Part shown: positions 1 through 64,000 of the stretch, piece by piece | How positions within the stretch are numbered: position 1 is the first letter of the stretch | Layout: every line of letters begins with the position of its first letter | Assembly (NCBI GenBank): GCA_029237695.1 | Contig: CM055279.1 | Span: forward strand, 60,833,530-60,897,529 | DNA length: 64,000 nt | Direction of reading: 5' to 3' | Origin: Conchocele bisecta | Taxonomy: Eukaryota > Mollusca > Bivalvia > Lucinida > Thyasiridae | The notes under the pieces: model-generated | What the model saw: only the letters and a program-made list of their open reading frames with translations | Database searches by the model: none | Told to the model about the DNA's origin: nothing | Translations under genes and position numbers: made by a program

Positions 1-294
1 CTACAATACAAATCCTCATAGCAGATCACAAAGTATCCAATATTACTGCAGCATAGAGTGTAGACATTATTTGTATTATGTTTATGTTTAAACAACAACT
101 ATGAGATAGAATTATTTTATATCAGCAGGTGAATTTAATTAATATAAATTTAAATTTCTGACTTAGATATGCACCTATATTGACAGTGCAACACAATTAA
201 GTATCACTAATGTATGGGCAAAAGTAAAATAGGCTATGAACTAGAAAATTTATGTTCATTGTCATAAATTATGGATGGTACTGGAGAAATGGGG

Positions 295-332
295 GTACTG
301 GAGAAATGGGGTTGGGCTTATGGGTTTTTCCA

Positions 333-374
<42 letters not shown>

Positions 375-570
375 CCCACCAATGTAGATCAAGGTCAAAC
401 TGTCGCATTCACACAGTCTGATCAGAATCTGTGCTGTTTGCCATTTCGTCAATGAAATGCCCGTTGTGCTTCTAACAAGTATTATAGATCGTTATCAGGC
501 TACCGGAGTGAGCTATTTGAGCAAGTGCTACGTACACTGGTCACAAATCACATAAGCCCCATTCCTACCA
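295..570. mobile_element. Dispersed hairpin MITE (GGGGCTTATGGG family), with poly-T insert
   Basis: The ends read as an imperfect inverted repeat: GGGCTTATGGG near 313 and CATAAGCCCCAT near 553-564. The interior (ATCAAGGTCAAACTG, then TCTGATCAGAATCTG) matches the cleaner copy at 24,417-24,633. A run of about 43 T (332-374) interrupts the left arm. No transposase is encoded, so this is a non-autonomous element. The short frame across the T run is spurious. Confidence 0.6.
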
Positions 571-1539
571 GTCACTGCCATATTTCACTGCCATATTTCT
601 GTATATTTGAGGGTGGTCAGTGTGATTTATGGCTTAAAACTACCCATTTCCAAAAGCCTGCACTCTTTTCTTTTATACCAGCATAGAAAAGTAATATTTT
701 AAGTTGTTTTGTGAGATTTAAGTCCACATGCTTGTCTGGTGACAATGCAATGATAGTGTACATCATAACCAGCCTACACAAACTGATCAGGGTCTACAAG
801 TCTATTCTCTAGAGTGTCCTGGAGTTGTGCTGGATGCAATTTAGTAGCATTTATTCTGCAGTTGGTGGTTTTGTCTTAAAACTGCAGGTTATCTTGTAAT
901 TTTTGGTCTGCTGCCATGGCAACAGGACCTGGGTCAGGTGATGTGTGATTTATGACTATTATTGGTTGTGTTAGGTCACTTTAGGAGAAAATGGGTTAGG
1001 CTTCATTAAATTTAAATTTATAGACTATGAGCTGAAATGCATTAGTCTGTGTCTTCTGAGCATATTCTTCATTTTACACTGAGGTTGTCACCCAGATGCA
1101 GTATAATGACCGAATGATTGACAGCTGTGAAAAATTTGATTAGTGAACCTATTTCATGGATGTGTAATAAATAATTTGTGGTAGTACGGTAAAAATATTT
1201 CTAGGAATTAACTTTTTAGAGAAATAATACACAAGGTATGTATTGTGTGTTTAAATTGACCTGGCTGGCATTTCACTTGCATATTTATCCCATTGCGTAG
1301 CGAAAATGTGATATAGAGATGCAAGACGTCTGTCCATCTGTCCGTCACGTTTCCCATGCTGCTATAACTTCTTTACCGATACATTTTGCTCTAAAATACA
1401 TAATTTTCATGCTAGAATAGTTTACATTTAGAACTACGAAAATACTAAATGGTCATAAGAATATTTTAAAATGATTATTTAACATTATAAATCTGCAGTT
1501 CAGTTTAATTTAGTGATGGGAATTTAGTTGTTTGACGCA
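571..1539. other. Gene-free AT-rich stretch
   Basis: No coding signal seen. Around 1,290-1,400 is a fragment with GTCTGTCCATCTGTCCGTCACG words, which look like a decayed dispersed repeat. Confidence 0.5.
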
Positions 1540-2031
1540 TTAAAGGTACATGCCCACTCAGTAGACACAAAATGTTCTTTATATCCGAGACATCATCCGA
1601 GACATTTTCTGGCAAAGTAAACATTCGTTCACCATTACCCCACGTATTGATTGGAATTAGTATACATTTTATATCAGACGAACATTTTCACACAGATATC
1701 AGGGGCGATAACCGTGTTTCCTTAAAATGTTAACGGACATTACTATTTATTCTCTGTATTTATTGTTTGATGTGCAATGATCATACTTTATAATCTGTCG
1801 AAAATATTATTTTTTCAGGCGACGCATTTAATTAGTATAAATAATTAAAAGATATCATGCCTCATTTGAATATAAAAATAGCCTGATACCACCGCACGTC
1901 ACTATCAGTAAAATAAACATTACTAAATGATTATATGTCTATAGCGGGCACTCGTAATTTTTAGAACTGGTGGAATAGTGACACAATCATACATTTATTT
2001 AATTCCTATAAGGAACATATTGTGCCTACAC
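1540..2031 (+). mobile_element. TTAA-flanked MITE, copy 1 (3' end truncated)
   Basis: Starts with TTAA then AGGTACATGCCCACTCAG and shares its whole interior (ATATCAGGGGCGATAACCG, TAGCGGGCACTCG) with 2,632-3,136 and 13,379-13,808. A TTAA target site and an AGGTACATGCCC terminal repeat fit a piggyBac-mobilised non-autonomous element. The right end stops at TGTGCCTAC without the last part of the terminal repeat. Confidence 0.7.
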
Positions 2032-2254
2032 TTTTATAATGGGTAATAACTGAATTCAACTCCCAGGTATTAACAAAAGGGCCAAAGATAAAAACGTACC
2101 TAAGGGCCAAACCAGGCAAATGGTAATTCCTATAAGGAGGAACCCCTACCGTTTAATTTACGCCACCGCGACCGATTGTGAAATAATATAACATACTAAG
2201 ACCAGTAATGCAAATGGCATTTTTTATGCATATATAGTGTTTGGACTGTGTGTC

Positions 2255-2620
2255 CGGTACATTAAGAAGTTCGTCAGATTTTCTCAATTATGTGATAACT
2301 TTTATATACCAACACAGCATACCTGTGGACAAATGCCACACATCCATGATGTCATTAATATGACCTTGACCTTTTGACCTACACAACTTTGAACTTTTTC
2401 ACACATTAGGAAGTTCGCCGGAGTTTCTCAATTCTGTCATAACTTCTATATCCCTTGACAGATTAATTCATTATTTCAATACATCATACTTGTGGACAAG
2501 ATGCCACACATCCATGTTGCCCTTAATATGACCTTGACCTTTTGACCTTCACAACTTTGAACTTTTAATTCGCATAGTTTCTCAATTCTGTCACAACTTC
2601 TATATCCCTTTGTCAATTAC
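2255..2620. repeat. Two tandem copies of a ~170-bp repeat rich in TGACCT words
   Basis: The blocks at about 2,265-2,400 and 2,405-2,575 share 'AAGTTCG..AGATTTTCTCAATTMTG', 'GGACAAATGCCACACATCCATG' and TGACCTTGACCTTTTGACC. A third partial copy lies past the MITE at 3,137-3,290. The MITE at 2,632-3,136 therefore appears to have inserted into the array. Confidence 0.6.
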
Positions 2621-2631
2621 ATGTACTTTAC

Positions 2632-3136
2632 AGGTGCATGCTCAGTAGGCACAAAATGTTCTTTATATCAGAGACATCATCTGAGACATTTTCTGGCAAA
2701 ATAAACATTTGTTCACCATTACCCATGTATTGATTGGAAATATTATACATTTTATATCAGACGTAAATTTCCACACTGATATCAGGGGCGATAACCGTGT
2801 TTCCTTAAAATGTTTACTGACATTATTATTTGTTCTCTGTATATATTTTTTGATGTGCAATGATCATACTTTATAATCTGTCGAAAATATTATTTGTTCA
2901 GGTGACACATTTAATTAGTATAAATATTTAAAAAATATCATGACTCATTTGCAAATAAAACTAGCCTGATACCACCGCGAGTCACTATCAGTAAAATAAA
3001 TATTACTAAATGATTATATCTGAATAGCGGGCATTTGTATTTTTTAGAACTGGTGGAACAGTGACACAAGTATACACTTATTTAATAATTCCTATAAAGA
3101 ACATGTTGTGCCTACTGAGTGGGCATGTACCTTTAA
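2632..3136 (+). mobile_element. TTAA-flanked MITE, copy 2 (full length)
   Basis: About 505 bp. The left end AGGTGCATGCTCAGTAGGC is the inverted repeat of the right end GTGGGCATGTACCT, followed by TTAA at 3,133-3,136. Each subterminal region carries the word AAAATGTTCTTTATA or its complement. Same family as copies at 1,540, 12,081, 13,379 and the reverse fragments at 12,790 and 53,125. Confidence 0.75.
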
Positions 3137-3470
3137 TATTTCAATACGTCATACTTGGTGACAAATACCACACATCCATGCTGCCCTTAATATGACATTG
3201 ACCTTTTGACCTTCACAAAATTAAACTTTTTCACAGTTCGCCGGAGTTGCTCAATTATGTCATAACTTCTGTATCCCTCGCATATATTGCACAAAAAGAT
3301 ACCAACTGGCCGGAGGTGCCCATTTTGTTACGGTGTAACAGTGTAACAAGTGTAACGAAGGTACCTTCCCCCATGTTACAGTAACAACTTTAATAAAAAG
3401 ACACAGTGTGAAGTTATTTTCTCATGTTACGGTGTAACAAGTGTAACAAAGTCAGATGCAGGATGATAAT
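3137..3470. repeat. Third TGACCT repeat fragment and GTGTAACA low-complexity patch
   Basis: 3,137-3,290 continues the repeat interrupted by the MITE. From 3,325 to 3,450 the sequence is built from GTGTAACA/GTTACGG words, an imperfect short tandem repeat. No coding signal. Confidence 0.5.
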
Positions 3471-3765
3471 CGGGTGTTTGTAGTGTAACCAGGCATCAAA
3501 CAGTGTATATCCTCATCATGATCACGGTGATTCTTTTTTTCTGTCCTAAAAACTAGTCAACAGTTTATACATTCATCAGACGACGTGTGTATGAGCCTGT
3601 GTATGAGTCTTGCATTATGATAGTGACAAAGTCTATATGATAGACTATAGTGTGTTTACATGTGTTTACAAGTTCATCATACAGATTAAATGTCAATTCT
3701 CATGTCAAATCATTCTGTGGCAGACCATTCCGTTCTAATTAAGAAGTGTGTATTTTCTTGACTGT

Positions 3766-4170
3766 GATTTATAGCCCCACAGAATCCCTGTGGTATGTAT
3801 GAGAAAACTGGTATTGTTACATTTGTGAGCGTGATGCATGACAGGTGTTTCATTGATGGAATGACGAACAGTTCAGAACCTGATCAGACTGCGAGGACGC
3901 ACAGGCTGATCTAGATCTACACTGGCTGCAAAACCATTAAGCTCCATTTATGCAGTATATATATATTTATGATATATATTGCGTGTTAGAAGCATTGTGG
4001 GTGTTTCATTGATGGAATGGCGAACAGTATTGATCAGACTACAGATGCACAGGCTAATTTGGATCTACATTGGCCGCAAAACTGATAATGCCGATGTCTC
4101 CAGCTACAGCCACATTTACCAAAAACTTTGGTAGTTTATGAGACAAGAAATTTAGAGCTGAATGTCCATT
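3766..4170 (+). repeat. Two copies of the GATCTACACTGG dispersed repeat
   Basis: 3,766-3,975 and about 3,985-4,165 share 'GTGTTTCATTGATGGAATGRCGAACAGT', 'GATCAGACT', 'CACAGGCT' and 'GGATCTACATTGGCCGCAAAA'. The same repeat recurs at 7,676 and, reversed, at 8,640-9,170 and 9,800-10,190. Non-coding. Confidence 0.6.
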
Positions 4171-4974
4171 TCTGTAAGTTGTCTATTTTCCCATTGTTCT
4201 AACTGAGAAGTGTATACAAGTATTTGTTTCTGACTATGTGTGATTTATGGTCCCCACAGACTCCCTGTGCTGTGTATGTTTTCCTGTGATTTATGACTGG
4301 AACACAATAATAAAACAGGGAGTGTTAAATTTGTCAGAGCTGTAAACTTAGATTAGATTAGAGGTGTGATCAGTTTGCACACACACTGGTCTACACAGGC
4401 AATTCATCATTTTTTGGTAGTTCAAGATGCATCTTAACAAAACATTGTATGTTTATCATGCTACCATGGGTGTATACCGATCAAAAGACCAACAATGGTG
4501 TTGTTAAATATACAACAAAGTCTGTTTTCTCTTAATGCAATTATTGTCAACTGACTGGTATATTCTTGTGTTCTATGAAGTTATAATCAGATTTTGGATA
4601 CATGTAACATAATAATATTTCAGTAAATTTAAGAATACATGTATGTAGGGATATACAATATGAAGAAAACTGTTATAATGCATCATAAATTTCAATACTT
4701 GTCCCTTGAAAAGGAATTCTAAAAATAAAATTTCCAAATTATGTTAAATTTGTTGTGTGCAATAAAACAAATTAAATTGCGAACATGTTTAATAGGGCTA
4801 AATTAAGGAGTGGGACTTTAGGATGTGTAGTAAATAATTTGTGGGATAATGAAATGTGTTTTTAGGAATTAATATTTCGGAGAAAGCAAGATAATAATAT
4901 ATGGTATGTACATATTGTGTGTTTATAGTAACCTGGCTCTTTGACGTCAACTAGCTTAGATAATCTCGGCTATA
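4171..4974. other. Gene-free stretch
   Basis: AT-rich; no coding, RNA or repeat structure that I can support. Confidence 0.4.
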
Positions 4975-5325
4975 TGGATGACTTTTACTATTTCATCTGT
5001 CTTTTATATTATCTGTATCTTTACAGCTGAGACCCGGCCATTATAAAATATGGTCATAATAGCAGCCATTCTGTCCTGGCATTTAGTGACGAGCGAGCGG
5101 TTTAATCCTTTACAGTTCTGTTAAAAAACTTGCACATACCAATAATAAACATATAAATAAATATACCGGTACCTACTTTGACCTGGATTATCTTTTTATT
5201 TCCTTTCATTCGCAAAACGCGAGAACAGAACGGGCTGTTATTCTGACCATATTTTATAATGGCCGGGTCTCGGCTATAAGGATACAGATAATATAAAAGA
5301 CAGATGAAATAGTAAAAGTCATCCA
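4975..5325. repeat. Long hairpin (MITE or foldback), arms ~92 bp
   Basis: The left arm 4,975-5,066 (TGGATGACTTTTACTATTTC ... ATGGTCATAATAGCAG) is complementary to the right arm about 5,234-5,325 (CTGTTATTCTGACCAT ... GTAAAAGTCATCCA). The loop is about 165 bp. The terminal frame on the minus strand is a shadow of the arm. Confidence 0.7.
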
Positions 5326-5524
5326 CTTAGCTGAGTATTCTAAGCTAACCTTAAACTTGCATACGTATTTTGAAAGTTTCGTATTTGGATGTTGTGTTTT
5401 ATTCAGTCAACACGGGTATTGCTTTTGTGCAACAGTGAACAATAATTGTCACATGTATACATTACCACATTGTTCTTGATAAGTGTTGTAACTGATTTTC
5501 AAATTTTATTTCTGTATGCATACA

Positions 5525-6770
5525 AGTTGGAAGTTCTACATACTGGTCTACATATTGCCGATTGTCCGACCATCCTGGGTAGATATCCATTATGATCAGG
5601 AACTACAATGGTCAACATATTGTTGTTAGTCCAATCATCCTGGGTAGATATCCATTACGATCAGGAACTACACTGGTCTACCTATTGCCGATTGTCCGAC
5701 CATCCTGGGTAGATGTCCATTATGATCAGGAACTACACTGGTCTACATATTGCCGATAGTCCGACCATCCTGGGTAGATATCCATTTTGATCAGGAACTA
5801 CAATGGTCAACATATTGTCGTTAGTCCAATCATCCTGGGTAGATATCCATTATGATCAGGAACTACACTGGTCTACATATTGCCGATAGTCCGACCATCC
5901 TGGGTAGATATCCAGTATGATCAGGAACTACACTGGTCTACATATTGCCGATTGTCCGACCATCCTGGGTAGATATCCATTATGATCAGGAACTACAATG
6001 GTCAACATATTGTCGTTAGTCCAATCATCCTGGGTAGATATCCATTATGATTAGGAACTACACTGGTCTACATATTGCCGATAGTCCGACCATCCTGGGT
6101 AGATGTCCATTATGGGTAGATATCCATTATGATCAGGAACTACAATGGTCTACATATTGCCGATAATCCGACCATCCTGGGTAGATGTCCATTAATGATT
6201 ATGATCGGGAACTACAATGGTCTACATATTGCCATTAGTCCGAGCATCCTGGGTAGATATCCATTATGATCAGGAACTACAATGATCTACATATTGCCAT
6301 TACTCCAATCATCCTGGGTAGATATCCATTATGATCAGGAACTACAATGATCTACATATTGTCGTTAGTCCAATCATCCTGGGTAGATATCCATTATGAT
6401 CAGAAACTACAATGGTCAAAATATTGTCGTTAGTCCGACCATCCTGAGTAGATGTCCATTATGATCCGGGACTACAATGGTCTACATATTGCCGATAGTC
6501 AGACCATCCTGGGTAGATGTCCATTATGAACAAGGACTACAATGGTCTACATATTTCGATAGTCCGACCATCCTACGTAGACATCCATTAGTGTCAGGGA
6601 CTACTCTGGTCTACATATTGCCGGTCGTCTCACCATCCCGGGTAGATATCCATTATCATCAGGGACTAACTGGTCTACATATGGTCTGATCATCCTGGGT
6701 AAATATCAGGGACTACACTGGTTTACATATCGGTATTGCCGGTAATCTGACCAACCAGGGTAGATAAGTG
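5525..6770. repeat. Minisatellite 1, ~65-bp unit, about 19 units
   Basis: The unit contains CTGGTCTACATATTGCCGAT, CCGACCATCCTGGGTAGATA and TCCATTATGATCAGGAACTA; successive starts are 65 bp apart (for example 5,603 and 5,668). Later units (6,450-6,770) are more diverged and shortened. A 70-residue frame across it is only the translated repeat. Confidence 0.9.
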
Positions 6771-6994
6771 GTTTCCACCCTAAACTTCACACCAAACTCA
6801 TTAGATTATAACGTTCTAAAACAACACCACAATAATTTAAAAATCTATTTTGAATGGATTGGTAGTAATAACGTGATTATGTTATGAACATTTATATTGT
6901 TAAGTGATCATATGATGGTATAGCCACTTCACATTTTCACATACACTTAATGATAAATTTATTAATTTTTATTATACTGAATTTATTACATTAT

Positions 6995-7450
6995 CACAGC
7001 CAATTTATGCTGGTCTATACTAGACGGGCACATACTGTACATGTATACGTTGTACAAGACTATGCTGGTCTATACTAGACGGGCACATGCTGTACATGTA
7101 TACGTTGTACAGAGCTATGCTGGTCTGTACAAGATGTGCACATGCTGTACATGTACATCTATACGTTGTACAGAGCTATGCTGGTCTATACAAGACGGGC
7201 ACATGCTGTACATGTATATGTTGAACAAAACTATGCTGGTCTATACTAGACGGGCACATACTGTACATGTATACGTTGTACAAGACTATGCTGGTCTATA
7301 CTAGACGGGCACATGCTGTACATGTATACGTTGTACAGAGCTAGGCTGGTCTGTACAAGATGGGCACATGCTGTACATGTACATCTATACGTTGTACAGA
7401 GCTATGCTGGTCTATACAAGACGGGCACATGCTGTTCATCTATACATACA
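6995..7450. repeat. Minisatellite 2, 55/61-bp unit, about 8 units
   Basis: The unit contains TATGCTGGTCTATACTAGAC, GGGCACATGCTGTACATGTA and TACGTTGTACAGAGC. Some units have an extra ACATCTA hexamer-like insert. Frames across it repeat MLYMY and CWSI-like peptides and are not genes. Confidence 0.9.
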
Positions 7451-8137
7451 TACTGGCTTCGGCGCGCGTGATATACAGGCCATGGCCATCTTGTTGATAC
7501 AAGGTATCAAACAGTGTATATCCTCATCATCGTACATGATCATGATAGCCTTGCCTAGAAAATAACAAGGTCTATATGGTAGACTACCAAGTGTTTACAA
7601 GTTCATCTTACCGATTAAAGGTTCATTTTCTGTGTCAAATCTGTGGCAGATCTAATTATGAAGTGTGTATTTTCCTGGCTGTGATTTATGGCCCCACAGA
7701 CTCTCTGTGGTATGTATGAGAAAACACGTATTGTTACATTTGGGAGCGTGAAGCATGACGGTCATTTTATTGATAGGATTGCGAATAGTGCGAATTCTGA
7801 TCAGACCATGTGGATGCACAAGCTGATCTGGATTTACACTGACCGCAAAACCCTTAAGCTCCATTTCTGCAGTCACAGCCACATTTACTGAAAACTGTTG
7901 GTAGTTTATGAGACAAGATACTTTGGTGGGCCTCGCCTATTCACATACTTCTCCACAAGCAGACATACATTAGGACTATGTTAGTTGGGTATACATGTAG
8001 GGATATTACGTCCTCTGTTACCAACAGACTGGTTCTAGCATGTGCATTTTGTATGCTCCTGAGCACAATATCAACAATGTATATGAAAATACATTAAAAG
8101 TTTTGTGGACAGTGTCTGTGAAGGTGGTGATGGGGGG
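7451..8137. repeat. Dispersed-repeat copy (7,676-7,900) in otherwise gene-free DNA
   Basis: 7,676-7,900 is another copy of the GGCCCCACAGACTC / GCATGACGGTCATTTTATTG / GATCAGACC family. 7,495-7,640 repeats words also found at 3,500-3,700 (ACAGTGTATATCCTCATCAT, TATATGGTAGACTA), so the two are paralogous flanks. No gene. Confidence 0.5.
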
Positions 8138-8185
8138 GGGGGGGAGAGAGAATTTCCAGGCGGGGGGGGGGGGGGGGGCAATATG
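8138..8185. repeat. G-rich homopolymer tracts
   Basis: Two runs of more than ten G separated by GAGAGAGAATTTCCAGGC. Likely prone to assembly error and G-quadruplex formation. Related GGGAGAATTTCCAGG words recur at 8,426-8,465. Confidence 0.6.
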
Positions 8186-8639
8186 CGTCACATGCTAACT
8201 GTTCTACACAAACATTTTCATTTTATCAGAAATCTTCCCCCAATCTTGTGATATTCTTGTCTATCAAGGGACTTACACTATGCATATGGTAGATTGGGGT
8301 GGGGTGTGAGGGAGGTGATTTTTTATGTTCCCCTTTCTTATACTACCAAATGACATACATTGTGCCTGCACATGTTTGGTGGGAAATAATTCTGCTTTGT
8401 AGCATTCAAACACAAACTTTTGGGTGGGGGGGAGAATTTCCAGGGTGGTGGGAGAATTTCCTAGGGTCGAGCCTGGATATCCTACCGGGATACCGGTATT
8501 GTTTTTGTGACACCGGTATTGTTTTTACATGTGTGAGCGTTGTAGACCCAATATAATAATAAGACTACATCTGGAATCAGAAGATGAGTGAAGACAGGTC
8601 TACACTCAGTCTGGCTATTGGATAGTATAGATGATCTAT

Positions 8640-9170
8640 TTACCATTTACCAAAACCGTTGGTAGTTTATGAGACAATATACTTTGAGTTGAATGTCCAT
8701 TTCTATAAGTTGTCTATTTTTCCCATCAGGTTCAACCTACTTATATTTTCCTGTGATTTATGACCGGACCCCAATTGCCTTGCATCATAAGAAAATAGAG
8801 CAAGTGAGCAGAGGCTCATGGATGCCCTCAGCCGCCACCTGGACCGACAAATAAAACCTTTAACGCAAACCTTACGAACGGACAGACGCGGGATGACGAA
8901 ATACCTTGTCTTATAACATAACAATGTTTTTGGTAAATGCGGATGTGATGGGAGACATTGAGATTATCGGTTTTGCGGCCAGTGTAGATCCAGATCAGCA
9001 TGTGCATCAGCACTCTTCGCCATTCCATCACTGAAACACCCGTCATGCTTCACGCTCACAAATGTAAAAATACCCATTTTCTCATACATACCCAGAGAGT
9101 CAGTGGAGGCCATAAATCAGTCAGACAAATACACGCTTCTTAATTAGAAAGTAGGTAAGAGATATCTGTC
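8640..9170 (-). repeat. Dispersed repeat copy, reverse orientation
   Basis: Contains the reverse complement of the family described at 3,766 (TTGCGGCCAGTGTAGATCCA, CACCCGTCATGCTTCACGCT, CATACCCAGAGAGTC). Short frames here are shadows of the repeat. Confidence 0.55.
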
Positions 9171-9570
9171 ACAGACTTGACTGTGTTATAGACATGATAT
9201 AATGTGCTATTTGATCAGGATATACACTGGTGACAAATAAAATAAACCTGTTTTCTCCAGACGCAGCAACAAATGGTAAATAGATCAGGTGCTACACAAA
9301 TATACTAACCAATTGCCAGACTGAGTGTAGATCTATCTTCACTCATCAGTTCTACTGATTCCAGATGTAGTCTTATATTGGGTCTACAAAGCTCACTAGG
9401 GTTGGTCGGGAGCATGCGACGGGTAATTCAACGATCGGCGTTCATCCTTACCGGAATTCCGACTGGATACCTGGTTTGGCCTTCATACATGTACGTCTTT
9501 GGCATTTTGTATGTGACAGTTGAATCTGGTTATACCCCTTATATGAGTATTATGATTATTCGTAATTCTA

Positions 9571-9792
9571 TTTTAGGGGAAGGGGCCAAGTGACTTTGGT
9601 GTGGTATGGAACTGTCACCAGGTCAAGTTATTCGAATTTCAGGGCTGTATATATTTTTCTCGATGTAAATATTCCGTTCTGATTTTGGGATTTCCCCCAA
9701 AGCAGCAGGTTAAAATGGGATTGAACCCATTTGCCCGGCCTTACATGATCTTAGTGTTGACAGGCCGTTAAACACTAATAAACAAACAAACT
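9571..9792 (+). mobile_element. SINE-like element, copy 1
   Basis: Starts near TTTTAGGGGAAGGGGCCAAG and ends with GTTGACAGGCCGTTAAACACTA then AATAAACAAACAAACT. The second copy at 54,268-54,528 shares GGGGCCAAGTGA, TCTGATTTTGGGATTT and TAGGCCGTTAAAC followed by AACAAACAAACA. A fixed 3' domain with a short-repeat tail is typical of SINEs mobilised by a partner LINE; the partner is not identified. Confidence 0.6.
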
Positions 9793-9799
9793 AAGCTCA

Positions 9800-10190
9800 C
9801 TAATTTAACAATACCTGTTTTCTCATACACACCACTGCACAGGGAATCAGTGGGAGCCATAAATCAGTCAGAAAAAAACAATGGGAAAAATAGACAACTT
9901 ACAGAAATGAACATTCATTCAGCTGAAAGTTTCTTGTCTCATAAACTACCAATGTTTTTGATAAAAGTGGCTGTGTATGCAGAACTGGAGTTTATGGGTT
10001 TTGCGGCCATAGTAGATCCAGATCAGGCTGTGCATCTGCACAGTCTGATCAGGATCTGCACTGTTAGTCATTCCATCAATAAAACACCAGTCATGCTTCA
10101 TGCTCACAAATGAAACAATACCTGTTTTCTCATACATACCGCAGGGAGTCTGTGGGGCCATAAATCACAGTCAGGAAAATACACACTTCT
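9800..10190 (-). repeat. Dispersed repeat copy, reverse orientation
   Basis: Includes TTTGCGGCCATAGTAGATCC, CACAGTCTGATCAGGATCTG and ACCAGTCATGCTTCATGCTC, the reverse complement of the 3,766 family. Both frames covering it are artefacts of the repeat. Confidence 0.55.
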
Positions 10191-10249
10191 TACTTAGAAC
10201 AGAGATATCTGGCCACAGATTTGACGCAGGAAATGGACACATTTAATTG

Positions 10250-10600
10250 GTATGCAGAACTTGTAAACACTTGTTAGTCTACTTGTAGATGATGTAGACT
10301 AGTTTGTGCCCTTGTACCCTATGTAACCCATTGTACCTTATTGTAGATGCTGTAGACTATTTTGTATACCTGTAGACTATTTTGCATATATTGCGATCAT
10401 TTGAACCGTCTCACTGTTACAGCAGTTCTTATTTCTCCACATATTGTGACCACCATATATTCTCCACATATTGTGATGACCATTTGAACCGTCTCGCTGT
10501 TACAGTTCTTATTTCTCCACATATTGTGACGATCATTTGCACCGCCTCACTGTTACAGTTCTTATTTCTCCATGTGTTGCTAAATTACATACAATCAAGT
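10250..10600. repeat. Short tandem arrays preceding minisatellite 3
   Basis: 10,270-10,390 has the words GATGTAGACTA and TTGTACCC seen again at 10,965-11,950. 10,384-10,580 holds three ~60-bp units with CATTTGAACCGTCTCACTGT, TACAGTTCTTATTTCTCCAC and ATATTGTGAC. Confidence 0.7.
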
Positions 10601-10783
10601 CGTGCAGTCGAAACAAAGCTCTTGCAGTCTTTGTGGCTGTAAAGAGATTGTGGCGAAAAATAAGCGCCTGAATAACAGACAACAACAACATTGAAGTAAA
10701 CAACTACTGTGTTGTTTATTTTTATTAATTTACTATTGGCTATACTTTGATACCAGTTACGTCAGCTACACACTGGATGATGT

Positions 10784-10953
10784 CAGGGGCGGATACAGAA
10801 ATAATTGCAGGGGTGGGGGGGGTGGTCTGTAATTACAATTCGGTATAGCCGACCTCCGCGAGCACGAAATCCAACTATTCGAGTATTGTAGATTTTTTTT
10901 TTTTTTTGCCGGGAGCAGGGGGAGGGTCCGGACCCCCTCTGTATCCGCGCCTG
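10784..10953. mobile_element. Small MITE with CAGGGGCGGATACAG ends
   Basis: The left end CAGGGGCGGATACAG pairs with the right end CTGTATCCGCGCCTG. 170 bp, no coding capacity, contains G and T/A runs. The terminal sequence resembles GGCGCGGAT-type MITEs, often attributed to hAT-like elements; that assignment is from memory. Confidence 0.65.
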
Positions 10954-10964
10954 GATGTATACCA

Positions 10965-11950
10965 TTGTGTGCCCTTGTAGTACTATGTTAGTACTATGTA
11001 GATGCTGTATACCAGTGTGTGCCCCTGTAATCCCTTGTAGAACCTTGTAGTACTATGTAGATGCTGTATACCAGTGTGTGCCCTTGTAGAACCTTGTGGT
11101 ACTATGTAGTACTATGTAGATGCTGTATACCAGTGTATGCCCCATGTAGACCCTTGTAGACGTGTAGTACTATGTAGATGCTGTATACAGTGTGTGCCCC
11201 GTAGCCCTTTGTAGTACTTATGTAGATGATGTACACCAGTGTGTGCCCTTGTATCCCTTGTAGAACATTGTAGTATATGTAGATGCTGTATATCAGTGTG
11301 TGCCCCTGTATACCCTTGTAGAACCTTGTAGTACTATGTAGATGCTGTATACCAGTGTGTGCCCCAGTAGACCCTTGTAGAACCTTGTAGTACTATGTAG
11401 TACTATGTAGATGCTGTATACCAGTCTGTGCCCCCGTAGACCCTTGTAGAACCTTGTAGTACTATGTAGATGCTGTATACCAGTCTGTGCCCCCGTAGAA
11501 CCTTGTAGTACTATGTAGTACTATTGTAGAATGCTGTATTACCATTGTGTGCCCCCGTGTGACCCTTGTAGTACTATGTAGTACTATGTAGATCGCTGTA
11601 TACAGTGTGTCCCCTGTTACCCTTGTAGTACTATGTAGTACTATGTAGTACTATGTAGATGCTGTATACCAGTGTGTGCCCCCGTAGACCCTTGTATAAC
11701 TTTGTAGTACTATGTAGTACTATGTAGATGCTGTATACCAGTGTGTGCCCCTGTATACCCTTGTAGTACTATGTAGTACTATGTAGATGCTGTATACCAG
11801 TGTGTGCCCCTGTAGACCCTTGTATAACCTTGTAGTACTATGTAGTACTATGTAGATGCTGTATGTATACCAGTGTGTGCCCCTGTATACCCCTGTATAA
11901 CTTTGTAGTACTATGTAGTACTATGTAGATGCTGTATACCAGTGTGTACC
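10965..11950. repeat. Minisatellite 3, 59-80-bp unit
   Basis: The unit contains CTATGTAGATGCTGTATACC, AGTGTGTGCCCCTGTAGACC and CTTGTAGAACCTTGTAGTA. Length varies because CTATGTAGTA is present one to three times per unit. About 14 units. Confidence 0.9.
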
Positions 11951-12080
11951 CCGTAGAAGATTGTACTGTCCCAGTACTTGTCACTGTAGACAGTTGTAGT
12001 AATACTTTGAATGCATGTAGACTAGTACACAAACACGCCCATCAGGGAAAGTGGTATGATTTCTTGCCATATCTAACTAT

Positions 12081-12151
12081 GACACAATTATACACTTATT
12101 TAATTCGTATAAAGAATATTGTTTGCCTACTGAATGGGCATGTACCTTTAA
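12081..12151 (+). mobile_element. TTAA MITE, 3'-end fragment
   Basis: GACACAATTATACACTTATT through TACTGAATGGGCATGTACCT and TTAA matches the last ~75 bp of the element at 2,632-3,136. Confidence 0.65.
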
Positions 12152-12789
12152 CTACCGGGGAACATCTTCAGTTCGTTGAAGGAGGCCTGTATACAACAGG
12201 AGCAGAAACAAGCATACACGGACAATCTGGAAGAACGTGATCTTGAACGACTCTCAAGTAAATAAAGCAAATGGCGTAAAACAATTACAAGGGACGCAAC
12301 CAGCGCGGCCAAGGTGAACCACTCAATACGACCCCTGGTCAAAACGGACCCATGTCGCAGATTATACAAAGAGGATCTGATACGAGGGTGGGTCAATAAA
12401 TAGTGTCACATGATACATAAGTTTGAAAGTATATCTAAAACTACACTTATCGTTCTACATTCCGTCAGGGTAGTCTCTCGTGGGGTCTAACATACAATAT
12501 TCCCGTTGTGGCCGTGCCGCAATATTCGTTGCTAAGCAACCGGCGTTGATACATTCGACACTTGCGGTCACGTGTGACTGAATGTTATCGAAGCTACTGT
12601 AACGGATACATCGCAAGGGCATCGTCAGGAAGGGTGGAGGTTCAGAGGCTTCGTACGAACCCCCCTTTTTGAGTCAACATCAGTTTTTGAAACTAACAAG
12701 AATTCCGTCACTGAAGCGGTATCGCGCATGCCGAGGCATTTGACCGTGTTGTGAAAAAAACAATAACTTTAACGCAATTGCCTTACAAA
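12152..12789. other. Gene-free stretch with a possible mariner-like end
   Basis: 12,381-12,415 reads TACGAGGGTGGGTCAATAAA, like the start of some Tc1/mariner inverted repeats, but I found no partner end. Frames of about 80-100 residues on both strands over 11,929-12,396 overlap a MITE fragment and have no recognisable domain. Confidence 0.35.
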
Positions 12790-13000
12790 TTTTCTTTATG
12801 GAAATTAAATAAGTGTATAATTGCAACTCGTCCACCACTTTTAAAAAGTACGAGTGCCAGCTACACAGATATAATTACTTAGTAATCTTTAATGTACTCA
12901 TAGGGACTGGCGTTGGTATCAAGGTAGTTTCATATGCAAATGATGCAGTATTTTTAAATTATTTATATCAACTAAATGCTGAATAAATATTTGTATGCAA
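12790..13000 (-). mobile_element. TTAA MITE fragment, reverse orientation
   Basis: AATTAAATAAGTGTATAATT, GATATAATTACTTAGTAAT and CATATGCAAATGATGCA are the reverse complement of the 3' half of the family. The fragment is diverged. Confidence 0.5.
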
Positions 13001-13378
13001 ACCAATAACCGTCAGGGATCAGACTAAGGTGGCCCACCACCATTGATTTTCCCTAAAACACTAACCAGTTACCACACAGTTTGCTATTCTCTGCTACTTT
13101 CATTTTTCTTACGGATGTTGTGGGAGCTATTTTCCAATAACCTCCACTTATTCTCCTCTGGATCTTGACTAATTAATATATAGATTTAATTATTTGATTG
13201 CATCGCTGTTTTGCTATCGACGATATACACTGTATTGTGGCCAATAAAAATATGTGATTGCTTTAAGAATGGCAGAACAAATGCGTATAAAGAAATATAC
13301 AGTGTGAAAATAACATGACTTGTAGCAATATCTGTCGCCCATGGGCTCTGAATATTGTGTCAATTTTGTATGTCATTT

Positions 13379-13808
13379 TCCAGAAAATACTGCCCGCTAT
13401 ACACCATTATCCCACGTATTGATTGCCATTGTTATACATTTTATATCAGACGAAAATTTCCACACTTATATCATGGGCGATAACCGTGTTTCCTTAAAAT
13501 GTTAACGGACATTACTATTTATTTTCTGTATTTATGTTTTGATATGCAATGATTATACTTTATAACATATCGAACATATGATTTTAATTAGTATAAATAA
13601 TAAAAAAAAGTATCATGCCTTATTTGCAAATGAAACTAGCTTGATACCACCGCGAGTCAATATCAGTAAAATAAATATTACTAAATGATTATATCTATAT
13701 AGCGGGCACTCGTAATTTTTAGAACTTGTGAAATAGTGACACAATTATGCACTTATTTAATTCCTAAAAAGAACATGTTGTGCCTACTGAGTGGGCATGT
13801 ACCTTTAA
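13379..13808 (+). mobile_element. TTAA MITE, copy 3 (5' truncated)
   Basis: Begins inside the element (CCCACGTATTGATTG, then ATATCATGGGCGATAACC) and ends with GTGGGCATGTACCT followed by TTAA (13,805-13,808). The left terminal repeat is missing. Confidence 0.7.
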
Positions 13809-13869
13809 CGATGAGTTAACTGAGTTAAATTCATTCAGTCAAATGTGAGTGTATTTGCGAACTCAAGGC

Positions 13870-14036
13870 AACTCTTGCAATCTACTCCCGTACCGTCCGT
13901 AGCTAGAGTTACGATTCCACTCATAGGATTCCTCTACAGAATAGCGAATCGGATCTGATTCGCTATTCTGCAGAGGAATCCTATGAGTGGAATCGTAACT
14001 CTAGCTACGGACGGTACGGGAGTAATTGCAAGAGTT
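13870..14036. repeat. Near-perfect 167-bp palindrome
   Basis: The left arm from AACTCTTGCAATCTACTCCC reads to a centre near GCGAATCGGATCTGATTCGC and is followed by its reverse complement, ending AGTAATTGCAAGAGTT. I see only a few mismatches or 1-2-bp gaps. There is almost no loop, so it could extrude as a cruciform. It directly precedes the direct repeat at 14,074. Confidence 0.85.
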
Positions 14037-14073
14037 ACCGTTCGCAACTAGTGTGAGTGGCTGTTGGGAATAC

Positions 14074-14717
14074 AGTCGTAAGTCTCACTTTCCACTAACG
14101 GTAGTGAGACAGACAGCAGTCATGTGTACATGTAGGAGCGTACGTTTCCACCTTCGTTTCCTCATGTTTATAGAGAAAAGTAGGTAATTAGTGCCGTGAA
14201 TGGGAATATATCTGGCAAAGCTCAGAAAACGGGATGGGCAAGGCTCTGCCGAGCACATCTCGTTTCCGTGCCGCGCCAGATATGTTTTCCCATTCACGGC
14301 ACTAACCTACTATTCTATTTATCCCGTCAACGCTACAAACAGCATTAAACTGCACACAAAAAAGCCAGCCGCATCCTCAAAATCTGAGAATCGATTAGTA
14401 TGACAACCGCGCATATTCATACGCAGTGATTAGGTCGTATTGACAGAATATCAACAAAAATTCATGGCACAGTTTTTCATAATAATTCGCTTCCGATATG
14501 TTATCTACGGCTACAATTTGATCCATTTAAAAAATGTGAGCAACCAAAGTGCACACCCAAACCTGTTGTATGTAGGTCAAAATTTAGTAAACTGTATATT
14601 TTAAACATTTAAACAAATACTCTTTGATGTAGAACTAGTAAATTGCCAAACATAATAGAACAGGGAAATAATTTTCCCATGAACGCCATTTTTTGCTCCT
14701 GTTGTTGCTCAACATTC
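14074..14717 (+). repeat. ~640-bp direct repeat, copy 1
   Basis: From AGTCGTAAGTCTCACTTTCC to CTCCTGTTGTTGCTCAACAT, matched almost throughout by 15,488-16,147. Internally it has a hairpin with the arms GTGCCGTGAATGGGAA and TTCCCATTCACGGCAC (14,193-14,302). The two copies bracket a frame of about 690 bp. Either a composite element or a tandem duplication. Confidence 0.75.
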
Positions 14718-14778
14718 ACGCAGCAGGGATATACTCACAACACTAAATAGAGTAGGGACCTCTGCCAGCTACAAGGGA

Positions 14779-15466
14779 GTGAATCGATCACGGTGTATCA
14801 TGTGTGATTACACAATACAGTCATCAGAGGTCACTGGGGTGTCCATTCCAAGCCATTTTTCTGATGATGGCTGGGCATTTGGTGGCTTTGACAGTGAATA
14901 TTTCGAAGATAATTCCTCCATTTCCGGTATCCAAGGCAAACATTATACAGCGCAGGCACTCTACCAGGAAACCACTTCGCCAGCTTAGTCAAAATCTTCC
15001 GTATCAAGCACGAATCCGTCAAAAGAAAAACTTCCTTGCCAAACTTCCTTGCCACAAACCCGTGGTGAAACCTACATTACCACCTAACTTTAGGCTTGTA
15101 GAAAACATCGAAGTGAACATGTTATCTGATGCTGAGGAAGCTGTAGAGCCGTCAGCCAATACCGAATTCCTCATATCACTTATTCGCTGTGGGTTCCCAT
15201 GCTCAGCTGCTGCTCCTGGCGAGTCCCCTTTGACAGAATATGCCACCGTCCGCAAGGCACTGACCAATTTCCAGGCATTTCGGCGCCAGTTGAATCAAGA
15301 CACTATGGCCATAGTTTCTGATGAGGTTGTGTATCACATTGTTGTTGATATAGTCATGAGTGAGCCGTACACTTTCGATAACCTTTGTCCAATGTTGGGA
15401 ATGTTTCACTTTGCTAACTTAAAGGTACTCTTGCGATGGCAGTGGTATGAGCGACGCACTCATTGA
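14779..15466 (+). pseudogene. Unrecognised coding-like region between direct repeats
   Basis: Two overlapping plus-strand frames look protein-like. One runs 14,779-14,988 and is acidic and Ser/Asp/Glu-rich. The other runs 14,804-15,466 (220 residues) and has a basic middle and a more globular C-terminal half with EVVYHIVVDIVMSEPY and LGMFHFANLKVLL. The latter resembles, from memory, short segments in large repeated invertebrate ORFs of unknown role. One reading is a single gene with a frameshift near 14,980. The end at 15,466 abuts the second direct repeat, so it is probably truncated. I do not assign a function. Confidence 0.35.
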
Positions 15467-15487
15467 AAGGCACTGACCAATCACTGA

Positions 15488-16147
15488 CAGTCGTAAGTCT
15501 CACTTTCCACTATCGTGAGTGAGACAGACAGACAGCAGTCATGTGTACATGTAGGAGCGTACTTTTCCACATTCGTTTCGTCATGTTTATAGAGAATAGT
15601 GCCGTGAATGGGAAAATATCTGGCAAGGCTCAGGAAACGGGATGGGCGAGGCTCTGCGGAACACATCCCGTTTCAGTGCCGCGCCAGATATGTTTTCACA
15701 TTCACGGCACTAACCTACTATTCTATTTATCCCATCAACGCTACAAACAGCTTTAAAATTAAAAAGAAAATAACTCCAGCCGCATCCTCAAAATCAGAGA
15801 ATCGACTAGTATGACAGCCGCGCATATTCATACGCAGTGATTATGTCGTATTGACAGGATATCAACAAAGATTCATGGCACAGTTTTTCATAGCTACAAT
15901 AATTCGCCTCCAATATGTTATCTACGGCTACAATTTGATCCATTTAAAAAATGTGAGCAACCAAAGTGCATGCTCAAACCTGTTGTATGTAGGTCAACAT
16001 TTAGTAAACTGTATATTTTAAACATTTAAACAAATAATCTTTGATGTAGAACTAGTAAATTGCCAAAAATAATAGAACAGGGAAATCATTTTCCCATGAA
16101 AGCCATAATAATGACATTGTTTCTCCTGTTGTTGCTCAACATTCAAC
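15488..16147 (+). repeat. ~640-bp direct repeat, copy 2
   Basis: Same sequence as 14,074-14,717 with scattered differences, including an extra CAGA unit in GAGACAGACAGACAG and AATAATGACATTGTT in place of TTTTTTG near the end. Contains the same hairpin (GTGCCGTGAATGGGAA and CATTCACGGCAC). Confidence 0.75.
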
Positions 16148-17046
16148 ATAACGAACTGAAGCTTTCAAATTTACAAGACATACATGTAAATGTCAGATAA
16201 ACACCTTGACATGGTAAAATATCCAGTTTCTGCATGTGTATGTTCTTTATTAATAATTTATTGATACAGCTTTGACAGTTTTATATCGCTAACATATCAA
16301 ACACGCCGGATAACCGATTGCAAAAAGCACTCTACCATGTTATACATTAAAGAGATGGGGTTAAATTGCTACCCTCGTTAGAGGTACAGAGCGGGGTAGC
16401 AATTTTGTTTCTAAGTGTTTCATGGCACAAACGCACTGAGTTGACGGGGTAAATATGTTTATTCCACCAACATGTCTTGTTTGTTTTATCTTGAATAAAC
16501 AAGCATTTGATTACCTTTGTCACGCAGTGAGGATGCGTTATCGTGCTGGGTGGAAGCAACAACACTGGCTATAATGGGAGGTTTGCATATCACTGATATG
16601 GTGGATACTTGCTGCCATAGTGCTCTTGTTAATATATTGATATGCACACTATGTTATGGACTGACTTTATAGAATAAGACCTTTTGTTTCAAATTTAGTA
16701 AAATCATACATATGATAGAATGTCTATAGAAAGTATATCTGACCCTGTTCTTCTTAGTGTATATTATACAGAGCTCTGAGTTGCTATCCGTGCCATTTTA
16801 GTTTGTGCATGCTATCCGACAGTTTCACCACTTGGTGCGTTTGACACATACAGCTACTATCACTGAAAAAAATCAGTCTATGCTCAATAAATGTAAATCA
16901 AGTAATTGTTTGCAAGAAAACATTGTCAATTTGTTAATGTGAAATTTACGGACTATTTTTTTTTCTTCAACTGCTTTGATGTAAATGAAAACAGGATTAT
17001 TGCACTTTGTGTTCTTTGTGCACTTTTTGTTCGCTCATAAGTAACT
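16148..17046. other. Gene-free stretch
   Basis: A small hairpin, TTGCTACCCTCG with GCGGGGTAGCAA (about 16,367-16,403), is the only structure seen. No credible coding region. Confidence 0.4.
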
Positions 17047-17275
17047 GGGGCCCGTTTCACTAAACTTTCTACGACTAAAATGTTCGTAAGCGCAAATTTA
17101 GAATCGTCTGGAAAATTAAATTGATGGATTTACATTTATTGAGCATAGGCTGCATATGCAAATGTAAATCCAATAACTGTCTACAAGAAAACATTGTTAA
17201 TATGAAATTTAGAGACTATCATAATGTCGCACTTACGAACATTTTAGTCGTATGAAGTTTAGTGAAACGGCCCCC
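17047..17275. mobile_element. MITE with GGGGCCCGTTTCACTAAACTT ends
   Basis: The left end (GGGGCCCGTTTCACTAAACT, then ACGACTAAAATGTTCGTAAG) is the inverted repeat of the right end (ACGAACATTTTAGTCGTATG, then AAGTTTAGTGAAACGG and CCCCC). About 229 bp, non-coding. Confidence 0.8.
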
Positions 17276-17690
17276 AGGGAAGTAGGACATGATGAAGATC
17301 CTCGTCTGATTCATGACGTAATATACATAGTTTAAACATAGTTTATTGCATATACGTACAATGGGCTTGGGCTACAAGTTCTCACAACATTAATTACAGC
17401 CCTTACCCAAGTATTTCAACAATACATCAATTTAACAGCAAAGGCGATAAGTATACAGGTATATGTACATGGGTACATACCAATAATCTTGCGGTATATA
17501 TATATATATATATATTTGCACAATGTACGAAAAGAAAAATCGGATAAAAAGAGAGAGTAAAGAAAGTGAGAGAGGAAATTGGGAGAAAGAGTGAAAGAGC
17601 TATGTGTCACAATGTACATATAATATATAACCTAATGCATAGATAGATGTGCACTGCAGTTGATTTCAGTGTTCTTTGTTATCAGGTGGT
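17276..17690. other. Low-complexity DNA
   Basis: Includes (TA)n at 17,493-17,515 and a GA-rich patch AGAGAGTAAAGAAAGTGAGA around 17,551. May be the 3' flank of the adjacent minus-strand retrotransposon. No gene. Confidence 0.4.
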
Positions 17691-17756
17691 ACTGGATGAT
17701 GTTGACAAATGGAAAGCATCCGATAGAGCTTGCGTCTCATGCATCCACCAAGTGTG

Positions 17757-18065
17757 TTACTCAAATCTTTTCGTAGCTTTAATATAATCTTGTACAGCTT
17801 TAAAAATAACAGTATTGCACTCATTACTTTCTTCAGGTATGCCATGCAAAAGTATATGTGCGTTTAGGGGATAAAATTGTCGTAGTGAATGGCATAAAAT
17901 TAGACGTTGCGCATGATATTTAATACATTCAAAGAAGTAATGTTCAGCATCCTCTACAACTTCACTACATTCGCAGTAGGGAGTTTCTCTTATATGGTTA
18001 TTGCAAAGATCACAATTAAGACTGCTACATTTATTTCGAATTCTTGCATGCATAACTGAAAACAA
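17757..18065 (-). pseudogene. Retrotransposon ORF2 C-terminal fragment
   Basis: 102 residues with a Cys/His-rich stretch: NKCSSLNCDLCNNHIRETPYC, then CSEVVEDAEHYFFEC. The EDAEHYFFEC motif is common at the C-terminus of CR1-type ORF2 proteins. It follows the RT on the same strand but is separated from it by about 470 bp of broken frame, so it belongs to the same decayed ORF. The first Met is internal to the original protein. Confidence 0.7.
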
Positions 18066-18536
18066 TCGATCTCCCTCTAAATAGTATGGTGGTATATTAT
18101 ATTGAGTATATAGTTGTTGGGCTCATGATGTTTTGAAGTGTCCAAGACTATCTATATTTCTCAGCAACGGGTCAGTTTCATTCCAGAGTTGTACCGAAGA
18201 TGGTATAAACGATTATTTGTATACTTCCAGTCGTGTATTGGGGACATTTAAATCAAATTGATTTCTAAGATTGTAACGAGATATATTATTAACAGTGGGT
18301 GGAATCAGGTTAGAAATATAACTAGGTACTTGATTATTGTTGGCTTTGTACATGATCGAAAGCTTTTGAATACTACGTCGAACAGATAGAAGTTGCCATC
18401 CAACTTCTTTGCCTTAAGTTGTCGAGTGATACTGACCGTGTTAATCCTGTTACTATTTTAGCGGCTTCATTCTGATTTTTTGCCAACGAATCCTTTTCAT
18501 ATTCTGTACACCCATCCCAGACAGATGAAGCATATT

Positions 18537-19925
18537 CTAGTATAGGTCTCGTGTAAGATATATATATATTTGGTTTAAAGACTGTCTGCTTATCTTAAAT
18601 TTTAGGTTACGCATTATTCCCAATACTCTCGTAGTCGAATTAATTATATGTTGTATGTGTGTATGCCATTTTCCGTTATTGCTCAATGTTAAACCAAAAT
18701 GCTTATGATCGTCAACAAAGGTTATGGACGTGTTCTGAAATATTAAGTTTAAGGGTCGATCAAGTTGTCTTAATGTTAGAAGCATCGCTTCAGTCTTGTT
18801 CGGATTGAAACTAACCAACCATTGTTTAGCCCAATCAGAAATCATTAGCAGGTCATGATTTATTATGCCTTCTAGATCATCAACATTTGTTGAAGAAAAG
18901 GACAGAGAGCTGTCGTCAGCAAATAATCGAACAATACTTAATAGATGGTCAGTTATGTCATTGACATATATTGGAAATAGTAATGGGCCGAGTACCGAAC
19001 CTTGTGGTACACCAGCAGTAACTAATTTGGTATCTGAGGTTGTGGACCGTATTGATACGGACTGTTTCCTGTTCGACAAGTAGTTTTCGATCCAGTGTAA
19101 AATACAACCATTTAATCCATTTTGCCTTAGCTTAAATATTAATCCCTTATGCCATACTCTATCAAAGGCTTTAGAACTATCACAAAACACTATACATGTA
19201 GATTGTCGTTCATCAAATGCCTGACATATTTGATGGTGAATGTATATAAGTTGATATACCGTTGAGTGGCCTGGTAAAAAACCAGATTGCCTGTTGTAAA
19301 TCAATTTTTGTGAGTGCAAGTGATAATAAATATGTTTAAACATTATTCTCTCCATTACCTTACCTAGACAGCTTAATAACGATATCGGGCGATAATTCGA
19401 AGGGGTCTGTCGACACCCCTTTTTAAATAGAGGAATTACACTTGCTAATTTCCACGCCATCGGAAATTGATATTCATTAACAGATCTATTAAAGAGGATC
19501 GCCAGAGGTTTTGAGATAGATGTAATAGTTCCTTTTAACATTCTATGACTAATTAGATCGTATCCACAAGCTTTATTAGTTTGCAAAATTCGTATTATAT
19601 CTCTAACCTCAGATTCATTTATATTAATCGTATCAAGAACTTGGTTAGTTTTTAATGCAAACGATGGCAAAGTAGAGTTATTATCATCAACAGTTGATAT
19701 TGAAACGAAGAAGTTGTTTAGACAGTTTGCTTTTTCGGCACCAGACAAATATAAATTTTCGCTGTTGCCGTCATTGGTTTTTAATGGAGGAATAGTACCA
19801 CTTGACTTGCTGTCTTTCACAAAGTGTCGGACTAGCTTCCAGAAATATCTTTTGTTATTCGAAAATGATTCTGTTAGGTTAAACTCTATGTCGTTATAAA
19901 ATGCTTTTCTTGCATGTTTTTTCAT
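18537..19925 (-). pseudogene. Reverse transcriptase domain of non-LTR retrotransposon
   Basis: 462 residues. RT motifs in order: NYRPISLLSCLGKVMERIM (fingers), SKAFDRVWHKGL (motif A; catalytic Asp), GVPQGSVLGPLLF (motif B), and RLFADDSSLS (motif C; FADD at 18,912-18,923), then SFNPNKTEAM and FGLTLSNNGKW. It would copy the element's RNA at a nicked target site. It lies in the same reading frame as the endonuclease ORF upstream; only a TAA at 19,953-19,955 separates them, so the two were one protein. The C-terminal end is lost by frameshift. Catalytic residues remain but the gene as a whole is broken. Confidence 0.9.
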
Positions 19926-19952
19926 ATTATTAACTTTATTCCGAGTTGTTTT

Positions 19953-20966
19953 TTATCTATTCCAATCGTCCACCCGTCCAAATTGTATTGCTTTCTTTCG
20001 CAACTTGTCCCTTAGCTTGCTTGTTTGGCGAATTTCGGAATCATACCATGGTTTATCGTTAGGCCGCACTGTAACTTGACTGCATGGAATGCATTGCTTG
20101 GCTAGCTCAAAGAACTTAGATGTAAATATATTAGATGCATCATCTACACTACCATTATTTAAAATTGTCCAATCAATATTAAGCATCAGCTCGTTAAATT
20201 TAGCAAAGTCTGCTCTTTTATAGTTCCATACAGTTCGTTTATATGAATTATTGTATGAACTTTCAGCTGGTATGATGACACATGTAGCCTTATGATTACT
20301 TATGTTTGGCGAAACAGATAATACATCTCTTTTGAGAATGATCTGATCTTGGTTAACAATAATTGGATCCAGTAAGGTTGAAGTAGTAGCTGTTTCCCGA
20401 GTTGCGGATGTAAATATGTTTCTCAATGAATTCATAATCATTACGTCTTTTAACTTGTGGTTTTGTACATTTAATTGATCTTCATTTACATCGCCAACAA
20501 TAATGATATTATTTGTTATATCTGATACCAGTTCTAGATTGCGATTAAGTAATTCCCAAAATTCGATATTTGACGACGGGGGTCGGTAAATCGTGCCAAT
20601 CAAGAACGTTTTACGGTTTGTCTTAACTTGAATCCAGATGGTTTCATCCCAAAATGTTTCTAAATGTTGCATTCTTTCTGCTAATAAGTGGTCTGCGACA
20701 TATACTAATATACCCCCAGAATGTGGCGATTTGTCCTTTCGGAATGGTAAGCCATATCCATTCATTAGTAAACTGCTCGTTTCTATAGCGCATGATAAAT
20801 GCGTTTCTGTAAAACATAGAATATCGAAGTCTGTAAAAGTGTCCTCGGTATAACTGACCTTATTGCGAATACTTCTAATATTTAAATGTAAAATTGAAAA
20901 AGATCCAATCTCATTTTCAGGCCCTGGATTTCTTTCAACATCACCAGCCAGCAGTAACAAAATCAA
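19953..20966 (-). pseudogene. APE-type endonuclease domain of non-LTR retrotransposon
   Basis: About 337 residues of exonuclease-endonuclease-phosphatase fold. Motifs: ILHLNIRSIRNK (Asn), DILCFTETHLS (catalytic Glu), GGILVYV, IGTIYRPPSS, IIIVGDVNED (Asp) and SNHKATCVI (Ser-x-His). It makes the first nick at the target. The frame opens about 30 bp upstream of a 2A-like sequence at its N-terminus; the start listed is a TTG and no in-frame ATG is visible before an upstream stop, so the true N-terminus is missing or frameshifted. It ends at an in-frame TAA before the RT. Confidence 0.88.
20919..20945 (-). other. 2A-like ribosome-skipping motif (GDVERNPGP)
   Basis: The residues preceding the endonuclease read LLLLAGDVERNPGP, which matches the 2A consensus D-x-E-x-N-P-G-P and has the usual hydrophobic run before it. 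In known 2A peptides the ribosome fails to join the last Gly and Pro, releasing the upstream product. 2A motifs at the N-terminus of APE-type retrotransposon proteins have been described in trypanosomes and marine invertebrates. Upstream, a 70-residue hydrophobic frame (20,963-21,175) in another phase may be the remains of the leader. Confidence 0.85.
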
Positions 20967-21175
20967 AGATATATTGCTAGAAAAATGTTGAGGTTAAATA
21001 GTAATCCAGATCCTCTACATTTAAATATATTGGTCAAACAATTACCTATATCCGCTAACACATTCAGTATTATATATAAAATGTTAGTATATATTGTAAA
21101 CGCAAGCAATATCGGCTGTGTGCTACAATTAAAATTACCTATAGCAGCCCTCCAGGAAGTTAAATCATTACCCAT

Positions 21176-22299
21176 TCGGCTTATTAATTAAATCAGCGAG
21201 GTGAAGAGCTGCCATAGGTATCAACAATGACAACCTCACCCAACAACACCAGATAACATGTATGTTCACAAATCTTCTCAACATAGTGCATGTACCTATA
21301 ATAGTGACATTCAAACAGCAAGGACGTTTGACTGAGATAAAGAATGTATAACGAGTAAAAAGCAAAAGGAATAGTAGAAAAACAACAAGATGATATTGAA
21401 GCTGGTAGGAACACGTACATGCAACATACAAATACATCTTCCTAAAATGTGATGCAGAACGGTGTTCAGGTTTTTGTGGCGGGATGGATAGTCCAGTGAA
21501 CTATTCTCATATTAAATATATACTGCAAAGTATCGTGTGTCAGTTACAAATCATTTAACGAACACTGTAGATCTCGATCAGATCGCATGTCTAGCCAAAC
21601 GGGTCATGCATTTAATCCAGTGACATAATGCTTTCTTTATTGTTATAATAATAAATACCTAAATAACACTCACACGTGTCACTGGGAAAAGCGATCTACG
21701 TTAATTTATTGACCACAGTTATGTCACAGTATTATGAAGAAGATTCACATTCCGCTATAAAAAATAAACTTATATGCAACTCGAGAGTATGAAATGACAC
21801 GGTAGGATATCGATTACATGAGTGACCATTACATAATGTACAACCCGAGCAGATCCGGACCAGCCTAGGCAGAAGTATATAGTACGATCAGGGTTTACTC
21901 AGTTTTCCACTACGCAAACATGTAGAATCCTCCTATTATAAATAAGTTTACCCTGCCAAGGTAGAATGTATCAACTGGATGTGTGAACAGCACAGTTCTA
22001 CAATCAATGTATATACAAACCAGCCTGCACACGAACGTATATTCTGATCAGTGTATACTGCATTAGTTACTATGTGATAATGTCGGATCAGGTTCTTGTA
22101 CGTTACGATGACGTGATGTGCGAAACCATATCGACTGATTTTAATAACCGCTCAGAATATAACCAACGTAGGCATAGACCAGCCTACATCGAAGTATATG
22201 CTGAGCAGGATATACTTGGTTTATCAAACGTAATAGACTTGAATCATCTGAGTACAGCTTGAAATTGTAAAAGTATGATTGAATCGTACATCACCTACA
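21176..22299. other. Gene-free stretch
   Basis: Small frames at 21,168-21,437 and 22,074-22,262 lack domain, composition or context support. Words such as AGACCAGCCTACAT at 22,166 foreshadow the minisatellite that follows. Confidence 0.4.
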
Positions 22300-23340
22300 G
22301 GCACAGACAAGTCTACACACAAATGTATAGTCTAATCAGTGTATACTCTGTGCTCCGTGCGTTACTCCTGAGAAATGTAACATCTGCCAAGTAGTGAATA
22401 AATGAACCATACATGATTTACAACCAGTGTAGACCGAGACCAGTTTAGACACGAATGTATAATCTGATATGGGTATACTCTGCTTGTTACTTCTTAAAAA
22501 GGAACATCAGCCAAGTTTATTAGAGTATGGCGTATCATGACAGAACAAGTAGTGGATGAATGAACCATACATGATTTACAACCAGTGTATACGAATGTAT
22601 AATCTGATCTGGGTATACTCTGCTTGTTACTCCTTAAAAGGGAACACCAGCCAAGTTTTATCTTAGTATGACGTGACATGATAGAACAAGTAGTGGATGA
22701 ATCTATCATACATGATTTACAATCAGTGTAGACCGAGACCAGCTTAGACACAAATGTATAATCTGATCTGGGTATACTCTGCTTGTTACTCCTTAAAAGG
22801 GAACACCAGCCAAGTTTTATCTTAGTATGACGTGACATGACAGAACAAGTAGTGGATGAATTAACCATACATGATTTACAACCAGTGTAGACCGAGACCA
22901 GCTTCGACACAAATGTATAATCTGATATGGGTATACTCTGCTTGTTACTTCTTAAAAGGGAATAGCATGCATGTTTATTAGAGTATGGTGTGACATGACA
23001 GAACAAGTAGTGGATGAATGAACCTTACATGATTTACAACCAGTGTAGACCGAGACCAGCTTAGACAAAAATGTATAATCTGATCTGGGTATACTCTGCT
23101 TGTTTCCCCTTAAAACGGAACATCAACCAAGTAGTGGATGAATGAACCTTACATGACTTACAACCAGTGTAGAGCGAGACCAACGTAGACACGAATATAT
23201 ATCTGATCTGGGTATACTCTGTTTGTTACTCATTAAAACTGAACATTAGCCAAGTGTTATTTTAGTCTGACGTGACGTGATAGAATAAGTAGTGGATGAA
23301 TGAACCATACATGATTTACAACCAGTTGTAGACATGGTGT
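22300..23340. repeat. Minisatellite 4, ~159-bp unit, about 6 units
   Basis: TGCTTGTTACTCCTTAAAAG recurs at 22,621, 22,780, 22,939 and 23,097, giving units of 158-159 bp. Each unit contains ACATGATTTACAACCAGTGT, AGACCGAGACCAGCTTAGAC and AAGTAGTGGATGAATGAACC. The 170-residue minus-strand frame is a translation of the repeat (LGWCSLLRSNKQSIPRSDY repeated), not a gene. Confidence 0.9.
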
Positions 23341-23538
23341 ATTGACAAGCACGAAATAGCGTGTTTTCGAGTGGTTTCTTGCGACTTTGTGGAATGCGAA
23401 ATAACAATTACATGAAATCCCCGGTCGAAATTTCGCGTTGTTTTTTTCTGTTTTCCACTTTTAAACTGTTCACGCTTACAATTCGAACTTTGAAACTAAA
23501 CACGTGTCTGAGAGAACGCGAAACGTCGTAATGCGAAA

Positions 23539-23739
23539 TACAGTCAAACCTGTGAATAAAGTTCAGCCATGGGAAGTGACAAATCTGGCCTTTGTTCACA
23601 GGTGGTCTTTATTCGCAGTGTCATATATATACAGTAATACTTTATATGTAGTAATTGTGCCATTGGGACAACAAACGTGTAGCCTTTACAGTCAGGTGAT
23701 TGTTATTCTGAGGTGGTCTTTAGCACAGGTTCGACTGTA
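23539..23739. mobile_element. MITE with CAGTCAAACCTGTG ends and TA target duplication
   Basis: TA then CAGTCAAACCTGTGAATAAAG on the left; CTTTAGCACAGGTTCGACTG then TA on the right. A CAGTCGAACCTG terminal repeat with TA duplication is typical of Tc1/mariner-mobilised MITEs. About 200 bp, non-coding. Confidence 0.75.
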
Positions 23740-24416
23740 CATGTAAGTAAATATTTGTAGTTGTGTGGGAAGGCGAAATTAGTTGCAGGACGAAGTTTCG
23801 TGCTTTTCCCTTTCGCTTTTCGACTTTCCAAAGGTGAACTCCATGGTGTGGAATCACATGGTTTCCGAACCCGATTTTCCGACGTGACGTAATCTGTGAC
23901 GTCATTTTTACAGTAGATTTCCTTTAAAACAAACGGACGGATACGACCAAATACGACGGCATATGTGTTTCACGGGTGTTCTGAAAGATATTTACAATAA
24001 CCTATAGCTTGCACTGGAATCGAGTAACGTTTATTTCTTACATTCACGTGATCTAGTTTTTATGTACATTTAAGGTAACCGATTATTCGTCAAAACTAAA
24101 GAATTATGAGCTTAAAGCAGCCTATACACTAAAGAGCAACGTGTACCGCCTTTACCGCGGTATATTTCATAAACAAATATGTCAGTCAATTATAAATATA
24201 TTAAAGAAAATCTATTGTAAACACATCTAAAAAACATGGCGTCACGCCTTTCGGAAACGCATGATCCCACACCCTGAACTCGTGATGCGACAACCGGCCA
24301 CCATACTTTGGACAGGATACCGTGACCGACTCATGTCAATAACAAGTATTTTCCACGTGATTAAATCTTATCGCATATATGGATTTATCATCAATTGTAT
24401 GTGTAGCTGTGACGGA
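23740..24416. other. Gene-free stretch
   Basis: Words around 23,770-23,830 (GAAGTTTCGTGCTTTTCCC) mirror 23,400-23,470 (GTCGAAATTTCGCG), so the MITE above may sit inside an older inverted repeat. No gene. Confidence 0.35.
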
Positions 24417-24633
24417 GAAATGGGGCTTATTGGATTCGCAACCAGTGTAGATCCAGATCAGCCTGTGCATCCGCACAGTCTGATCAGGATCTGCACGGTT
24501 AGCCATTCCATCAATGAAACACCCGTCATGTTTCTAACAAGCAATATGTAGATCGTTATCAGGCTACATAAGAGTTCTATTTCATCCGGAGCTACATTGG
24601 TCACAAATCCCATAAGCCCCATTTCTTCAGTGA
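24417..24633. mobile_element. Dispersed hairpin MITE (GGGGCTTATGGG family), clean copy
   Basis: Left end AAATGGGGCTTATTGGATTC, right end AATCCCATAAGCCCCATTT. The subterminal GCAACCAGTGTAG pairs with CTACATTGGTCAC. The best preserved copy of the element at 295-570. Confidence 0.75.
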
Positions 24634-25399
24634 AGCCACATTTGATTGTGTGTATTGTCATCAGTCTCCATCTCCTATAAAAAAAAGAGTTGTCTAAAGT
24701 ATAAACAAGATGACTAGGAAAAGTAGTTTTCTACAAAAACATACAGAAGTGGTAATGTTAAAGACCCGTTCTATACCTGATCATCGTTTGATTCAAAGAC
24801 AATTGCTTCGTAAAAATGTATAGCTTGCCGTTATCATATCTGTATATTATGTATTGCGCCAAATTTTAGTTGGCTTACTGTCATATTATTTGCTGTATGT
24901 GTCAAACGCATGAAGTGGTGAAACTGTACGATGGCTTGTACATGTATACAAAGTTGGCGGAGATGGCAACTCAATGCTCCATATAGTATACAGTCACAAA
25001 ACAATATTCACATATGTTATATCAATATATCACATCATTCTTATGAAGCAATTATCATTGAAGTGAAGTCTATCTATCTACGACATAATACCTTAACTGC
25101 AATATGCGTTATCTAGAATTCCTATATATTCCTATATTGAAGCCCTCGCCATTTGTTTTCAGTATATCCATTCTGATAAAGATTAATGTTGATAAGAAAT
25201 AATTTACATTGAAACCTACCGGGATGAATATACTTGTACACTTAGCTTGGATATGGCCAATTAAAGCAACATAACACAACAATCGTAAGATTTTCAGAAT
25301 CGGTTAACACATTTTATGACTATTTGTAAACTTATACTTTAACGCTTAGACTGCTACTCACAACAATAGTCGTCTGCTGTTGCTTTTATATCTTGCCTT
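24634..25399. other. Gene-free stretch
   Basis: No coding or repeat structure that I can support. Confidence 0.4.
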
Positions 25400-25409
25400 A
25401 TTTCTCAAT

Positions 25410-25575
25410 AAAAACATGGTTTGACAGCACTTCAGAATCATTTCCAATGGTTGACAGCACTTCAGAATCATTTCCAATGGAAATGATTCTGAAGCGCTGT
25501 AAAAGCATGTTGTAAACTATTATAAAGTGCTGCCAAAGCATGTTTTTGATGATAAAAATGGAAAATAGAAAATAA
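25410..25575. repeat. Direct repeat plus inverted copy
   Basis: GGTTGACAGCACTTCAGAATC followed by ATTTCCAATGG occurs twice in tandem (25,418-25,480). Its inverse, GGAAATGATTCTGAAGCGCTG, follows directly, so the second copy forms a hairpin. Larger arms (ACAACATGCTTTTA, AAACATGG) suggest a decayed foldback. Confidence 0.6.
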
Positions 25576-25989
25576 ACAACAGACGACAAAAAATAAGATA
25601 GCGGTCTAAAGGTTAACTTCTGTGTTATACTCCTACAGTCAGAAAAACATCAATACTGACAAAATTTATATTGTTACGCGACTGCCGTTGTTCAACACCG
25701 CTCACAGCCGTGTTCAAACGTACAGCGCGTGCTGTTTGACCATGGCTGTAGACAATGCTCATTCCGGGCTCACGCCAACACCTACGTAATGCATGGGTAT
25801 TGTGACGTTATTAGAATGCCCCATTACATCATCAGACCAGTTAACAACGGCCACACTGAACTTTTGAAATTGGCGCGTCTGCATCACGCGACGTGTACTG
25901 CTGCCCCGGAATGGGTATGTGTAAATCAGCTGTTTAAATGGAGCAAAGTACCGAAGTACTGCATATATGCTCAAATTAAACGTTAATAA

Positions 25990-26128
25990 CGTTCGACCAT
26001 GTCCAGCCGTGGGTAAACGTTTTCCGTGGCACTCGGGAACTGTTTGAACACGCGGCCTACGGCCTTGGGGTTCAAACAGTTCCCTCGTGCCACGGCAAAC
26101 GTTTACCCACGGCTGGACATTGTCGAAC
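25990..26128. repeat. Hairpin, 59-bp arms
   Basis: The left arm GTTCGACCATGTCCAGCCGT ... GGGAACTGTTTGAAC (25,990-26,048) is matched by the right arm GTTCAAACAGTTCCC ... ACGGCTGGACATTGTCGAAC (26,070-26,128). A weaker relation to 25,690-25,760 (TGTTCAAACGTACAGCGCGT) suggests a longer ancestral inverted repeat. Confidence 0.75.
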
Positions 26129-26471
26129 CTTATATTAAACACTTGTAGGAGACTTGTCTGTTGTCATGTTATGTTTCTAAAAGTAAGTGTAATGTATTTA
26201 ATGGACAAAAGTAGGTCGACGGGAACATGTGGATTAGACATCAGGCATGAGCACCGACACATTTGCTAATGGAAGTCCGATGGTATATATTTTGCTTTGC
26301 CGAGCGTGAGATTGTTTGGCGGTGTGAACAGTTTCGACGCCAATAATTTCGTGTCTTGATTTCGAAAGTGCGCATGTCGCCGTTTGTAAATAGTCTAGCT
26401 TCTCACATCGACCGCGTTTACAATGCCCCGTAGAACCCCTAGTTTTCACAATCCGGATGTTGAATACTAAT

Positions 26472-26984
26472 GTCTGTTTCACGAAACCTGCCGAAAGTTT
26501 GCGGCCATATAAACACTGCAAAAACAATATTTTTTTCTATAATGTTAAATTTTATCAAAATTTAAGAATGAGCCTTCTTTTTATTTCGTGAAATTTGATT
26601 GATCAGAAATTTATTTGTCAATGGGAATTTAATATGGGGGAAAAGGAGTTAGAAGAGCTGTGGGAGGAGTCAAAATAACAAAAAGAAATATTTAAATGAC
26701 TCAGACACCTGGCTAGATAGTTTGGAAATGATCTAAGAAAACAAAAGTTACATTTTGAAAATCGGTCCACTATTTCGGAAATTAGGAAAAAAATTCCCAT
26801 GTTAAATCTACACTCTGTGAAAACATGGGTCTTTTCGTAATAAAATCAATATTGGACCAAATTTCAACAAATAGAAAGAAGTCTCATTCTTAAATTTTGA
26901 TAGTATTTAGCATTTTCATTTTTTTTTATTGTTTTTGCATTGTTTATATAACCGTAACATTTGGGCAGCTTTCGTGAAACAGAC
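26472..26984. mobile_element. MITE with GTCTGTTTCACGAAA ends, ~513 bp
   Basis: The left end GTCTGTTTCACGAAACCTGC and right end GCAGCTTTCGTGAAACAGAC are inverted repeats; subterminal TTAAGAATGAGCCTTC pairs with AAGTCTCATTCTTAA. Non-coding. Confidence 0.75.
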
Positions 26985-27151
26985 AGTATGTGGTTCTACA
27001 AAGATTCAATGCCAGAGGGCGTCACTCCGCCGGCTAGGACACGTGACATTTGGTGCGTTCCGTGCGTGATCCCGCCCATCAGTTAATCCTTTTATAGCGT
27101 CCCAGGGAATACGCTTTACTTAACAGGCAATGATTCCATTCTCTTAACAGA

Positions 27152-27347
27152 CAGGCCCGTAGCCAGGGGGGGGGGTCGCAGCGGTCGTACGACCCCCCCC
27201 CCCCCCCCCCGCCCCGCCCAGCCTCGATGTCCACTTTTTTAGCCTCGAGGTTCACTTTTTTAGACCCCCTAACCTAGATACCTCAGGCCCCTTGGGCCTT
27301 CGAAACAACCCCCCCCCCCCCTTCAAGCAGGTCTGGCTACGGGCCTG
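27152..27347. mobile_element. Small MITE with CAGGCCCGTAGCCAG ends
   Basis: CAGGCCCGTAGCCAG on the left and CTGGCTACGGGCCTG on the right are perfect inverted repeats. The inside is dominated by G/C homopolymers. Ends of this kind are common in animal MITEs. Confidence 0.8.
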
Positions 27348-27603
27348 ACAGACGAGACCACTTTACCAGATTACATTGGGTAAGTATCAGTTTACGGCTG
27401 TGGGCAGAATTGTCTTGCCAATTCACAAGTTATTGTAGCAGGAACACACGCGGGCTCTATCGGAACTGCGGTTACGGTGCAGTCATGCGTTATGACTTAA
27501 TGCCCTGTTCGAAAGTAGCGTCGTCCATCCTGTATTTATCCAATAACGCTCGTGCTCTTGTTAACGCAATAAATTTTCTGCACGTTTGTGACATGACATG
27601 ATA

Positions 27604-28000
27604 CAAGGTGCATGATCACGTGGTTACAACAACAACTTGCACAACGTCGTCCACTTCAAAGTAGGTATTATTTAATTTCCTTAATATGCAACGGATTTTG
27701 ATGGAATATTGTGCAGCAAACGCGTCTTCATGAGCTGCATTTGGTGGTCTAGGGAGTTTGACACAGACTTATGTCGTTTTTGCGAAGAATCGATTTCGGA
27801 GACAAGGAAAACGATTCATCGCAAAACGACAGAAGTTTGGGCGAAAATAAAGAGACCACCAAATGCAGCTTAACAAGACGCGTTTGATGCGCCATGTTCG
27901 TGATATCAAAATCCGTTACGTAATAAGGACACTATAAAAGAATACGTACTTTGAATCGGTACTTGTTGTTGTTGTTAGTACCACGTGATAATACACCTTG
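27604..28000. mobile_element. MITE with CAAGGTGCATGATCACGTGG ends, copy 1
   Basis: The left end CAAGGTGCATGATCACGTGG pairs with CCACGTGATAATACACCTTG. The inner arms (ACGCGTCTTCATGAGCTGCA and TGCAGCTTAACAAGACGCGT) form a long hairpin. A related element is at 53,803-54,195. Confidence 0.8.
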
Positions 28001-28483
28001 TGATAGTTCACATCATCAAACTATAAAACAAATGGTTTTATTAAATATAATATATATAATGTTATTGCACTTGCTCAAATGTATCAAGGACTGTGCAAGC
28101 GTTGGCACAGTCCATGACACAAACGTCTCCTAGCACCGGTATACGCGATCACTACGTACCAGAATAGACAAACAGTCAAAACGACAGTCGTGCTCAAAAA
28201 CACAAAGTCGTTGGGAAATAATAACATAATTGGAAGAACGCACAGTCAAACTCACTAGAGCCGGCACATAGCAATGAACTTCAAAGTTAAAAATTAACAA
28301 GACAACGTCACGAGACCTCAATTAATTTGATAAATACGTCGAGGAGCAAATAATTTTGCTAAATGATGTAATTACCGTGACAGTAAGCCACATACGACTT
28401 CGTGAACAATGTAGAGACTGATCAAAATAACTCGTGTAGTTAACATTTGGGATTACGCTAAGCCGTGTTGTAATTGAAATGGC
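28001..28483. other. Gene-free stretch
   Basis: No coding or structural signal that I can support. Confidence 0.4.
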
Positions 28484-28760
28484 TATTGGTACTTTACGGA
28501 ACGGAACGGAACACGGCTTGGGGTACCATGTGGGGCAATTATCGAAATTGAAAAACGTATGCAGCTAATTAACGATGTGACTAATTCAAATGTGCATCAT
28601 AATTGAAGTAAGTATTATGCGTTGGGAACCTAATACTGCAATATCAATACGTTGAACGTGTTGCTAATAACACCATTAGTTAACAAGATGCTTGTTCCGT
28701 TCCGTTCCGTAAAGTACTAATCATCTAGGGTAATTGGTACTTTACGGAACGGAACGGAAC
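28484..28760. repeat. ACGGA-ended inverted-repeat element, uninterrupted copy
   Basis: TACTTTACGGAACGGAACGG at the left and CCGTTCCGTTCCGTAAAGTA at the right (28,696-28,717) bracket a ~200-bp core with TTGGGGTACCATGTGGGGCA. The core recurs, inverted and split by the Polinton E1, at 34,200-34,379 and 51,019-51,078. A second ACGGA block (28,738-28,764) starts the next unit. Confidence 0.75.
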
Positions 28761-29235
28761 GAGATTTTTTATTTATCAAAACAGACACAAATGCCACTTC
28801 TGAATCGTGTCAGAGGCAGTCCTTTGGAATATGTAGTATAATACTTCATATTTTCAAGAAAGTCACAATCACCCCCCACCACCACCCCCCCCCCCCCACC
28901 CCATCTACCTATCCGGAACAGTACTTGTCCTAATTTTGGTGAATTGGTATTTACCCTGTGACTTAGAATTTGCCGAAATTTGCCAGTCGAGATTCTCAGG
29001 GTGTTTGTTTACCAAAAACACGTCCCGAATCCCGGACGCGCACCAAAAACTTTGTTTTCATTTTTTCCCAAAATATAAAATACTATGAGTGAGTGAGTTG
29101 AATGTAGGCATAACCGTGTGACCTAATGATTTCAAAGGAAATTGCTAAAAAATAAATAAATTGTTTTAAAATGATCACTAATAGATCTATATCCGATATT
29201 CATTCATCTGCAAATGCAACCCACCAATGTTCGCA
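28761..29235. repeat. ACGGA unit B fragment and C-run
   Basis: AAACAGACACAAATGCCACT and TGTCAGAGGCAGTCCTTTGG recur in both orientations at 33,190-33,240, 33,540-33,580 and 33,920-33,980. A C-rich run (28,870-28,905) follows. No gene. Confidence 0.6.
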
Positions 29236-29239
29236 TTCT

Positions 29240-29395
29240 TCAAGATTGTTAGAAGCATGGTGGATGTTTAACTGACTGAATGGCGAACAGTGTAGTCCCT
29301 GATCAGACTGCGCTGATGCGGATGCGCAGGCTGATCTGGGGCTACACTGGTCGCATAACCCATAAGCTCCATTTCTCCAGTCACGGCCACACATT
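29240..29395 (+). repeat. GATC/ACACTGG dispersed repeat copy
   Basis: GAATGGCGAACAGTGTAG, CTGATCAGACTGCGCTGATG and GGGGCTACACTGGTCGCATA followed by ACCCATAAGCTCCATTTCTC. Same family as the copies at 3,766 and 24,417. Confidence 0.55.
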
Positions 29396-29661
29396 ATGAT
29401 CAACGTAAACCGCAGCCTACATACCGAGTCAAAACTGAATTACCGCCCCTTATAAAACAAGTGAATCTGACAGCTATTCAATGTTCACCAAATTAATACT
29501 AACATAGATCTACATGTAAACTGAAAACACATTATTATAAATCATAATCAAAAGACACAAAAGAACGGTGTGTATACTACAGTACTGTTTTAACAGAAAC
29601 TTCTACGATCACCATTACTTGATTATATTGTTATTAATGAAACCAAGCGATACAGTGTAGT

Positions 29662-29790
29662 TGGAGTGGAGCGCCGTGGCGTAATGGTTAGTGTGTCGGA
29701 TTACTGATCCAAGGGTCGTGGGTTGTGTCCTTGAGCAATACACTTTATCCACACTGCTCCAGTTCACCCAGCTGTAAAATAAATGGCACA
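29662..29790 (+). mobile_element. tRNA-derived SINE
   Basis: The 5' part GGAGCGCCGTGGCGTAATGG has an A-box-like TGGCGTAATGG. GATCCAAGGGTCGTGGGTT is B-box-like and slightly diverged from GGTTCRANNCC. The 3' part (TGTGTCCTTGAGCAATACAC, TTTATCCACACTGCTCCAGT, TCACCCAGCTGTAAAATAAA) is a conserved SINE domain I recognise from several marine invertebrates. Not a functional tRNA. Confidence 0.75.
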
Positions 29791-30587
29791 CAATACTATG
29801 TATTGCCATGGTAAACAGATTGATTTAGAATGGGTTACTATCAACTTTCTGTAGTATTGATAGAATATGTTTATATTAATTAAACAAACGATTTCAGTAT
29901 AATTGTTGAAAATATTACTACGTGGAATATAAGTTTGTTGTGGATGAATTTGCGATAAACTCATGTGGGAACACTGAATGTTATATGTCACTTAAAGAAC
30001 AACTTGAATGAGATTTTTATGACTAATGTAGCGTTTGACGAAAATTTGCCCCTACGGGTAAAATACCCCTGTTCCGTTTATATGACGAAAATTTGCCCCT
30101 AGGTGTATTTCTAATGTACCGTTTATATGACATTTAAAAAGTGGAGGTCAAATTATGATCAAGTATATTGTGTTGAACACGATTTGTCCGCCTGTACGTG
30201 ATATAATCCACGAGCTTTAGCTGGTTGTTGACGCAGACAAACGTTTTCAGATTGAACGTTGCCTGGACAAAAGTCGATGTCCGATCTCTGTACTCCGGCA
30301 AAACCGACAATGTCTATTATCAGACCTGCGTATCCGAGGATGTAGTCAATTAAATGAATTTGATGAAATAGTATTACATTGGTTATTTCGTAAATATCCA
30401 GAGATCACGACCGCCCCTGTTTAAAATAGTATCTAACTGTGACAGGATATAAAATAAATTCACCGAAATCACAGACGGACACATGAACAGATGGACGCGC
30501 GTATTACTAAATGCAACCCACCATCATCCCGTATGACAACTATACATATTGGACGACAACAAAAAATGTTTCCCTTGGGTGAACTTA
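29791..30587. other. Gene-free stretch with outer foldback-end duplications
   Basis: 30,036-30,075 and 30,076-30,135 repeat GTTTATATGACGAAAATTTG and CCCCTA, the same words as the end of the foldback element that follows. These are probably duplicated or older ends. No coding region. Confidence 0.45.
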
Positions 30588-32276
30588 ATGTACCGTTTAT
30601 ATGACGAAAATTACGGGGCGCCATGCAGGACAGGTTAATTATGTGTACAAAATTGAGTTTTGCAACACTAAAAATCACAAAATTCAATTCTGTGTCACAA
30701 AATTCAATTCTGTCAATTCTGTGTCACAAAATTCAATTCTGTGTCACAAAATTCAATTCTGCATACGTTTCGTATACAAAATTCATTTTTGTTATAAAGG
30801 ATTCAATTTTGTAAGACAGAATTGGAGTTTTGTGAAGAAAATTCCGTTTTGTGGGACAGAATTCATTTTTGTCCACAAAAATTAGTTTGCGTAGGATAGT
30901 CTATGTCATCTCTACGTTGATTGGTTGAGATCGGTCTTAGTCCATTTTGCTAGATGGTGGAGTACACTTGCAGGGGTTTAAATATTTCAATGCGAAAATA
31001 TAACCCAATATATCAATAGTATACTTCTTTATGGACAGTTATTTTGGTTATATTATGATTACAAATGAGTGGTCACACCATATAAGCATAAATACTTTGA
31101 AGGAGAAATAAGAAAAATATTCAGAATTTTCCCTCAATTATGTAAACAGGGTCAAACATAAAGTAGCCGGGACATAGCTAGACCTGAGAGCATGCCCATA
31201 TATAGAGAATACCAGGCTAGTGTATTTTGATATCAAGTTTATCAGGCAAGGCTAGGAAACGCGTAGGAATTCCGAGGCTTGCCGAGGAATTCCTACCGTT
31301 TCCGAGCCGAGCCTGATAAACTTGATATTAAAATACACTAGCCTGGTATTCTATTTATCAGGTAACGTTTTATGGCTCGAAAATGACATTAGATGACGTC
31401 GTATTCTAACAGTAGATCTAACCTTGTGAAACAAATGGTATTGGATCTGTGTCTACTAGTTGCGAAGCTACGTGTTCGCAACTATGTGTCTACATGCATT
31501 ATTTACAGCATACACCATCTTAGTATCCGTGGTATCTACACAAATACTACAAATGGTTTCCTCAAATGGCCCAATACACACATTCTGTTTATAAACACAG
31601 ACAGCAGTCAGAACACAGGCCACAGCGCGTGTATTATTGATTTAACTGGGGCAAATGTACCTTGCGATACACAATAAATGACGTCAGTACTCGCGGGAGA
31701 TCTACATGTACATGAATTATGTGTACAATTATAACGCAAATGAGTTTAAATACGAATGGGTTTGTCAACGTTTGACTGTTTGGAGATAGTTGAAGCAAAT
31801 GGCAGTGCAGAATGAGAAATGAATCATCGACATTGAATGTGTAAGATCGGCGACCGTGACCCATTTTCTCCAGTGCAGTTTCTGACCAATGGTAGTCCTT
31901 CTTACATGCGTGTGCAGAATTGAATTTTGTGACACAGAATTGAATTTTGTTACACAGAATTGACAGAATTGAATTTTGTGACACAGAATTGAATTTTGTT
32001 ACACAGAATTGAATTGTGTGACACAGAATTGAATTTGTTACACAAAAGTAATGTTACAGTGAATTTTGTGGCACAAAAGTGAATTTTGTGACACAGAATT
32101 GAATTTTGACACAGATTGAGTTTTGTGGCAGTGAATTTTGTGACACAGAATTGAATTTTGTGGCACAAAAATGAATTTTGTTGACAAAATTGAGCCATGT
32201 CCCACTTGGCGCCCCGTAGAAAATACCAATAGGGGCAAATTTTTGCCCCACCTCTTGGTCATATAAACGGGGCATA
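30588..32276. mobile_element. Foldback element with arms made of 20-bp tandem units
   Basis: The left end ATGTACCGTTTATATGACGA, then TTACGGGGCGCCATG, is inverted at the right as TTGGCGCCCCGTAGAAA and TGGTCATATAAACGGGGCAT. Next to each end is an array of CACAAAATTCAATTCTGTGT units (30,655-30,890), or its complement (31,912-32,200). The central ~1 kb (30,890-31,910) is non-repetitive except for a 148-bp hairpin. Frames of 80-116 residues in the arms only translate the unit. Overall design matches Foldback-type elements with internally repetitive inverted termini. Confidence 0.8.
31205..31352. repeat. Hairpin inside the foldback element
   Basis: The left arm AGAATACCAGGCTAGTGTAT ... AGTTTATCAGGC and right arm GCCTGATAAACTTGATATTA ... 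CTAGCCTGGTATTCT are complementary over ~42 bp. The loop contains a further small inverted repeat, GTAGGAATTCC with GGAATTCCTAC. Probably a nested MITE. Confidence 0.8.
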
Positions 32277-32899
32277 AGTAATCTGCTATTATTTCGCAAT
32301 TAATTATTTTCATAAAGCGACGGAGTTTGACACCGGTGCTGCGGAGTTAGCATGATAAGAATAGCAGGGCTACGTGATTTATTTTCCACAAATTGTAATC
32401 AACTTGGAGACGTTGTATGTCCTAATTGGTATGTATATGTTCAACTCTTATTATATAATGGTATGAGTTTTTCTTTCCGCAAGAAACACCGTACGATAAG
32501 TAATGTTACGAGGATCTATCAACACATAACTGACCATTTTTCCATTTTCCCATATTCATTTTGTGATTTTCTCCTGGAGATAGTATTCACTGTATGGTTA
32601 CTAGGTTACAGCAACACGGATATTTGTACGAATATCGGTACGTTTCGGATGTTTGTGCAACCTATAATCGTCGACATATCGTCAAAAATGACATAAATTA
32701 TGTTACGGCATTTTCTGTTCCATTTGACAATCATAACCACGAAGTAAAACATCGTATTCATACTGTTCAGGGATTGTATGGCAAAATTTCGTCGGTGATG
32801 ATGTTGTGGTGTCGGTGATGATGTTGTGCAGGGTGTAAATACCACACTGAACTCGTTGGGCCTCTCCATGGCGTTTGTGTCTGTTTGTGTAAACAAAAA
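32277..32899. other. Gene-free stretch
   Basis: Short overlapping frames on both strands (up to 114 residues) have no recognisable domain and cancel each other. A duplicated GTCGGTGATGATGTTGTG lies at 32,791-32,827. Confidence 0.4.
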
Positions 32900-34040
32900 T
32901 CTCGTTCCGTTCCGTTCCGTAAAGTACCAATTACCCTAGTGGATTAGTACTTTACGGAACGGAACGAGCTATTTGTTTACACCAAATTAGCACAAGTAGT
33001 TGTCCGGAGAGAGCGCATGGTGTGGAACAATTAATAAAACTACACTGTGAAATCATGGATTCTGTATGGCACTGTTAACGTTTTTCAATCCAGCGGGCAA
33101 GGGGTCGGGGGTGGGGGTGGGGGGGGGGGGGGCGGGATTTCTTGACAACATACATTGTGGCGTGGGAAGTATTGTACTACATATTCCAAAGGATTACCTC
33201 TGACACGATGCAGAAGTGGCAGTTGTGTCTGTTTTGGTAAATAGAAATATTGTTCCGTTCCGTTCCTTAAAGTACCAATTACCCTAGGTGATTAGTACTT
33301 TATGGAACGGAACGGAACGAGACAATTTTTACACCAAATTGGACAAGAACTGACCCGGATACAGGGCATGATGTAGAACAATTATGAGCACTACACTATT
33401 GCATCATTGTATTATGTATATGCCACTGTTAGCGTTTTTCAGTCCAGCGGGCATAGGGGTGCATGGGGGTATATAATTGGTGACTTTCTTGAAAACATAC
33501 ACAGTGGCGGGTGAAGATTTAGACTATATATTCCAAAGTATTGCCTCTGACACGATTCAGAAATGATGTTTGTGTCTGTTTTGGTAAATAAAAAATCTCG
33601 TTCCGTTCCGTTCCGTTCCGTTCCGTTCCGTAAAGTACCAATTACCCTAGGTGATTAGTACTTTACGGAACGGAACGGAACAAGCATCTTGTTAACTAAT
33701 GGTGTTATTAGCAACACGTTCAACGTATTAATCTTGCATTATTAGGTTCCCAACGCATGTAATTACTTCAATTATAATGCACATTTGAATTAGTCACATC
33801 GTTAATTAACTGCATAAGTTAATTAATGCACCAAATTAGGACAAGTACTGTTCCGGATAGGTAGATGTGGGAGGGGGTGACTTTCTTGAAACAATACAGT
33901 CGCGAGAAAGTATTATACTACATATTCCAAAGGACTGCCTCTGACACGATTCAGAAGTGGCATTTGTGTCTGTTTTGGTAAATATAAAATCTCGTTCCGT
34001 TCCGTTCCGTAAAGTACCAATTACCCTAGATGATTACTAC

Positions 34041-34140
34041 TTTACGGAACGGAACGGAAAGGAACGGAACGGAACGGAACGGAACGGAACGGAACGGAAC
34101 AGAACGGAACGGAACGGTACGGTACGGAACGGAACAAGCA
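34041..34140. repeat. (ACGGA)n microsatellite
   Basis: About 20 copies of ACGGA in a row with a few variants (GGTACGGTACGG), generated by expansion of the unit ends. Confidence 0.85.
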
Positions 34141-34373
34141 TCTTGTTAACTAATGGTGCACTAAAGTACCAATTACCCTAGGTGATTAGTACTTTACGGA
34201 ACGGAACGAAACGGAACAAGCATCTTTTAATTAATGGTCTTATTAGTAACACGTTCAACGTATTGATATTGCATTTTTAGGTTCCCAACGCATGATACTT
34301 ACTTCGATTTTGATGCACAATGGAATTAGTCACATCGTTAATTAACTGCATAAGTTTTTCAATTTCGACAATT

Positions 34374-34379
34374 GCTCCA
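34374..34379. repeat. Left target-site duplication of Polinton E1
   Basis: GCTCCA precedes the element and GCCCAC follows it at 51,019-51,024. The uninterrupted relative at 28,528-28,536 reads, on the minus strand, GCCCCAC. A 6-bp duplication GCYCCA with a one-base loss on the right explains all three. Polintons make 6-bp duplications. Confidence 0.65.
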
Positions 34380-34537
34380 AGTAGTATATAGGGAGTTAAC
34401 ATGATGCCAACAACATACATAGTGTCCCTACGCTCCATCTACGGTCCCACACCCCTCGAATTTGTGTATGAACTGAATAAACAAAAAATGCGGACCACCT
34501 ATAGAATACAGAGCCAAGTTAGACAACTGTGTACTTT
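34380..34537 (+). repeat. Left terminal inverted repeat of E1
   Basis: 158 bp, from AGTAGTATATAGGGAGTT to CAACTGTGTACTTT. Matched in reverse by 50,861-51,018 with only a few differences, all within the outermost ~40 bp (AACATGATGCCAACAACATA against AAAATGATGCCACCAACAGA). Confidence 0.92.
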
Positions 34538-34645
34538 TAAAACCCTATTATTATATAGGGTATAATACTTAATTAATTAATGTAATTTAAATTTTGAGAA
34601 TTTAACTAGAACAACCACCACCAACCCATCACATATAAACATCAA

Positions 34646-35655
34646 CTATATTGGTCTGATTGGCGCTGGGAGTGTAGAAATCACCGACTGTAACGACGGG
34701 CGGTTTGGAGGTAGCTGGGTGTCAGACGGCACCGCAAGAAGTTCTTCGCGAACAAACCCGCGTGATGGACCATCATCCAAATAGTAGAGCACGGGCTGAT
34801 CGGGTTTGGTAATAGATCGATCCAGATGATATACATTGAAAGACCACACAGGATCAGTCGCGCGTCGGCCACCTTCGAGCTCTCCCGGTTGATAGAGGTA
34901 TCGGACGTCAACATCCGAGGGAAGTCATTTCTCCGCCAACGGGTCGCCCGCGCGAGACGGCGGATGGTTTGTGCGACACCTTTTTAGACTTCATGGCATC
35001 TACAGGCTTTTTATCGATCAATCTGGTCACCTCGCCGTTCAGTGCGGAGACCACGGAGGGCAGCCTGGTAACCCACTCGGTCGATCGCGTATGAGGGTCT
35101 ACAAGCTCTTTGGCATATTGGTGTCCGAACAACCTCTCAGCCAGGGTTCGATTGAACCGCTCCATGATCCCCTGGTCCCGTTGAATGTTGACGCGGCCGC
35201 GTCTGACAGAAACATCGTGTTTAGCCAACAGCTGAGAGACCGCGCCCATGTACTCGCGGCCGGGATCGACCTGGAGAATATTCGGCCATTTTAGTGGCCA
35301 ACGGCTCAGCCCCCTTATAACGACTCGCTACGTCAACGATTGTCAGTGCGTACTTGTACGTCTTGCGACCGACGCGATCGTGAGGGAGAAACAGGAGGTC
35401 AGCTTGGTGGACTTCGTTAGGCACCGGCACGTCAAATTTCGGCCGCGGAATATTGTGAGGTGCGGGTAAATAGATCTGCCAGATGGCCTGCTTCTTGAGC
35501 CATTCCTTGGCAGCGTTTTCGGAAACCTTGGTCGCCGCGGCGAGGTTCTTGATGGCCGCGAGTCCCTTCCAGTAGCCGCGGGGGCTGTAGTATGTGTTCG
35601 CTAGCTTGCGCGCTAGGCGAACCGATAGTTTGGTATCAAGCTTGCGCGTGTCCAT
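34646..35655 (-). pseudogene. INT: Polinton integrase (RVE family)
   Basis: Retroviral-type DDE integrase, which would join element ends to target DNA. The N-terminal part (MDTRKLDTKLSVRLARKLAN) has a basic, zinc-free head. The catalytic core shows the first Asp in VHQADLLFLPHD, the TIVDVASRYKGAEPLATK strand, and the catalytic Glu in GIMERFNRTLAERLFGH. The C-terminal part has VLYYLDDGPSRGFVREELL. Breaks: a ~62-bp deletion near 35,270-35,300 removes about 20 residues before the second Asp and shifts frame, and a further frame change occurs near 34,900, giving three pieces. Its start overlaps the end of the upstream gene by 20 bp, an arrangement repeated in E2. Its 3' end faces the left terminal repeat. 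Confidence 0.9.
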
Positions 35656-35990
35656 CGTATGCGAGGTGTTCTAATAGATCGGACAATCTCCAACATGCCC
35701 TCGCCAGATCGTCCGGTAACTGCGTCGTTAATAATAAGCCTTTGTTGGAAGTTTCGCTGCAGCTGCCGGTTAAGTTCTGAAGGAACTCGGGGGAATCTAA
35801 CTCGGAGGAATCTAACTCGGAGGAATCTACCATCCGCTTTGCGAAAAGGGTGGCCGCTTTTTCGTCCTCGCGCCACGTCTCGAGAGAATCTTGGGCCAGA
35901 TGAATCAGACCCTTTGCGCCAGCTAAACGGTGTTTAAGGGCAGTGTAGCCTACATCGAATCATAGCAAAGTAAAGTTCGCCAACTAACAT
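35636..35990 (-). pseudogene. Polinton 115-residue protein of unknown function
   Basis: Equivalent to 62,322-62,684 in E2. Starts at ATG 35,990 just after a TATATAT run. It is helical and charged (LARDSLETWREDEKAATLFAKR in the relative), followed by a short Ser/Glu repeat (DSSELDSSELDS) and a C-terminal part ending HLAYDGHAQA. A one-base insertion near 35,955 breaks the frame soon after the start. The Ser/Glu repeat is where E2 has a TCAACACTGTTGA insert. I do not recognise the family; the conserved overlap with the integrase start argues that it is real. Confidence 0.6.
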
Positions 35991-36069
35991 CGTTCTATAT
36001 ATATGTATATATATTATTTAAAATTTTGTTTTTAAATAATTATTGCTTTTGCTTATTGCTTTTGCTTAT

Positions 36070-36505
36070 TGCTTTTCAAATATAGTAGCTGACGAGACCC
36101 ACCACACCCATTCCCACGACGATGAACGCGATCTCGCGGTCTTTTTGGGCCTCTCACGGTACATAGGAATCTGAAAGTTGGGGCTAGGGATCCAACGGCG
36201 TGAGACTTCTCTGCGGATATGCCAGCGCGTACTCGCGGTTGGCTTCTTCAACGTTCTGGAAAGATTGCGTGGCGTGATTCTCGCGGCGAAGCTCTTCGTT
36301 GACCCAGTCCACATGGGCGGTTCGTTTTTTTCGACCATGCTGCGTCTGCGCTCTTGAGATGTTCTTCAGCTAAATCGTGACGCTTGCGCTCCTCATCCGC
36401 GTCCGATTTTCCTATTTGCGAGAATAAATAGTTGCTACCGCCGAACGACACAGCGCTCACGACTGCACCACCTATCATTAGTCCGATCGAAGCCATTATT
36501 TCCAT
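36070..36505 (-). pseudogene. Polinton two-helix membrane protein
   Basis: The N-terminal segment MASIGLMIGGAVVSAVSFGG is a transmembrane helix, followed by charged residues (KSDADEERKRHDLAEEHLKS) likely to form a coiled coil. The relative in E2 has a second C-terminal helix. Its start codon overlaps the last 10 bp of the 77-residue gene, as in E2. A run of seven A near 36,330 (six in E2) shifts the frame, and stops follow. The 3' end holds three TTGCTTTTGCTTA-type repeats that encode a Lys/Ser/Gln tail in E2. Function unknown; perhaps a membrane component of the particle. Confidence 0.6.
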
Positions 36506-36729
36506 ATATTAGAGGAATGAATTCCAGCTTTAACTAGATAATCTCGAGTCCCAACTGCAGCCGCTACATTCAAGGTCACGAGCCCTACGTCTCTCACAGT
36601 CATGTCCAATTTGGGAGCGGGCCCTCCGAAGGCCATCTTTGATAGTCGAGCAAACCCGATACTGAGACCCGATATGACCACGGCGTGATAAAGCGCATTC
36701 ACTATCATTTTACCATCGTTTTCAGCCAT
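36496..36729 (-). CDS. Polinton 77-residue protein, intact
   Basis: MAENDGKMIVNALYHAVVIS ... AVGTRDYLVKAGIHSSNIWK, 77 residues. It is 70/77 identical to the E2 protein (61,572-61,805) and is the only gene open in both copies. It has a moderately hydrophobic segment (ALYHAVVISGLSIGFARL) and a GPAPKLDMTVRD motif. It starts at ATG after an AT-rich leader and ends by overlapping the next gene's ATG. No family assigned. Conservation of length and frame between two otherwise decayed elements suggests either constraint until recently or simply a small target for mutation. Confidence 0.8.
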   Translation of the reverse strand: MAENDGKMIVNALYHAVVISGLSIGFARLSKMAFGGPAPKLDMTVRDVGLVTLNVAAAVGTRDYLVKAGIHSSNIWK

Positions 36730-36804
36730 TGTTGATAACTATAATTATTGCATATAAAAGGGATCGCGATCAATGTTTAAATCGGGCTCAATCGGTTTCG
36801 TAAT

Positions 36805-37576
36805 TTATTTAGGAACCGCCTCCAACTGCACAGGAGCCCCAATCGAAATTGGAGTTGGGGGATGTTTCGAAAGGTAGTTCAGCACACACAGGGTGCCCAC
36901 ATCTGCCAGACCACCACCAACAACCCACGGGATGATCCAGGTAGGAGCTACAGCAATCGGGTTCAACAGTGTTGAGGGCTGTTCCTGCGGAGATTGAACC
37001 CCCAACTCCAATTTCGATTGGGGCTCCAGCTCGGGAGTGGCTGGAACAGCCCTCAACGACTGTTTGGCCTCTCGAAGCTTGGCGAGTATTTTATCTTGTT
37101 TAACTTTTCGGGTGGCAGCCGCTGCTCTCCCAGCTGCCTGTCTTTTTTTTTTTTTTATGTCGTGCAACCGGAGCTTGCTCCTGTGGAGTTTGTTCCTGTG
37201 GAGCTAGCTCCCCCAACGTTGGAGGATCAATCAGAGTTGGAAGCGCTGCAATCGGGTTCAACAGTGTGGAGCAATCGGGGATTGCGGTTCCGTGACTCTC
37301 GCAGGTGCGTCTTGTGTCATCATTTTCTGAGCTTATAGTTCGTGGGCATATATGTCCAAATTGACAGTGCTTAGCCGTGGTCAACGCGGTTGTCAGCGGA
37401 GCTAAGTACATTCCAAACTTGAGATAAATTGAGCAGCAGGCTGTTCTAAGAGTGTGTCCTACAAAAGGGTCAGTCTCTAGATCACCAATCAACCCCGTGG
37501 TGTTTGGTATAGGGAGAATTGCACTGACAGCGGTAGCGTACAAATGAATAGCCGCCGCCCCAAAAGTTTTCGTCAT
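36805..37576 (-). pseudogene. Polinton basic/hydrophobic protein, split by homopolymer frameshift
   Basis: Two overlapping frames form one gene. 37,100-37,576 gives MTKTFGAAAIHLYATAVSAI, then CCSIYLKFGMYLAPLTTALT and AKHCQFGHICPRT, which looks membrane-associated and Cys/His-containing. 36,805-37,167 gives a Lys/Arg-rich stretch (RQAAGRAAAATRKVKQDK), a hydrophobic segment (IIPWVVGGGLADVGTLCVL) and a Pro-rich tail. The frame changes at a run of 13 A near 37,150. The tail carries PISIG and the middle STLLNPIA, both coded by palindromic DNA repeats at 36,839, 36,963 and 37,008. The start overlaps the preceding gene's stop as ATGA. Confidence 0.6.
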
Positions 37577-37902
37577 CTCAGCACATAACCTAGATTCAAT
37601 CGCGCATACATTTTATCAATCTCCGCATCTGACATCTTATCCACCTGACAAACTGAGAGACGCCTACCGAGATAATGCTCCGATTGTCCCCCAGCAACCA
37701 GCGCAGCTAGCCGCTCGCGTCGTGCAGCGTTTTCATTTTCTTTCATCCCACTGCCGCTCCTGAGCTGGTGCGGTTGGGCAGATACCGTATCGGCAGTCGT
37801 GTCAACAGGTGTTCCTACAGTTTCAGTCGTGTCGACAGTCGTACCGACAGTCGGCACGAGTGTTTCTTCCATTAGCTGATCGAGAAGTTCGTCGCAGTTC
37901 AT
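37573..37902 (-). CDS. Polinton 109-residue protein of unknown function
   Basis: MNCDELLDQLMEETLVPTVG, then a Thr/Val/Asp-rich repeat (VGTTVDTTETVGTPVDTTAD) and a charged C-terminal half ending DKMSDAEIDKMYARLNLGYV. The frame is open. The stop overlaps the next start (ATGA at 37,573-37,576). It has no counterpart in E2, where the region is deleted. Likely a small acidic accessory or scaffold protein, but that is a guess. Confidence 0.6.
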   Translation of the reverse strand: MNCDELLDQLMEETLVPTVGTTVDTTETVGTPVDTTADTVSAQPHQLRSGSGMKENENAARRERLAALVAGGQSEHYLGRRLSVCQVDKMSDAEIDKMYARLNLGYVLR

Positions 37903-38064
37903 TATTTTATTTATTCCAACAGTGTTGGGTGTACTATTCTGACAAGCCTCATAAGTTTAGTTTAACATATTGCCAAGTGCACCACCCGATACTGATGATC
38001 ACCGTTATGCTCGCAACAAAGCAATACTTGCTGAATAATTATTAAGCGGAGCAACTAATTGATT
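37903..38064. other. Short intergenic stretch
   Basis: No coding signal; leads into the GTTCAGCATT array. Confidence 0.4.
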
Positions 38065-38245
38065 CCCACATTGTTCAACATTTGTTCAGCATTTGTTCAG
38101 CATTGTTAAGCATTATTCAGCATTGCTCAGCATTGTTCAGCATTGTTAATCATTTGCTCAGCATTTGTTAAGTATTTGTTAAGCATTGTTCAGCAATTGC
38201 TCAGCATTGTTAAGCATTGCTCAGCAGTTACTAACGAACGTTAAG
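38065..38245. repeat. Iteron-like array of GTTCAGCATT
   Basis: About 15 imperfect copies of TTGTTCAGCATT or TTGCTCAGCATT / TTGTTAAGCATT at 10-12-bp spacing (for example 38,081-38,160). It is located between the ATPase stop and the 109-residue gene start and is AT-rich. Spacing close to one helical turn is typical of protein-binding iterons; no function is shown. Confidence 0.75.
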
Positions 38246-38259
38246 CAATTGCTCAGTAA

Positions 38260-38877
38260 TTAATTGATGACTTTGTAAGCAGTTGGTTGATCAGTCTTTA
38301 GCAGTAGCTTGGCGTGCTTAGTTTCCGAAAGCATCTGTCGAACCTCCAGGCGCTCCTCGCGCGTTGGGATAACGTCGTTCTCTCGAAGACAGTCATCGAA
38401 TGAGTCTCGGTCCTTGCAGTGAAAGAGGGCGACCCATTTCGTTTGCTCGCGCAGATCCTGGAGGACGGCGTTGTACTTGTACGAAAATGCGAGCTCGGAA
38501 AGCATGTCCTTCTTTTTGGTTATCGCCGCCTTGGCCGAGTAGTCGTCAATCACGTATAGGGTGGGCTCGCCCTGGGATCTTTGGTATCAACCACGCAGCC
38601 AATCGTGAAGCCTTTCACCGGGGTCAATAACGTATACCTCGGGGTTGTCCCATATCCACGGGCGCCGCTGATAAGTATCGTTGAGCGGCACAGTGGGACA
38701 CATGATCACAATGTGTCGAAAGACATCACGGTAGGACCCCTCGAGCAAGTCGAGGATGAAAACCGTTTTTCCGCATCCTGTCTGCCCACATATTATGGCA
38801 GAGTGGGCATCTTTCGGTAGAGTTACATCTTTAGATTGATTTATTAAATCAGTAGAGCGCTGAGACGTATCGGCCAT
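38260..38877 (-). pseudogene. ATP: Polinton genome-packaging ATPase (FtsK/HerA, A32-like)
   Basis: About 205 residues. Walker A is GQTGCGKTVFILDLLEGSY (residue ~30); Walker B is LYVIDDYSA; downstream FSYKYNAVLQDLREQTKWV has the pattern of A32-type packaging ATPases. It would pump element DNA into the capsid. A single in-frame TGA at 38,587-38,589 splits it; the frame is otherwise continuous. The ATG (38,877) lies inside the end of the major capsid gene (29-bp overlap), conserved in E2. Confidence 0.88.
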
Positions 38878-40056
38878 CTTCGATATTGAGTTGTGCGTCT
38901 GTAATTATATATAAGTACACGTTCAATGGCCCAGCTCCATCCGCCTCTTTGGTTATTTGGATCGTCACACCCTCACTAGCGTTCTCAACTTGGCGTCCAC
39001 TACCGTGCATTTGGTCGTCGTCGCTGGCTCGCATGTCTAGCCATAACGCGTATGTAGTCAGGAACTCCGCGAGGGAGACGTCCGAGAGCTGTAGGTCTTT
39101 GGCAACGGCGGCAACCTACGGGGAGCGCTTAGAGCCGGCAGCAAACTGCTTTCTGACTTCGTCCCACTGCTGGTGTGCGCGAAGACCCGCGCTGTAGAGT
39201 TGATTGGGGACTCCCTCGATCGTCACCTCGACCTTTATGATTTTGGGGTTATATAATTTGTCGGTTTTTCTAACCCCGAGCGCGAACCGACCCTCCTCGA
39301 ACAGCATCAGTATACCTTTCATCGAGCGGGTGGGTACGTTGACGTTAATATTCCACAATGTGTCGCTTTTGTCTTTCGTCATCTTGCGGTGGCGAAGAAC
39401 TCGGTCGTAAAGTATGGCAACGCGCCAGGTGTACTGGGATCTGATCAATCGCGCGAGTTCGTACTCCAGCGAAACATTGTTGATCGTATACGTCGATGCC
39501 ATGTCAGTGGCTATGAGAGCTCGGCCGTAGTCGTTGAACGTTAGTTCGTATTCGAGGCGGTCCGCCAAAGCACTCTGATAGTAGGGCATGTGACTCTCCA
39601 GCAACTCAAAGTCGAGCGGGATGTAGAAGCTGTTGCCGTAAGCGGCCGCGATCGCGTTGTCGCTCGCGACGTTATCTGCCTTGTTACCAGCCCCGATTCT
39701 AAGACTGGTTACGTTCTTGTTTCGGCTGGTGTCAATACCCTGATAGACCGCATTTTCGCGCTCTTGTGCCGTCTTCCACAGGTCCTGATAGCAATGGTAG
39801 ACGTCGCTGTCGTCGATCGACATCACCTCATTACGAGAAATCGTTATCATGGTCTTCTTGACGATGGCGCAACCCAGGTTCTGAACGACGGTTCGGTCCG
39901 CGTCCGTCGACGTCAGCGAAATAATGAAAGCGAGGCGAACAGTCCCCGGCACAATGACGTCGCTAGCTCCGAGGTTGGGGAAGCGGACTAAGAGCTGCTG
40001 GTTCTGGTCGATCGTCGATGGGTTGTTCGTAATAACGACGCTCTGTCTCACGCATT
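38849..40056 (-). pseudogene. MCP: Polinton major capsid protein (double jelly-roll)
   Basis: About 400 residues. The opening strand is LLVRFPNLGASDVIVPGTVR, with FYIPLDFELLESHMPYYQSA and LEYELTFNDYGRAL in the middle, a motif pattern of Polinton capsid proteins; then RSMKGILMLFEEGRF and a C-terminal strand AGPLNVYLYIITDAQLNIED-type. Breaks: the first ~24 codons seen in E2 are deleted, leaving an ATG out of frame (40,056), and GAG is changed to TAG at about 39,116-39,118. The frame then continues to 38,849. Divergent from the coiled-coil gene, with 61 bp between. Confidence 0.82.
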
Positions 40057-40117
40057 TTCAGTGAAACTAAATACTCTATTAAACCTGTATGGTTTTGTCT
40101 TTAATACATCGTTAAAG

Positions 40118-41346
40118 ATGGCTGATTACGATATTGACATGGACGAATTCGGCCGAGCCGATTACCTCGATGATGATGATGACATGGATAACGATAACGA
40201 AACACCCGTCATGGAGACTCCAGTTCCAATCCAATCGCGATTGGATGAATTGGGGGAAATAGGTGGCGCTACCAACACCAGTAGTCTAAGTCAGGAATTA
40301 GTCAAGTCTGCTGTAGACGACTACTATAACCATCTGTCAGAAAAAGGTATGGTCCCATCTGTTGGCCGCGACTACTCCAAGTTCGAATTGGATCAGTGCG
40401 GTAGGTTGCGACTAAAAGCATAAAATGTCCCGATCATCAACATGAGCACCGGAAAACCCCTATCGCTGAGCACTATTGCTGGAGGTCGGGGCGTGTCCAA
40501 ATCGTAAGGGACGAACTAGGATTCGTAGATTGGAATCGTGGTAAAACAATTATGCCGGCCAGCGCTGTAGAGACCCTAAATTCTACCGACGAAACGATGG
40601 CGAAGACGGCCGCCGCGATTGAATCTGTCGAGCTCAGCAAGGTCCCTCGAGTAGCCACCGACACTATTCACACAATGGAGCTCAGAGAAAGAGAGATAGA
40701 TGGAATACTCAGCACGATGGATGACCCACCGTTACCTCGATAGGGCTATGCAAACAGTCCTGGGTGAATTGGTCCATAACCTCTCCAAACTGACGGCGCT
40801 GGATGAACATAATGCACTAGACGAAAGAAAACTTGGGGAAGTCCGTGATGATAGAGAATCTACCGAGCGGATCACCGAATGCCTGCAGTCGTTGCGGGAT
40901 GAAAGAGCAGCTCGCTTGGAGGCTGCATCGGCTTACCGTGAGGCTCTCTGCACCCTAATAAGTCGGATCCGCGAAACAATCTCGAGAGTTCTGCACGAGG
41001 AGACGACACTCGGTGAGCGTATTCGCACTCTGTTCAGAGAGCAGGGCGTCACAATAGTAAGCATCCTCACTGCTGTCGGCATGACTATTTGAAAGATATT
41101 TCTAGCTTTCACTGGCGGTGTGGGGCCAAGGAGTGGGTAATAAAACATCCAAAAGCCCTCGCCAGTTTCCTGGCTAAATTAGCCGAAAAGGCGGCCGCCG
41201 CGCTGCCTGGGCTGATCGGGGGTATCGTCTCCTACTTGTTATCTATATTATCAAAAACGGCCGGATGGCTCGCCGAGAATGCTTGGGCTCTAATCTGTCT
41301 CCTACTATTCTCCGCCCGAGAGTTCCTAAAACCAAAGCACAAATAG
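40118..41346 (+). pseudogene. Polinton coiled-coil/membrane protein
   Basis: Starts MADYDIDMDEFGRADYLDDD, an acidic head, then a conserved SVGRDYSKFELD segment, a coiled-coil middle (RDDRESTERITECLQSLRDE) and a hydrophobic C-terminus (AALPGLIGGIVSYLLSILSK, WLAENAWALICLL). About 430 residues when whole. Similar proteins occur in marine invertebrate Polinton-like loci, from memory; the role is probably structural. Breaks: TAA at 40,421-40,423, TGA near 41,090, frame changes near 40,490 and 40,740, and loss of the Pro-Ala linker that E2 retains. A palindrome at 40,231-40,244 adds eight codons that are absent from E2. Confidence 0.65.
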
Positions 41347-42828
41347 TCCGATCGCCATGAGGGTGATGACGAGCCCTAATTTCTCCTGCTCGTGAGTTGT
41401 GACACTAGTTCCCGCTCCTGTTCCAATTCTCCCTCAACACTGTTGAACGCGATTGGATTGGGGGAACTGGTGGAACTTGATGGTGCATCCAATTCTTCCC
41501 TCAACACTGTTGAACGCGATTGGTGTGTTGATGATTGAATTGGGGGTACTGGGGTGGGTGTTTGTGGTTTTATGAAATCTTTTTCAAATTTATTTGAATT
41601 TCCAACCTCAACACCCAATCGAGATTGGATGAACCCGGGCCTCTTGGGGGTGGGGGGGGGAGCTTGATGAAACCCGTGTTCAAGTTCCCGTTGTGGCCGA
41701 TTTTTTGATTGGCGGTGGCGACTACGATCTGATTATTGTAACCGTCAACCGGGTCGTCTCGTAGTATCATATTGCTCGGCGCCATACAAAAACCTATTCC
41801 AAATGCGTAGTCTACTGGGATGCGGGCAGTCTGCAAAACGTCTTGATAATTCCTGGATCGCCTTCTGGAGGTCCACCTTAGCTGAGATGACGTCCTCGAC
41901 AAGTGCTAAGAACTGTTTTTGCGCGTCAAACGCCGTTTCCGTGCCCAGTATAGCACTACGCGCTTGCTTCCGTGAGGCGAGGATGGCCCAGACGTATACG
42001 CGAATGGAGTCGTTGAGGCGAATAACCCCAGCCTGCGTGAACCCCAGACCCTTATCTAACATAAATGTACCCCACGCGTCCTGGACCTCAGCAGCCTGCT
42101 GTATGTAATCGCCGTGAGCTCGTTTCGGAGGTAACCAATTGCAGGATGAGATGCCGCAGTGCCGACCTCCAGACAATTCCGGCCCGAAGGTCATCGTCGC
42201 GGGGTCAAAATTCCCGGCGTTCCGACTGACAATCTAGTCGCCGGAGTGATCGTGTCTAAAATCAGTCTGCGTCCAATTCCCGGACTGGCCCCGAATGAGA
42301 ACGTCCCCGAGGCCAGTGCTGGTAGGAAATGCTTTCTGTCTCCAGTCCGCGTCTTTTGAAACGTTAAATTCGTTACACAGTGAGTCTTTCGAACGCCCTA
42401 CGGTCGTATGCGTTGGAAATGGGATTCCAGGCGTCGTCTTGAGGTAATGGAATACCTAGTTATTTGATAATCCTCAGTATAGTGTAGTACGTGTGAAAGT
42501 TATAAACGGCCCTCAATAAGGGATACTCCGCAACCAGATGGTCCTCATAAGAAACCCCACATCCGGCTGTTGCGCACCATACGGCGAAGTTGAGCTGATT
42601 CTGCCAACACTGCATCGGTGTTGCTTTCCACCCGTTCACGGCCTCCATTGTTGTAATCTTGGGCAGCCTATATTGTTCAAAGATGTCGGGGAAGTTGGTT
42701 TGAAAGCCTTTTCCGCCGCGAACTTGGACAGTGGTGTGCACAAACCCACCAATGGTGTTCTTTTGAGTGTATACACCTCCAACCAGGTACTTTGCATTAG
42801 AATTAAAGCGAAATGGTTTGGTATCCAT
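41326..42828 (-). pseudogene. Polinton large virion-type protein (QNQLxFAVWCAT family)
   Basis: Counterpart of the 416-residue protein of E2. The N-terminus MDTKPFRFNSNAKYLVGGVY is followed by CWQNQLNFAVWCATAGCGVS and AVYNFHTYYTILRIIK, later by GFTQAGVIRLNDSIRVYVWA. I recall this family from invertebrate Polinton-like ORFs without a known function; abundance and position suggest a particle protein. Breaks: TAA at 42,460-42,462, a rearranged stretch at 42,190-42,340, a one-base insertion near 41,865 and a C-run frameshift near 41,650. The tail contains three palindromic repeats (41,431, 41,498, 41,615). A hydrophobic LGLV..LW tail frame ends at 41,326, overlapping the coiled-coil gene's end. 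Confidence 0.65.
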
Positions 42829-42842
42829 TGAAAGATATTATT

Positions 42843-43484
42843 ATGTTTGCTACTATCACTAATGTTCAAAAAGAGAGTTGTGAACTTCAAAAGTCAATCG
42901 ACAACTGCTGCGGAAAACGCCGGGTAGGCCTTAGAGCAATCACCTTCACGGTTGGGTGGGGGAATGTGGGGAAGAGCGAAGGGTTTGGCTATGTGAAGGA
43001 TGGACGCTCAGTAGGTGTAAAGCTGCCTCCCGGACTGTGGAGTTTTAGACAGGTCAAAGATTTTGTCACCTCAGAGCTTGACGGTAAAGCCAACCTCATA
43101 GTATCGAAGGCTACCGGGCTCGCAACAATGACCATCGGCCCAGACAGCCGGGTAAGGATCTCCCCGACGTTGGGTATTCGACTCGGTTTTACATCGGTGA
43201 TAACCCGGTGGACTTCGCCTTCACGAAATCTCTCAGGGTGCACCTGGATCGGGTGAACGCATCGTACAACATGGTAGACGGATCCCCCAGCACATTACTG
43301 AAAATCGTGCAAGCCAGTGATTGTTTCTTTGGGGTGACTGTGACCTTAGACTTCCCACACCCCGTGATGAAAATTTTGGAATCGGGACATATCCACGAAT
43401 TTACGGTCTCTATGCTTGATGATCAAGCGAGAAAGTTGAATAACTATTACCCGATTTCGGTCGTCTTAGAAATTTCAAATTAAT
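42843..43484 (+). pseudogene. Polinton penton-like minor capsid protein candidate
   Basis: Starts MFATITNVQKESCELQKSID. It has an LPPGLWSFRQVKDFVTSELD segment and RISPTLGIRLGF, a pattern like the PPG..-..LGF stretch of single jelly-roll minor capsid proteins in animal Polinton-like viruses, and a C-terminal strand HEFTVSMLDDQARKLNNYYP then ISVVLEISN. About 215 residues. A one-base deletion near 43,185 shifts the frame. Its ATG lies 14 bp from the divergent ATG of the large virion-type gene, also in E2. Assignment rests on motif layout only. Confidence 0.5.
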
Positions 43485-43500
43485 TCAAAGAATTAAACGC

Positions 43501-44394
43501 ATGTTCGTAATAGAATTTATAACAACCAACATTATGAGTATATACGGACCAGGTAGTTCTTCCAATTCCAATCGCGTTTGGGTTAACAACCCAATCGAGA
43601 TTGGAGCTCCCGACGGATCCAACCCCACAGGGGATTTTTTAACTACCGGAGAAACAAAGGCCTTGATCAATACGACTATATCGGGGGCCACAAACGCAAT
43701 TCACAGGAGTATAGCACAGCTTAGAGTAGACGTCCTGACGGCGACTGCACAAGTTCGCGAAGAGGCACATACAGGACTTAAAGATCTCGACGGAAAAATA
43801 ATCCAAGTTGGGGAAGAGGATCATGCAGCACTTACTGAACTAGGCCGGAAAATAACCGAATTTTCCGATAAACCGAAACGTGTTCGTAGAGCCATTAACA
43901 AAGCACTTGAGGAGACCTCTGAAAAGGTTCGTGTTGAGTCCCATACCGGTAACGCGCAGCTTGCCGCATTGTTGGACACAATTGTAGAGCAGTTTAAGTT
44001 ATTGCAAGCACAAAAACGTGTCATCTCAGTTAGTGCTGAGAAGCGGGGCCCATTGAATGAGGGTCTCTATGAATATTCATTTGGTGCCAAAGCGAGCAAT
44101 AAATATGGGGGATACGCCATGACAGCTCCAGATACACTTCTCCGAATGGCGGTCTGCTCGGTTAATTATAATGGTAAATATGTGGGCGTGGTCGCCGTGA
44201 ATCTCGTACTGAATGGGGAAGAACGGGCGATTGGAGTCAATAAACTCGCTGGAGATAGTTCCGCGGTGATTTTGTTCGCCGGTGACGATCCAATTAGACT
44301 TTCCGAAGGTAGTGTTATTAACTTTGTTACAAAAATCGCTGACCCAGCGAGTACTTCCACTATTGTGACATTGTTAATTGAACTTGATTTGTAA
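43501..44394 (+). CDS. Polinton fibre-like protein, intact
   Basis: 297 residues, open throughout. The N-terminal tail SIYGPGSSSNSNRVWVNNP ... PDGSNPTGD is followed by a long helical coiled coil (residues ~55-170; REEAHTGLKDLDGKIIQVGE, ALEETSEKVRVESHTGN). Last comes a beta-rich C-terminal head from AEKRGPLNEGLYEYSFGAKA to TIVTLLIELDL. Tail, coiled coil and globular head is the layout of a trimeric attachment fibre; I infer that role. The start could be ATG 43,501 or 43,534. Two palindromes (43,568-43,581 and 43,591-43,604) encode part of the N-terminal tail (NNPIEIG). In E2 the head is missing. Confidence 0.7.
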   Translation: MFVIEFITTNIMSIYGPGSSSNSNRVWVNNPIEIGAPDGSNPTGDFLTTGETKALINTTISGATNAIHRSIAQLRVDVLTATAQVREEAHTGLKDLDGKIIQVGEEDHAALTELGRKITEFSDKPKRVRRAINKALEETSEKVRVESHTGNAQLAALLDTIVEQFKLLQAQKRVISVSAEKRGPLNEGLYEYSFGAKASNKYGGYAMTAPDTLLRMAVCSVNYNGKYVGVVAVNLVLNGEERAIGVNKLAGDSSAVILFAGDDPIRLSEGSVINFVTKIADPASTSTIVTLLIELDL

Positions 44395-44403
44395 AATTTA
44401 AAT

Positions 44404-45092
44404 ATGAACGAATCACCGCTCCTGAGCACGCTTCCAATCTCGATTGGTTTTGGCGAAAGAAGTTCAGATTTTAGGTTGGAAAATATCGTAGAGATGCAGG
44501 ATATTCTAAAACAAAAGGGGGAAACTCGGAAAATGAATGCTAGTAAATAAAGACGTGCGGCAAACATAGTGGAGGGGGCGAGCGCCGTGCTGGCAGTAAT
44601 TTATATAATGGGTGGGGCCGGAACAGCCGCATTATTGTCTACAGTCGTGGCAATTCCCATTGCGGGGGGTTTGAGCAGGGTAGTCGCTGGGGCGGGGTTG
44701 TTGTGTATGGCGTTTAGAGTAGTGGGGAGAAAATTCGAAAATAAAAGTAGAAAGCACGACAGAATATCGGTTCTCGCAAGGTCTAAGAAAAATAGCATCG
44801 ACGTTATCGTGTCCAAAGCGTTGGCCGATAACAATATATCAGACGCTGAATTTGAGTCGGTGGTGGAGGAGATGTCTCGATATGAGGATTTAAAACAACT
44901 AAGGCGCACGCCACCCTTCCCAAGATTGAGAATACTGATTGGGATAAATTTAATTTAAAACTGGGAGATAAAGTGGGGGAAAATGTTACAACACCACCTC
45001 CCTCAACTCCGTTGAACCCAATACCATCCAATTTCTCCAATCTCGATTGGGGTGTTGATGAATTTGGGTTGGCCAATTGGAGGGAATTGTGA
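44404..45092 (+). pseudogene. Polinton membrane protein with KHDRISVLARSK domain
   Basis: Starts MNESPLLSTLPISIGFGERS. The hydrophobic centre GGAGTAALLSTVVAIPIAGG and VVAGAGLLCMAF is followed by KHDRISVLARSKKNSIDVIV and NNISDAEFESVVEEMSRYED. This pattern (Gly-rich membrane segment, KHD.I..LA.SK, ISD.EF) recurs in Polinton-like loci of cnidarians and molluscs as I remember it; function unknown. Breaks: an in-frame TAA near 44,548 and a frame change near 44,905. After that the tail runs to 45,092 and includes the palindrome at 45,037-45,050. The N-terminal PISIG is coded by the palindrome at 44,434. Confidence 0.6.
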
Positions 45093-45411
45093 TATTCGTA
45101 TTCGCGTATTTGCATCGGCAGCAGGATATCCTCCACCATACAGTCCAGCTGTTCCGACGGCCCCGCCGTACGGAACATAAACATTTTTGCCCCCACCCCC
45201 CCCCCCCCCCCCCCCGCCCCCCTTACGCACCACCCGCGTTTATGCACCCATTTGCCACCATACCACTAAAGCTTTGTGTGTACAAGGACATTTTCGTCCC
45301 AGCAATGAAATGGTGTTGATTTCTCGCATATAAACCTAACCTCGTTGTGCAATAACGGGTGTAGTCTGTATTTCTTATATAGTAATTTAAATCTTGATTC
45401 ATTTTATTACA
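45093..45411. other. Spacer with C-run
   Basis: Contains a C homopolymer tract (45,188-45,221). A Gly-rich frame on the minus strand reads through this tract and is probably spurious. Confidence 0.5.
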
Positions 45412-48400
45412 TCAACGGTTCCGTGTGGATACCGTCGGGTAACACCTCCTCTTATCGTAGTACGCGGATAGTCCCAACTTTGTCTGCGAGTAAGTCTTCA
45501 TGACTCCACTGTTCATTCTGAAACCCCTGTTTTTTACAATGTCTAGACCACCCTCCAACGCTTTCTTGTATCTATCCCAGTTCAGACTATGTGTTCTCTT
45601 GGACATACCTTTGGCGGAATGTTTCATAAAATCGTCCGGTTTAATGTTTTTGTCTTCTTCTTCCCATAACACTTGCTAGACAAGGCAATCGCTCGGTTTC
45701 CGCGGAACTCCATCTTGACGAGTCCTGGCTCGCGGTTGCTCCACTTATCCCAAGCTATCCAATCTCGTTTCTCTCTTTCGAAAGAGTAGATCATATCCGA
45801 CTTTATTATAGAATCCAGGCAGTTGCTGGAAATTCCTATATACATACTGTCTGTATCAATCTTTATCAACACGAAATCGCTTCGGTCAACGTATTTATTT
45901 AGAAAGTCGTAGTAGAACTCCAACATCCTCAACTTTGCCAACTGATAAACTGCTCTCCCACAGTGAAACGGTCTAGTCATTACTACTCTCGGTTTCCTGC
46001 TAGATATCTCGTAAGCGTCTCCAATCTCCTCGATATCTTCGAAGAATGCGGATCTCAATGCTTTGTCAACGCAGCTCTCTTTGATAGTATATGTTGTGCT
46101 TAGATGGCGCTCGGAACATTCGATCATCTTTCCGCAACAAGAATTGCCCACCAACTTGAATATCTCGCCCACAACGGCCTTGCTACTGTCGACATCTCCT
46201 GTTCTACGTGATGCGGTTACTTCGTCTACGAACCATTCGAACGGCTTTCTTTCTTGGTAATCCAAAGTTCTGTACACAGCAGTTATCTCTAATCCGTGTC
46301 GCAGATACCACTTCAGTAGCGGCGCGTACAGCAACGTCTTCTCTGAAGTTCCCACTAGTTTCTTACCGTCTCCCCTGTTCCTACCTGTATTCTCTAGGTA
46401 ATCCAACATATGCTCTGGAACCTTTTCTTCTTTAACAACCCTGTTTGTGAACAGCGGCGACATCTCCGAAAAGTGTTTTCGTAAATTGTTCGGCACCTCG
46501 ATATCCACCTCGGCAAATCCGAACCACTCGGACTTCAAAATTATTGGCGAGAATCTGTCCACGACCATCTGGTTTGTAGGTTCTCCAACGTGTTGGATGA
46601 TCTCTTTACCCCAAGGCATCACTTTCTTCAGAGTCGACAGGTACAGTACGTTAGCGTCATAACCGAGCACCGCTCCGCATTTCTTATTTTTATCCGTGCG
46701 GATGTTAGATACTCCGGCTTCTGCGTATCTCGAAAACACTATAGACGGTCTTCCGACAAGACTTCTCTGCAGCATGTCGTAAGTTTCCTTTTCGGGTGCG
46801 TACAGTGGTGGAAATTTTCCGTATGCGGCGGTGTTTTCCTTTGTTATGTAGCTTTTCACATCCTCCTTGATGGTTCCTCGCAACAAATATTGCAGAGCGA
46901 CACCGGGTAGCGTTATTGCGTCTTTAAGAATATCCACTCCTCTGTCTTTGTAAAAGTTACACATTTTTTCCACCGCTTCCAAGAACGGTGCTACGTCCAG
47001 GTCGTTGTAGTATCGCAGCCAGTCCTCGAAAGTTTTCATGTTTTTCTCTTTGTAGATTGCGTTGCACGCTTCTAGCTCACTCTCTGTAATAAGGTATCCG
47101 CCTAGCACTTTGGAATACCAGTGTTCGATGGGTGGTAAACCATCGTAGTCCAACTTTTCTGGGGGGTCGAACCACTCGTAGGGAAAGCAAGACTTGTGCA
47201 TCGAACAGTCGTATGTCTTGATCCACTTGTCGTAACTAGTTCCGGGTCCCATGTACAGAGCAATGTCTAGAAACCTGAATTCCGGATTGAACAGAAATAT
47301 CGTCGTGTTTGTCTTCTTACCTACCATAACTTTATCGGTTGTGTCAGCCAGTTTTCCAACGAGATGTTTCTTTATCAGGTTTATGTCGTATCTACTAGAG
47401 TTGAATCCTACCACGTGAACCTGTTCTATCCACCTATTTATAGTTTTGATTTGTGTTTCCGGGAGTTTGTCCATATCAGTCGGCATGTACTTGCGGTGCA
47501 CATCGTTTTTGATATTTTTACCTCTGCTTTTCAACTCACTCAAGCACTTTGATACCAAAACTTCAGGATCTGTCTCGCAAATGTGTGTTGTCGATCCTGA
47601 GAGACTGTCGGCTACTGAAACACTTATCGGAACGTGGGCAACCTCGTACTATAGGTCTCGAGTTTTTACCTCCCCTCCGTTGACGTCTAGGTAAGCTTCA
47701 AAGTCGTACACTATATGGTGCGGGTACAACACTGTCTCCGGGATCGTCTGTTCTACTTGTGGATGATTTCGTGAATTATAGTCGCACTCCCAAATAACTA
47801 CGAGTGTGTATCCGGCTGAGATTATTGCCGCGTCCCTATCGAGAGTTTGTTGATACTTTTTGCCCATGCGCCTTGTGTGGAGTGGACATCCGTGCCAGTC
47901 ACAGCCGTGGAATTGGTACACGGTATTTGTCTCCCTGCAGTATCCGTCGACCGGAGCCCCTGCAACCCACCTTTGTCCTCCGTGTCCGCACCTGGCGGTG
48001 TGTATGTGATTGACTTCTAAAGATTTTATCCAGTCTGTCGACATTTTGCTGGCGTGCGATCTTGGGTAGAAGGCTTTTTCAAACGCGGACATTGGTATGT
48101 CTATCATCTTACCTTTGCACACGACTACGGTCTCTCCCCTCATGCATGTTGCTGCGTGCCTCTTCATGTTGCTGGCGTTGGTGAATCTCTGTCTGCAGTC
48201 GTAGCAACAGTAGATTTTTGTTAGATTATTTATGTTTGTCACGAGGAACGCGTGGTTTTTTAACAATCCTATCGTCATCTTCTTCTCTCCTACCTCCTCG
48301 TAGTGTGCTGGTGTCTTTCTCAAATAACACACTCCTTCCTCCGTTGGCTCGTACACTTCTATTCATACACTGAAACATTTCTCCACTTTCTTCATGTCCT

Positions 48401-49148
48401 CAAAAGGAACCGGTCCTCTCGCAGTGTTCTTGTTTTTCGCGAAATACTCGTTAGCCATGCTTCGTGCCTTATCACAACACCTGTTCGCTCGAAGATCTTC
48501 CAAATGAATAGCTAGACATCTGAAAAGACACAAATCGTCGTTGTATTTATCTAACGCGTACATACCCTTCTTGTTCCTCAACCAATCCGGAAGAGGTCCT
48601 CCGAATGCTACTGTTGAGGCTAACCCTGTGTCTTCCCTCCTATCACCTAAAACTAGTTTTACGAATACGTCTACCCATCGGACAAACGTCCATTTCGTGT
48701 TTGGTCTGTCTATCTTATCCAGGTTGTAAGAAAAAGAGTATCTCAGATAGAAGTTGCTCGTCAGCATCAGAGCGAACTTGTCAACTATCCTTTCAGATAT
48801 TGTCCCGTCTATGCCCTTACGAAAATAAAGCTCTATGTTTCTCCTACCTTTCACCACCCGTTCCTTACTTTCGTCGTGGCTGCCTAATATCTTCTCACCT
48901 TCGTCGGCTATTGCGTTCACCAACTTTCGGTTCAACTTAGACACCACTTTCTGTAGGATCTTTCTCGCGATAGCATTGGCGCGCAGACTCATAATACTCT
49001 CTTCCGCAAGTCTATGCCCAACTTTATCAGCATTGTCTATATTATTGAAGGCACCTCGCTTGTAGACCCTGGCAAACCTAGTCATGAAAGCTGTGTTTTC
49101 AGCCTCGTTCAAGAGTTTTGTCAACCCTGGAACTCTTAGGCGTTTACT
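45412..49148 (-). pseudogene. PolB: Polinton family B DNA polymerase
   Basis: About 1,240 residues, replicating the element. The N-terminal region (LDKYNDDLCLFRCLAIHLED) is followed by a C2H2-like finger (CCYDCRQRFTNASNMKRHAA) and an endonuclease-like segment, DGYCRETNTVYQFHGCDWHG. Exonuclease motifs: VYDFEAYLD (ExoI), NSSRYDINLI (ExoII), YNDLDVAPF (ExoIII). Polymerase motifs: YDANVLYLSTL (A), KLVGNSCCGKM (B), KIDTDSMYI (C). Breaks: in-frame TGA at 48,363-48,365 and TAG at 47,649-47,651 with no frameshift for 3.4 kb, then a frameshift near 45,665 and one near the C-terminus. The reading frame upstream meets TAA at 49,149-49,151. Confidence 0.92.
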
Positions 49149-49376
49149 TTATGTCAACCCTAGTTTTTCAACTTGTGGCAACATTTTCAAATCTTGTTTT
49201 AAGCCTTGGTTTAAACCGTGGTTTAACTCAATGTTTGAATAACTACTAGTTTTCGTTTCTTTAGCTTGAAATTTTATTAGTTTTGTCAACCCAGGAACTC
49301 TTGGGTGTTTACTGTATGGTATTGTAATGGAACCATCAGTTCCATTTAAGTAGATTCGGTCATCATGGTCAGACAC
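49149..49376 (-). pseudogene. Possible N-terminal extension or duplication of PolB
   Basis: 75 residues in the same frame as PolB, separated by one TAA. It contains SKHPRVPGLTKLIKF, which repeats the first residues of the PolB frame (SKRLRVPGLTKLLNE); the matching DNA is at 49,121-49,148 and 49,288-49,316. Either a small tandem duplication of the N-terminus or a low-complexity leader (NHGLNQGLKQDLK). The listed start is GTG, so the true start is unclear. Confidence 0.45.
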
Positions 49377-49527
49377 AGATATTCACTATTTACACAACAG
49401 GCTCCAGCATGTCATATAATCATATATCCTTTATTATTAGTACACGGCAGTGTTGTAAAGGATCATAATTGTAGTGTGCCATCCCGGAGACTGTATGAAC
49501 CAGGGGACGGTCGCATATTATTATGTG

Positions 49528-50360
49528 TGTTGCCGACTATTGGTCATCACGAGTACTGGTACTGTATGTCAAATTGACACTAGACATTTCGACATTGAAG
49601 CAGACAATGACTGCCTTAATCTTATATCATCTTGTTGCTTATTCATTTCTGATGCTGGAAAGTAATGACTCGCACGCTATTTGTTCGTATTGGGTGTACT
49701 AGAGACGAGTTTGGGGAGCCGGGTGTTATGATTTTCCACAGAATTCACTGCGTATTTTCGTACCTATTTTCGTGCGAGCAGCCTATTGTAAGGGGTTTCA
49801 ACCAATAAGTTATGTATCACTACAATAGTCTGATCTATAGAGATCGGCCACATTAGCGCCCGCATCGATTATTTGATCACTAGTCTAGGGGACATGTTTA
49901 TTTGTGTGATTTTGATGGCTGTATTTTGTTTCTTTGAGATGGTAGACATTTTTCATTTAGCGTCTTTAGTTACCGAGCGCTGATTGGTTAACGATATATT
50001 TGCAGCGGGAAATTTGATTGGGGCTCGCACGGCTGCTGCTCGCATCTCGTCTATATAAAGGAGGCGAGCTGCGCAAATCATTAACTAACTTGTCAGTCGA
50101 CTGACCCACTCATATTGTCAGTAACCGCTAGTGACCTATTGTCGACTCAGATAACCAGTTAGTTCCCGTCACGCTGAATAACTTAGTACTCTGTCACATA
50201 GTAGTATTAGTTAAGTTCATTTGAGCCATCCTGACACGAGGCTAGCTCTTGCATTAATAAATAAGTATGAGTTCAGACGCTCGTTGTTGTTACCTTGAAA
50301 TCCAGATAGACAGTAATAACACTACCGTGCTGCCAACCAGGGCCGGGGTGTTGGTTACAG
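49528..50360 (+). other. Promoter- or solo-LTR-like region
   Basis: Gene-free. It has a TATA box (TCTATATAAAGGAGGCGAGC at 50,050), then GTCAGTCGACTGACC, a polyadenylation-type AATAAATAAG at about 50,256, and CCAACCAGGGCCGGGGTGTT then GGTTACA. Promoter followed by polyadenylation signal over ~300 bp is the layout of an LTR. I could not fix both ends or a target duplication. It may be a solo LTR in the Polinton or the Polinton's own right-end promoter. Confidence 0.35.
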
Positions 50361-50489
50361 TATGTTGAGATCGTCCGCTTGTTTTCGCAGTTGATCTCTA
50401 GTTATATGAAGATTTTCTACACCGCTAATCAGTTGAGGCTGAATATTTTTCTCATCCATAACTTTTCTCATTTTTCTTCATCCGAAGAA

Positions 50490-50800
50490 ATTTCTCGCAG
50501 GCATATTTTTATACTTCCTATATGTTAGCAAATATAATTTTTTTGAAATATTAATTAAATAATTAATTAATTAATTAAATATTTTCATACTTCCTATATG
50601 TTAGCAAATATACTTTTTTTAATTATTAATTATTTAATTATTTAATTATTATATTTTCTATATAATAATAGGGGTTTTCAGTTTTAAATAATTAATTAAT
50701 TAATTAATTATTATACCCCTATATAATAATTTATTAATTAAATATTTTCATACTTCCTATATGTTAGCAAATATACTTTTTTAAATAATTAATTAATTAA
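50490..50800. repeat. AT-rich repeat near the right end of E1
   Basis: TACTTCCTATATGTTAGCAA occurs three times (50,512, 50,588, 50,750), separated by (AATT)n tracts. The left end of E1 has a shorter AATTAATTAA patch at 34,571. Confidence 0.7.
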
Positions 50801-50860
50801 TCTGACCAAACGACTGTATGGTATAAGAGAGACAACTCTGACAAGGACGACCCGCTTTAG

Positions 50861-51018
50861 AAAGTACACAGTTGTCTAACTTGGCTCTGTATTCTATAGG
50901 TGGTCCGCATTTTTTGTTTATTCAGTTCATACACAAATTCGAGGGGTGTGGGACCGTAGATGGAGCGTAGGGACACTATGTCTGTTGGTGGCATCATTTT
51001 AACTCCCTATATACTACT
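50861..51018 (-). repeat. Right terminal inverted repeat of E1
   Basis: 158 bp ending AACTCCCTATATACTACT; the reverse complement of 34,380-34,537. Confidence 0.92.
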
Positions 51019-51078
51019 GCCCACTTGGTACCCCAAACCGTGTTCCGTTCCGTTCCGTTCCGTTCCGTAAAGTACTAA
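51019..51078. repeat. Right half of the host repeat split by E1
   Basis: GCCCACTTGGTACCCCAAAC then CCGTTCCGTTCCGTTCCG and TAAAGTACTAATAGCCATTG. This continues, after the target duplication, the sequence that stops at 34,379, and matches the complement of 28,470-28,536. Confidence 0.75.
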
Positions 51079-51111
51079 TAGCCATTGAAATGGTGCATTA
51101 TGTAGCTGAAG

Positions 51112-51161
51112 TTTAGTGAATAATCACGGCGAACATTTGTTCGGCGTGATTATTCACTAAA
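51112..51161. repeat. 50-bp hairpin
   Basis: TTTAGTGAATAATCACGGCG, then AACATTTGTT, then CGGCGTGATTATTCACTAAA: near-perfect inverted repeat. Confidence 0.75.
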
Positions 51162-52240
51162 TATATGTATCGAGGAATATGGCGAACAGCAACGTTGTTC
51201 ACTAAATGTAGCAATTGTGGCAGTTGAAATTATTGTATGAAAATAAATATTACAAAAACCTGTGTGTTTGTTATGTGTATTCCCATCCAATCTATACCCA
51301 GTGTCATCTGCCTTAAGCGTACTTATAGTGTAGTCGTACATGTAGTTAGGCAATAGTGTAGAACATAATACTTGTATGTAGCATACTGAATTGTTCTATT
51401 TCAGTACTTATCGGCTGCACTATTGTGTATGTTATATGCGTACGCAGAACGACGCCATACTCTTCACATCGCCATTGTACATGTAAACTATATTAAAATA
51501 CACATTGTTTTAAAGTCACTATTTTTTATTAAATGGTCGACCACACGGTCTTTATCAAAACAGTGTGAACATGTATTGGCAGTCCTAAGTGACGTCCATA
51601 GTGTAGCAGTAAACCGGATGTTATGAGCCGGACGTCATGACGTCGCGTGAGCCCACCACTTATGTATCATGATCCCGCGATCCGACGCACAGCCTAGGCC
51701 GGTACGATGTCAAACCCATCACATGACACCCGATACCAGAAAGACGAATATTAAAAATATTCGCGTTCCTAGCATCGGGCCGCATATGGTAAACCAAGAG
51801 TGTGATTGACGCCGCTATCATATGTAGTACAAACAAAAAGCCTCCAACCTGACACCAGTAACGGGATTGTTCTCGTTTCTAGTATCATGTTGAACAGGTT
51901 GAATACGTCCGGATCAAAACACCAATTCACATGTTACACTTCACATTACACCCATGTGGGAAGTTCGTTCCCAGTCTTTTATCCAATTTTCTTCCGTGAG
52001 AAGACGAAATATGCGTCCTTCGCCGTACAGCTTCTGGAGCACAGCGACACCCACGTCATGATCACCGTGACCCAGGAAGTGTCGCAGTATGGGCTTCTTT
52101 TCATTTTGCAAACGCACCGACTTGGTTGGCTAATGGGAAATGACGTCAGTCTCCATTTGATTTTAAAAAGCGAATTTAGGTTAGTGAGACGCGTTTTCAG
52201 TGCAGTTTACACTCGAAATCTTTGAGATTTATGTTAATGT
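51162..52240. other. Gene-free stretch
   Basis: The 139-residue frame at 51,806-52,225 has no recognisable domain. No other feature seen. Confidence 0.4.
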
Positions 52241-52244
52241 ATTA

Positions 52245-52912
52245 AGGCCCATTTACACACACGGAGATCGTTGGGCGACCATTGAGCGACCATTGAGCGA
52301 TCCAAAATTGGCCCGATCTCTCGACGATCCCTCAAAGCCCCGAAAAGGATGTTTCTGTGTAAATGCTTGGGAGATCTATAGAGATCTTGGAGCGACCTTG
52401 GCGCTCGAATCTCTCAATGGACGCTCAACAATCTCTCAAGTGGAAATTGATCTACCAATGGTCTCTCAGCGGTCTCCATAGAGGTCTTTCAATGAACTCC
52501 ATTGGACTTTCATCGGAGGCTCACGATCCCTCACTGATCTCTCAGACATCTCTAACTTCGGGGTGGAAAAAATTGGCTTCCATTAAAAGATCCCTGAGAG
52601 AATTGGCGTCCATTGAAAGATCCCTGAGAGATCATTGGGAGACCGATGAGACCGTTGAGCCCTCCTTGGGAGCTCATTGAGAGACCGTTGTGAGATTGCT
52701 TCCCTCGGCGATCGTTGAGATTGTTTTGGACCAAGTCAAAACTTTGAGGAGACCGTGGCGACCGTGGAGATCACTGGAAGATCATTTAGATCATTGAGAA
52801 ATCATTGAGAGACCATGGCGATTGCTGGGCGCTCATTGACATTGAAAGATCTAGCCATTTTTTCATCGCTCAACGTTCTCTCAACGGACGCCACCTCTGT
52901 GTAAAGGGGATT
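52245..52912. mobile_element. GATC/GAGA-rich element with CCCATTTACACA-like ends
   Basis: The left end CCCATTTACACACACGGAGA and the right end CACCTCTGTGTAAAGGGGAT are imperfect inverted repeats. The interior is made almost entirely of TTGAGAGATC / GATCTCTCAATGG variants in both orientations. Overlapping frames of about 100 residues are repeat translations. Confidence 0.6.
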
Positions 52913-53124
52913 TTAGCAACTGTAAAATCTATGCCGAAAACCCACCCCAAGCAGCGGTTTCGACACGCTGTAATGCGTTGCATAGGCGAGTTCCCAAAGA
53001 CTACATCGTGTGCTCGCTCCAACAATCGTGGCGATGGGTTTGTTTTATACCTTTCTAAGTACTATTATTATTACACCCGGTCGCATTTTAAAAACAATAA
53101 TTGGCCATCCAAGACACGCTAGAA

Positions 53125-53345
53125 TCACCGGACGGGTGCGCTATACAGATATAACCATTTAGTAATATGTATTTTACTGATAGTGACTCGCGCTGGTATC
53201 ACACTATTTTCATATGCAAATGAGGCATGCTATTTTTAATTATTTATACTAATTACATGTGTCACCTGAATAAATATTTTCGACAGATTATAAAGTATGA
53301 TAATTGCACATCAAAAAATAAATATATATAATAAATAGTAGTGTC
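53125..53345 (-). mobile_element. TTAA MITE fragment, reverse orientation
   Basis: CATATGCAAATGAGGCATGC, AATTACATGTGTCACCTGAA and GACAGATTATAAAGTATGAT are the complement of the family's central part. It runs directly into the zinc-finger fragment at 53,341. Confidence 0.65.
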
Positions 53346-53811
53346 CATGAACATTTTAAATGGCGACCTCAAACGGCACATGTTCATCCATACCGGGGAT
53401 CGTCGCCATACATGTAGTATTTGTGACAAGGATTTCACACAAAATGGCGACCTCAAACGGCACATGTTCATCCATACCGGGGATTGTCGCCATACATGTA
53501 ATATTTGTGACAAAGATTTCACACAAAATGGCGACCTCAAACGGGACATGTTCATCCATACCGGGGATCGGACCTATGCATGTAGTGTTTGTGACAAAAC
53601 CTTCACACATACCGGCAACCTCAATCGGCACATTCTTACCCACTCCCGGGATCGTCCCCATACATGAAGTGTGTGTGACCGGACATTCACAGAAAATGGC
53701 AGCTTCAACCAGCACAAGCACAGCCACGCCGGAGACCGTCCCATGTGTGTAGCATTTATGGCAAGTAATTTCCAGAAAAATAGCAATTTCAAACAGCATA
53801 ATCAATGTGTA
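53341..53811 (+). pseudogene. C2H2 zinc-finger gene fragment
   Basis: Starts inside a finger (GDLKRHMFIH) and continues with 28-residue units: TGDRRHTCSICDKDFTQNGD, TGDCRHTCNICDKDFTQ and TGDRTYACSVCDKTFTHTGN, each C-x2-C-x12-H-x3-H with TGD linkers. In one unit the first His is Asp (GDLKRDMFIH). A TGA at 53,665-53,667 ends the frame, after which a degenerate finger (SVCDRTFTENGSFNQH) continues. Both ends lie at MITEs, so this is a broken remnant of a tandem zinc-finger exon. Confidence 0.85.
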
Positions 53812-54195
53812 TGATCACGTGGTTACAACAACAACAACAAGTACTGAAACTTCCAGAAGCCCTCCGATTCAAAGAACGTATTATTTTATTTTGTCCTTAT
53901 AATGTAACGGATTTTTAGGAAATATGGCGCATAAAACGCGTCTTGTTGAGCTGCATTTGGTGGTCACGGCCCAATCTTCTGTCTACAGACACGGAAATCG
54001 ATTCTTCGCAAAAACGACAGAAGTATGCGCCGCACTCTCGGACCACCAAATGCAGCTCATGAAGACGCGTTTGCTGTGCCATATTTCATCAACATATTTA
54101 GGAAAATATCAAATAATAATTACTTTGGAGTGGGCGCGCTTTCAACATTTTCAGCCATTGTTGTTGCCGTTGTAACCACGTGATCATGCACCTTG
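53803..54195. mobile_element. MITE with ATGATCACGTGG ends, copy 2
   Basis: The left end CAATGTGTATGATCACGTGG pairs with CCACGTGATCATGCACCTTG. The inner arms ACGCGTCTTGTTGAGCTGCA and TGCAGCTCATGAAGACGCGT match 27,604-28,000. Confidence 0.8.
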
Positions 54196-54267
54196 ATTAT
54201 ATGGTCATACAAATATTGGGGATCGACTTCAAGCATGTTTGTGGCCAATACACATATTACTGATCCT

Positions 54268-54528
54268 ACTGCTTTTGGGAGGGGGCCAAGTGATTCTGAT
54301 GTGGCGAGGACATGGCATCAGATCAGGATTATTCTGATTTCAAAGTTGACTATATAGTTCTTTATTGTAAATATTCACTTCTGATTTTGGGATTTTCCCC
54401 CATTTGTACACGTACTTGAACATGTACATGCACAGGTAATATATTGGATTTAGTGTTAAACCCATTGATCGCGCCTTAAATGACTTTAGCTGTTGATAGG
54501 CCGTTAAACCCCAACAAACAAACAAACA
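54268..54528 (+). mobile_element. SINE-like element, copy 2
   Basis: GGGAGGGGGCCAAGTGATTC to GTTGATAGGCCGTTAAACCC and CAACAAACAAACAAACA. Longer than copy 1 because of an insert with TACACGTACTTGAACATGTA. Confidence 0.65.
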
Positions 54529-54914
54529 TTATTGCAATTTAGAGCATTGATCGACTCCATGCATATTTGTGACAGACCTTGCACAAATTGAGATGAAACT
54601 TTTGGTTGTCACTGATAATATAAAGAAGTAATCAAGTGACAATATAATGAAGTGATATTATTAGACATTATATCGACTTACAATACATATTTTTTAGATA
54701 TCGCATTTTATATTTCGCGTCGATTCTCATCCACCTCGTATAATCCATGATCATACCTATATCGTTGATAATGTACCTCGCCATTATCTTAAGTGAATCA
54801 GACTGTGCCAGTAATACACTCGAATTGTGTCCAGTCTGTTTATGCTGGTGTTTATTTATCAATGTCGATATCTGCTCTGGCGGTGAAGCTGTACATACAA
54901 ATGTATATATGTGT
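54529..54914. other. Gene-free stretch
   Basis: No supported feature. Frames overlapping 54,668-55,120 are dominated by the tandem repeat that follows. Confidence 0.4.
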
Positions 54915-55158
54915 TTTCTTGGTACTACTCTGGATGGCTTGACACAAACATGTATGGATAGGAACTCCCCTGTGGATGGAAATATGGTGTCTAAAGGTAC
55001 TACACTGGATGGCTCGACACTAACATGTATGTATTGAAACTCCCCTGTGGATGGAAATATGGTGTCTGAAGGTACTACTCTGGGTGGCTTGACAGAAACA
55101 TGTATGGATTGGAACTCCACTGTGGATGTACACAGGTGTCTGAAGGTGGTACTACTCT
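54915..55158. repeat. ~71-bp tandem repeat, three to four units
   Basis: GGTACTACTCTGGATGGCTT, GACACAAACATGTATGGAT and AACTCCCCTGTGGATGGAAA recur with ~71-bp spacing. Polinton E2 begins immediately after it at AGTAGTATATAGGGAGT. Confidence 0.75.
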
Positions 55159-55200
55159 AGTAGTATATAGGGAGTCAAAATGATACCACCAACGATTGTG
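55159..55200 (+). repeat. Left terminal repeat of E2
   Basis: AGTAGTATATAGGGAGTCAA, then AATGATACCACCAACGATTG. The first ~35 bp align with the E1 ends; beyond that the sequences diverge, so the terminal repeat belongs to a sister family. The partner lies outside the window. Confidence 0.8.
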
Positions 55201-55203
55201 TCG

Positions 55204-55837
55204 TTATTGAGATGGATTGTAACTCCCACCACCAACAAAACGTGGTGGTATTGAATGATAAAAAGTGTTATTGTAGTCCCAATTATATTGGAGATTGACG
55301 GTAGCGGTATGGGCCTCAGCACGAACCTTTTCAGAGGTGTCCTCGAGTGCTTTGTTCGCGGCTCTACGAACACGTTTCAGTTTATCGGAAACTTTGGTTA
55401 TTTTCCCGCCTAGTTCAGTAAGTACTGCATGAACCTCTGAGCGCAACACCCCATAAGCCTCCGTAAGGGCCGCCTTGTGGTCGTCTCGTGCTTTCTCAAT
55501 ACCCGTTCGGACTGCCTCAATCCCCAACCGGGCCTCTTCCCGAAATTCGGCTATTTTTCCACCTAGTTCGTTTAGTTCTGTATGTGTTTCTTCACGACTT
55601 TGTGTAGTCACAGCCAGGGCATATACTTTAAGCTGTGATAGTAGACTCTTGTGAATCTCGTCCGTGGCCGCCGATATAGTTCTATATTTTTCCGGTAGTT
55701 AAAAAATCGCCTGTGGGGTTGGATCCGTCGGGAGGTCCAATCTCGATTGGGTTGTTACTCGGATTATTTGAATTGGAAGAACTACCTGGTCCGTATATAC
55801 TGATTTTCAATACTGTTGATAATTCTATTACGAACAT
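55204..55837 (-). pseudogene. Fibre-like protein of E2, head domain missing
   Basis: ATG at 55,837 (MFVIEL). The N-terminal tail matches E1 (SNNPIEIGPPDGSNPTGD, palindrome at 55,738-55,751). A stop follows near 55,693, then a longer coiled coil than in E1 (ELGGKIAEFREEARLGIEAV, KALEDTSEKVRAEAHTA). After AHTA the similarity to E1 ends; instead of the globular head there are ~30 unrelated residues (FYHSIPPRFVGGGSYNPSQ) running into the terminal repeat. A CCAATTATATTGG word sits at the junction (55,279-55,291). The head was lost when the end of the element was rearranged. Confidence 0.7.
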
Positions 55838-55866
55838 GCGTTTAATTCTAATTTTCTTAAAATTAA

Positions 55867-56592
55867 TTAATTTGACATTTCTAGGACGACCGAAATCGGG
55901 TAATAGTTATTCAACTTTCACGCTTGATCATCAAGAATAGAGACCGTAAATTCATGGACATGTCCCGATTCCAAAACTTTCATCTCGGGGTGTGGGAAGT
56001 CTAAGGTCACAGTCTCCTCAAAGAAACAGTCGCTGGCGGGCACAGTTTATAGTAATGTGCTGGGAGCGCCGTCTAACGTGTTACACGATGTGTTCAGCTG
56101 ACCCAGGTGCACCCGGAGTCTTTTTGTGAAGGCAAAGTTCATCGGGGTCTCGCCGCGGTGCTCGCCCATCTCAAACCCTTCAGCGTCGTTGTAAGGGGGT
56201 GATATTTTAAATCCTAACATTGAGGCCAACCCCGGGGAGATCGTTAATCTTTTATCAACAGACAATGTCGCAAGCCCCGTGGCTTTTGAGATTGCGAGAG
56301 TGGCCATACCAGAAATCCTTGCCGCGATCAAATCTTGGAGGTCTCCGAAACCCCAAAGGCCAGGAAGTAATGCGACATTTGATTCCTGAAGGCGTCTCTC
56401 TGCTTCTGCACGACCGAAGCCCTCTATATCTACATTATCTCCGGATAGGATAGCCTGGACCGTTTCGATGTTTTTCCACCCAACCGTTAACGTGATTGAT
56501 CTGAGACCAACCCGCCGTTTTTCGCAGCAGTTCTCGATTGACTTCTGAAGTTCACAACTCTCTTGTTTAACATTAGTGATAGTAGCAAACAT
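55867..56592 (-). pseudogene. Penton-like minor capsid candidate of E2
   Basis: MFATITNVKQESCELQKSIE at the N-terminus, then LLPGLWGFGDLQDLIAARIS, LTISPGLASMLGFKI and a C-terminal LNNYYPISVVLEMSN. The first ~45 and last ~60 residues are close to E1, but the centre (GDNVDIEGFGRAEAERRLQE) is quite different. Breaks are two stops, TAA near 56,047 and TGA near 55,936, in an otherwise continuous frame. Divergent from the next gene, with 14 bp between start codons. Confidence 0.5.
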
Positions 56593-56606
56593 AATAATAT
56601 CTTTCA

Positions 56607-57857
56607 ATGGATACCAAAGCATTTAGCTTTAATTATAATGCAAAGTACCTGGTCGGAGGTGTATACACACACAAAGACGTTGTTAACCCCCTTGTACACC
56701 CAACTGTAACAGTTAGACCGGACAGTGGCTTTACCACCAACATGTTTGAGAAATATGTAGTTCCAAAGACTACTAGTCAAGATGTAATACTAAGCTGGGA
56801 TTTTTCCCATATGAACTTCTGGCAGAACCAGCTACATTTCGCTGTATGGTGCGCAACAACCGGATGTGGAGTTTCACATAAAGACCATCTGACATCTAAG
56901 AATGTCATGCTCCGAAGTGTCTACAACTTTCATGTGTATTATACTATTAGGAGGATTATCAAAGAACTAGATATTCCACTACCTCAAGACGACGGCTGGG
57001 ATCCCATTTCCAGCACATACGACCGTAAGGCGTTCGAAAGATTGTGTAACGAATTTGGGGTACCAAAAGACGCGGACTGGAGACAGAAAGTATACATCTC
57101 AACCAACAGTTTAGGGTTAGTTCACCTTAAAGGCTTAGTTAGTGGTGGGCATCTTGATAAAGTCCCTGTATATTTCTCAGGGTTGTGGAGTGATAGCGGA
57201 GCTACCCCACCACCAGTTAGACAAATGACAACATGGACTAAATATAATTATAAGTTGAATACGATGACGTTCGGTGATGAAGTGCTTGGAGGGCTTGCGT
57301 GTAAAGACGTTTATTGTCATTGGCTACCAACTAAAATAGCCCACGTGGAATACCTAGACGAGGGTGATACTCCACAGATGCGAAATGCGTGGACCACATT
57401 TATGTTAGATAAAAGCACTGGATTTACACAGGGCGGGGTTATTCGCCTCAACGACTCCATTCGCGTACACGTCTGGGCAATCCTCGCCTCACAGAAGCAA
57501 ACGCGCAGTGCTATACTGGGCACGGGAACGGCGTTTGATGTACAAAAACAATTATTGGCACTTGTCGAGGAAGTCATCTCAGCTAAGGTGGACCTCCAGA
57601 AGGCGATCCAGAATTATCAAGACGTTTTGCAGACTGCCCGCACCCCAGTAGACTACGAATTTGGAATAGGTCTTTATGTGGCGCCGAGCAATATGATACT
57701 ACGAGACGACCCGGTTGACGGTTACAATAATCAGATCGCAGTCGCCACCGCCAATCAAAAAATAGGCCACAACGGGAACGTGAACACGGGTATCATCAAA
57801 CTCCCCACCCCCCACCCCCAAGAGGCCCGGGTTCATCCAATCTCGATTGGGAGTTGA
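56607..57857 (+). CDS. Large virion-type protein of E2, open frame of 416 residues
   Basis: MDTKAFSFNYNAKYLVGGVY, then NFWQNQLHFAVWCATTGCGV, SVYNFHVYYTIRRIIKELDI, DADWRQKVYISTNSLGLVHL, TGFTQGGVIRLNDSIRVHVW, AILGTGTAFDVQKQLLALVE and DPVDGYNNQIAVATANQKIG. The longest intact gene in the window. I recall similar proteins in invertebrate Polinton-like loci; no function is established to my knowledge. The frame ends at a palindrome (HPISIGS, 57,837-57,850). In another frame the sequence goes on to a hydrophobic tail (LGLVAALMVIGLLALWF, ending 58,115) that E1 also preserves, so the native protein may be longer. Some blocks are near-identical to E1, others unalignable. Confidence 0.75.
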   Translation: MDTKAFSFNYNAKYLVGGVYTHKDVVNPLVHPTVTVRPDSGFTTNMFEKYVVPKTTSQDVILSWDFSHMNFWQNQLHFAVWCATTGCGVSHKDHLTSKNVMLRSVYNFHVYYTIRRIIKELDIPLPQDDGWDPISSTYDRKAFERLCNEFGVPKDADWRQKVYISTNSLGLVHLKGLVSGGHLDKVPVYFSGLWSDSGATPPPVRQMTTWTKYNYKLNTMTFGDEVLGGLACKDVYCHWLPTKIAHVEYLDEGDTPQMRNAWTTFMLDKSTGFTQGGVIRLNDSIRVHVWAILASQKQTRSAILGTGTAFDVQKQLLALVEEVISAKVDLQKAIQNYQDVLQTARTPVDYEFGIGLYVAPSNMILRDDPVDGYNNQIAVATANQKIGHNGNVNTGIIKLPTPHPQEARVHPISIGS

Positions 57858-58115
57858 GGTTGGAAATTCAAATAATTTTGAAAAAGATTTCATAAAACCG
57901 CAAGCACCCACCCTAGTACCCCCAATCCAATCGCGATTGGAAGAATTGGACGCACCATCAAGTTCCACCAATCCAATCATCAACACCAATCGCAGATTGG
58001 GTGAAATTGGAAGAATTTGAACAGGAGCGGGAAGTAGTGCCACAACCCACGAGGAGGAGAAATTAGGGCTCGTCGCTGCCCTCATGGTGATAGGATTACT
58101 CGCGCTTTGGTTTTA
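57858..58115 (+). pseudogene. Hydrophobic tail frame after the large virion-type protein
   Basis: In the frame after the CCAATCTCGATTGG at 57,837, codons read through two more palindromes (57,927, 57,986), meet a TGA at about 58,018 and end in LGLVAALMVIGLLALWF at 58,113-58,115. E1 has a matching LGLVITLMAIGLFVLWF. The substitutions between copies keep hydrophobicity, which argues for a real membrane anchor. It overlaps the end of the convergent coiled-coil gene. Confidence 0.45.
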
Positions 58116-59399
58116 GGAACTATCGGGCGAAGAACAGTAGGAGACCGGCGATCGCCACGATTAGAGCCCAAGCATTCTCGGCGAGCCATCCGGCCGTTTT
58201 TGATAATGTAGATAACAAGTAGGAAACGATACTTCCGATCAGTCCAGGTAGTGCGGCAGCAGCCTTTTCGGCTAATTTAGTCAGGAGACAGGCGAGGGCT
58301 TTTAGTTGTTTCTTTACCCACTCCTTATCTCCACCGGATGATGGCGCGGGTGCTGGCGCGGGTGCTGGCGCGGGTGCTGGCGTGGGTGCAGTCGCACCGC
58401 CAGTGAAAGCTAGAACTATGGTTGATATAGTCATGCCGACAGCTGCGAGGATGCTTACTATCGTGACGCCCTGCTCTCTGAACAGAGTGCGAAGACGCTC
58501 ACCGAGTGTCGTGTCCTCGTGCAGAACCCTCGAGATTGTTTCGCGGATCCGACTGATTTGGGTGCGGAGAGCCTCACGGCAAGCCGATGCAGCCTCTAAG
58601 CGAGCTTCTCTTTCATCCTGCAAAGACCGCAGTCGTTCGGTGATCAGCTCGGTAGATTCTCTATCGTCACTGCTAGCGCGATATGTTCATCCAGCGCCGA
58701 GAGTTTGGAGAGGTTAAGGACCAGTTCGCCCCGGACCGTTTGCAGAGCCTTATCGAGTCCCCGGAGTTCCCGAAGAGGTAACGGTGGGTCATCGATAGAC
58801 CCTTGGTCGAGGTTGAGTATTCCGTCTATTTCGCTGAACGTGGTCTCCACCGTGCGAATAGCGCCGGTGGCTACTCTAGGGACCTCGCTGAGCTCAACAG
58901 TTTCTATCGCGGCGGCCGTCTTCGCCATCGTTTCGACGGTAGAATGTAGGGCCTCTACAGCGCGGTCGGACATAATTGTTTTACCAGGCTTCCAATCCAC
59001 GAATCCTAGTTCGCTCCTTATGATTTGACCACCACCCCGACTTCCGGCAATGATGCTCAGCGCTAGGGGTTTCCCGGTCCTCATGTTGACGATCTGGACA
59101 TTTGATGCTTTTAGTCGCAACCTACCGCTCAGATCCAATTCGAACTTGGAGTAGTCGCGGCCTACAGATGGGACCGCACCCTTTTCTACCAAATTGTTGT
59201 AGTAGTCGTCTACAGCTGACTCGAGTAATTCCCGACTTAGACTAATGGTGTTGGTAGCGCCACCTATTTCCTCGACGGCTGGAGTCTCTATGAAGGGTGT
59301 TTCGTCGAAGGTTGCGAGGGAATCCTCGAAGTCATCATCATCACCATCGAGGTAATCGTCTCTGCCGATTTCATCCATGTCAATATCGTAATCAGCCAT
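58096..59399 (-). pseudogene. Coiled-coil/membrane protein of E2
   Basis: ATG at 59,399: MADYDIDMDEIGRDDYLDGD acidic head; SVGRDYSKFELDLSGRLRLK; VNMRTGKPLALSIIAGSRGG; coiled coil around LQDEREARLEAASACREALR; hydrophobic VTIVSILAAVGMTISTIVLA; (AP)n linker at 58,335-58,395; then KAAAALPGLIGSIVSYLLST and NAWALIVAIAGLLLFFAR. Breaks: a frameshift near 58,680 and a TAG at 58,120-58,122 where E1 has GAG. It lacks the palindrome that E1 carries at 40,231. Likely a particle or membrane structural protein; unproven. Confidence 0.65.
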
Positions 59400-59477
59400 C
59401 ACTATAATTATATAATAATTATGTATTAAAGACAAAACCATACGGGTTTAATAGAGGTATTTAGTTTCACTGAAAAT
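59400..59477. promoter_or_regulatory. Bidirectional promoter candidate, MCP / coiled-coil gene
   Basis: 78 bp between two divergent ATGs, AT-rich (TATAATTATATAATAATTAT) and partly conserved in E1 (40,057-40,117: ATGGTTTTGTCTTTAATACA, TTAGTTTCACTG). No other room for promoters, so transcription in both directions must start here or further in. Confidence 0.45.
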
Positions 59478-60770
59478 ATGTCTTCGAGTCAATACGGTCG
59501 CAAACTCAATCCATACCGCAGACTGCGTGAGCCCCTAGGGGCAAAAGGCGTGAGACAGAGTGTTGTTATTACCAACAACCCATCGACGATCGACCAGAAC
59601 CAGCAGCTCTTAGTCCGCTTCCCCAACCTCGGAGCTAGCGACGTCATTGTGCCGGGAACTGTTCGCCTCGCTTTCACTATTTCGCTGACGTCGACGGACG
59701 CGGACCGAACCGTCGTTCAGAACCTGGGTTGCGCCATCGTCAAGAAGACCATGATAAAGATTTCTGGTAATGAGGTGATGTCGATCGACGACAGCAACGT
59801 CTACCATTGCTACCAGGACCTGTGGAAGACGGTGCAAGAGCGCGAAAATGCGGTCTATCAGGGTATTGACACCAGCCGAAATAGGAACGTAACCAGACTT
59901 ATAATCGGGGCTGGTGACAAGGCAGATAACGTCGCGAGCGACAACGCGATCGCGGCCGCTTACGGCAACCGCTTCTACATCCCACTCGACTATGAGTTGC
60001 TGGAGAGTCACATGCTCTACTATCAGAGTGTTTTGGAGCACTGCCTGGAATAAGAACTAACGTTCAACGACTACGGCCGAGCTCTCATAGCCACCGACAT
60101 GGCATCGAAGTATACGATTGACAATGTGTCGCTGGAGTACGACATGGTCACGATGCCCGAACTCTCGCGATTGATCAGATCCCAGTATGCCGGGCGCGTT
60201 GCCATACTTTACGACCGAGTTCTTCGCCACCGCAAGATGACGAAAGACAAAAGCGACACATTGTGGAATATTAATGTCAACGTACCCGCCCGATCGATGA
60301 AAGGTATACTGATGCTGTTTGAGGAGGGTCGGTTCGCGCTCGGGGCTAGAAAAACCGACAAATTCTATAATCCCAAAATCACAAAGGTAGAGGTGACGAT
60401 CGAGGGAGTCCCAATCAACTCTACAGCGCGGTCTTCGCGCACTACCAGCAGTGGGACGAAGTCAGAAAGCAGTTTGCTTCCGGCTCTAAGCGCTCCACGG
60501 AGGTTGCCGCGGTTGCCAAAGACCTGCAGCTCTCGGACGTCTCCTCGCGGAGTTCCTGACTACCAATACGCGTTATGGCTAGACATGCGAGCCAGCGACG
60601 ACGACCAAATGCACGGTAGTGGACGCCAAGTTGAGAACGCTAGTGAGGGTTTGACGATCCAGATAACCAAAGAGGCGGATGGAGCTGGGCCATTGAACGT
60701 GTACTTATATATAATTACAGACGCACAACTCAACATCGAAGATGGTCGATACGTCTCAGCACTCTACTGA
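59478..60770 (+). pseudogene. MCP: Major capsid protein of E2 (double jelly-roll)
   Basis: Complete N-terminus absent from E1: MSSSQYGRKLNPYRRLREPL, then QLLVRFPNLGASDVIVPGTV, YIPLDYELLESHM, and after the break LTFNDYGRAL, RSMKGILMLFEEGRF and a C-terminal NVYLYIITDAQLNIEDGRY. Breaks: TAA at 60,051-60,053, two one-base deletions near 60,410-60,440 and another near 60,530. The stop overlaps the ATPase ATG (60,742) as in E1. Confidence 0.82.
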
Positions 60771-61327
60771 TTTAATAAAAAAAATCATCTAATGATTTGT
60801 TAATAAAATATCAACACCAATTCACGATTGGAGATTTAACTCTACCGAAAGATGCCCACTCTGCCATAATATGTGGGCAGACAGAATGCGGAAAAACGGT
60901 TTTCATCCTGGACTTGCTCGAGGGGTCCTATCGCAATGCCTTTCGACACATTGTGATCCTGTGTCCCACTGTGCGGCACAACGATACTTATCAACGGTGC
61001 CCGTGGATATGGGCCGACCCAGAGATATACGTCTTTGACACCGGCGACAGGCTTCACGATTGCTTGCGTGTCTTCTACCAAATATTCCAGGGCGAGCCCA
61101 TCCTCCAACGGCGTTCGGGGTTGCACGACATAAAAACCCAAAAAGACAGGCAGCTTGGCGGGCAGCGGCTGCCACCCGAAAAGTTAAACAAGATAAAATA
61201 CTCGCCGAGCTTCGAGAGGCCAAACGATCGTTGCAATCCCCGATTGCTGTACCTGCTGTTGAAACAGCAAAACACCCGGTGGTTCCACATCCGAAGGCAG
61301 CTGTTTCTTCCCCAATCCACGAATTGA
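60742..61327 (+). pseudogene. ATP: Packaging ATPase of E2, truncated and fused
   Basis: The original ATG at 60,742 soon meets a frameshift at an A-run and a palindromic insert (60,817-60,831; peptide HQFTIG) where E1 reads straight through. The open frame from 60,797 gives LTLPKDAHSAIICGQTECGK, with Glu in place of the second Gly of Walker A, and continues to about 61,118 (QGEPILQR). Then it joins directly to the middle of the basic-protein gene (LHDIKTQKDRQL). Walker B and the C-terminal half are deleted. It cannot be a working ATPase. Confidence 0.8.
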
Positions 61328-61505
61328 AACAGGAGAGGCAGTTGGAAGGCAATCCCCGATTGCTGTAGCTCCTACCTGGATCATCCCGTGGGTTGTTGGT
61401 GGTCTGGCAGTTGTGGTCAGGTCACCCTGTGTGTCCAGATTGAAAAAACAACCCCCATCAATTCACGAATTGGAGTTGGAGGCGGTTCCGAAGAAAGTTA
61501 CGAAA
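61120..61505 (+). pseudogene. Remnant of the basic protein gene in E2
   Basis: Corresponds to 36,810-37,167 of E1 (DNA match from GTTGCACGACATAAAAACCC to GTTGGAGGCGGTTCC). The basic stretch and the TGGATCATCCCGTGGGTTGT hydrophobic part are recognisable, but frames are lost. Contains four palindrome variants (61,233, 61,312, 61,349, 61,459). Confidence 0.6.
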
Positions 61506-61571
61506 CCGATTGCGCCCCATTTAAACGTTGATCGCGATCCCTTTTATATGCAATAATTATAGTTATCAACA

Positions 61572-61805
61572 ATGGCTGAAAACGATGGTAAAATGATAGT
61601 GAATGCGCTTTATCACGCCGTGGTGATATCAGGTCTCAGTATCGGGTTTGCTCGACTATCAAAGATGGCCTTAAGAGGGCCCGCTCCCAAATTGGACATG
61701 ACTGTGAGAGACGTATGGCTCGTGACCTTAGATGTAGCGGCCGCAGTTGGGACTCGAGATTATCTAATTAAAGCTGGAATTCTACCCTCTAATATATGGA
61801 AATAA
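61572..61805 (+). CDS. Polinton 77-residue protein of E2, intact
   Basis: MAENDGKMIVNALYHAVVIS ... AVGTRDYLIKAGILPSNIWK. 70/77 identical to 36,496-36,729. The upstream DNA (TTTTATATGCAATAATTATA then GTTATCAACA before ATG) is also conserved and TATA-like. It overlaps the next start by 10 bp. Unknown function. Confidence 0.8.
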   Translation: MAENDGKMIVNALYHAVVISGLSIGFARLSKMALRGPAPKLDMTVRDVWLVTLDVAAAVGTRDYLIKAGILPSNIWK

Positions 61806-62274
61806 TTGCTTCGATCGCAGTAATAGTAGGTGGTGCAGTCGTGAGCGCATTGGCGTTCAGCGGTAGCAACTATTTATTATCGTTAATTCCTAAAAACTCG
61901 GACGTGGATGAGGAGCGCAAGATCACGATTTAGCTGAAGAACAACTCAAGAGCGCAGACGCAGCATGGTCTAAAAAACGAACCGCCCATCTGGAATGGGT
62001 CAACGAAGAGCTTCGCCGCGAGAATCACGCATCGCAAACTTTCCAGAACGTTGAAGAAGCCAACCGCGAGTACGCACTGGCATATCCACAGAGAAGTCTC
62101 AATCCAATAAAATTGGGGCTGGATCCCGAGCCCCAACTTTCAGATTTCTATGTACAGTCAGAGGCTCAAAAAGACCGCGAGATCGCGTTCATCGTCGTAG
62201 GGATGGTTGCAACGGGTCTCGTCAGCTACTATATTGGAAAAGCAATAAGCAAAAGCAATAAGCAAAAGCAATAA
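61796..62274 (+). pseudogene. Two-helix membrane protein of E2
   Basis: ATG at 61,796: MEIIASIAVIVGGAVVSALA (helix 1). After a one-base deletion near 61,922 the frame continues with LAEEQLKSADAAWSKKRTAH, EELRRENHASQTFQNVEEAN, LDPEPQLSDFYVQ and helix 2, IAFIVVGMVATGLVSYYIG, then a Lys/Ser/Gln tail coded by AAGCAAAAGCAAT repeats. A CCAATAAAATTGG word (62,104-62,116) adds four codons compared with E1. About 155 residues when whole. Topology suggests a bitopic or hairpin membrane protein with a charged loop. Confidence 0.65.
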
Positions 62275-62321
62275 CTATTTTAAAAAATTGTTTTTAAATA
62301 TATATATATATATATAGAACG

Positions 62322-62684
62322 ATGTTAGTTGACGAGCTTTATTTTGCTCTGATCGATGTAGGCTACACAGCGCTTAAACATCGTTTAGCGGGCGCAAAGG
62401 GTCTGATCCGTCTGGCCCGAGATTCTCTCGAGACGTGGCGCGAGGACGAAAAAGCGGCCACCCTTTTCGCAAAGCGGATGTTAGATTCCTCCATCAACAC
62501 TGTTGAATTAGATTCCTCCGAGTTCCTTCAGAACTTAACCTCCAATTGTGATTGGGGTTGCAGCGAAACTTCCAACAAAGGTTTATTATTAACGACGCAG
62601 TAACCGGACGATCTGGCGAGGGAATGTTGGAGATTGTCCGATCTATTAGAATACCTCGCATACGATGGACACACGCAAACTTGA
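62322..62684 (+). pseudogene. 115-residue protein of E2
   Basis: MLVDELYFALIDVGYTALKH, then RLAGAKGLIRLARDSLETWR and EDEKAATLFAKR; then inserts coded by TCAACACTGTTGA (62,494-62,506; INTV) and CCAATTGTGATTGG (62,542-62,555) that E1 lacks. A TAA at 62,601-62,603 cuts it (CAG TAA against CAG TTA in E1). The remainder ends at TGA 62,682-62,684, 20 bp into the integrase gene. Upstream (TA)n at 62,302-62,316 is a likely promoter element. Confidence 0.6.
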
Positions 62685-63686
62685 TACCAAACTATCGGTT
62701 CGCCTCGCGCGCAAGCTAGCGAACACATACTACAGCCCCCGCGGCTACTGGAAGGGACTCGCGGCCATCCAGAACCTCGCGGCGGCGACCAAGGTTTCCA
62801 CAAAGGAATGGCTCAAGAAGCAGGCCCTCTGGCAGATCTATTTACCCGCGCCTCACAATATTCCGCGCCCGAAATTCGACGTGCCGGTGCCTAACCAAGT
62901 TCACCAAGCAGATCTCCTGTTTCTCCCTCACGATCGCGTCGGTCGCAAAACGTACAAGTACGCACTGACAGTCGTTAACGTAGCGAGTCGCTAAAAGGGG
63001 GCTGAGCCACTGGCTACGAAAGAGTCTAAGGAGGTGGCCGAGGCTCTTTCCCGAATATATAAGAGGAGTCCTCTCAATTGGCCGAATCTTCTCCAGGTCG
63101 ATCCCGGCCGCGAGTATTGTGCGCGGTCTCTCATATATTGGCTAAACACGACGTTTCTATCAGACGCGGCCGCGTCAACATCCACCGAGACCAGGGGATC
63201 GTGGAGCGGTTCAATCGAACCCTGGCTGAGAGACTGTTCGGTCACCAATATGCCAAAGAGCTTGTAGACGCTCATACGCGATCGACCGAGTGGGTGACCA
63301 GACTACCCTCCGTGGTCTCTGCACTGAACGGCGAGGTGACCAGCTTGATCGGTAAGAAACCCGTAGATGCTATCAAGGCAAAAACGGTTTCGCACAAACC
63401 ATCCGCCGTCTCGCGCGGGCGCCCCGTTGGTTTAGCAGAGAAACGACTTCCATCCGATGTTGCCGTCTGGTACCTCTATCAACCGGGAGAGCTCGAAGGT
63501 GGTCGCCGCCGTGTGACTGATCCCGTGTGGTCTCTCAATGTATATCATCTAGATCGATATATTACCAAACCCGATGAGCCCGTGCTCTACTATTTGGATG
63601 ATGGTCCATCTCGCGGGTTTGTTCGCGAAGAACTTATTGTGGTGCCTTCTGACACCCAGCTACCCCCGGATCGTCAGAGTCTTTAG
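62665..63686 (+). pseudogene. INT: Polinton integrase of E2
   Basis: MDTRKLDTKLSVRLARKLAN, VHQADLLFLPHDRVGRKTYK (first Asp), a segment with LLQVDPGREY (second Asp), GIVERFNRTLAERLFGHQYA (catalytic Glu), then RRVTDPVWSLNVYHLDRYIT and LYYLDDGPSRGFVREEL. The ~20 residues missing in E1 are present. Breaks: TAT to TAA at 62,992-62,994 and a frame change between 63,034 and 63,130. The stop is 14 bp from the convergent PolB stop. Confidence 0.9.
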
Positions 63687-63700
63687 TACTCATAGAGAGG

Positions 63701-64000
63701 TTATGTATGTATTCCGTCTGGTAACACGCGTCTTTTATCGTAGTACGCCGAGAGTCCTAATTTGTGTTCACAGTACGTTTTCATAACGCCGTCTCTCATT
63801 TTGAATCCTCTATTTGCTGCTACATCTATAATGTGTTTTCCATCTTCTGTAGTTTCACTTAGTGCTCGTTTATATCTATCCCAATTTAAATTGTTAGTTC
63901 TCTTGGACATTCCTTTCGCAGAGTTTTTATTTATGGAATTAAATTTGTCTACAAAATAACACTTACTAGATAACGCTATCGCCCTATCTCCGCTAAATTC
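63701..64000 (-). CDS. PolB: PolB of E2, C-terminal part (cut by window edge)
   Basis: 100 codons, open to the window end: ALSSKCYFVDKFNSINK, KGMSKRTNNLNWDRYKRALS and GVMKTYCEHKLGLSAYYDKR. It matches the C-terminus of the E1 polymerase but is more diverged than the neighbouring genes: I count 38 identities over about 52 aligned residues, plus an 8-10-residue length difference. The catalytic motifs lie beyond the window. Its place next to integrase differs from E1. Confidence 0.85.
   Translation of the reverse strand, partial: EFSGDRAIALSSKCYFVDKFNSINKNSAKGMSKRTNNLNWDRYKRALSETTEDGKHIIDVAANRGFKMRDGVMKTYCEHKLGLSAYYDKRRVLPDGIHT

Follow-up and report, generated by a model that had tools for sequence, protein, structure and literature searches.

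A 14-letter palindrome that looks like a minimal spreading hairpin in the genes of an abundant Polinton family

The Polintons analysed here carry what looks like a 14-letter palindrome inserted repeatedly, with the reading frame kept, into flexible gene parts of an abundant element, that is, a minimal spreading hairpin. Our preferred reading, to which we assign a probability of roughly 0.55, is a family of hairpin-forming micro-repeats whose units are copied to new places inside a single Polinton family and survive mainly in frame in flexible linkers. Palindrome excess, association with Polintons, shared units of 28-29 bp, net gains of 12 nt, use of all frames and merging of units were directly observed. 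The window, the whole stretch of 64,000 nucleotides of Conchocele bisecta DNA analysed, holds two such elements (listed, like all features below, without assigned strand):

34380-51018, Polinton E1: INT, ATPase, MCP, accessory ORFs and PolB between terminal inverted repeats
54601-64000, Polinton E2: inverted relative of E1, running past the window end; left limit approximate

The terminal inverted repeats of E1 (34380-34542 and 50856-51018) are 97% identical and start with AGTAGT; no clear 6-bp target duplication was seen by eye at E1. An AGT end motif is described for Polinton/Maverick termini in excerpts of PMC8097293. Pfam scans assigned PolB to PF03175 (DNA_pol_B_2, E 3.6e-9), pointing to a viral/organellar-type family B DNA polymerase, and the packaging ATPase to PF04665 (Pox_A32, E 5.5e-6); they gave no match for MCP itself or the INT pieces and no name for any accessory protein submitted. 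INT is presumably a retroviral-type integrase, to judge by its sequence, and MCP has relatives of 65-75% identity among the best 120 of 3447, one of them, from Elysia marginata, named major capsid protein. A protein search with the ORF at 36805-37203 found no relative. On sequence grounds, PolB, ATPase and MCP place the host element in the Polinton/Maverick family. E1 and E2 agree at 2183 of 2375 columns in their first aligned block, element DNA is higher in G+C than host DNA, and several ORFs are supported by E1/E2 conservation alone. Two further elements, E3 and E4, close to the beginnings of contigs C1 and C4, were aligned with them piecewise, giving an element-level comparison of four. All four bear several palindromes each, and thousands occur genome-wide; the palindrome is therefore not special to the two Polintons in which the preliminary description listed it. 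A subtelomeric placement of the elements was considered and dropped, the window lying at C15:60.8 Mb and markers occurring throughout the listed part of C1. Searches of viral_contigs and genome_contigs with MCP (a single protein and a 20-row alignment) and INT returned just one contig, of 5.1 kb and titled Oligoflexia MAG (L001), with no palindromes, and a 23-base motif pattern had 0 matches in viral_contigs.

The palindrome consists of constant arms, CCAAT and ATTGG, around a variable loop of 3-6 nt. Its places in the window, and three variant copies, are:

36839-36852, CCAATCGAAATTGG: 29-bp surroundings (36833-36861) inverted at 36999-37027, 29/29 matching
37008-37021, CCAATTTCGATTGG: like 36839, in ORF 36805-37203 (minus)
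40231-40244, CCAATCGCGATTGG: acidic N-terminal linker (PIQSRLDELG)
41615-41628, CCAATCGAGATTGG: orthologue of 57837
43568-43581, CCAATCGCGTTTGG, imperfect: together with 43591, a 39-bp imperfect inverted repeat
43591-43604, CCAATCGAGATTGG: N-terminal part of ORF 43444-44394 (PIEIG); orthologue of 55737
44434-44447, CCAATCTCGATTGG: just beyond ORF 43444-44394; uncertain whether coding
45037-45050, CCAATCTCGATTGG: ORF 44804-45265 (minus; PQSRLE), adjoining a TTCAAC..GTTGA variant at 45000-45019
55737-55750, CCAATCTCGATTGG: E2 counterpart of 43591
57837-57850, CCAATCTCGATTGG: E2 counterpart of 41615, in the overlap of ORF 57784-58020 with the 3' end of ORF 56598-57857
57927-57940, CCAATCGCGATTGG: E1 orthologue has a TCAACACTGTTGA unit in its stead
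57986-58000, CCAATCGCAGATTGG
60817-60831, CCAATTCACGATTGG: close to the ATPase start; in E2, E3 and E4, not E1
61459-61472, CAATTCACGAATTG: E1 has another palindrome (36839) at the equivalent place
62104-62116, CCAATAAAATTGG: net +12 gain, E2 only; missing from the preliminary list
62542-62555, CCAATTGTGATTGG: E1 empty; E3 and E4 with differing variants
61233-61247, variant GCAATCCCCGATTGC: 61233-61251 identical to 61349-61367
61349-61363, variant GCAATCCCCGATTGC
37271-37285, variant GCAATCGGGGATTGC

All 15 places of the preliminary description are present, with one start moved from 55738 to 55737; the CCAAT-n4-ATTGG arms are perfect in 11 of them, 57986 and 60817 keep perfect arms at a spacing of 5 nt, and 43568 has one arm mismatch. 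Two further places fit the arms, 62104 and 55279 (CCAATTATATTGG), and arm variants (GCAAT/ATTGC, CAATT/AATTG) occur. The shorter core described at 61233 and 61349 was recovered there and extended by the third copy at 37271. E1 and E2 being related inverted copies, two pairs (41615/57837 and 43591/55737) were inherited together, and fewer than 15 sites are thus independent. As had been described, most palindromes lie in ORFs; their reported absence from INT holds inside the window but not in E4, whose INT linker carries the variant GCAATCGCCGATTGC. At 40231, E3 and E4 have diverged forms and E2 none; E2 may have lost this palindrome, and loss probably accounts both for this difference and for that of E1 at 60817. 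The 40231 palindrome is absent from the 10 homologous proteins that reach its region.

The number of copies lies, as claimed, far beyond chance: with up to two mismatches the window gives 25 strand hits against 1.5 in shuffles. CCAAT-n3-6-ATTGG occurs 7 times in E1 34380-45600 (shuffle mean 0.06) and 8 times in E2 54601-63700 (0.04), with none in 45601-51018, in 51019-54600 or in the 34,379 host bases of the window. Outside the palindromes, half-sites show no clear excess (31 vs 26.6; 22 vs 19.9), which ruled out a reading as CCAAT-rich linkers. Genome-wide, CCAATCNCGATTGG has at least 9191 forward and at least 9183 reverse matches, lower bounds on strand hits that correspond to fewer places since CGCG-centred copies are counted on both strands; the same pattern written backwards, also a dyad and of equal composition, has 9 and 10. 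Chance or composition could appeal to the G+C-richer element DNA, but the shuffles and the reversed pattern refute it, and we give it practically no weight.

Most copies track the Polinton family, which numbers about 5,770 capsid-marker copies, in line with the lineage association proposed earlier. Among the 63 places contained in the first 100 matches listed (C1:0-6.33 Mb; exact marker places only), 53 fall no more than 8 kb from one or other of two Polinton markers, against 4.8 expected, and 10 are tied to neither; 45 lie within 8 kb of the 24 exact MCP markers, where 3.8 are expected and at most 12 were reached in 5000 trials. Relative to the MCP marker, places cluster in two zones, roughly -2.6 to -2.0 kb and +2.1 to +2.4 kb. 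Since the palindromes ride mostly on this abundant family, the genome total reflects mainly passenger copying. An equal density in host DNA did not appear: 26 non-Polinton stretches (256,266 bases) hold 0 exact copies, a weak result alone as uniform spread predicts only about 1-2, whereas the reversed-pattern count and the co-localisation are strong controls. With one arm mismatch allowed, 260 kb of host stretches contain a background of 32 matches, while element sequence totalling about 47 kb contains 55.

Beside passenger copying, separate palindrome gains exist, as judged from aligned filled and empty sites. In eight pairs picked for readability, the net difference was +12 nt in six, and +9 and +24 also occurred across the comparisons; by eye, none of the eight showed a target duplication, unlike a MITE, or a flanking direct repeat of the AG or ACT type. 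Parsimony polarises three gains (the E4 INT linker, E4 L006:6995 and E2 62104), each net +12 and each lacking in the other three elements, a polarity that presumes sister pairs E1/E2 and E3/E4 judged by identity, not from a tree. In its empty form, the L006:6995 site has at least 1513 + 1510 matches with up to three mismatches.

Units recur beyond the dyad. Besides the inverted 29-bp pair, 40226-40253 matches 57922-57949 at 27 of 28 positions in different genes of different elements, and the flank scores of these two pairs, 15 and 12, lie above every score among 20,000 random pairs, the highest of which was 11. A blind self-comparison returned palindrome units in 24 of its 25 top rows. Units measure about 12-36 bp with about 57% G+C, occur in both orientations and merge: CAATCGSG followed by TTCAACAGTGTTGA stands in separate contexts, and units are nested. 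Copies in ORFs use all three frames; 36839 and 37008, in a single ORF, are read differently (PQSKLE vs PISIG).

Elements of the Polinton type with PolB replicate by protein priming. The likeliest copying step, which we infer, is that single strands exposed in this process would fold back or switch template at hairpins, laying down a hairpin at a new place; selection would retain in-frame products in tolerant linkers, and Polinton amplification would then multiply them across the genome. A more specific version is tentative, with the odds against it: a minimal selfish hairpin, 14 bp long, gene-less and without target duplication, that moves by hairpin-templated strand switching in coding DNA, typically lengthens the gene by four codons each time and so serves as a mutator that diversifies protein linkers. 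Against the copying reading, no gene resembling a transposase was identified.

A serious rival, because empty alleles often hold one arm beforehand, is that no unit moves and that a template switch in hairpin-prone linkers during replication completes a palindrome in place: a CCAAT-like arm already there is copied in inverted orientation, and palindromes thus arise and are renewed locally. In six or more filled/empty comparisons the empty allele has an arm or part-arm at the site or close by, as CCAA at L028:2278, ATTGG at L029:1427, AATCG at L003:7565, CCG..TTGC in the empty INT linker and GATTG five bases before L006:6995; at 62104, where E1, E3 and E4 lack the palindrome, E4 has an ATTGG arm. 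One site may also hold different palindromes by element (62542, 36839/61459, 62494). Arms being found at both E4 gains as well, we weighted this explanation up and micro-repeat copying down. Yet L006:6995 gained both arms, its old GATTG still lying outside, identical arms and 28-29 common bp recur at unlinked places, and single arms show no clear enrichment; we consider completion in place the less likely of the two. A third possibility is that the dyad is a functional DNA site to which a protein of the element or of the host binds; several copies would serve packaging, replication or transcription, and linkers would tolerate them. This would suit the conserved arms, which we take to be CCAAT boxes resembling paired NF-Y-like sites, the repeated occurrence in all four elements and the two preferred regions around the MCP marker. 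It fits poorly with arm spacings of 3-6 nt, differences between sites that are net +12 replacements and not point changes, letters outside the dyad common to non-orthologous sites, and a placement that varies among elements and is mostly in ORFs; as judged from these sequence features, it is unlikely. That a selected peptide motif was duplicated, with the palindrome a codon by-product, could be read from QSRL[DE]EL at 40231 and 57927, but fails on frame use: one DNA is read as PI[SE]IG, QS[RK]L or N..W-type peptides across ORFs, two frames occur inside one ORF twice (36839/37008; 41434/41501), and both orientations are found. We regard it as very improbable.

The micro-repeat family resembles known systems and belongs neither to yeast mitochondrial GC clusters nor to Rickettsia palindromic elements. 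In excerpts of PMC4478555, GC clusters are short GC-rich hairpins, most commonly of 42 and 38 nt, mostly intergenic with AG or ACT flanks; they come and go quickly, differ between species only in their loops, and merge and shuffle. The Polinton units are likewise short hairpins with rapid gain and loss and variable loops that merge and shuffle, but they measure about 12-36 bp at about 57% G+C, sit in the ORF linkers of a virus-like element of the nucleus, and lie on contigs of over 100 Mb. Rickettsia palindromic elements, per passages of PMC10969869, measure about 150 bp, each contain an ORF encoding a conserved peptide, and are inserted into unrelated genes with the frame kept. The analogy drawn earlier is apt, since the units are palindromic DNA in frame within unrelated genes and behave as multiplying, but their far smaller size and three frames set them apart. 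Pithovirus M1/M2 inverted repeats, as excerpted from PMC10664404, also colonise a eukaryotic DNA virus with mobiliser unknown, but are intergenic, with 54- and 47-bp terminal repeats and a putative TA duplication. PARCELs, in the portion of PMC2996958 available, are tandem 25-residue protein repeats with a conserved pattern; they share coding DNA with dyad symmetry, partly linked to mobile elements, while the Polinton palindromes are dispersed and without conserved peptide. Among the matches listed from the open-licence PubMed Central literature, in the portions available, we found no description of repeats like these in Polintons, and the text of the Maverick paper PMC8097293 mentions neither 'palindrom' nor 'hairpin'. 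If our reading is true, mobile palindromes need be neither transposon-sized nor limited to non-coding DNA: a 14-bp hairpin could spread inside genes and make proteins grow four codons at a time. The thousands of related copies in one genome would be natural replicates for hairpin-made insertions under protein-primed replication.

A second palindrome, [TC]CAACANTGTTG[AG] with arms TCAAC/GTTGA, had been overlooked; we count it as a second family of the proposed micro-repeats. It occurs four times in E1 (three TCAACA..TGTTGA, one CCAACAGTGTTGG), once in E2 and not in the host part of the window:

36963-36975, TCAACAGTGTTGA: CAATCGGG directly before
41434-41446, TCAACACTGTTGA
41501-41513, TCAACACTGTTGA
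62494-62506, TCAACACTGTTGA: E3 and E4 have AATCCCCCAGGATTGG here; E1 has no palindrome

The surroundings 41422-41456 and 41488-41523 match at 35 of 36 columns within one ORF, in different frames (FNSVEG vs STVLRE). CAAC stands in 21 of 110 flank sides versus 3.6 expected, a figure inflated by orthologous copies and the CAAC-type family, and we therefore read no target site from it. One dyad other than the motif, CCAATGGGCATTGG, occurs in host stretch L024.

The palindrome CCAATCNCGATTGG, with arms CCAAT and ATTGG round a short loop, had been described preliminarily at 15 places in two Polintons, in this or a near form. All 15 are present in the sequence; the places are real, one start being off by one (the correct start is 55737), and the centre measures 5 nt at two of them. 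These and two further related elements, which were met among stretches sampled as background and compared with the first two piece by piece, are as follows.

34380-51018: Polinton E1; terminal inverted repeats at 34380-34542 and 50856-51018, which begin AGTAGT
54601-64000: E2, a related inverted Polinton that runs off the window
On C1 of the assembly, in stretches L003 and L028: E3
On C4 of the assembly, in stretches L006 and L029: E4

The predicted excess over shuffled sequence was borne out: with up to two mismatches CCAATCNCGATTGG gives 25 strand hits in the window, against 1.5 in dinucleotide shuffles. The pattern CCAAT-n3-6-ATTGG occurs seven times in E1 34380-45600 (shuffle mean 0.06), eight times in E2 (shuffle mean 0.04), and not once in the window's 34.4 kb of host sequence, on the PolB side of E1 or in 51019-54600. 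Outside palindromes single arms show no clear excess (31 vs 26.6; 22 vs 19.9), which makes the whole palindrome, and not CCAAT by itself, the unit.

Across the 1.89 Gb assembly, in which the window occupies C15:60833530-60897529, exact matches to the pattern number 9191 on the forward and 9183 on the reverse strand, against 9 and 10 for a reversed-letter control that is also a dyad of equal composition. The MCP marker, one of two sequences used to locate copies of the Polinton family, has 2921+2851 matches genome-wide with up to three mismatches, its control having none; at about 5,770 copies, the Polinton load of this genome is very large. Co-localisation was examined at the 63 distinct motif places among the first 100 matches listed, all in C1:0-6.33 Mb. 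Of these places, 45 are no more than 8 kb from an exact MCP marker (24 such markers were used); with a uniform spread 3.8 would be expected, and none of 5000 trials exceeded 12. A motif place lies nearby for 22 of the 24 markers. When the second marker, at 13 exact places, is counted as well, the total rises to 53 of 63 (4.8 expected, maximum 13), and 10 are tied to neither marker when exact marker places only are counted. In element orientation the motif peaks on both sides of the MCP marker, at about 2.0-2.6 kb before it and 2.1-2.4 kb after it; in E1 these two peak regions correspond to about 36.8-37.4 kb and 41.5-41.8 kb, and both were among the regions aligned between the elements. The large genome-wide total is mainly Polinton amplification. 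As the preliminary description foresaw for host sequence, 26 non-Polinton stretches (256,266 bases) hold no exact copy, which proves little alone because a uniform spread predicts one or two only; with one arm mismatch allowed, there are 32 copies in 260 kb of host stretches vs 55 in about 47 kb of element pieces. The second marker's exact copies are denser towards the start of C1: 45 of 100 matches listed fall in the first 28.1 Mb and the others reach 118 Mb.

Judged from their alignment, E1 and E2 are related elements, not two independent ones: in the first block 2183 of 2375 aligned columns are identical, E2 being inverted. Among the palindrome sites, 41615/57837 and 43591/55737 are inherited pairs, and most others differ between E1 and E2 or have no alignable counterpart. 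E3 and E4 share 95.7% identity across 4.8 kb. Polintons seem to have exchanged PolB among themselves: its DNA in E1 (45831-48719) and E4 (L006:1215-4110) is only about 65% identical, the remainder about 83-89%, and the PolB end in E2 (63701-64000) adjoins INT in opposite orientation, PolB in E1 lying at the other end. Proteins related to the MCP number 3447; among the matches listed, they include a protein of the sea slug Elysia marginata and proteins in MAGs of Candidatus Thiodiazotropha, which are clam symbionts, so that on these relatives the source is probably a mollusc. Contig L001, 5.1 kb long and filed as an Oligoflexia MAG, holds a piece of Polinton integrase (83% identity, residues 61-130), and is probably animal DNA inside that MAG.

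Eight pairs of filled and empty site forms, with and without the palindrome, were picked for readability, less readable differences in the two peak regions being left out; the net change is +12 in six pairs, and +9 and +24 in the remaining two. Taking E1/E2 and E3/E4 as sister pairs, a grouping judged from identity and not from a tree, three gains would be polarised: in E4 near L006:6995 (GACT to CCCAATCTCGATTGGA) and in its INT linker near L006:4806 (CCGT to TGCAATCGCCGATTGC), E1, E2 and E3 being empty at both, and in E2 at 62104, where E1, E3 and E4 have no palindrome. Losses appear to occur too, in E1 at 60817, where E2, E3 and E4 have the palindrome, and in E2 at 40231, where forms of it are present in E1, E3 and E4. 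Site 62542 bears three different variants in E2, E3 and E4 and none in E1, and site 62494 reads TCAACACTGTTGA in E2 vs AATCCCCCAGGATTGG in E3 and E4.

E1 (leaving out PolB) and E2 were put through a blind self-comparison from which orthologous matches had been taken out. Of its 73 rows, palindrome units supply 24 of the first 25 and about 50 of the best 60; the row ranked first is a tandem repeat of another kind. A 29-bp unit at 36833-36861 recurs exactly, inverted, at 36999-37027 within one ORF, a 28-bp unit is common to different genes of E1 and E2 (27/28 identical), and 41422-41456 matches 41488-41523 in 35 of 36 columns; with flank scores of 15 and 12, the 29-bp and 28-bp units stand above the highest score, 11, among 20,000 random pairs. 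We favour, at a probability of about 0.55, a hairpin micro-element copied within the Polinton family and surviving in linkers: the unit would be copied from place to place, and copies would persist where they land in protein linkers. Completion of a palindrome in place at an existing arm, instead of simple copy-in, we consider less likely but a serious rival: an arm or part of one often stands already in the empty alleles, including the empty INT linker, and at L006:6995 an arm lies five bases away; these arms raised our estimate for completion and lowered that for hairpin copying. At the gained palindromes no target duplication was seen by eye, and no enzyme that would mobilise them was found.

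A functional binding site is a candidate that we rate as improbable, below completion in place. Across the 26 sites with perfect arms in E1 to E4 the arms are kept while loops run from 3 to 6 nt (the commonest given, complements merged, are CGAG with 7 and CGCG with 5), and therefore the palindromes fit a hairpin better than they fit a dyad recognised by a rigid dimer.

Within ORFs, several of which are supported by E1/E2 conservation only, the copies are read in all three frames, giving peptides of PI[SE]IG, QS[RK]L or N..W type, and twice in two frames of one ORF; the 44434 palindrome may be non-coding. The insert at 40231 reads PIQSRLDELG in an acidic N-terminal linker and is found in none of 12 homologous proteins, 10 of which have sequence there (P0128 and P0130 do not) in a linker that aligns poorly.

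By behaviour, and going by excerpts of the sources, mitochondrial GC clusters (PMC4478555) and Rickettsia palindromic elements (PMC10969869) are among the closest to these palindromes, and pithovirus M1/M2 repeats (PMC10664404) are the closest virus-borne likeness found. The palindromes fall outside the known kinds by size, frame, compartment or flanking repeat. CAATCGSG followed by a second palindrome, of the TCAAC/GTTGA family, occurs in separate contexts, a merger of a sort described likewise for yeast GC clusters in the excerpted text (PMC4478555).

Other repeats were also noted. ACGGAACGGA-type repeats and repeats of 70-103 nt lie at 33252-34215, directly before the left end of E1; TTCAGCATTG-type units, repeated imperfectly in tandem (38071-38236), stand upstream of the ATPase ORF; C2H2 zinc-finger tandem repeats of 84 nt occupy 53274-53777, between the two Polintons; and a tandem repeat of 75-78 nt stands in three copies at the left edge of E2 (54901-55128). 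In E3 (L028:4595-5923) and E4 (L029:3838-4999), the region that corresponds to the middle of ORF 43444-44394 is made up of many diverged internal repeats.
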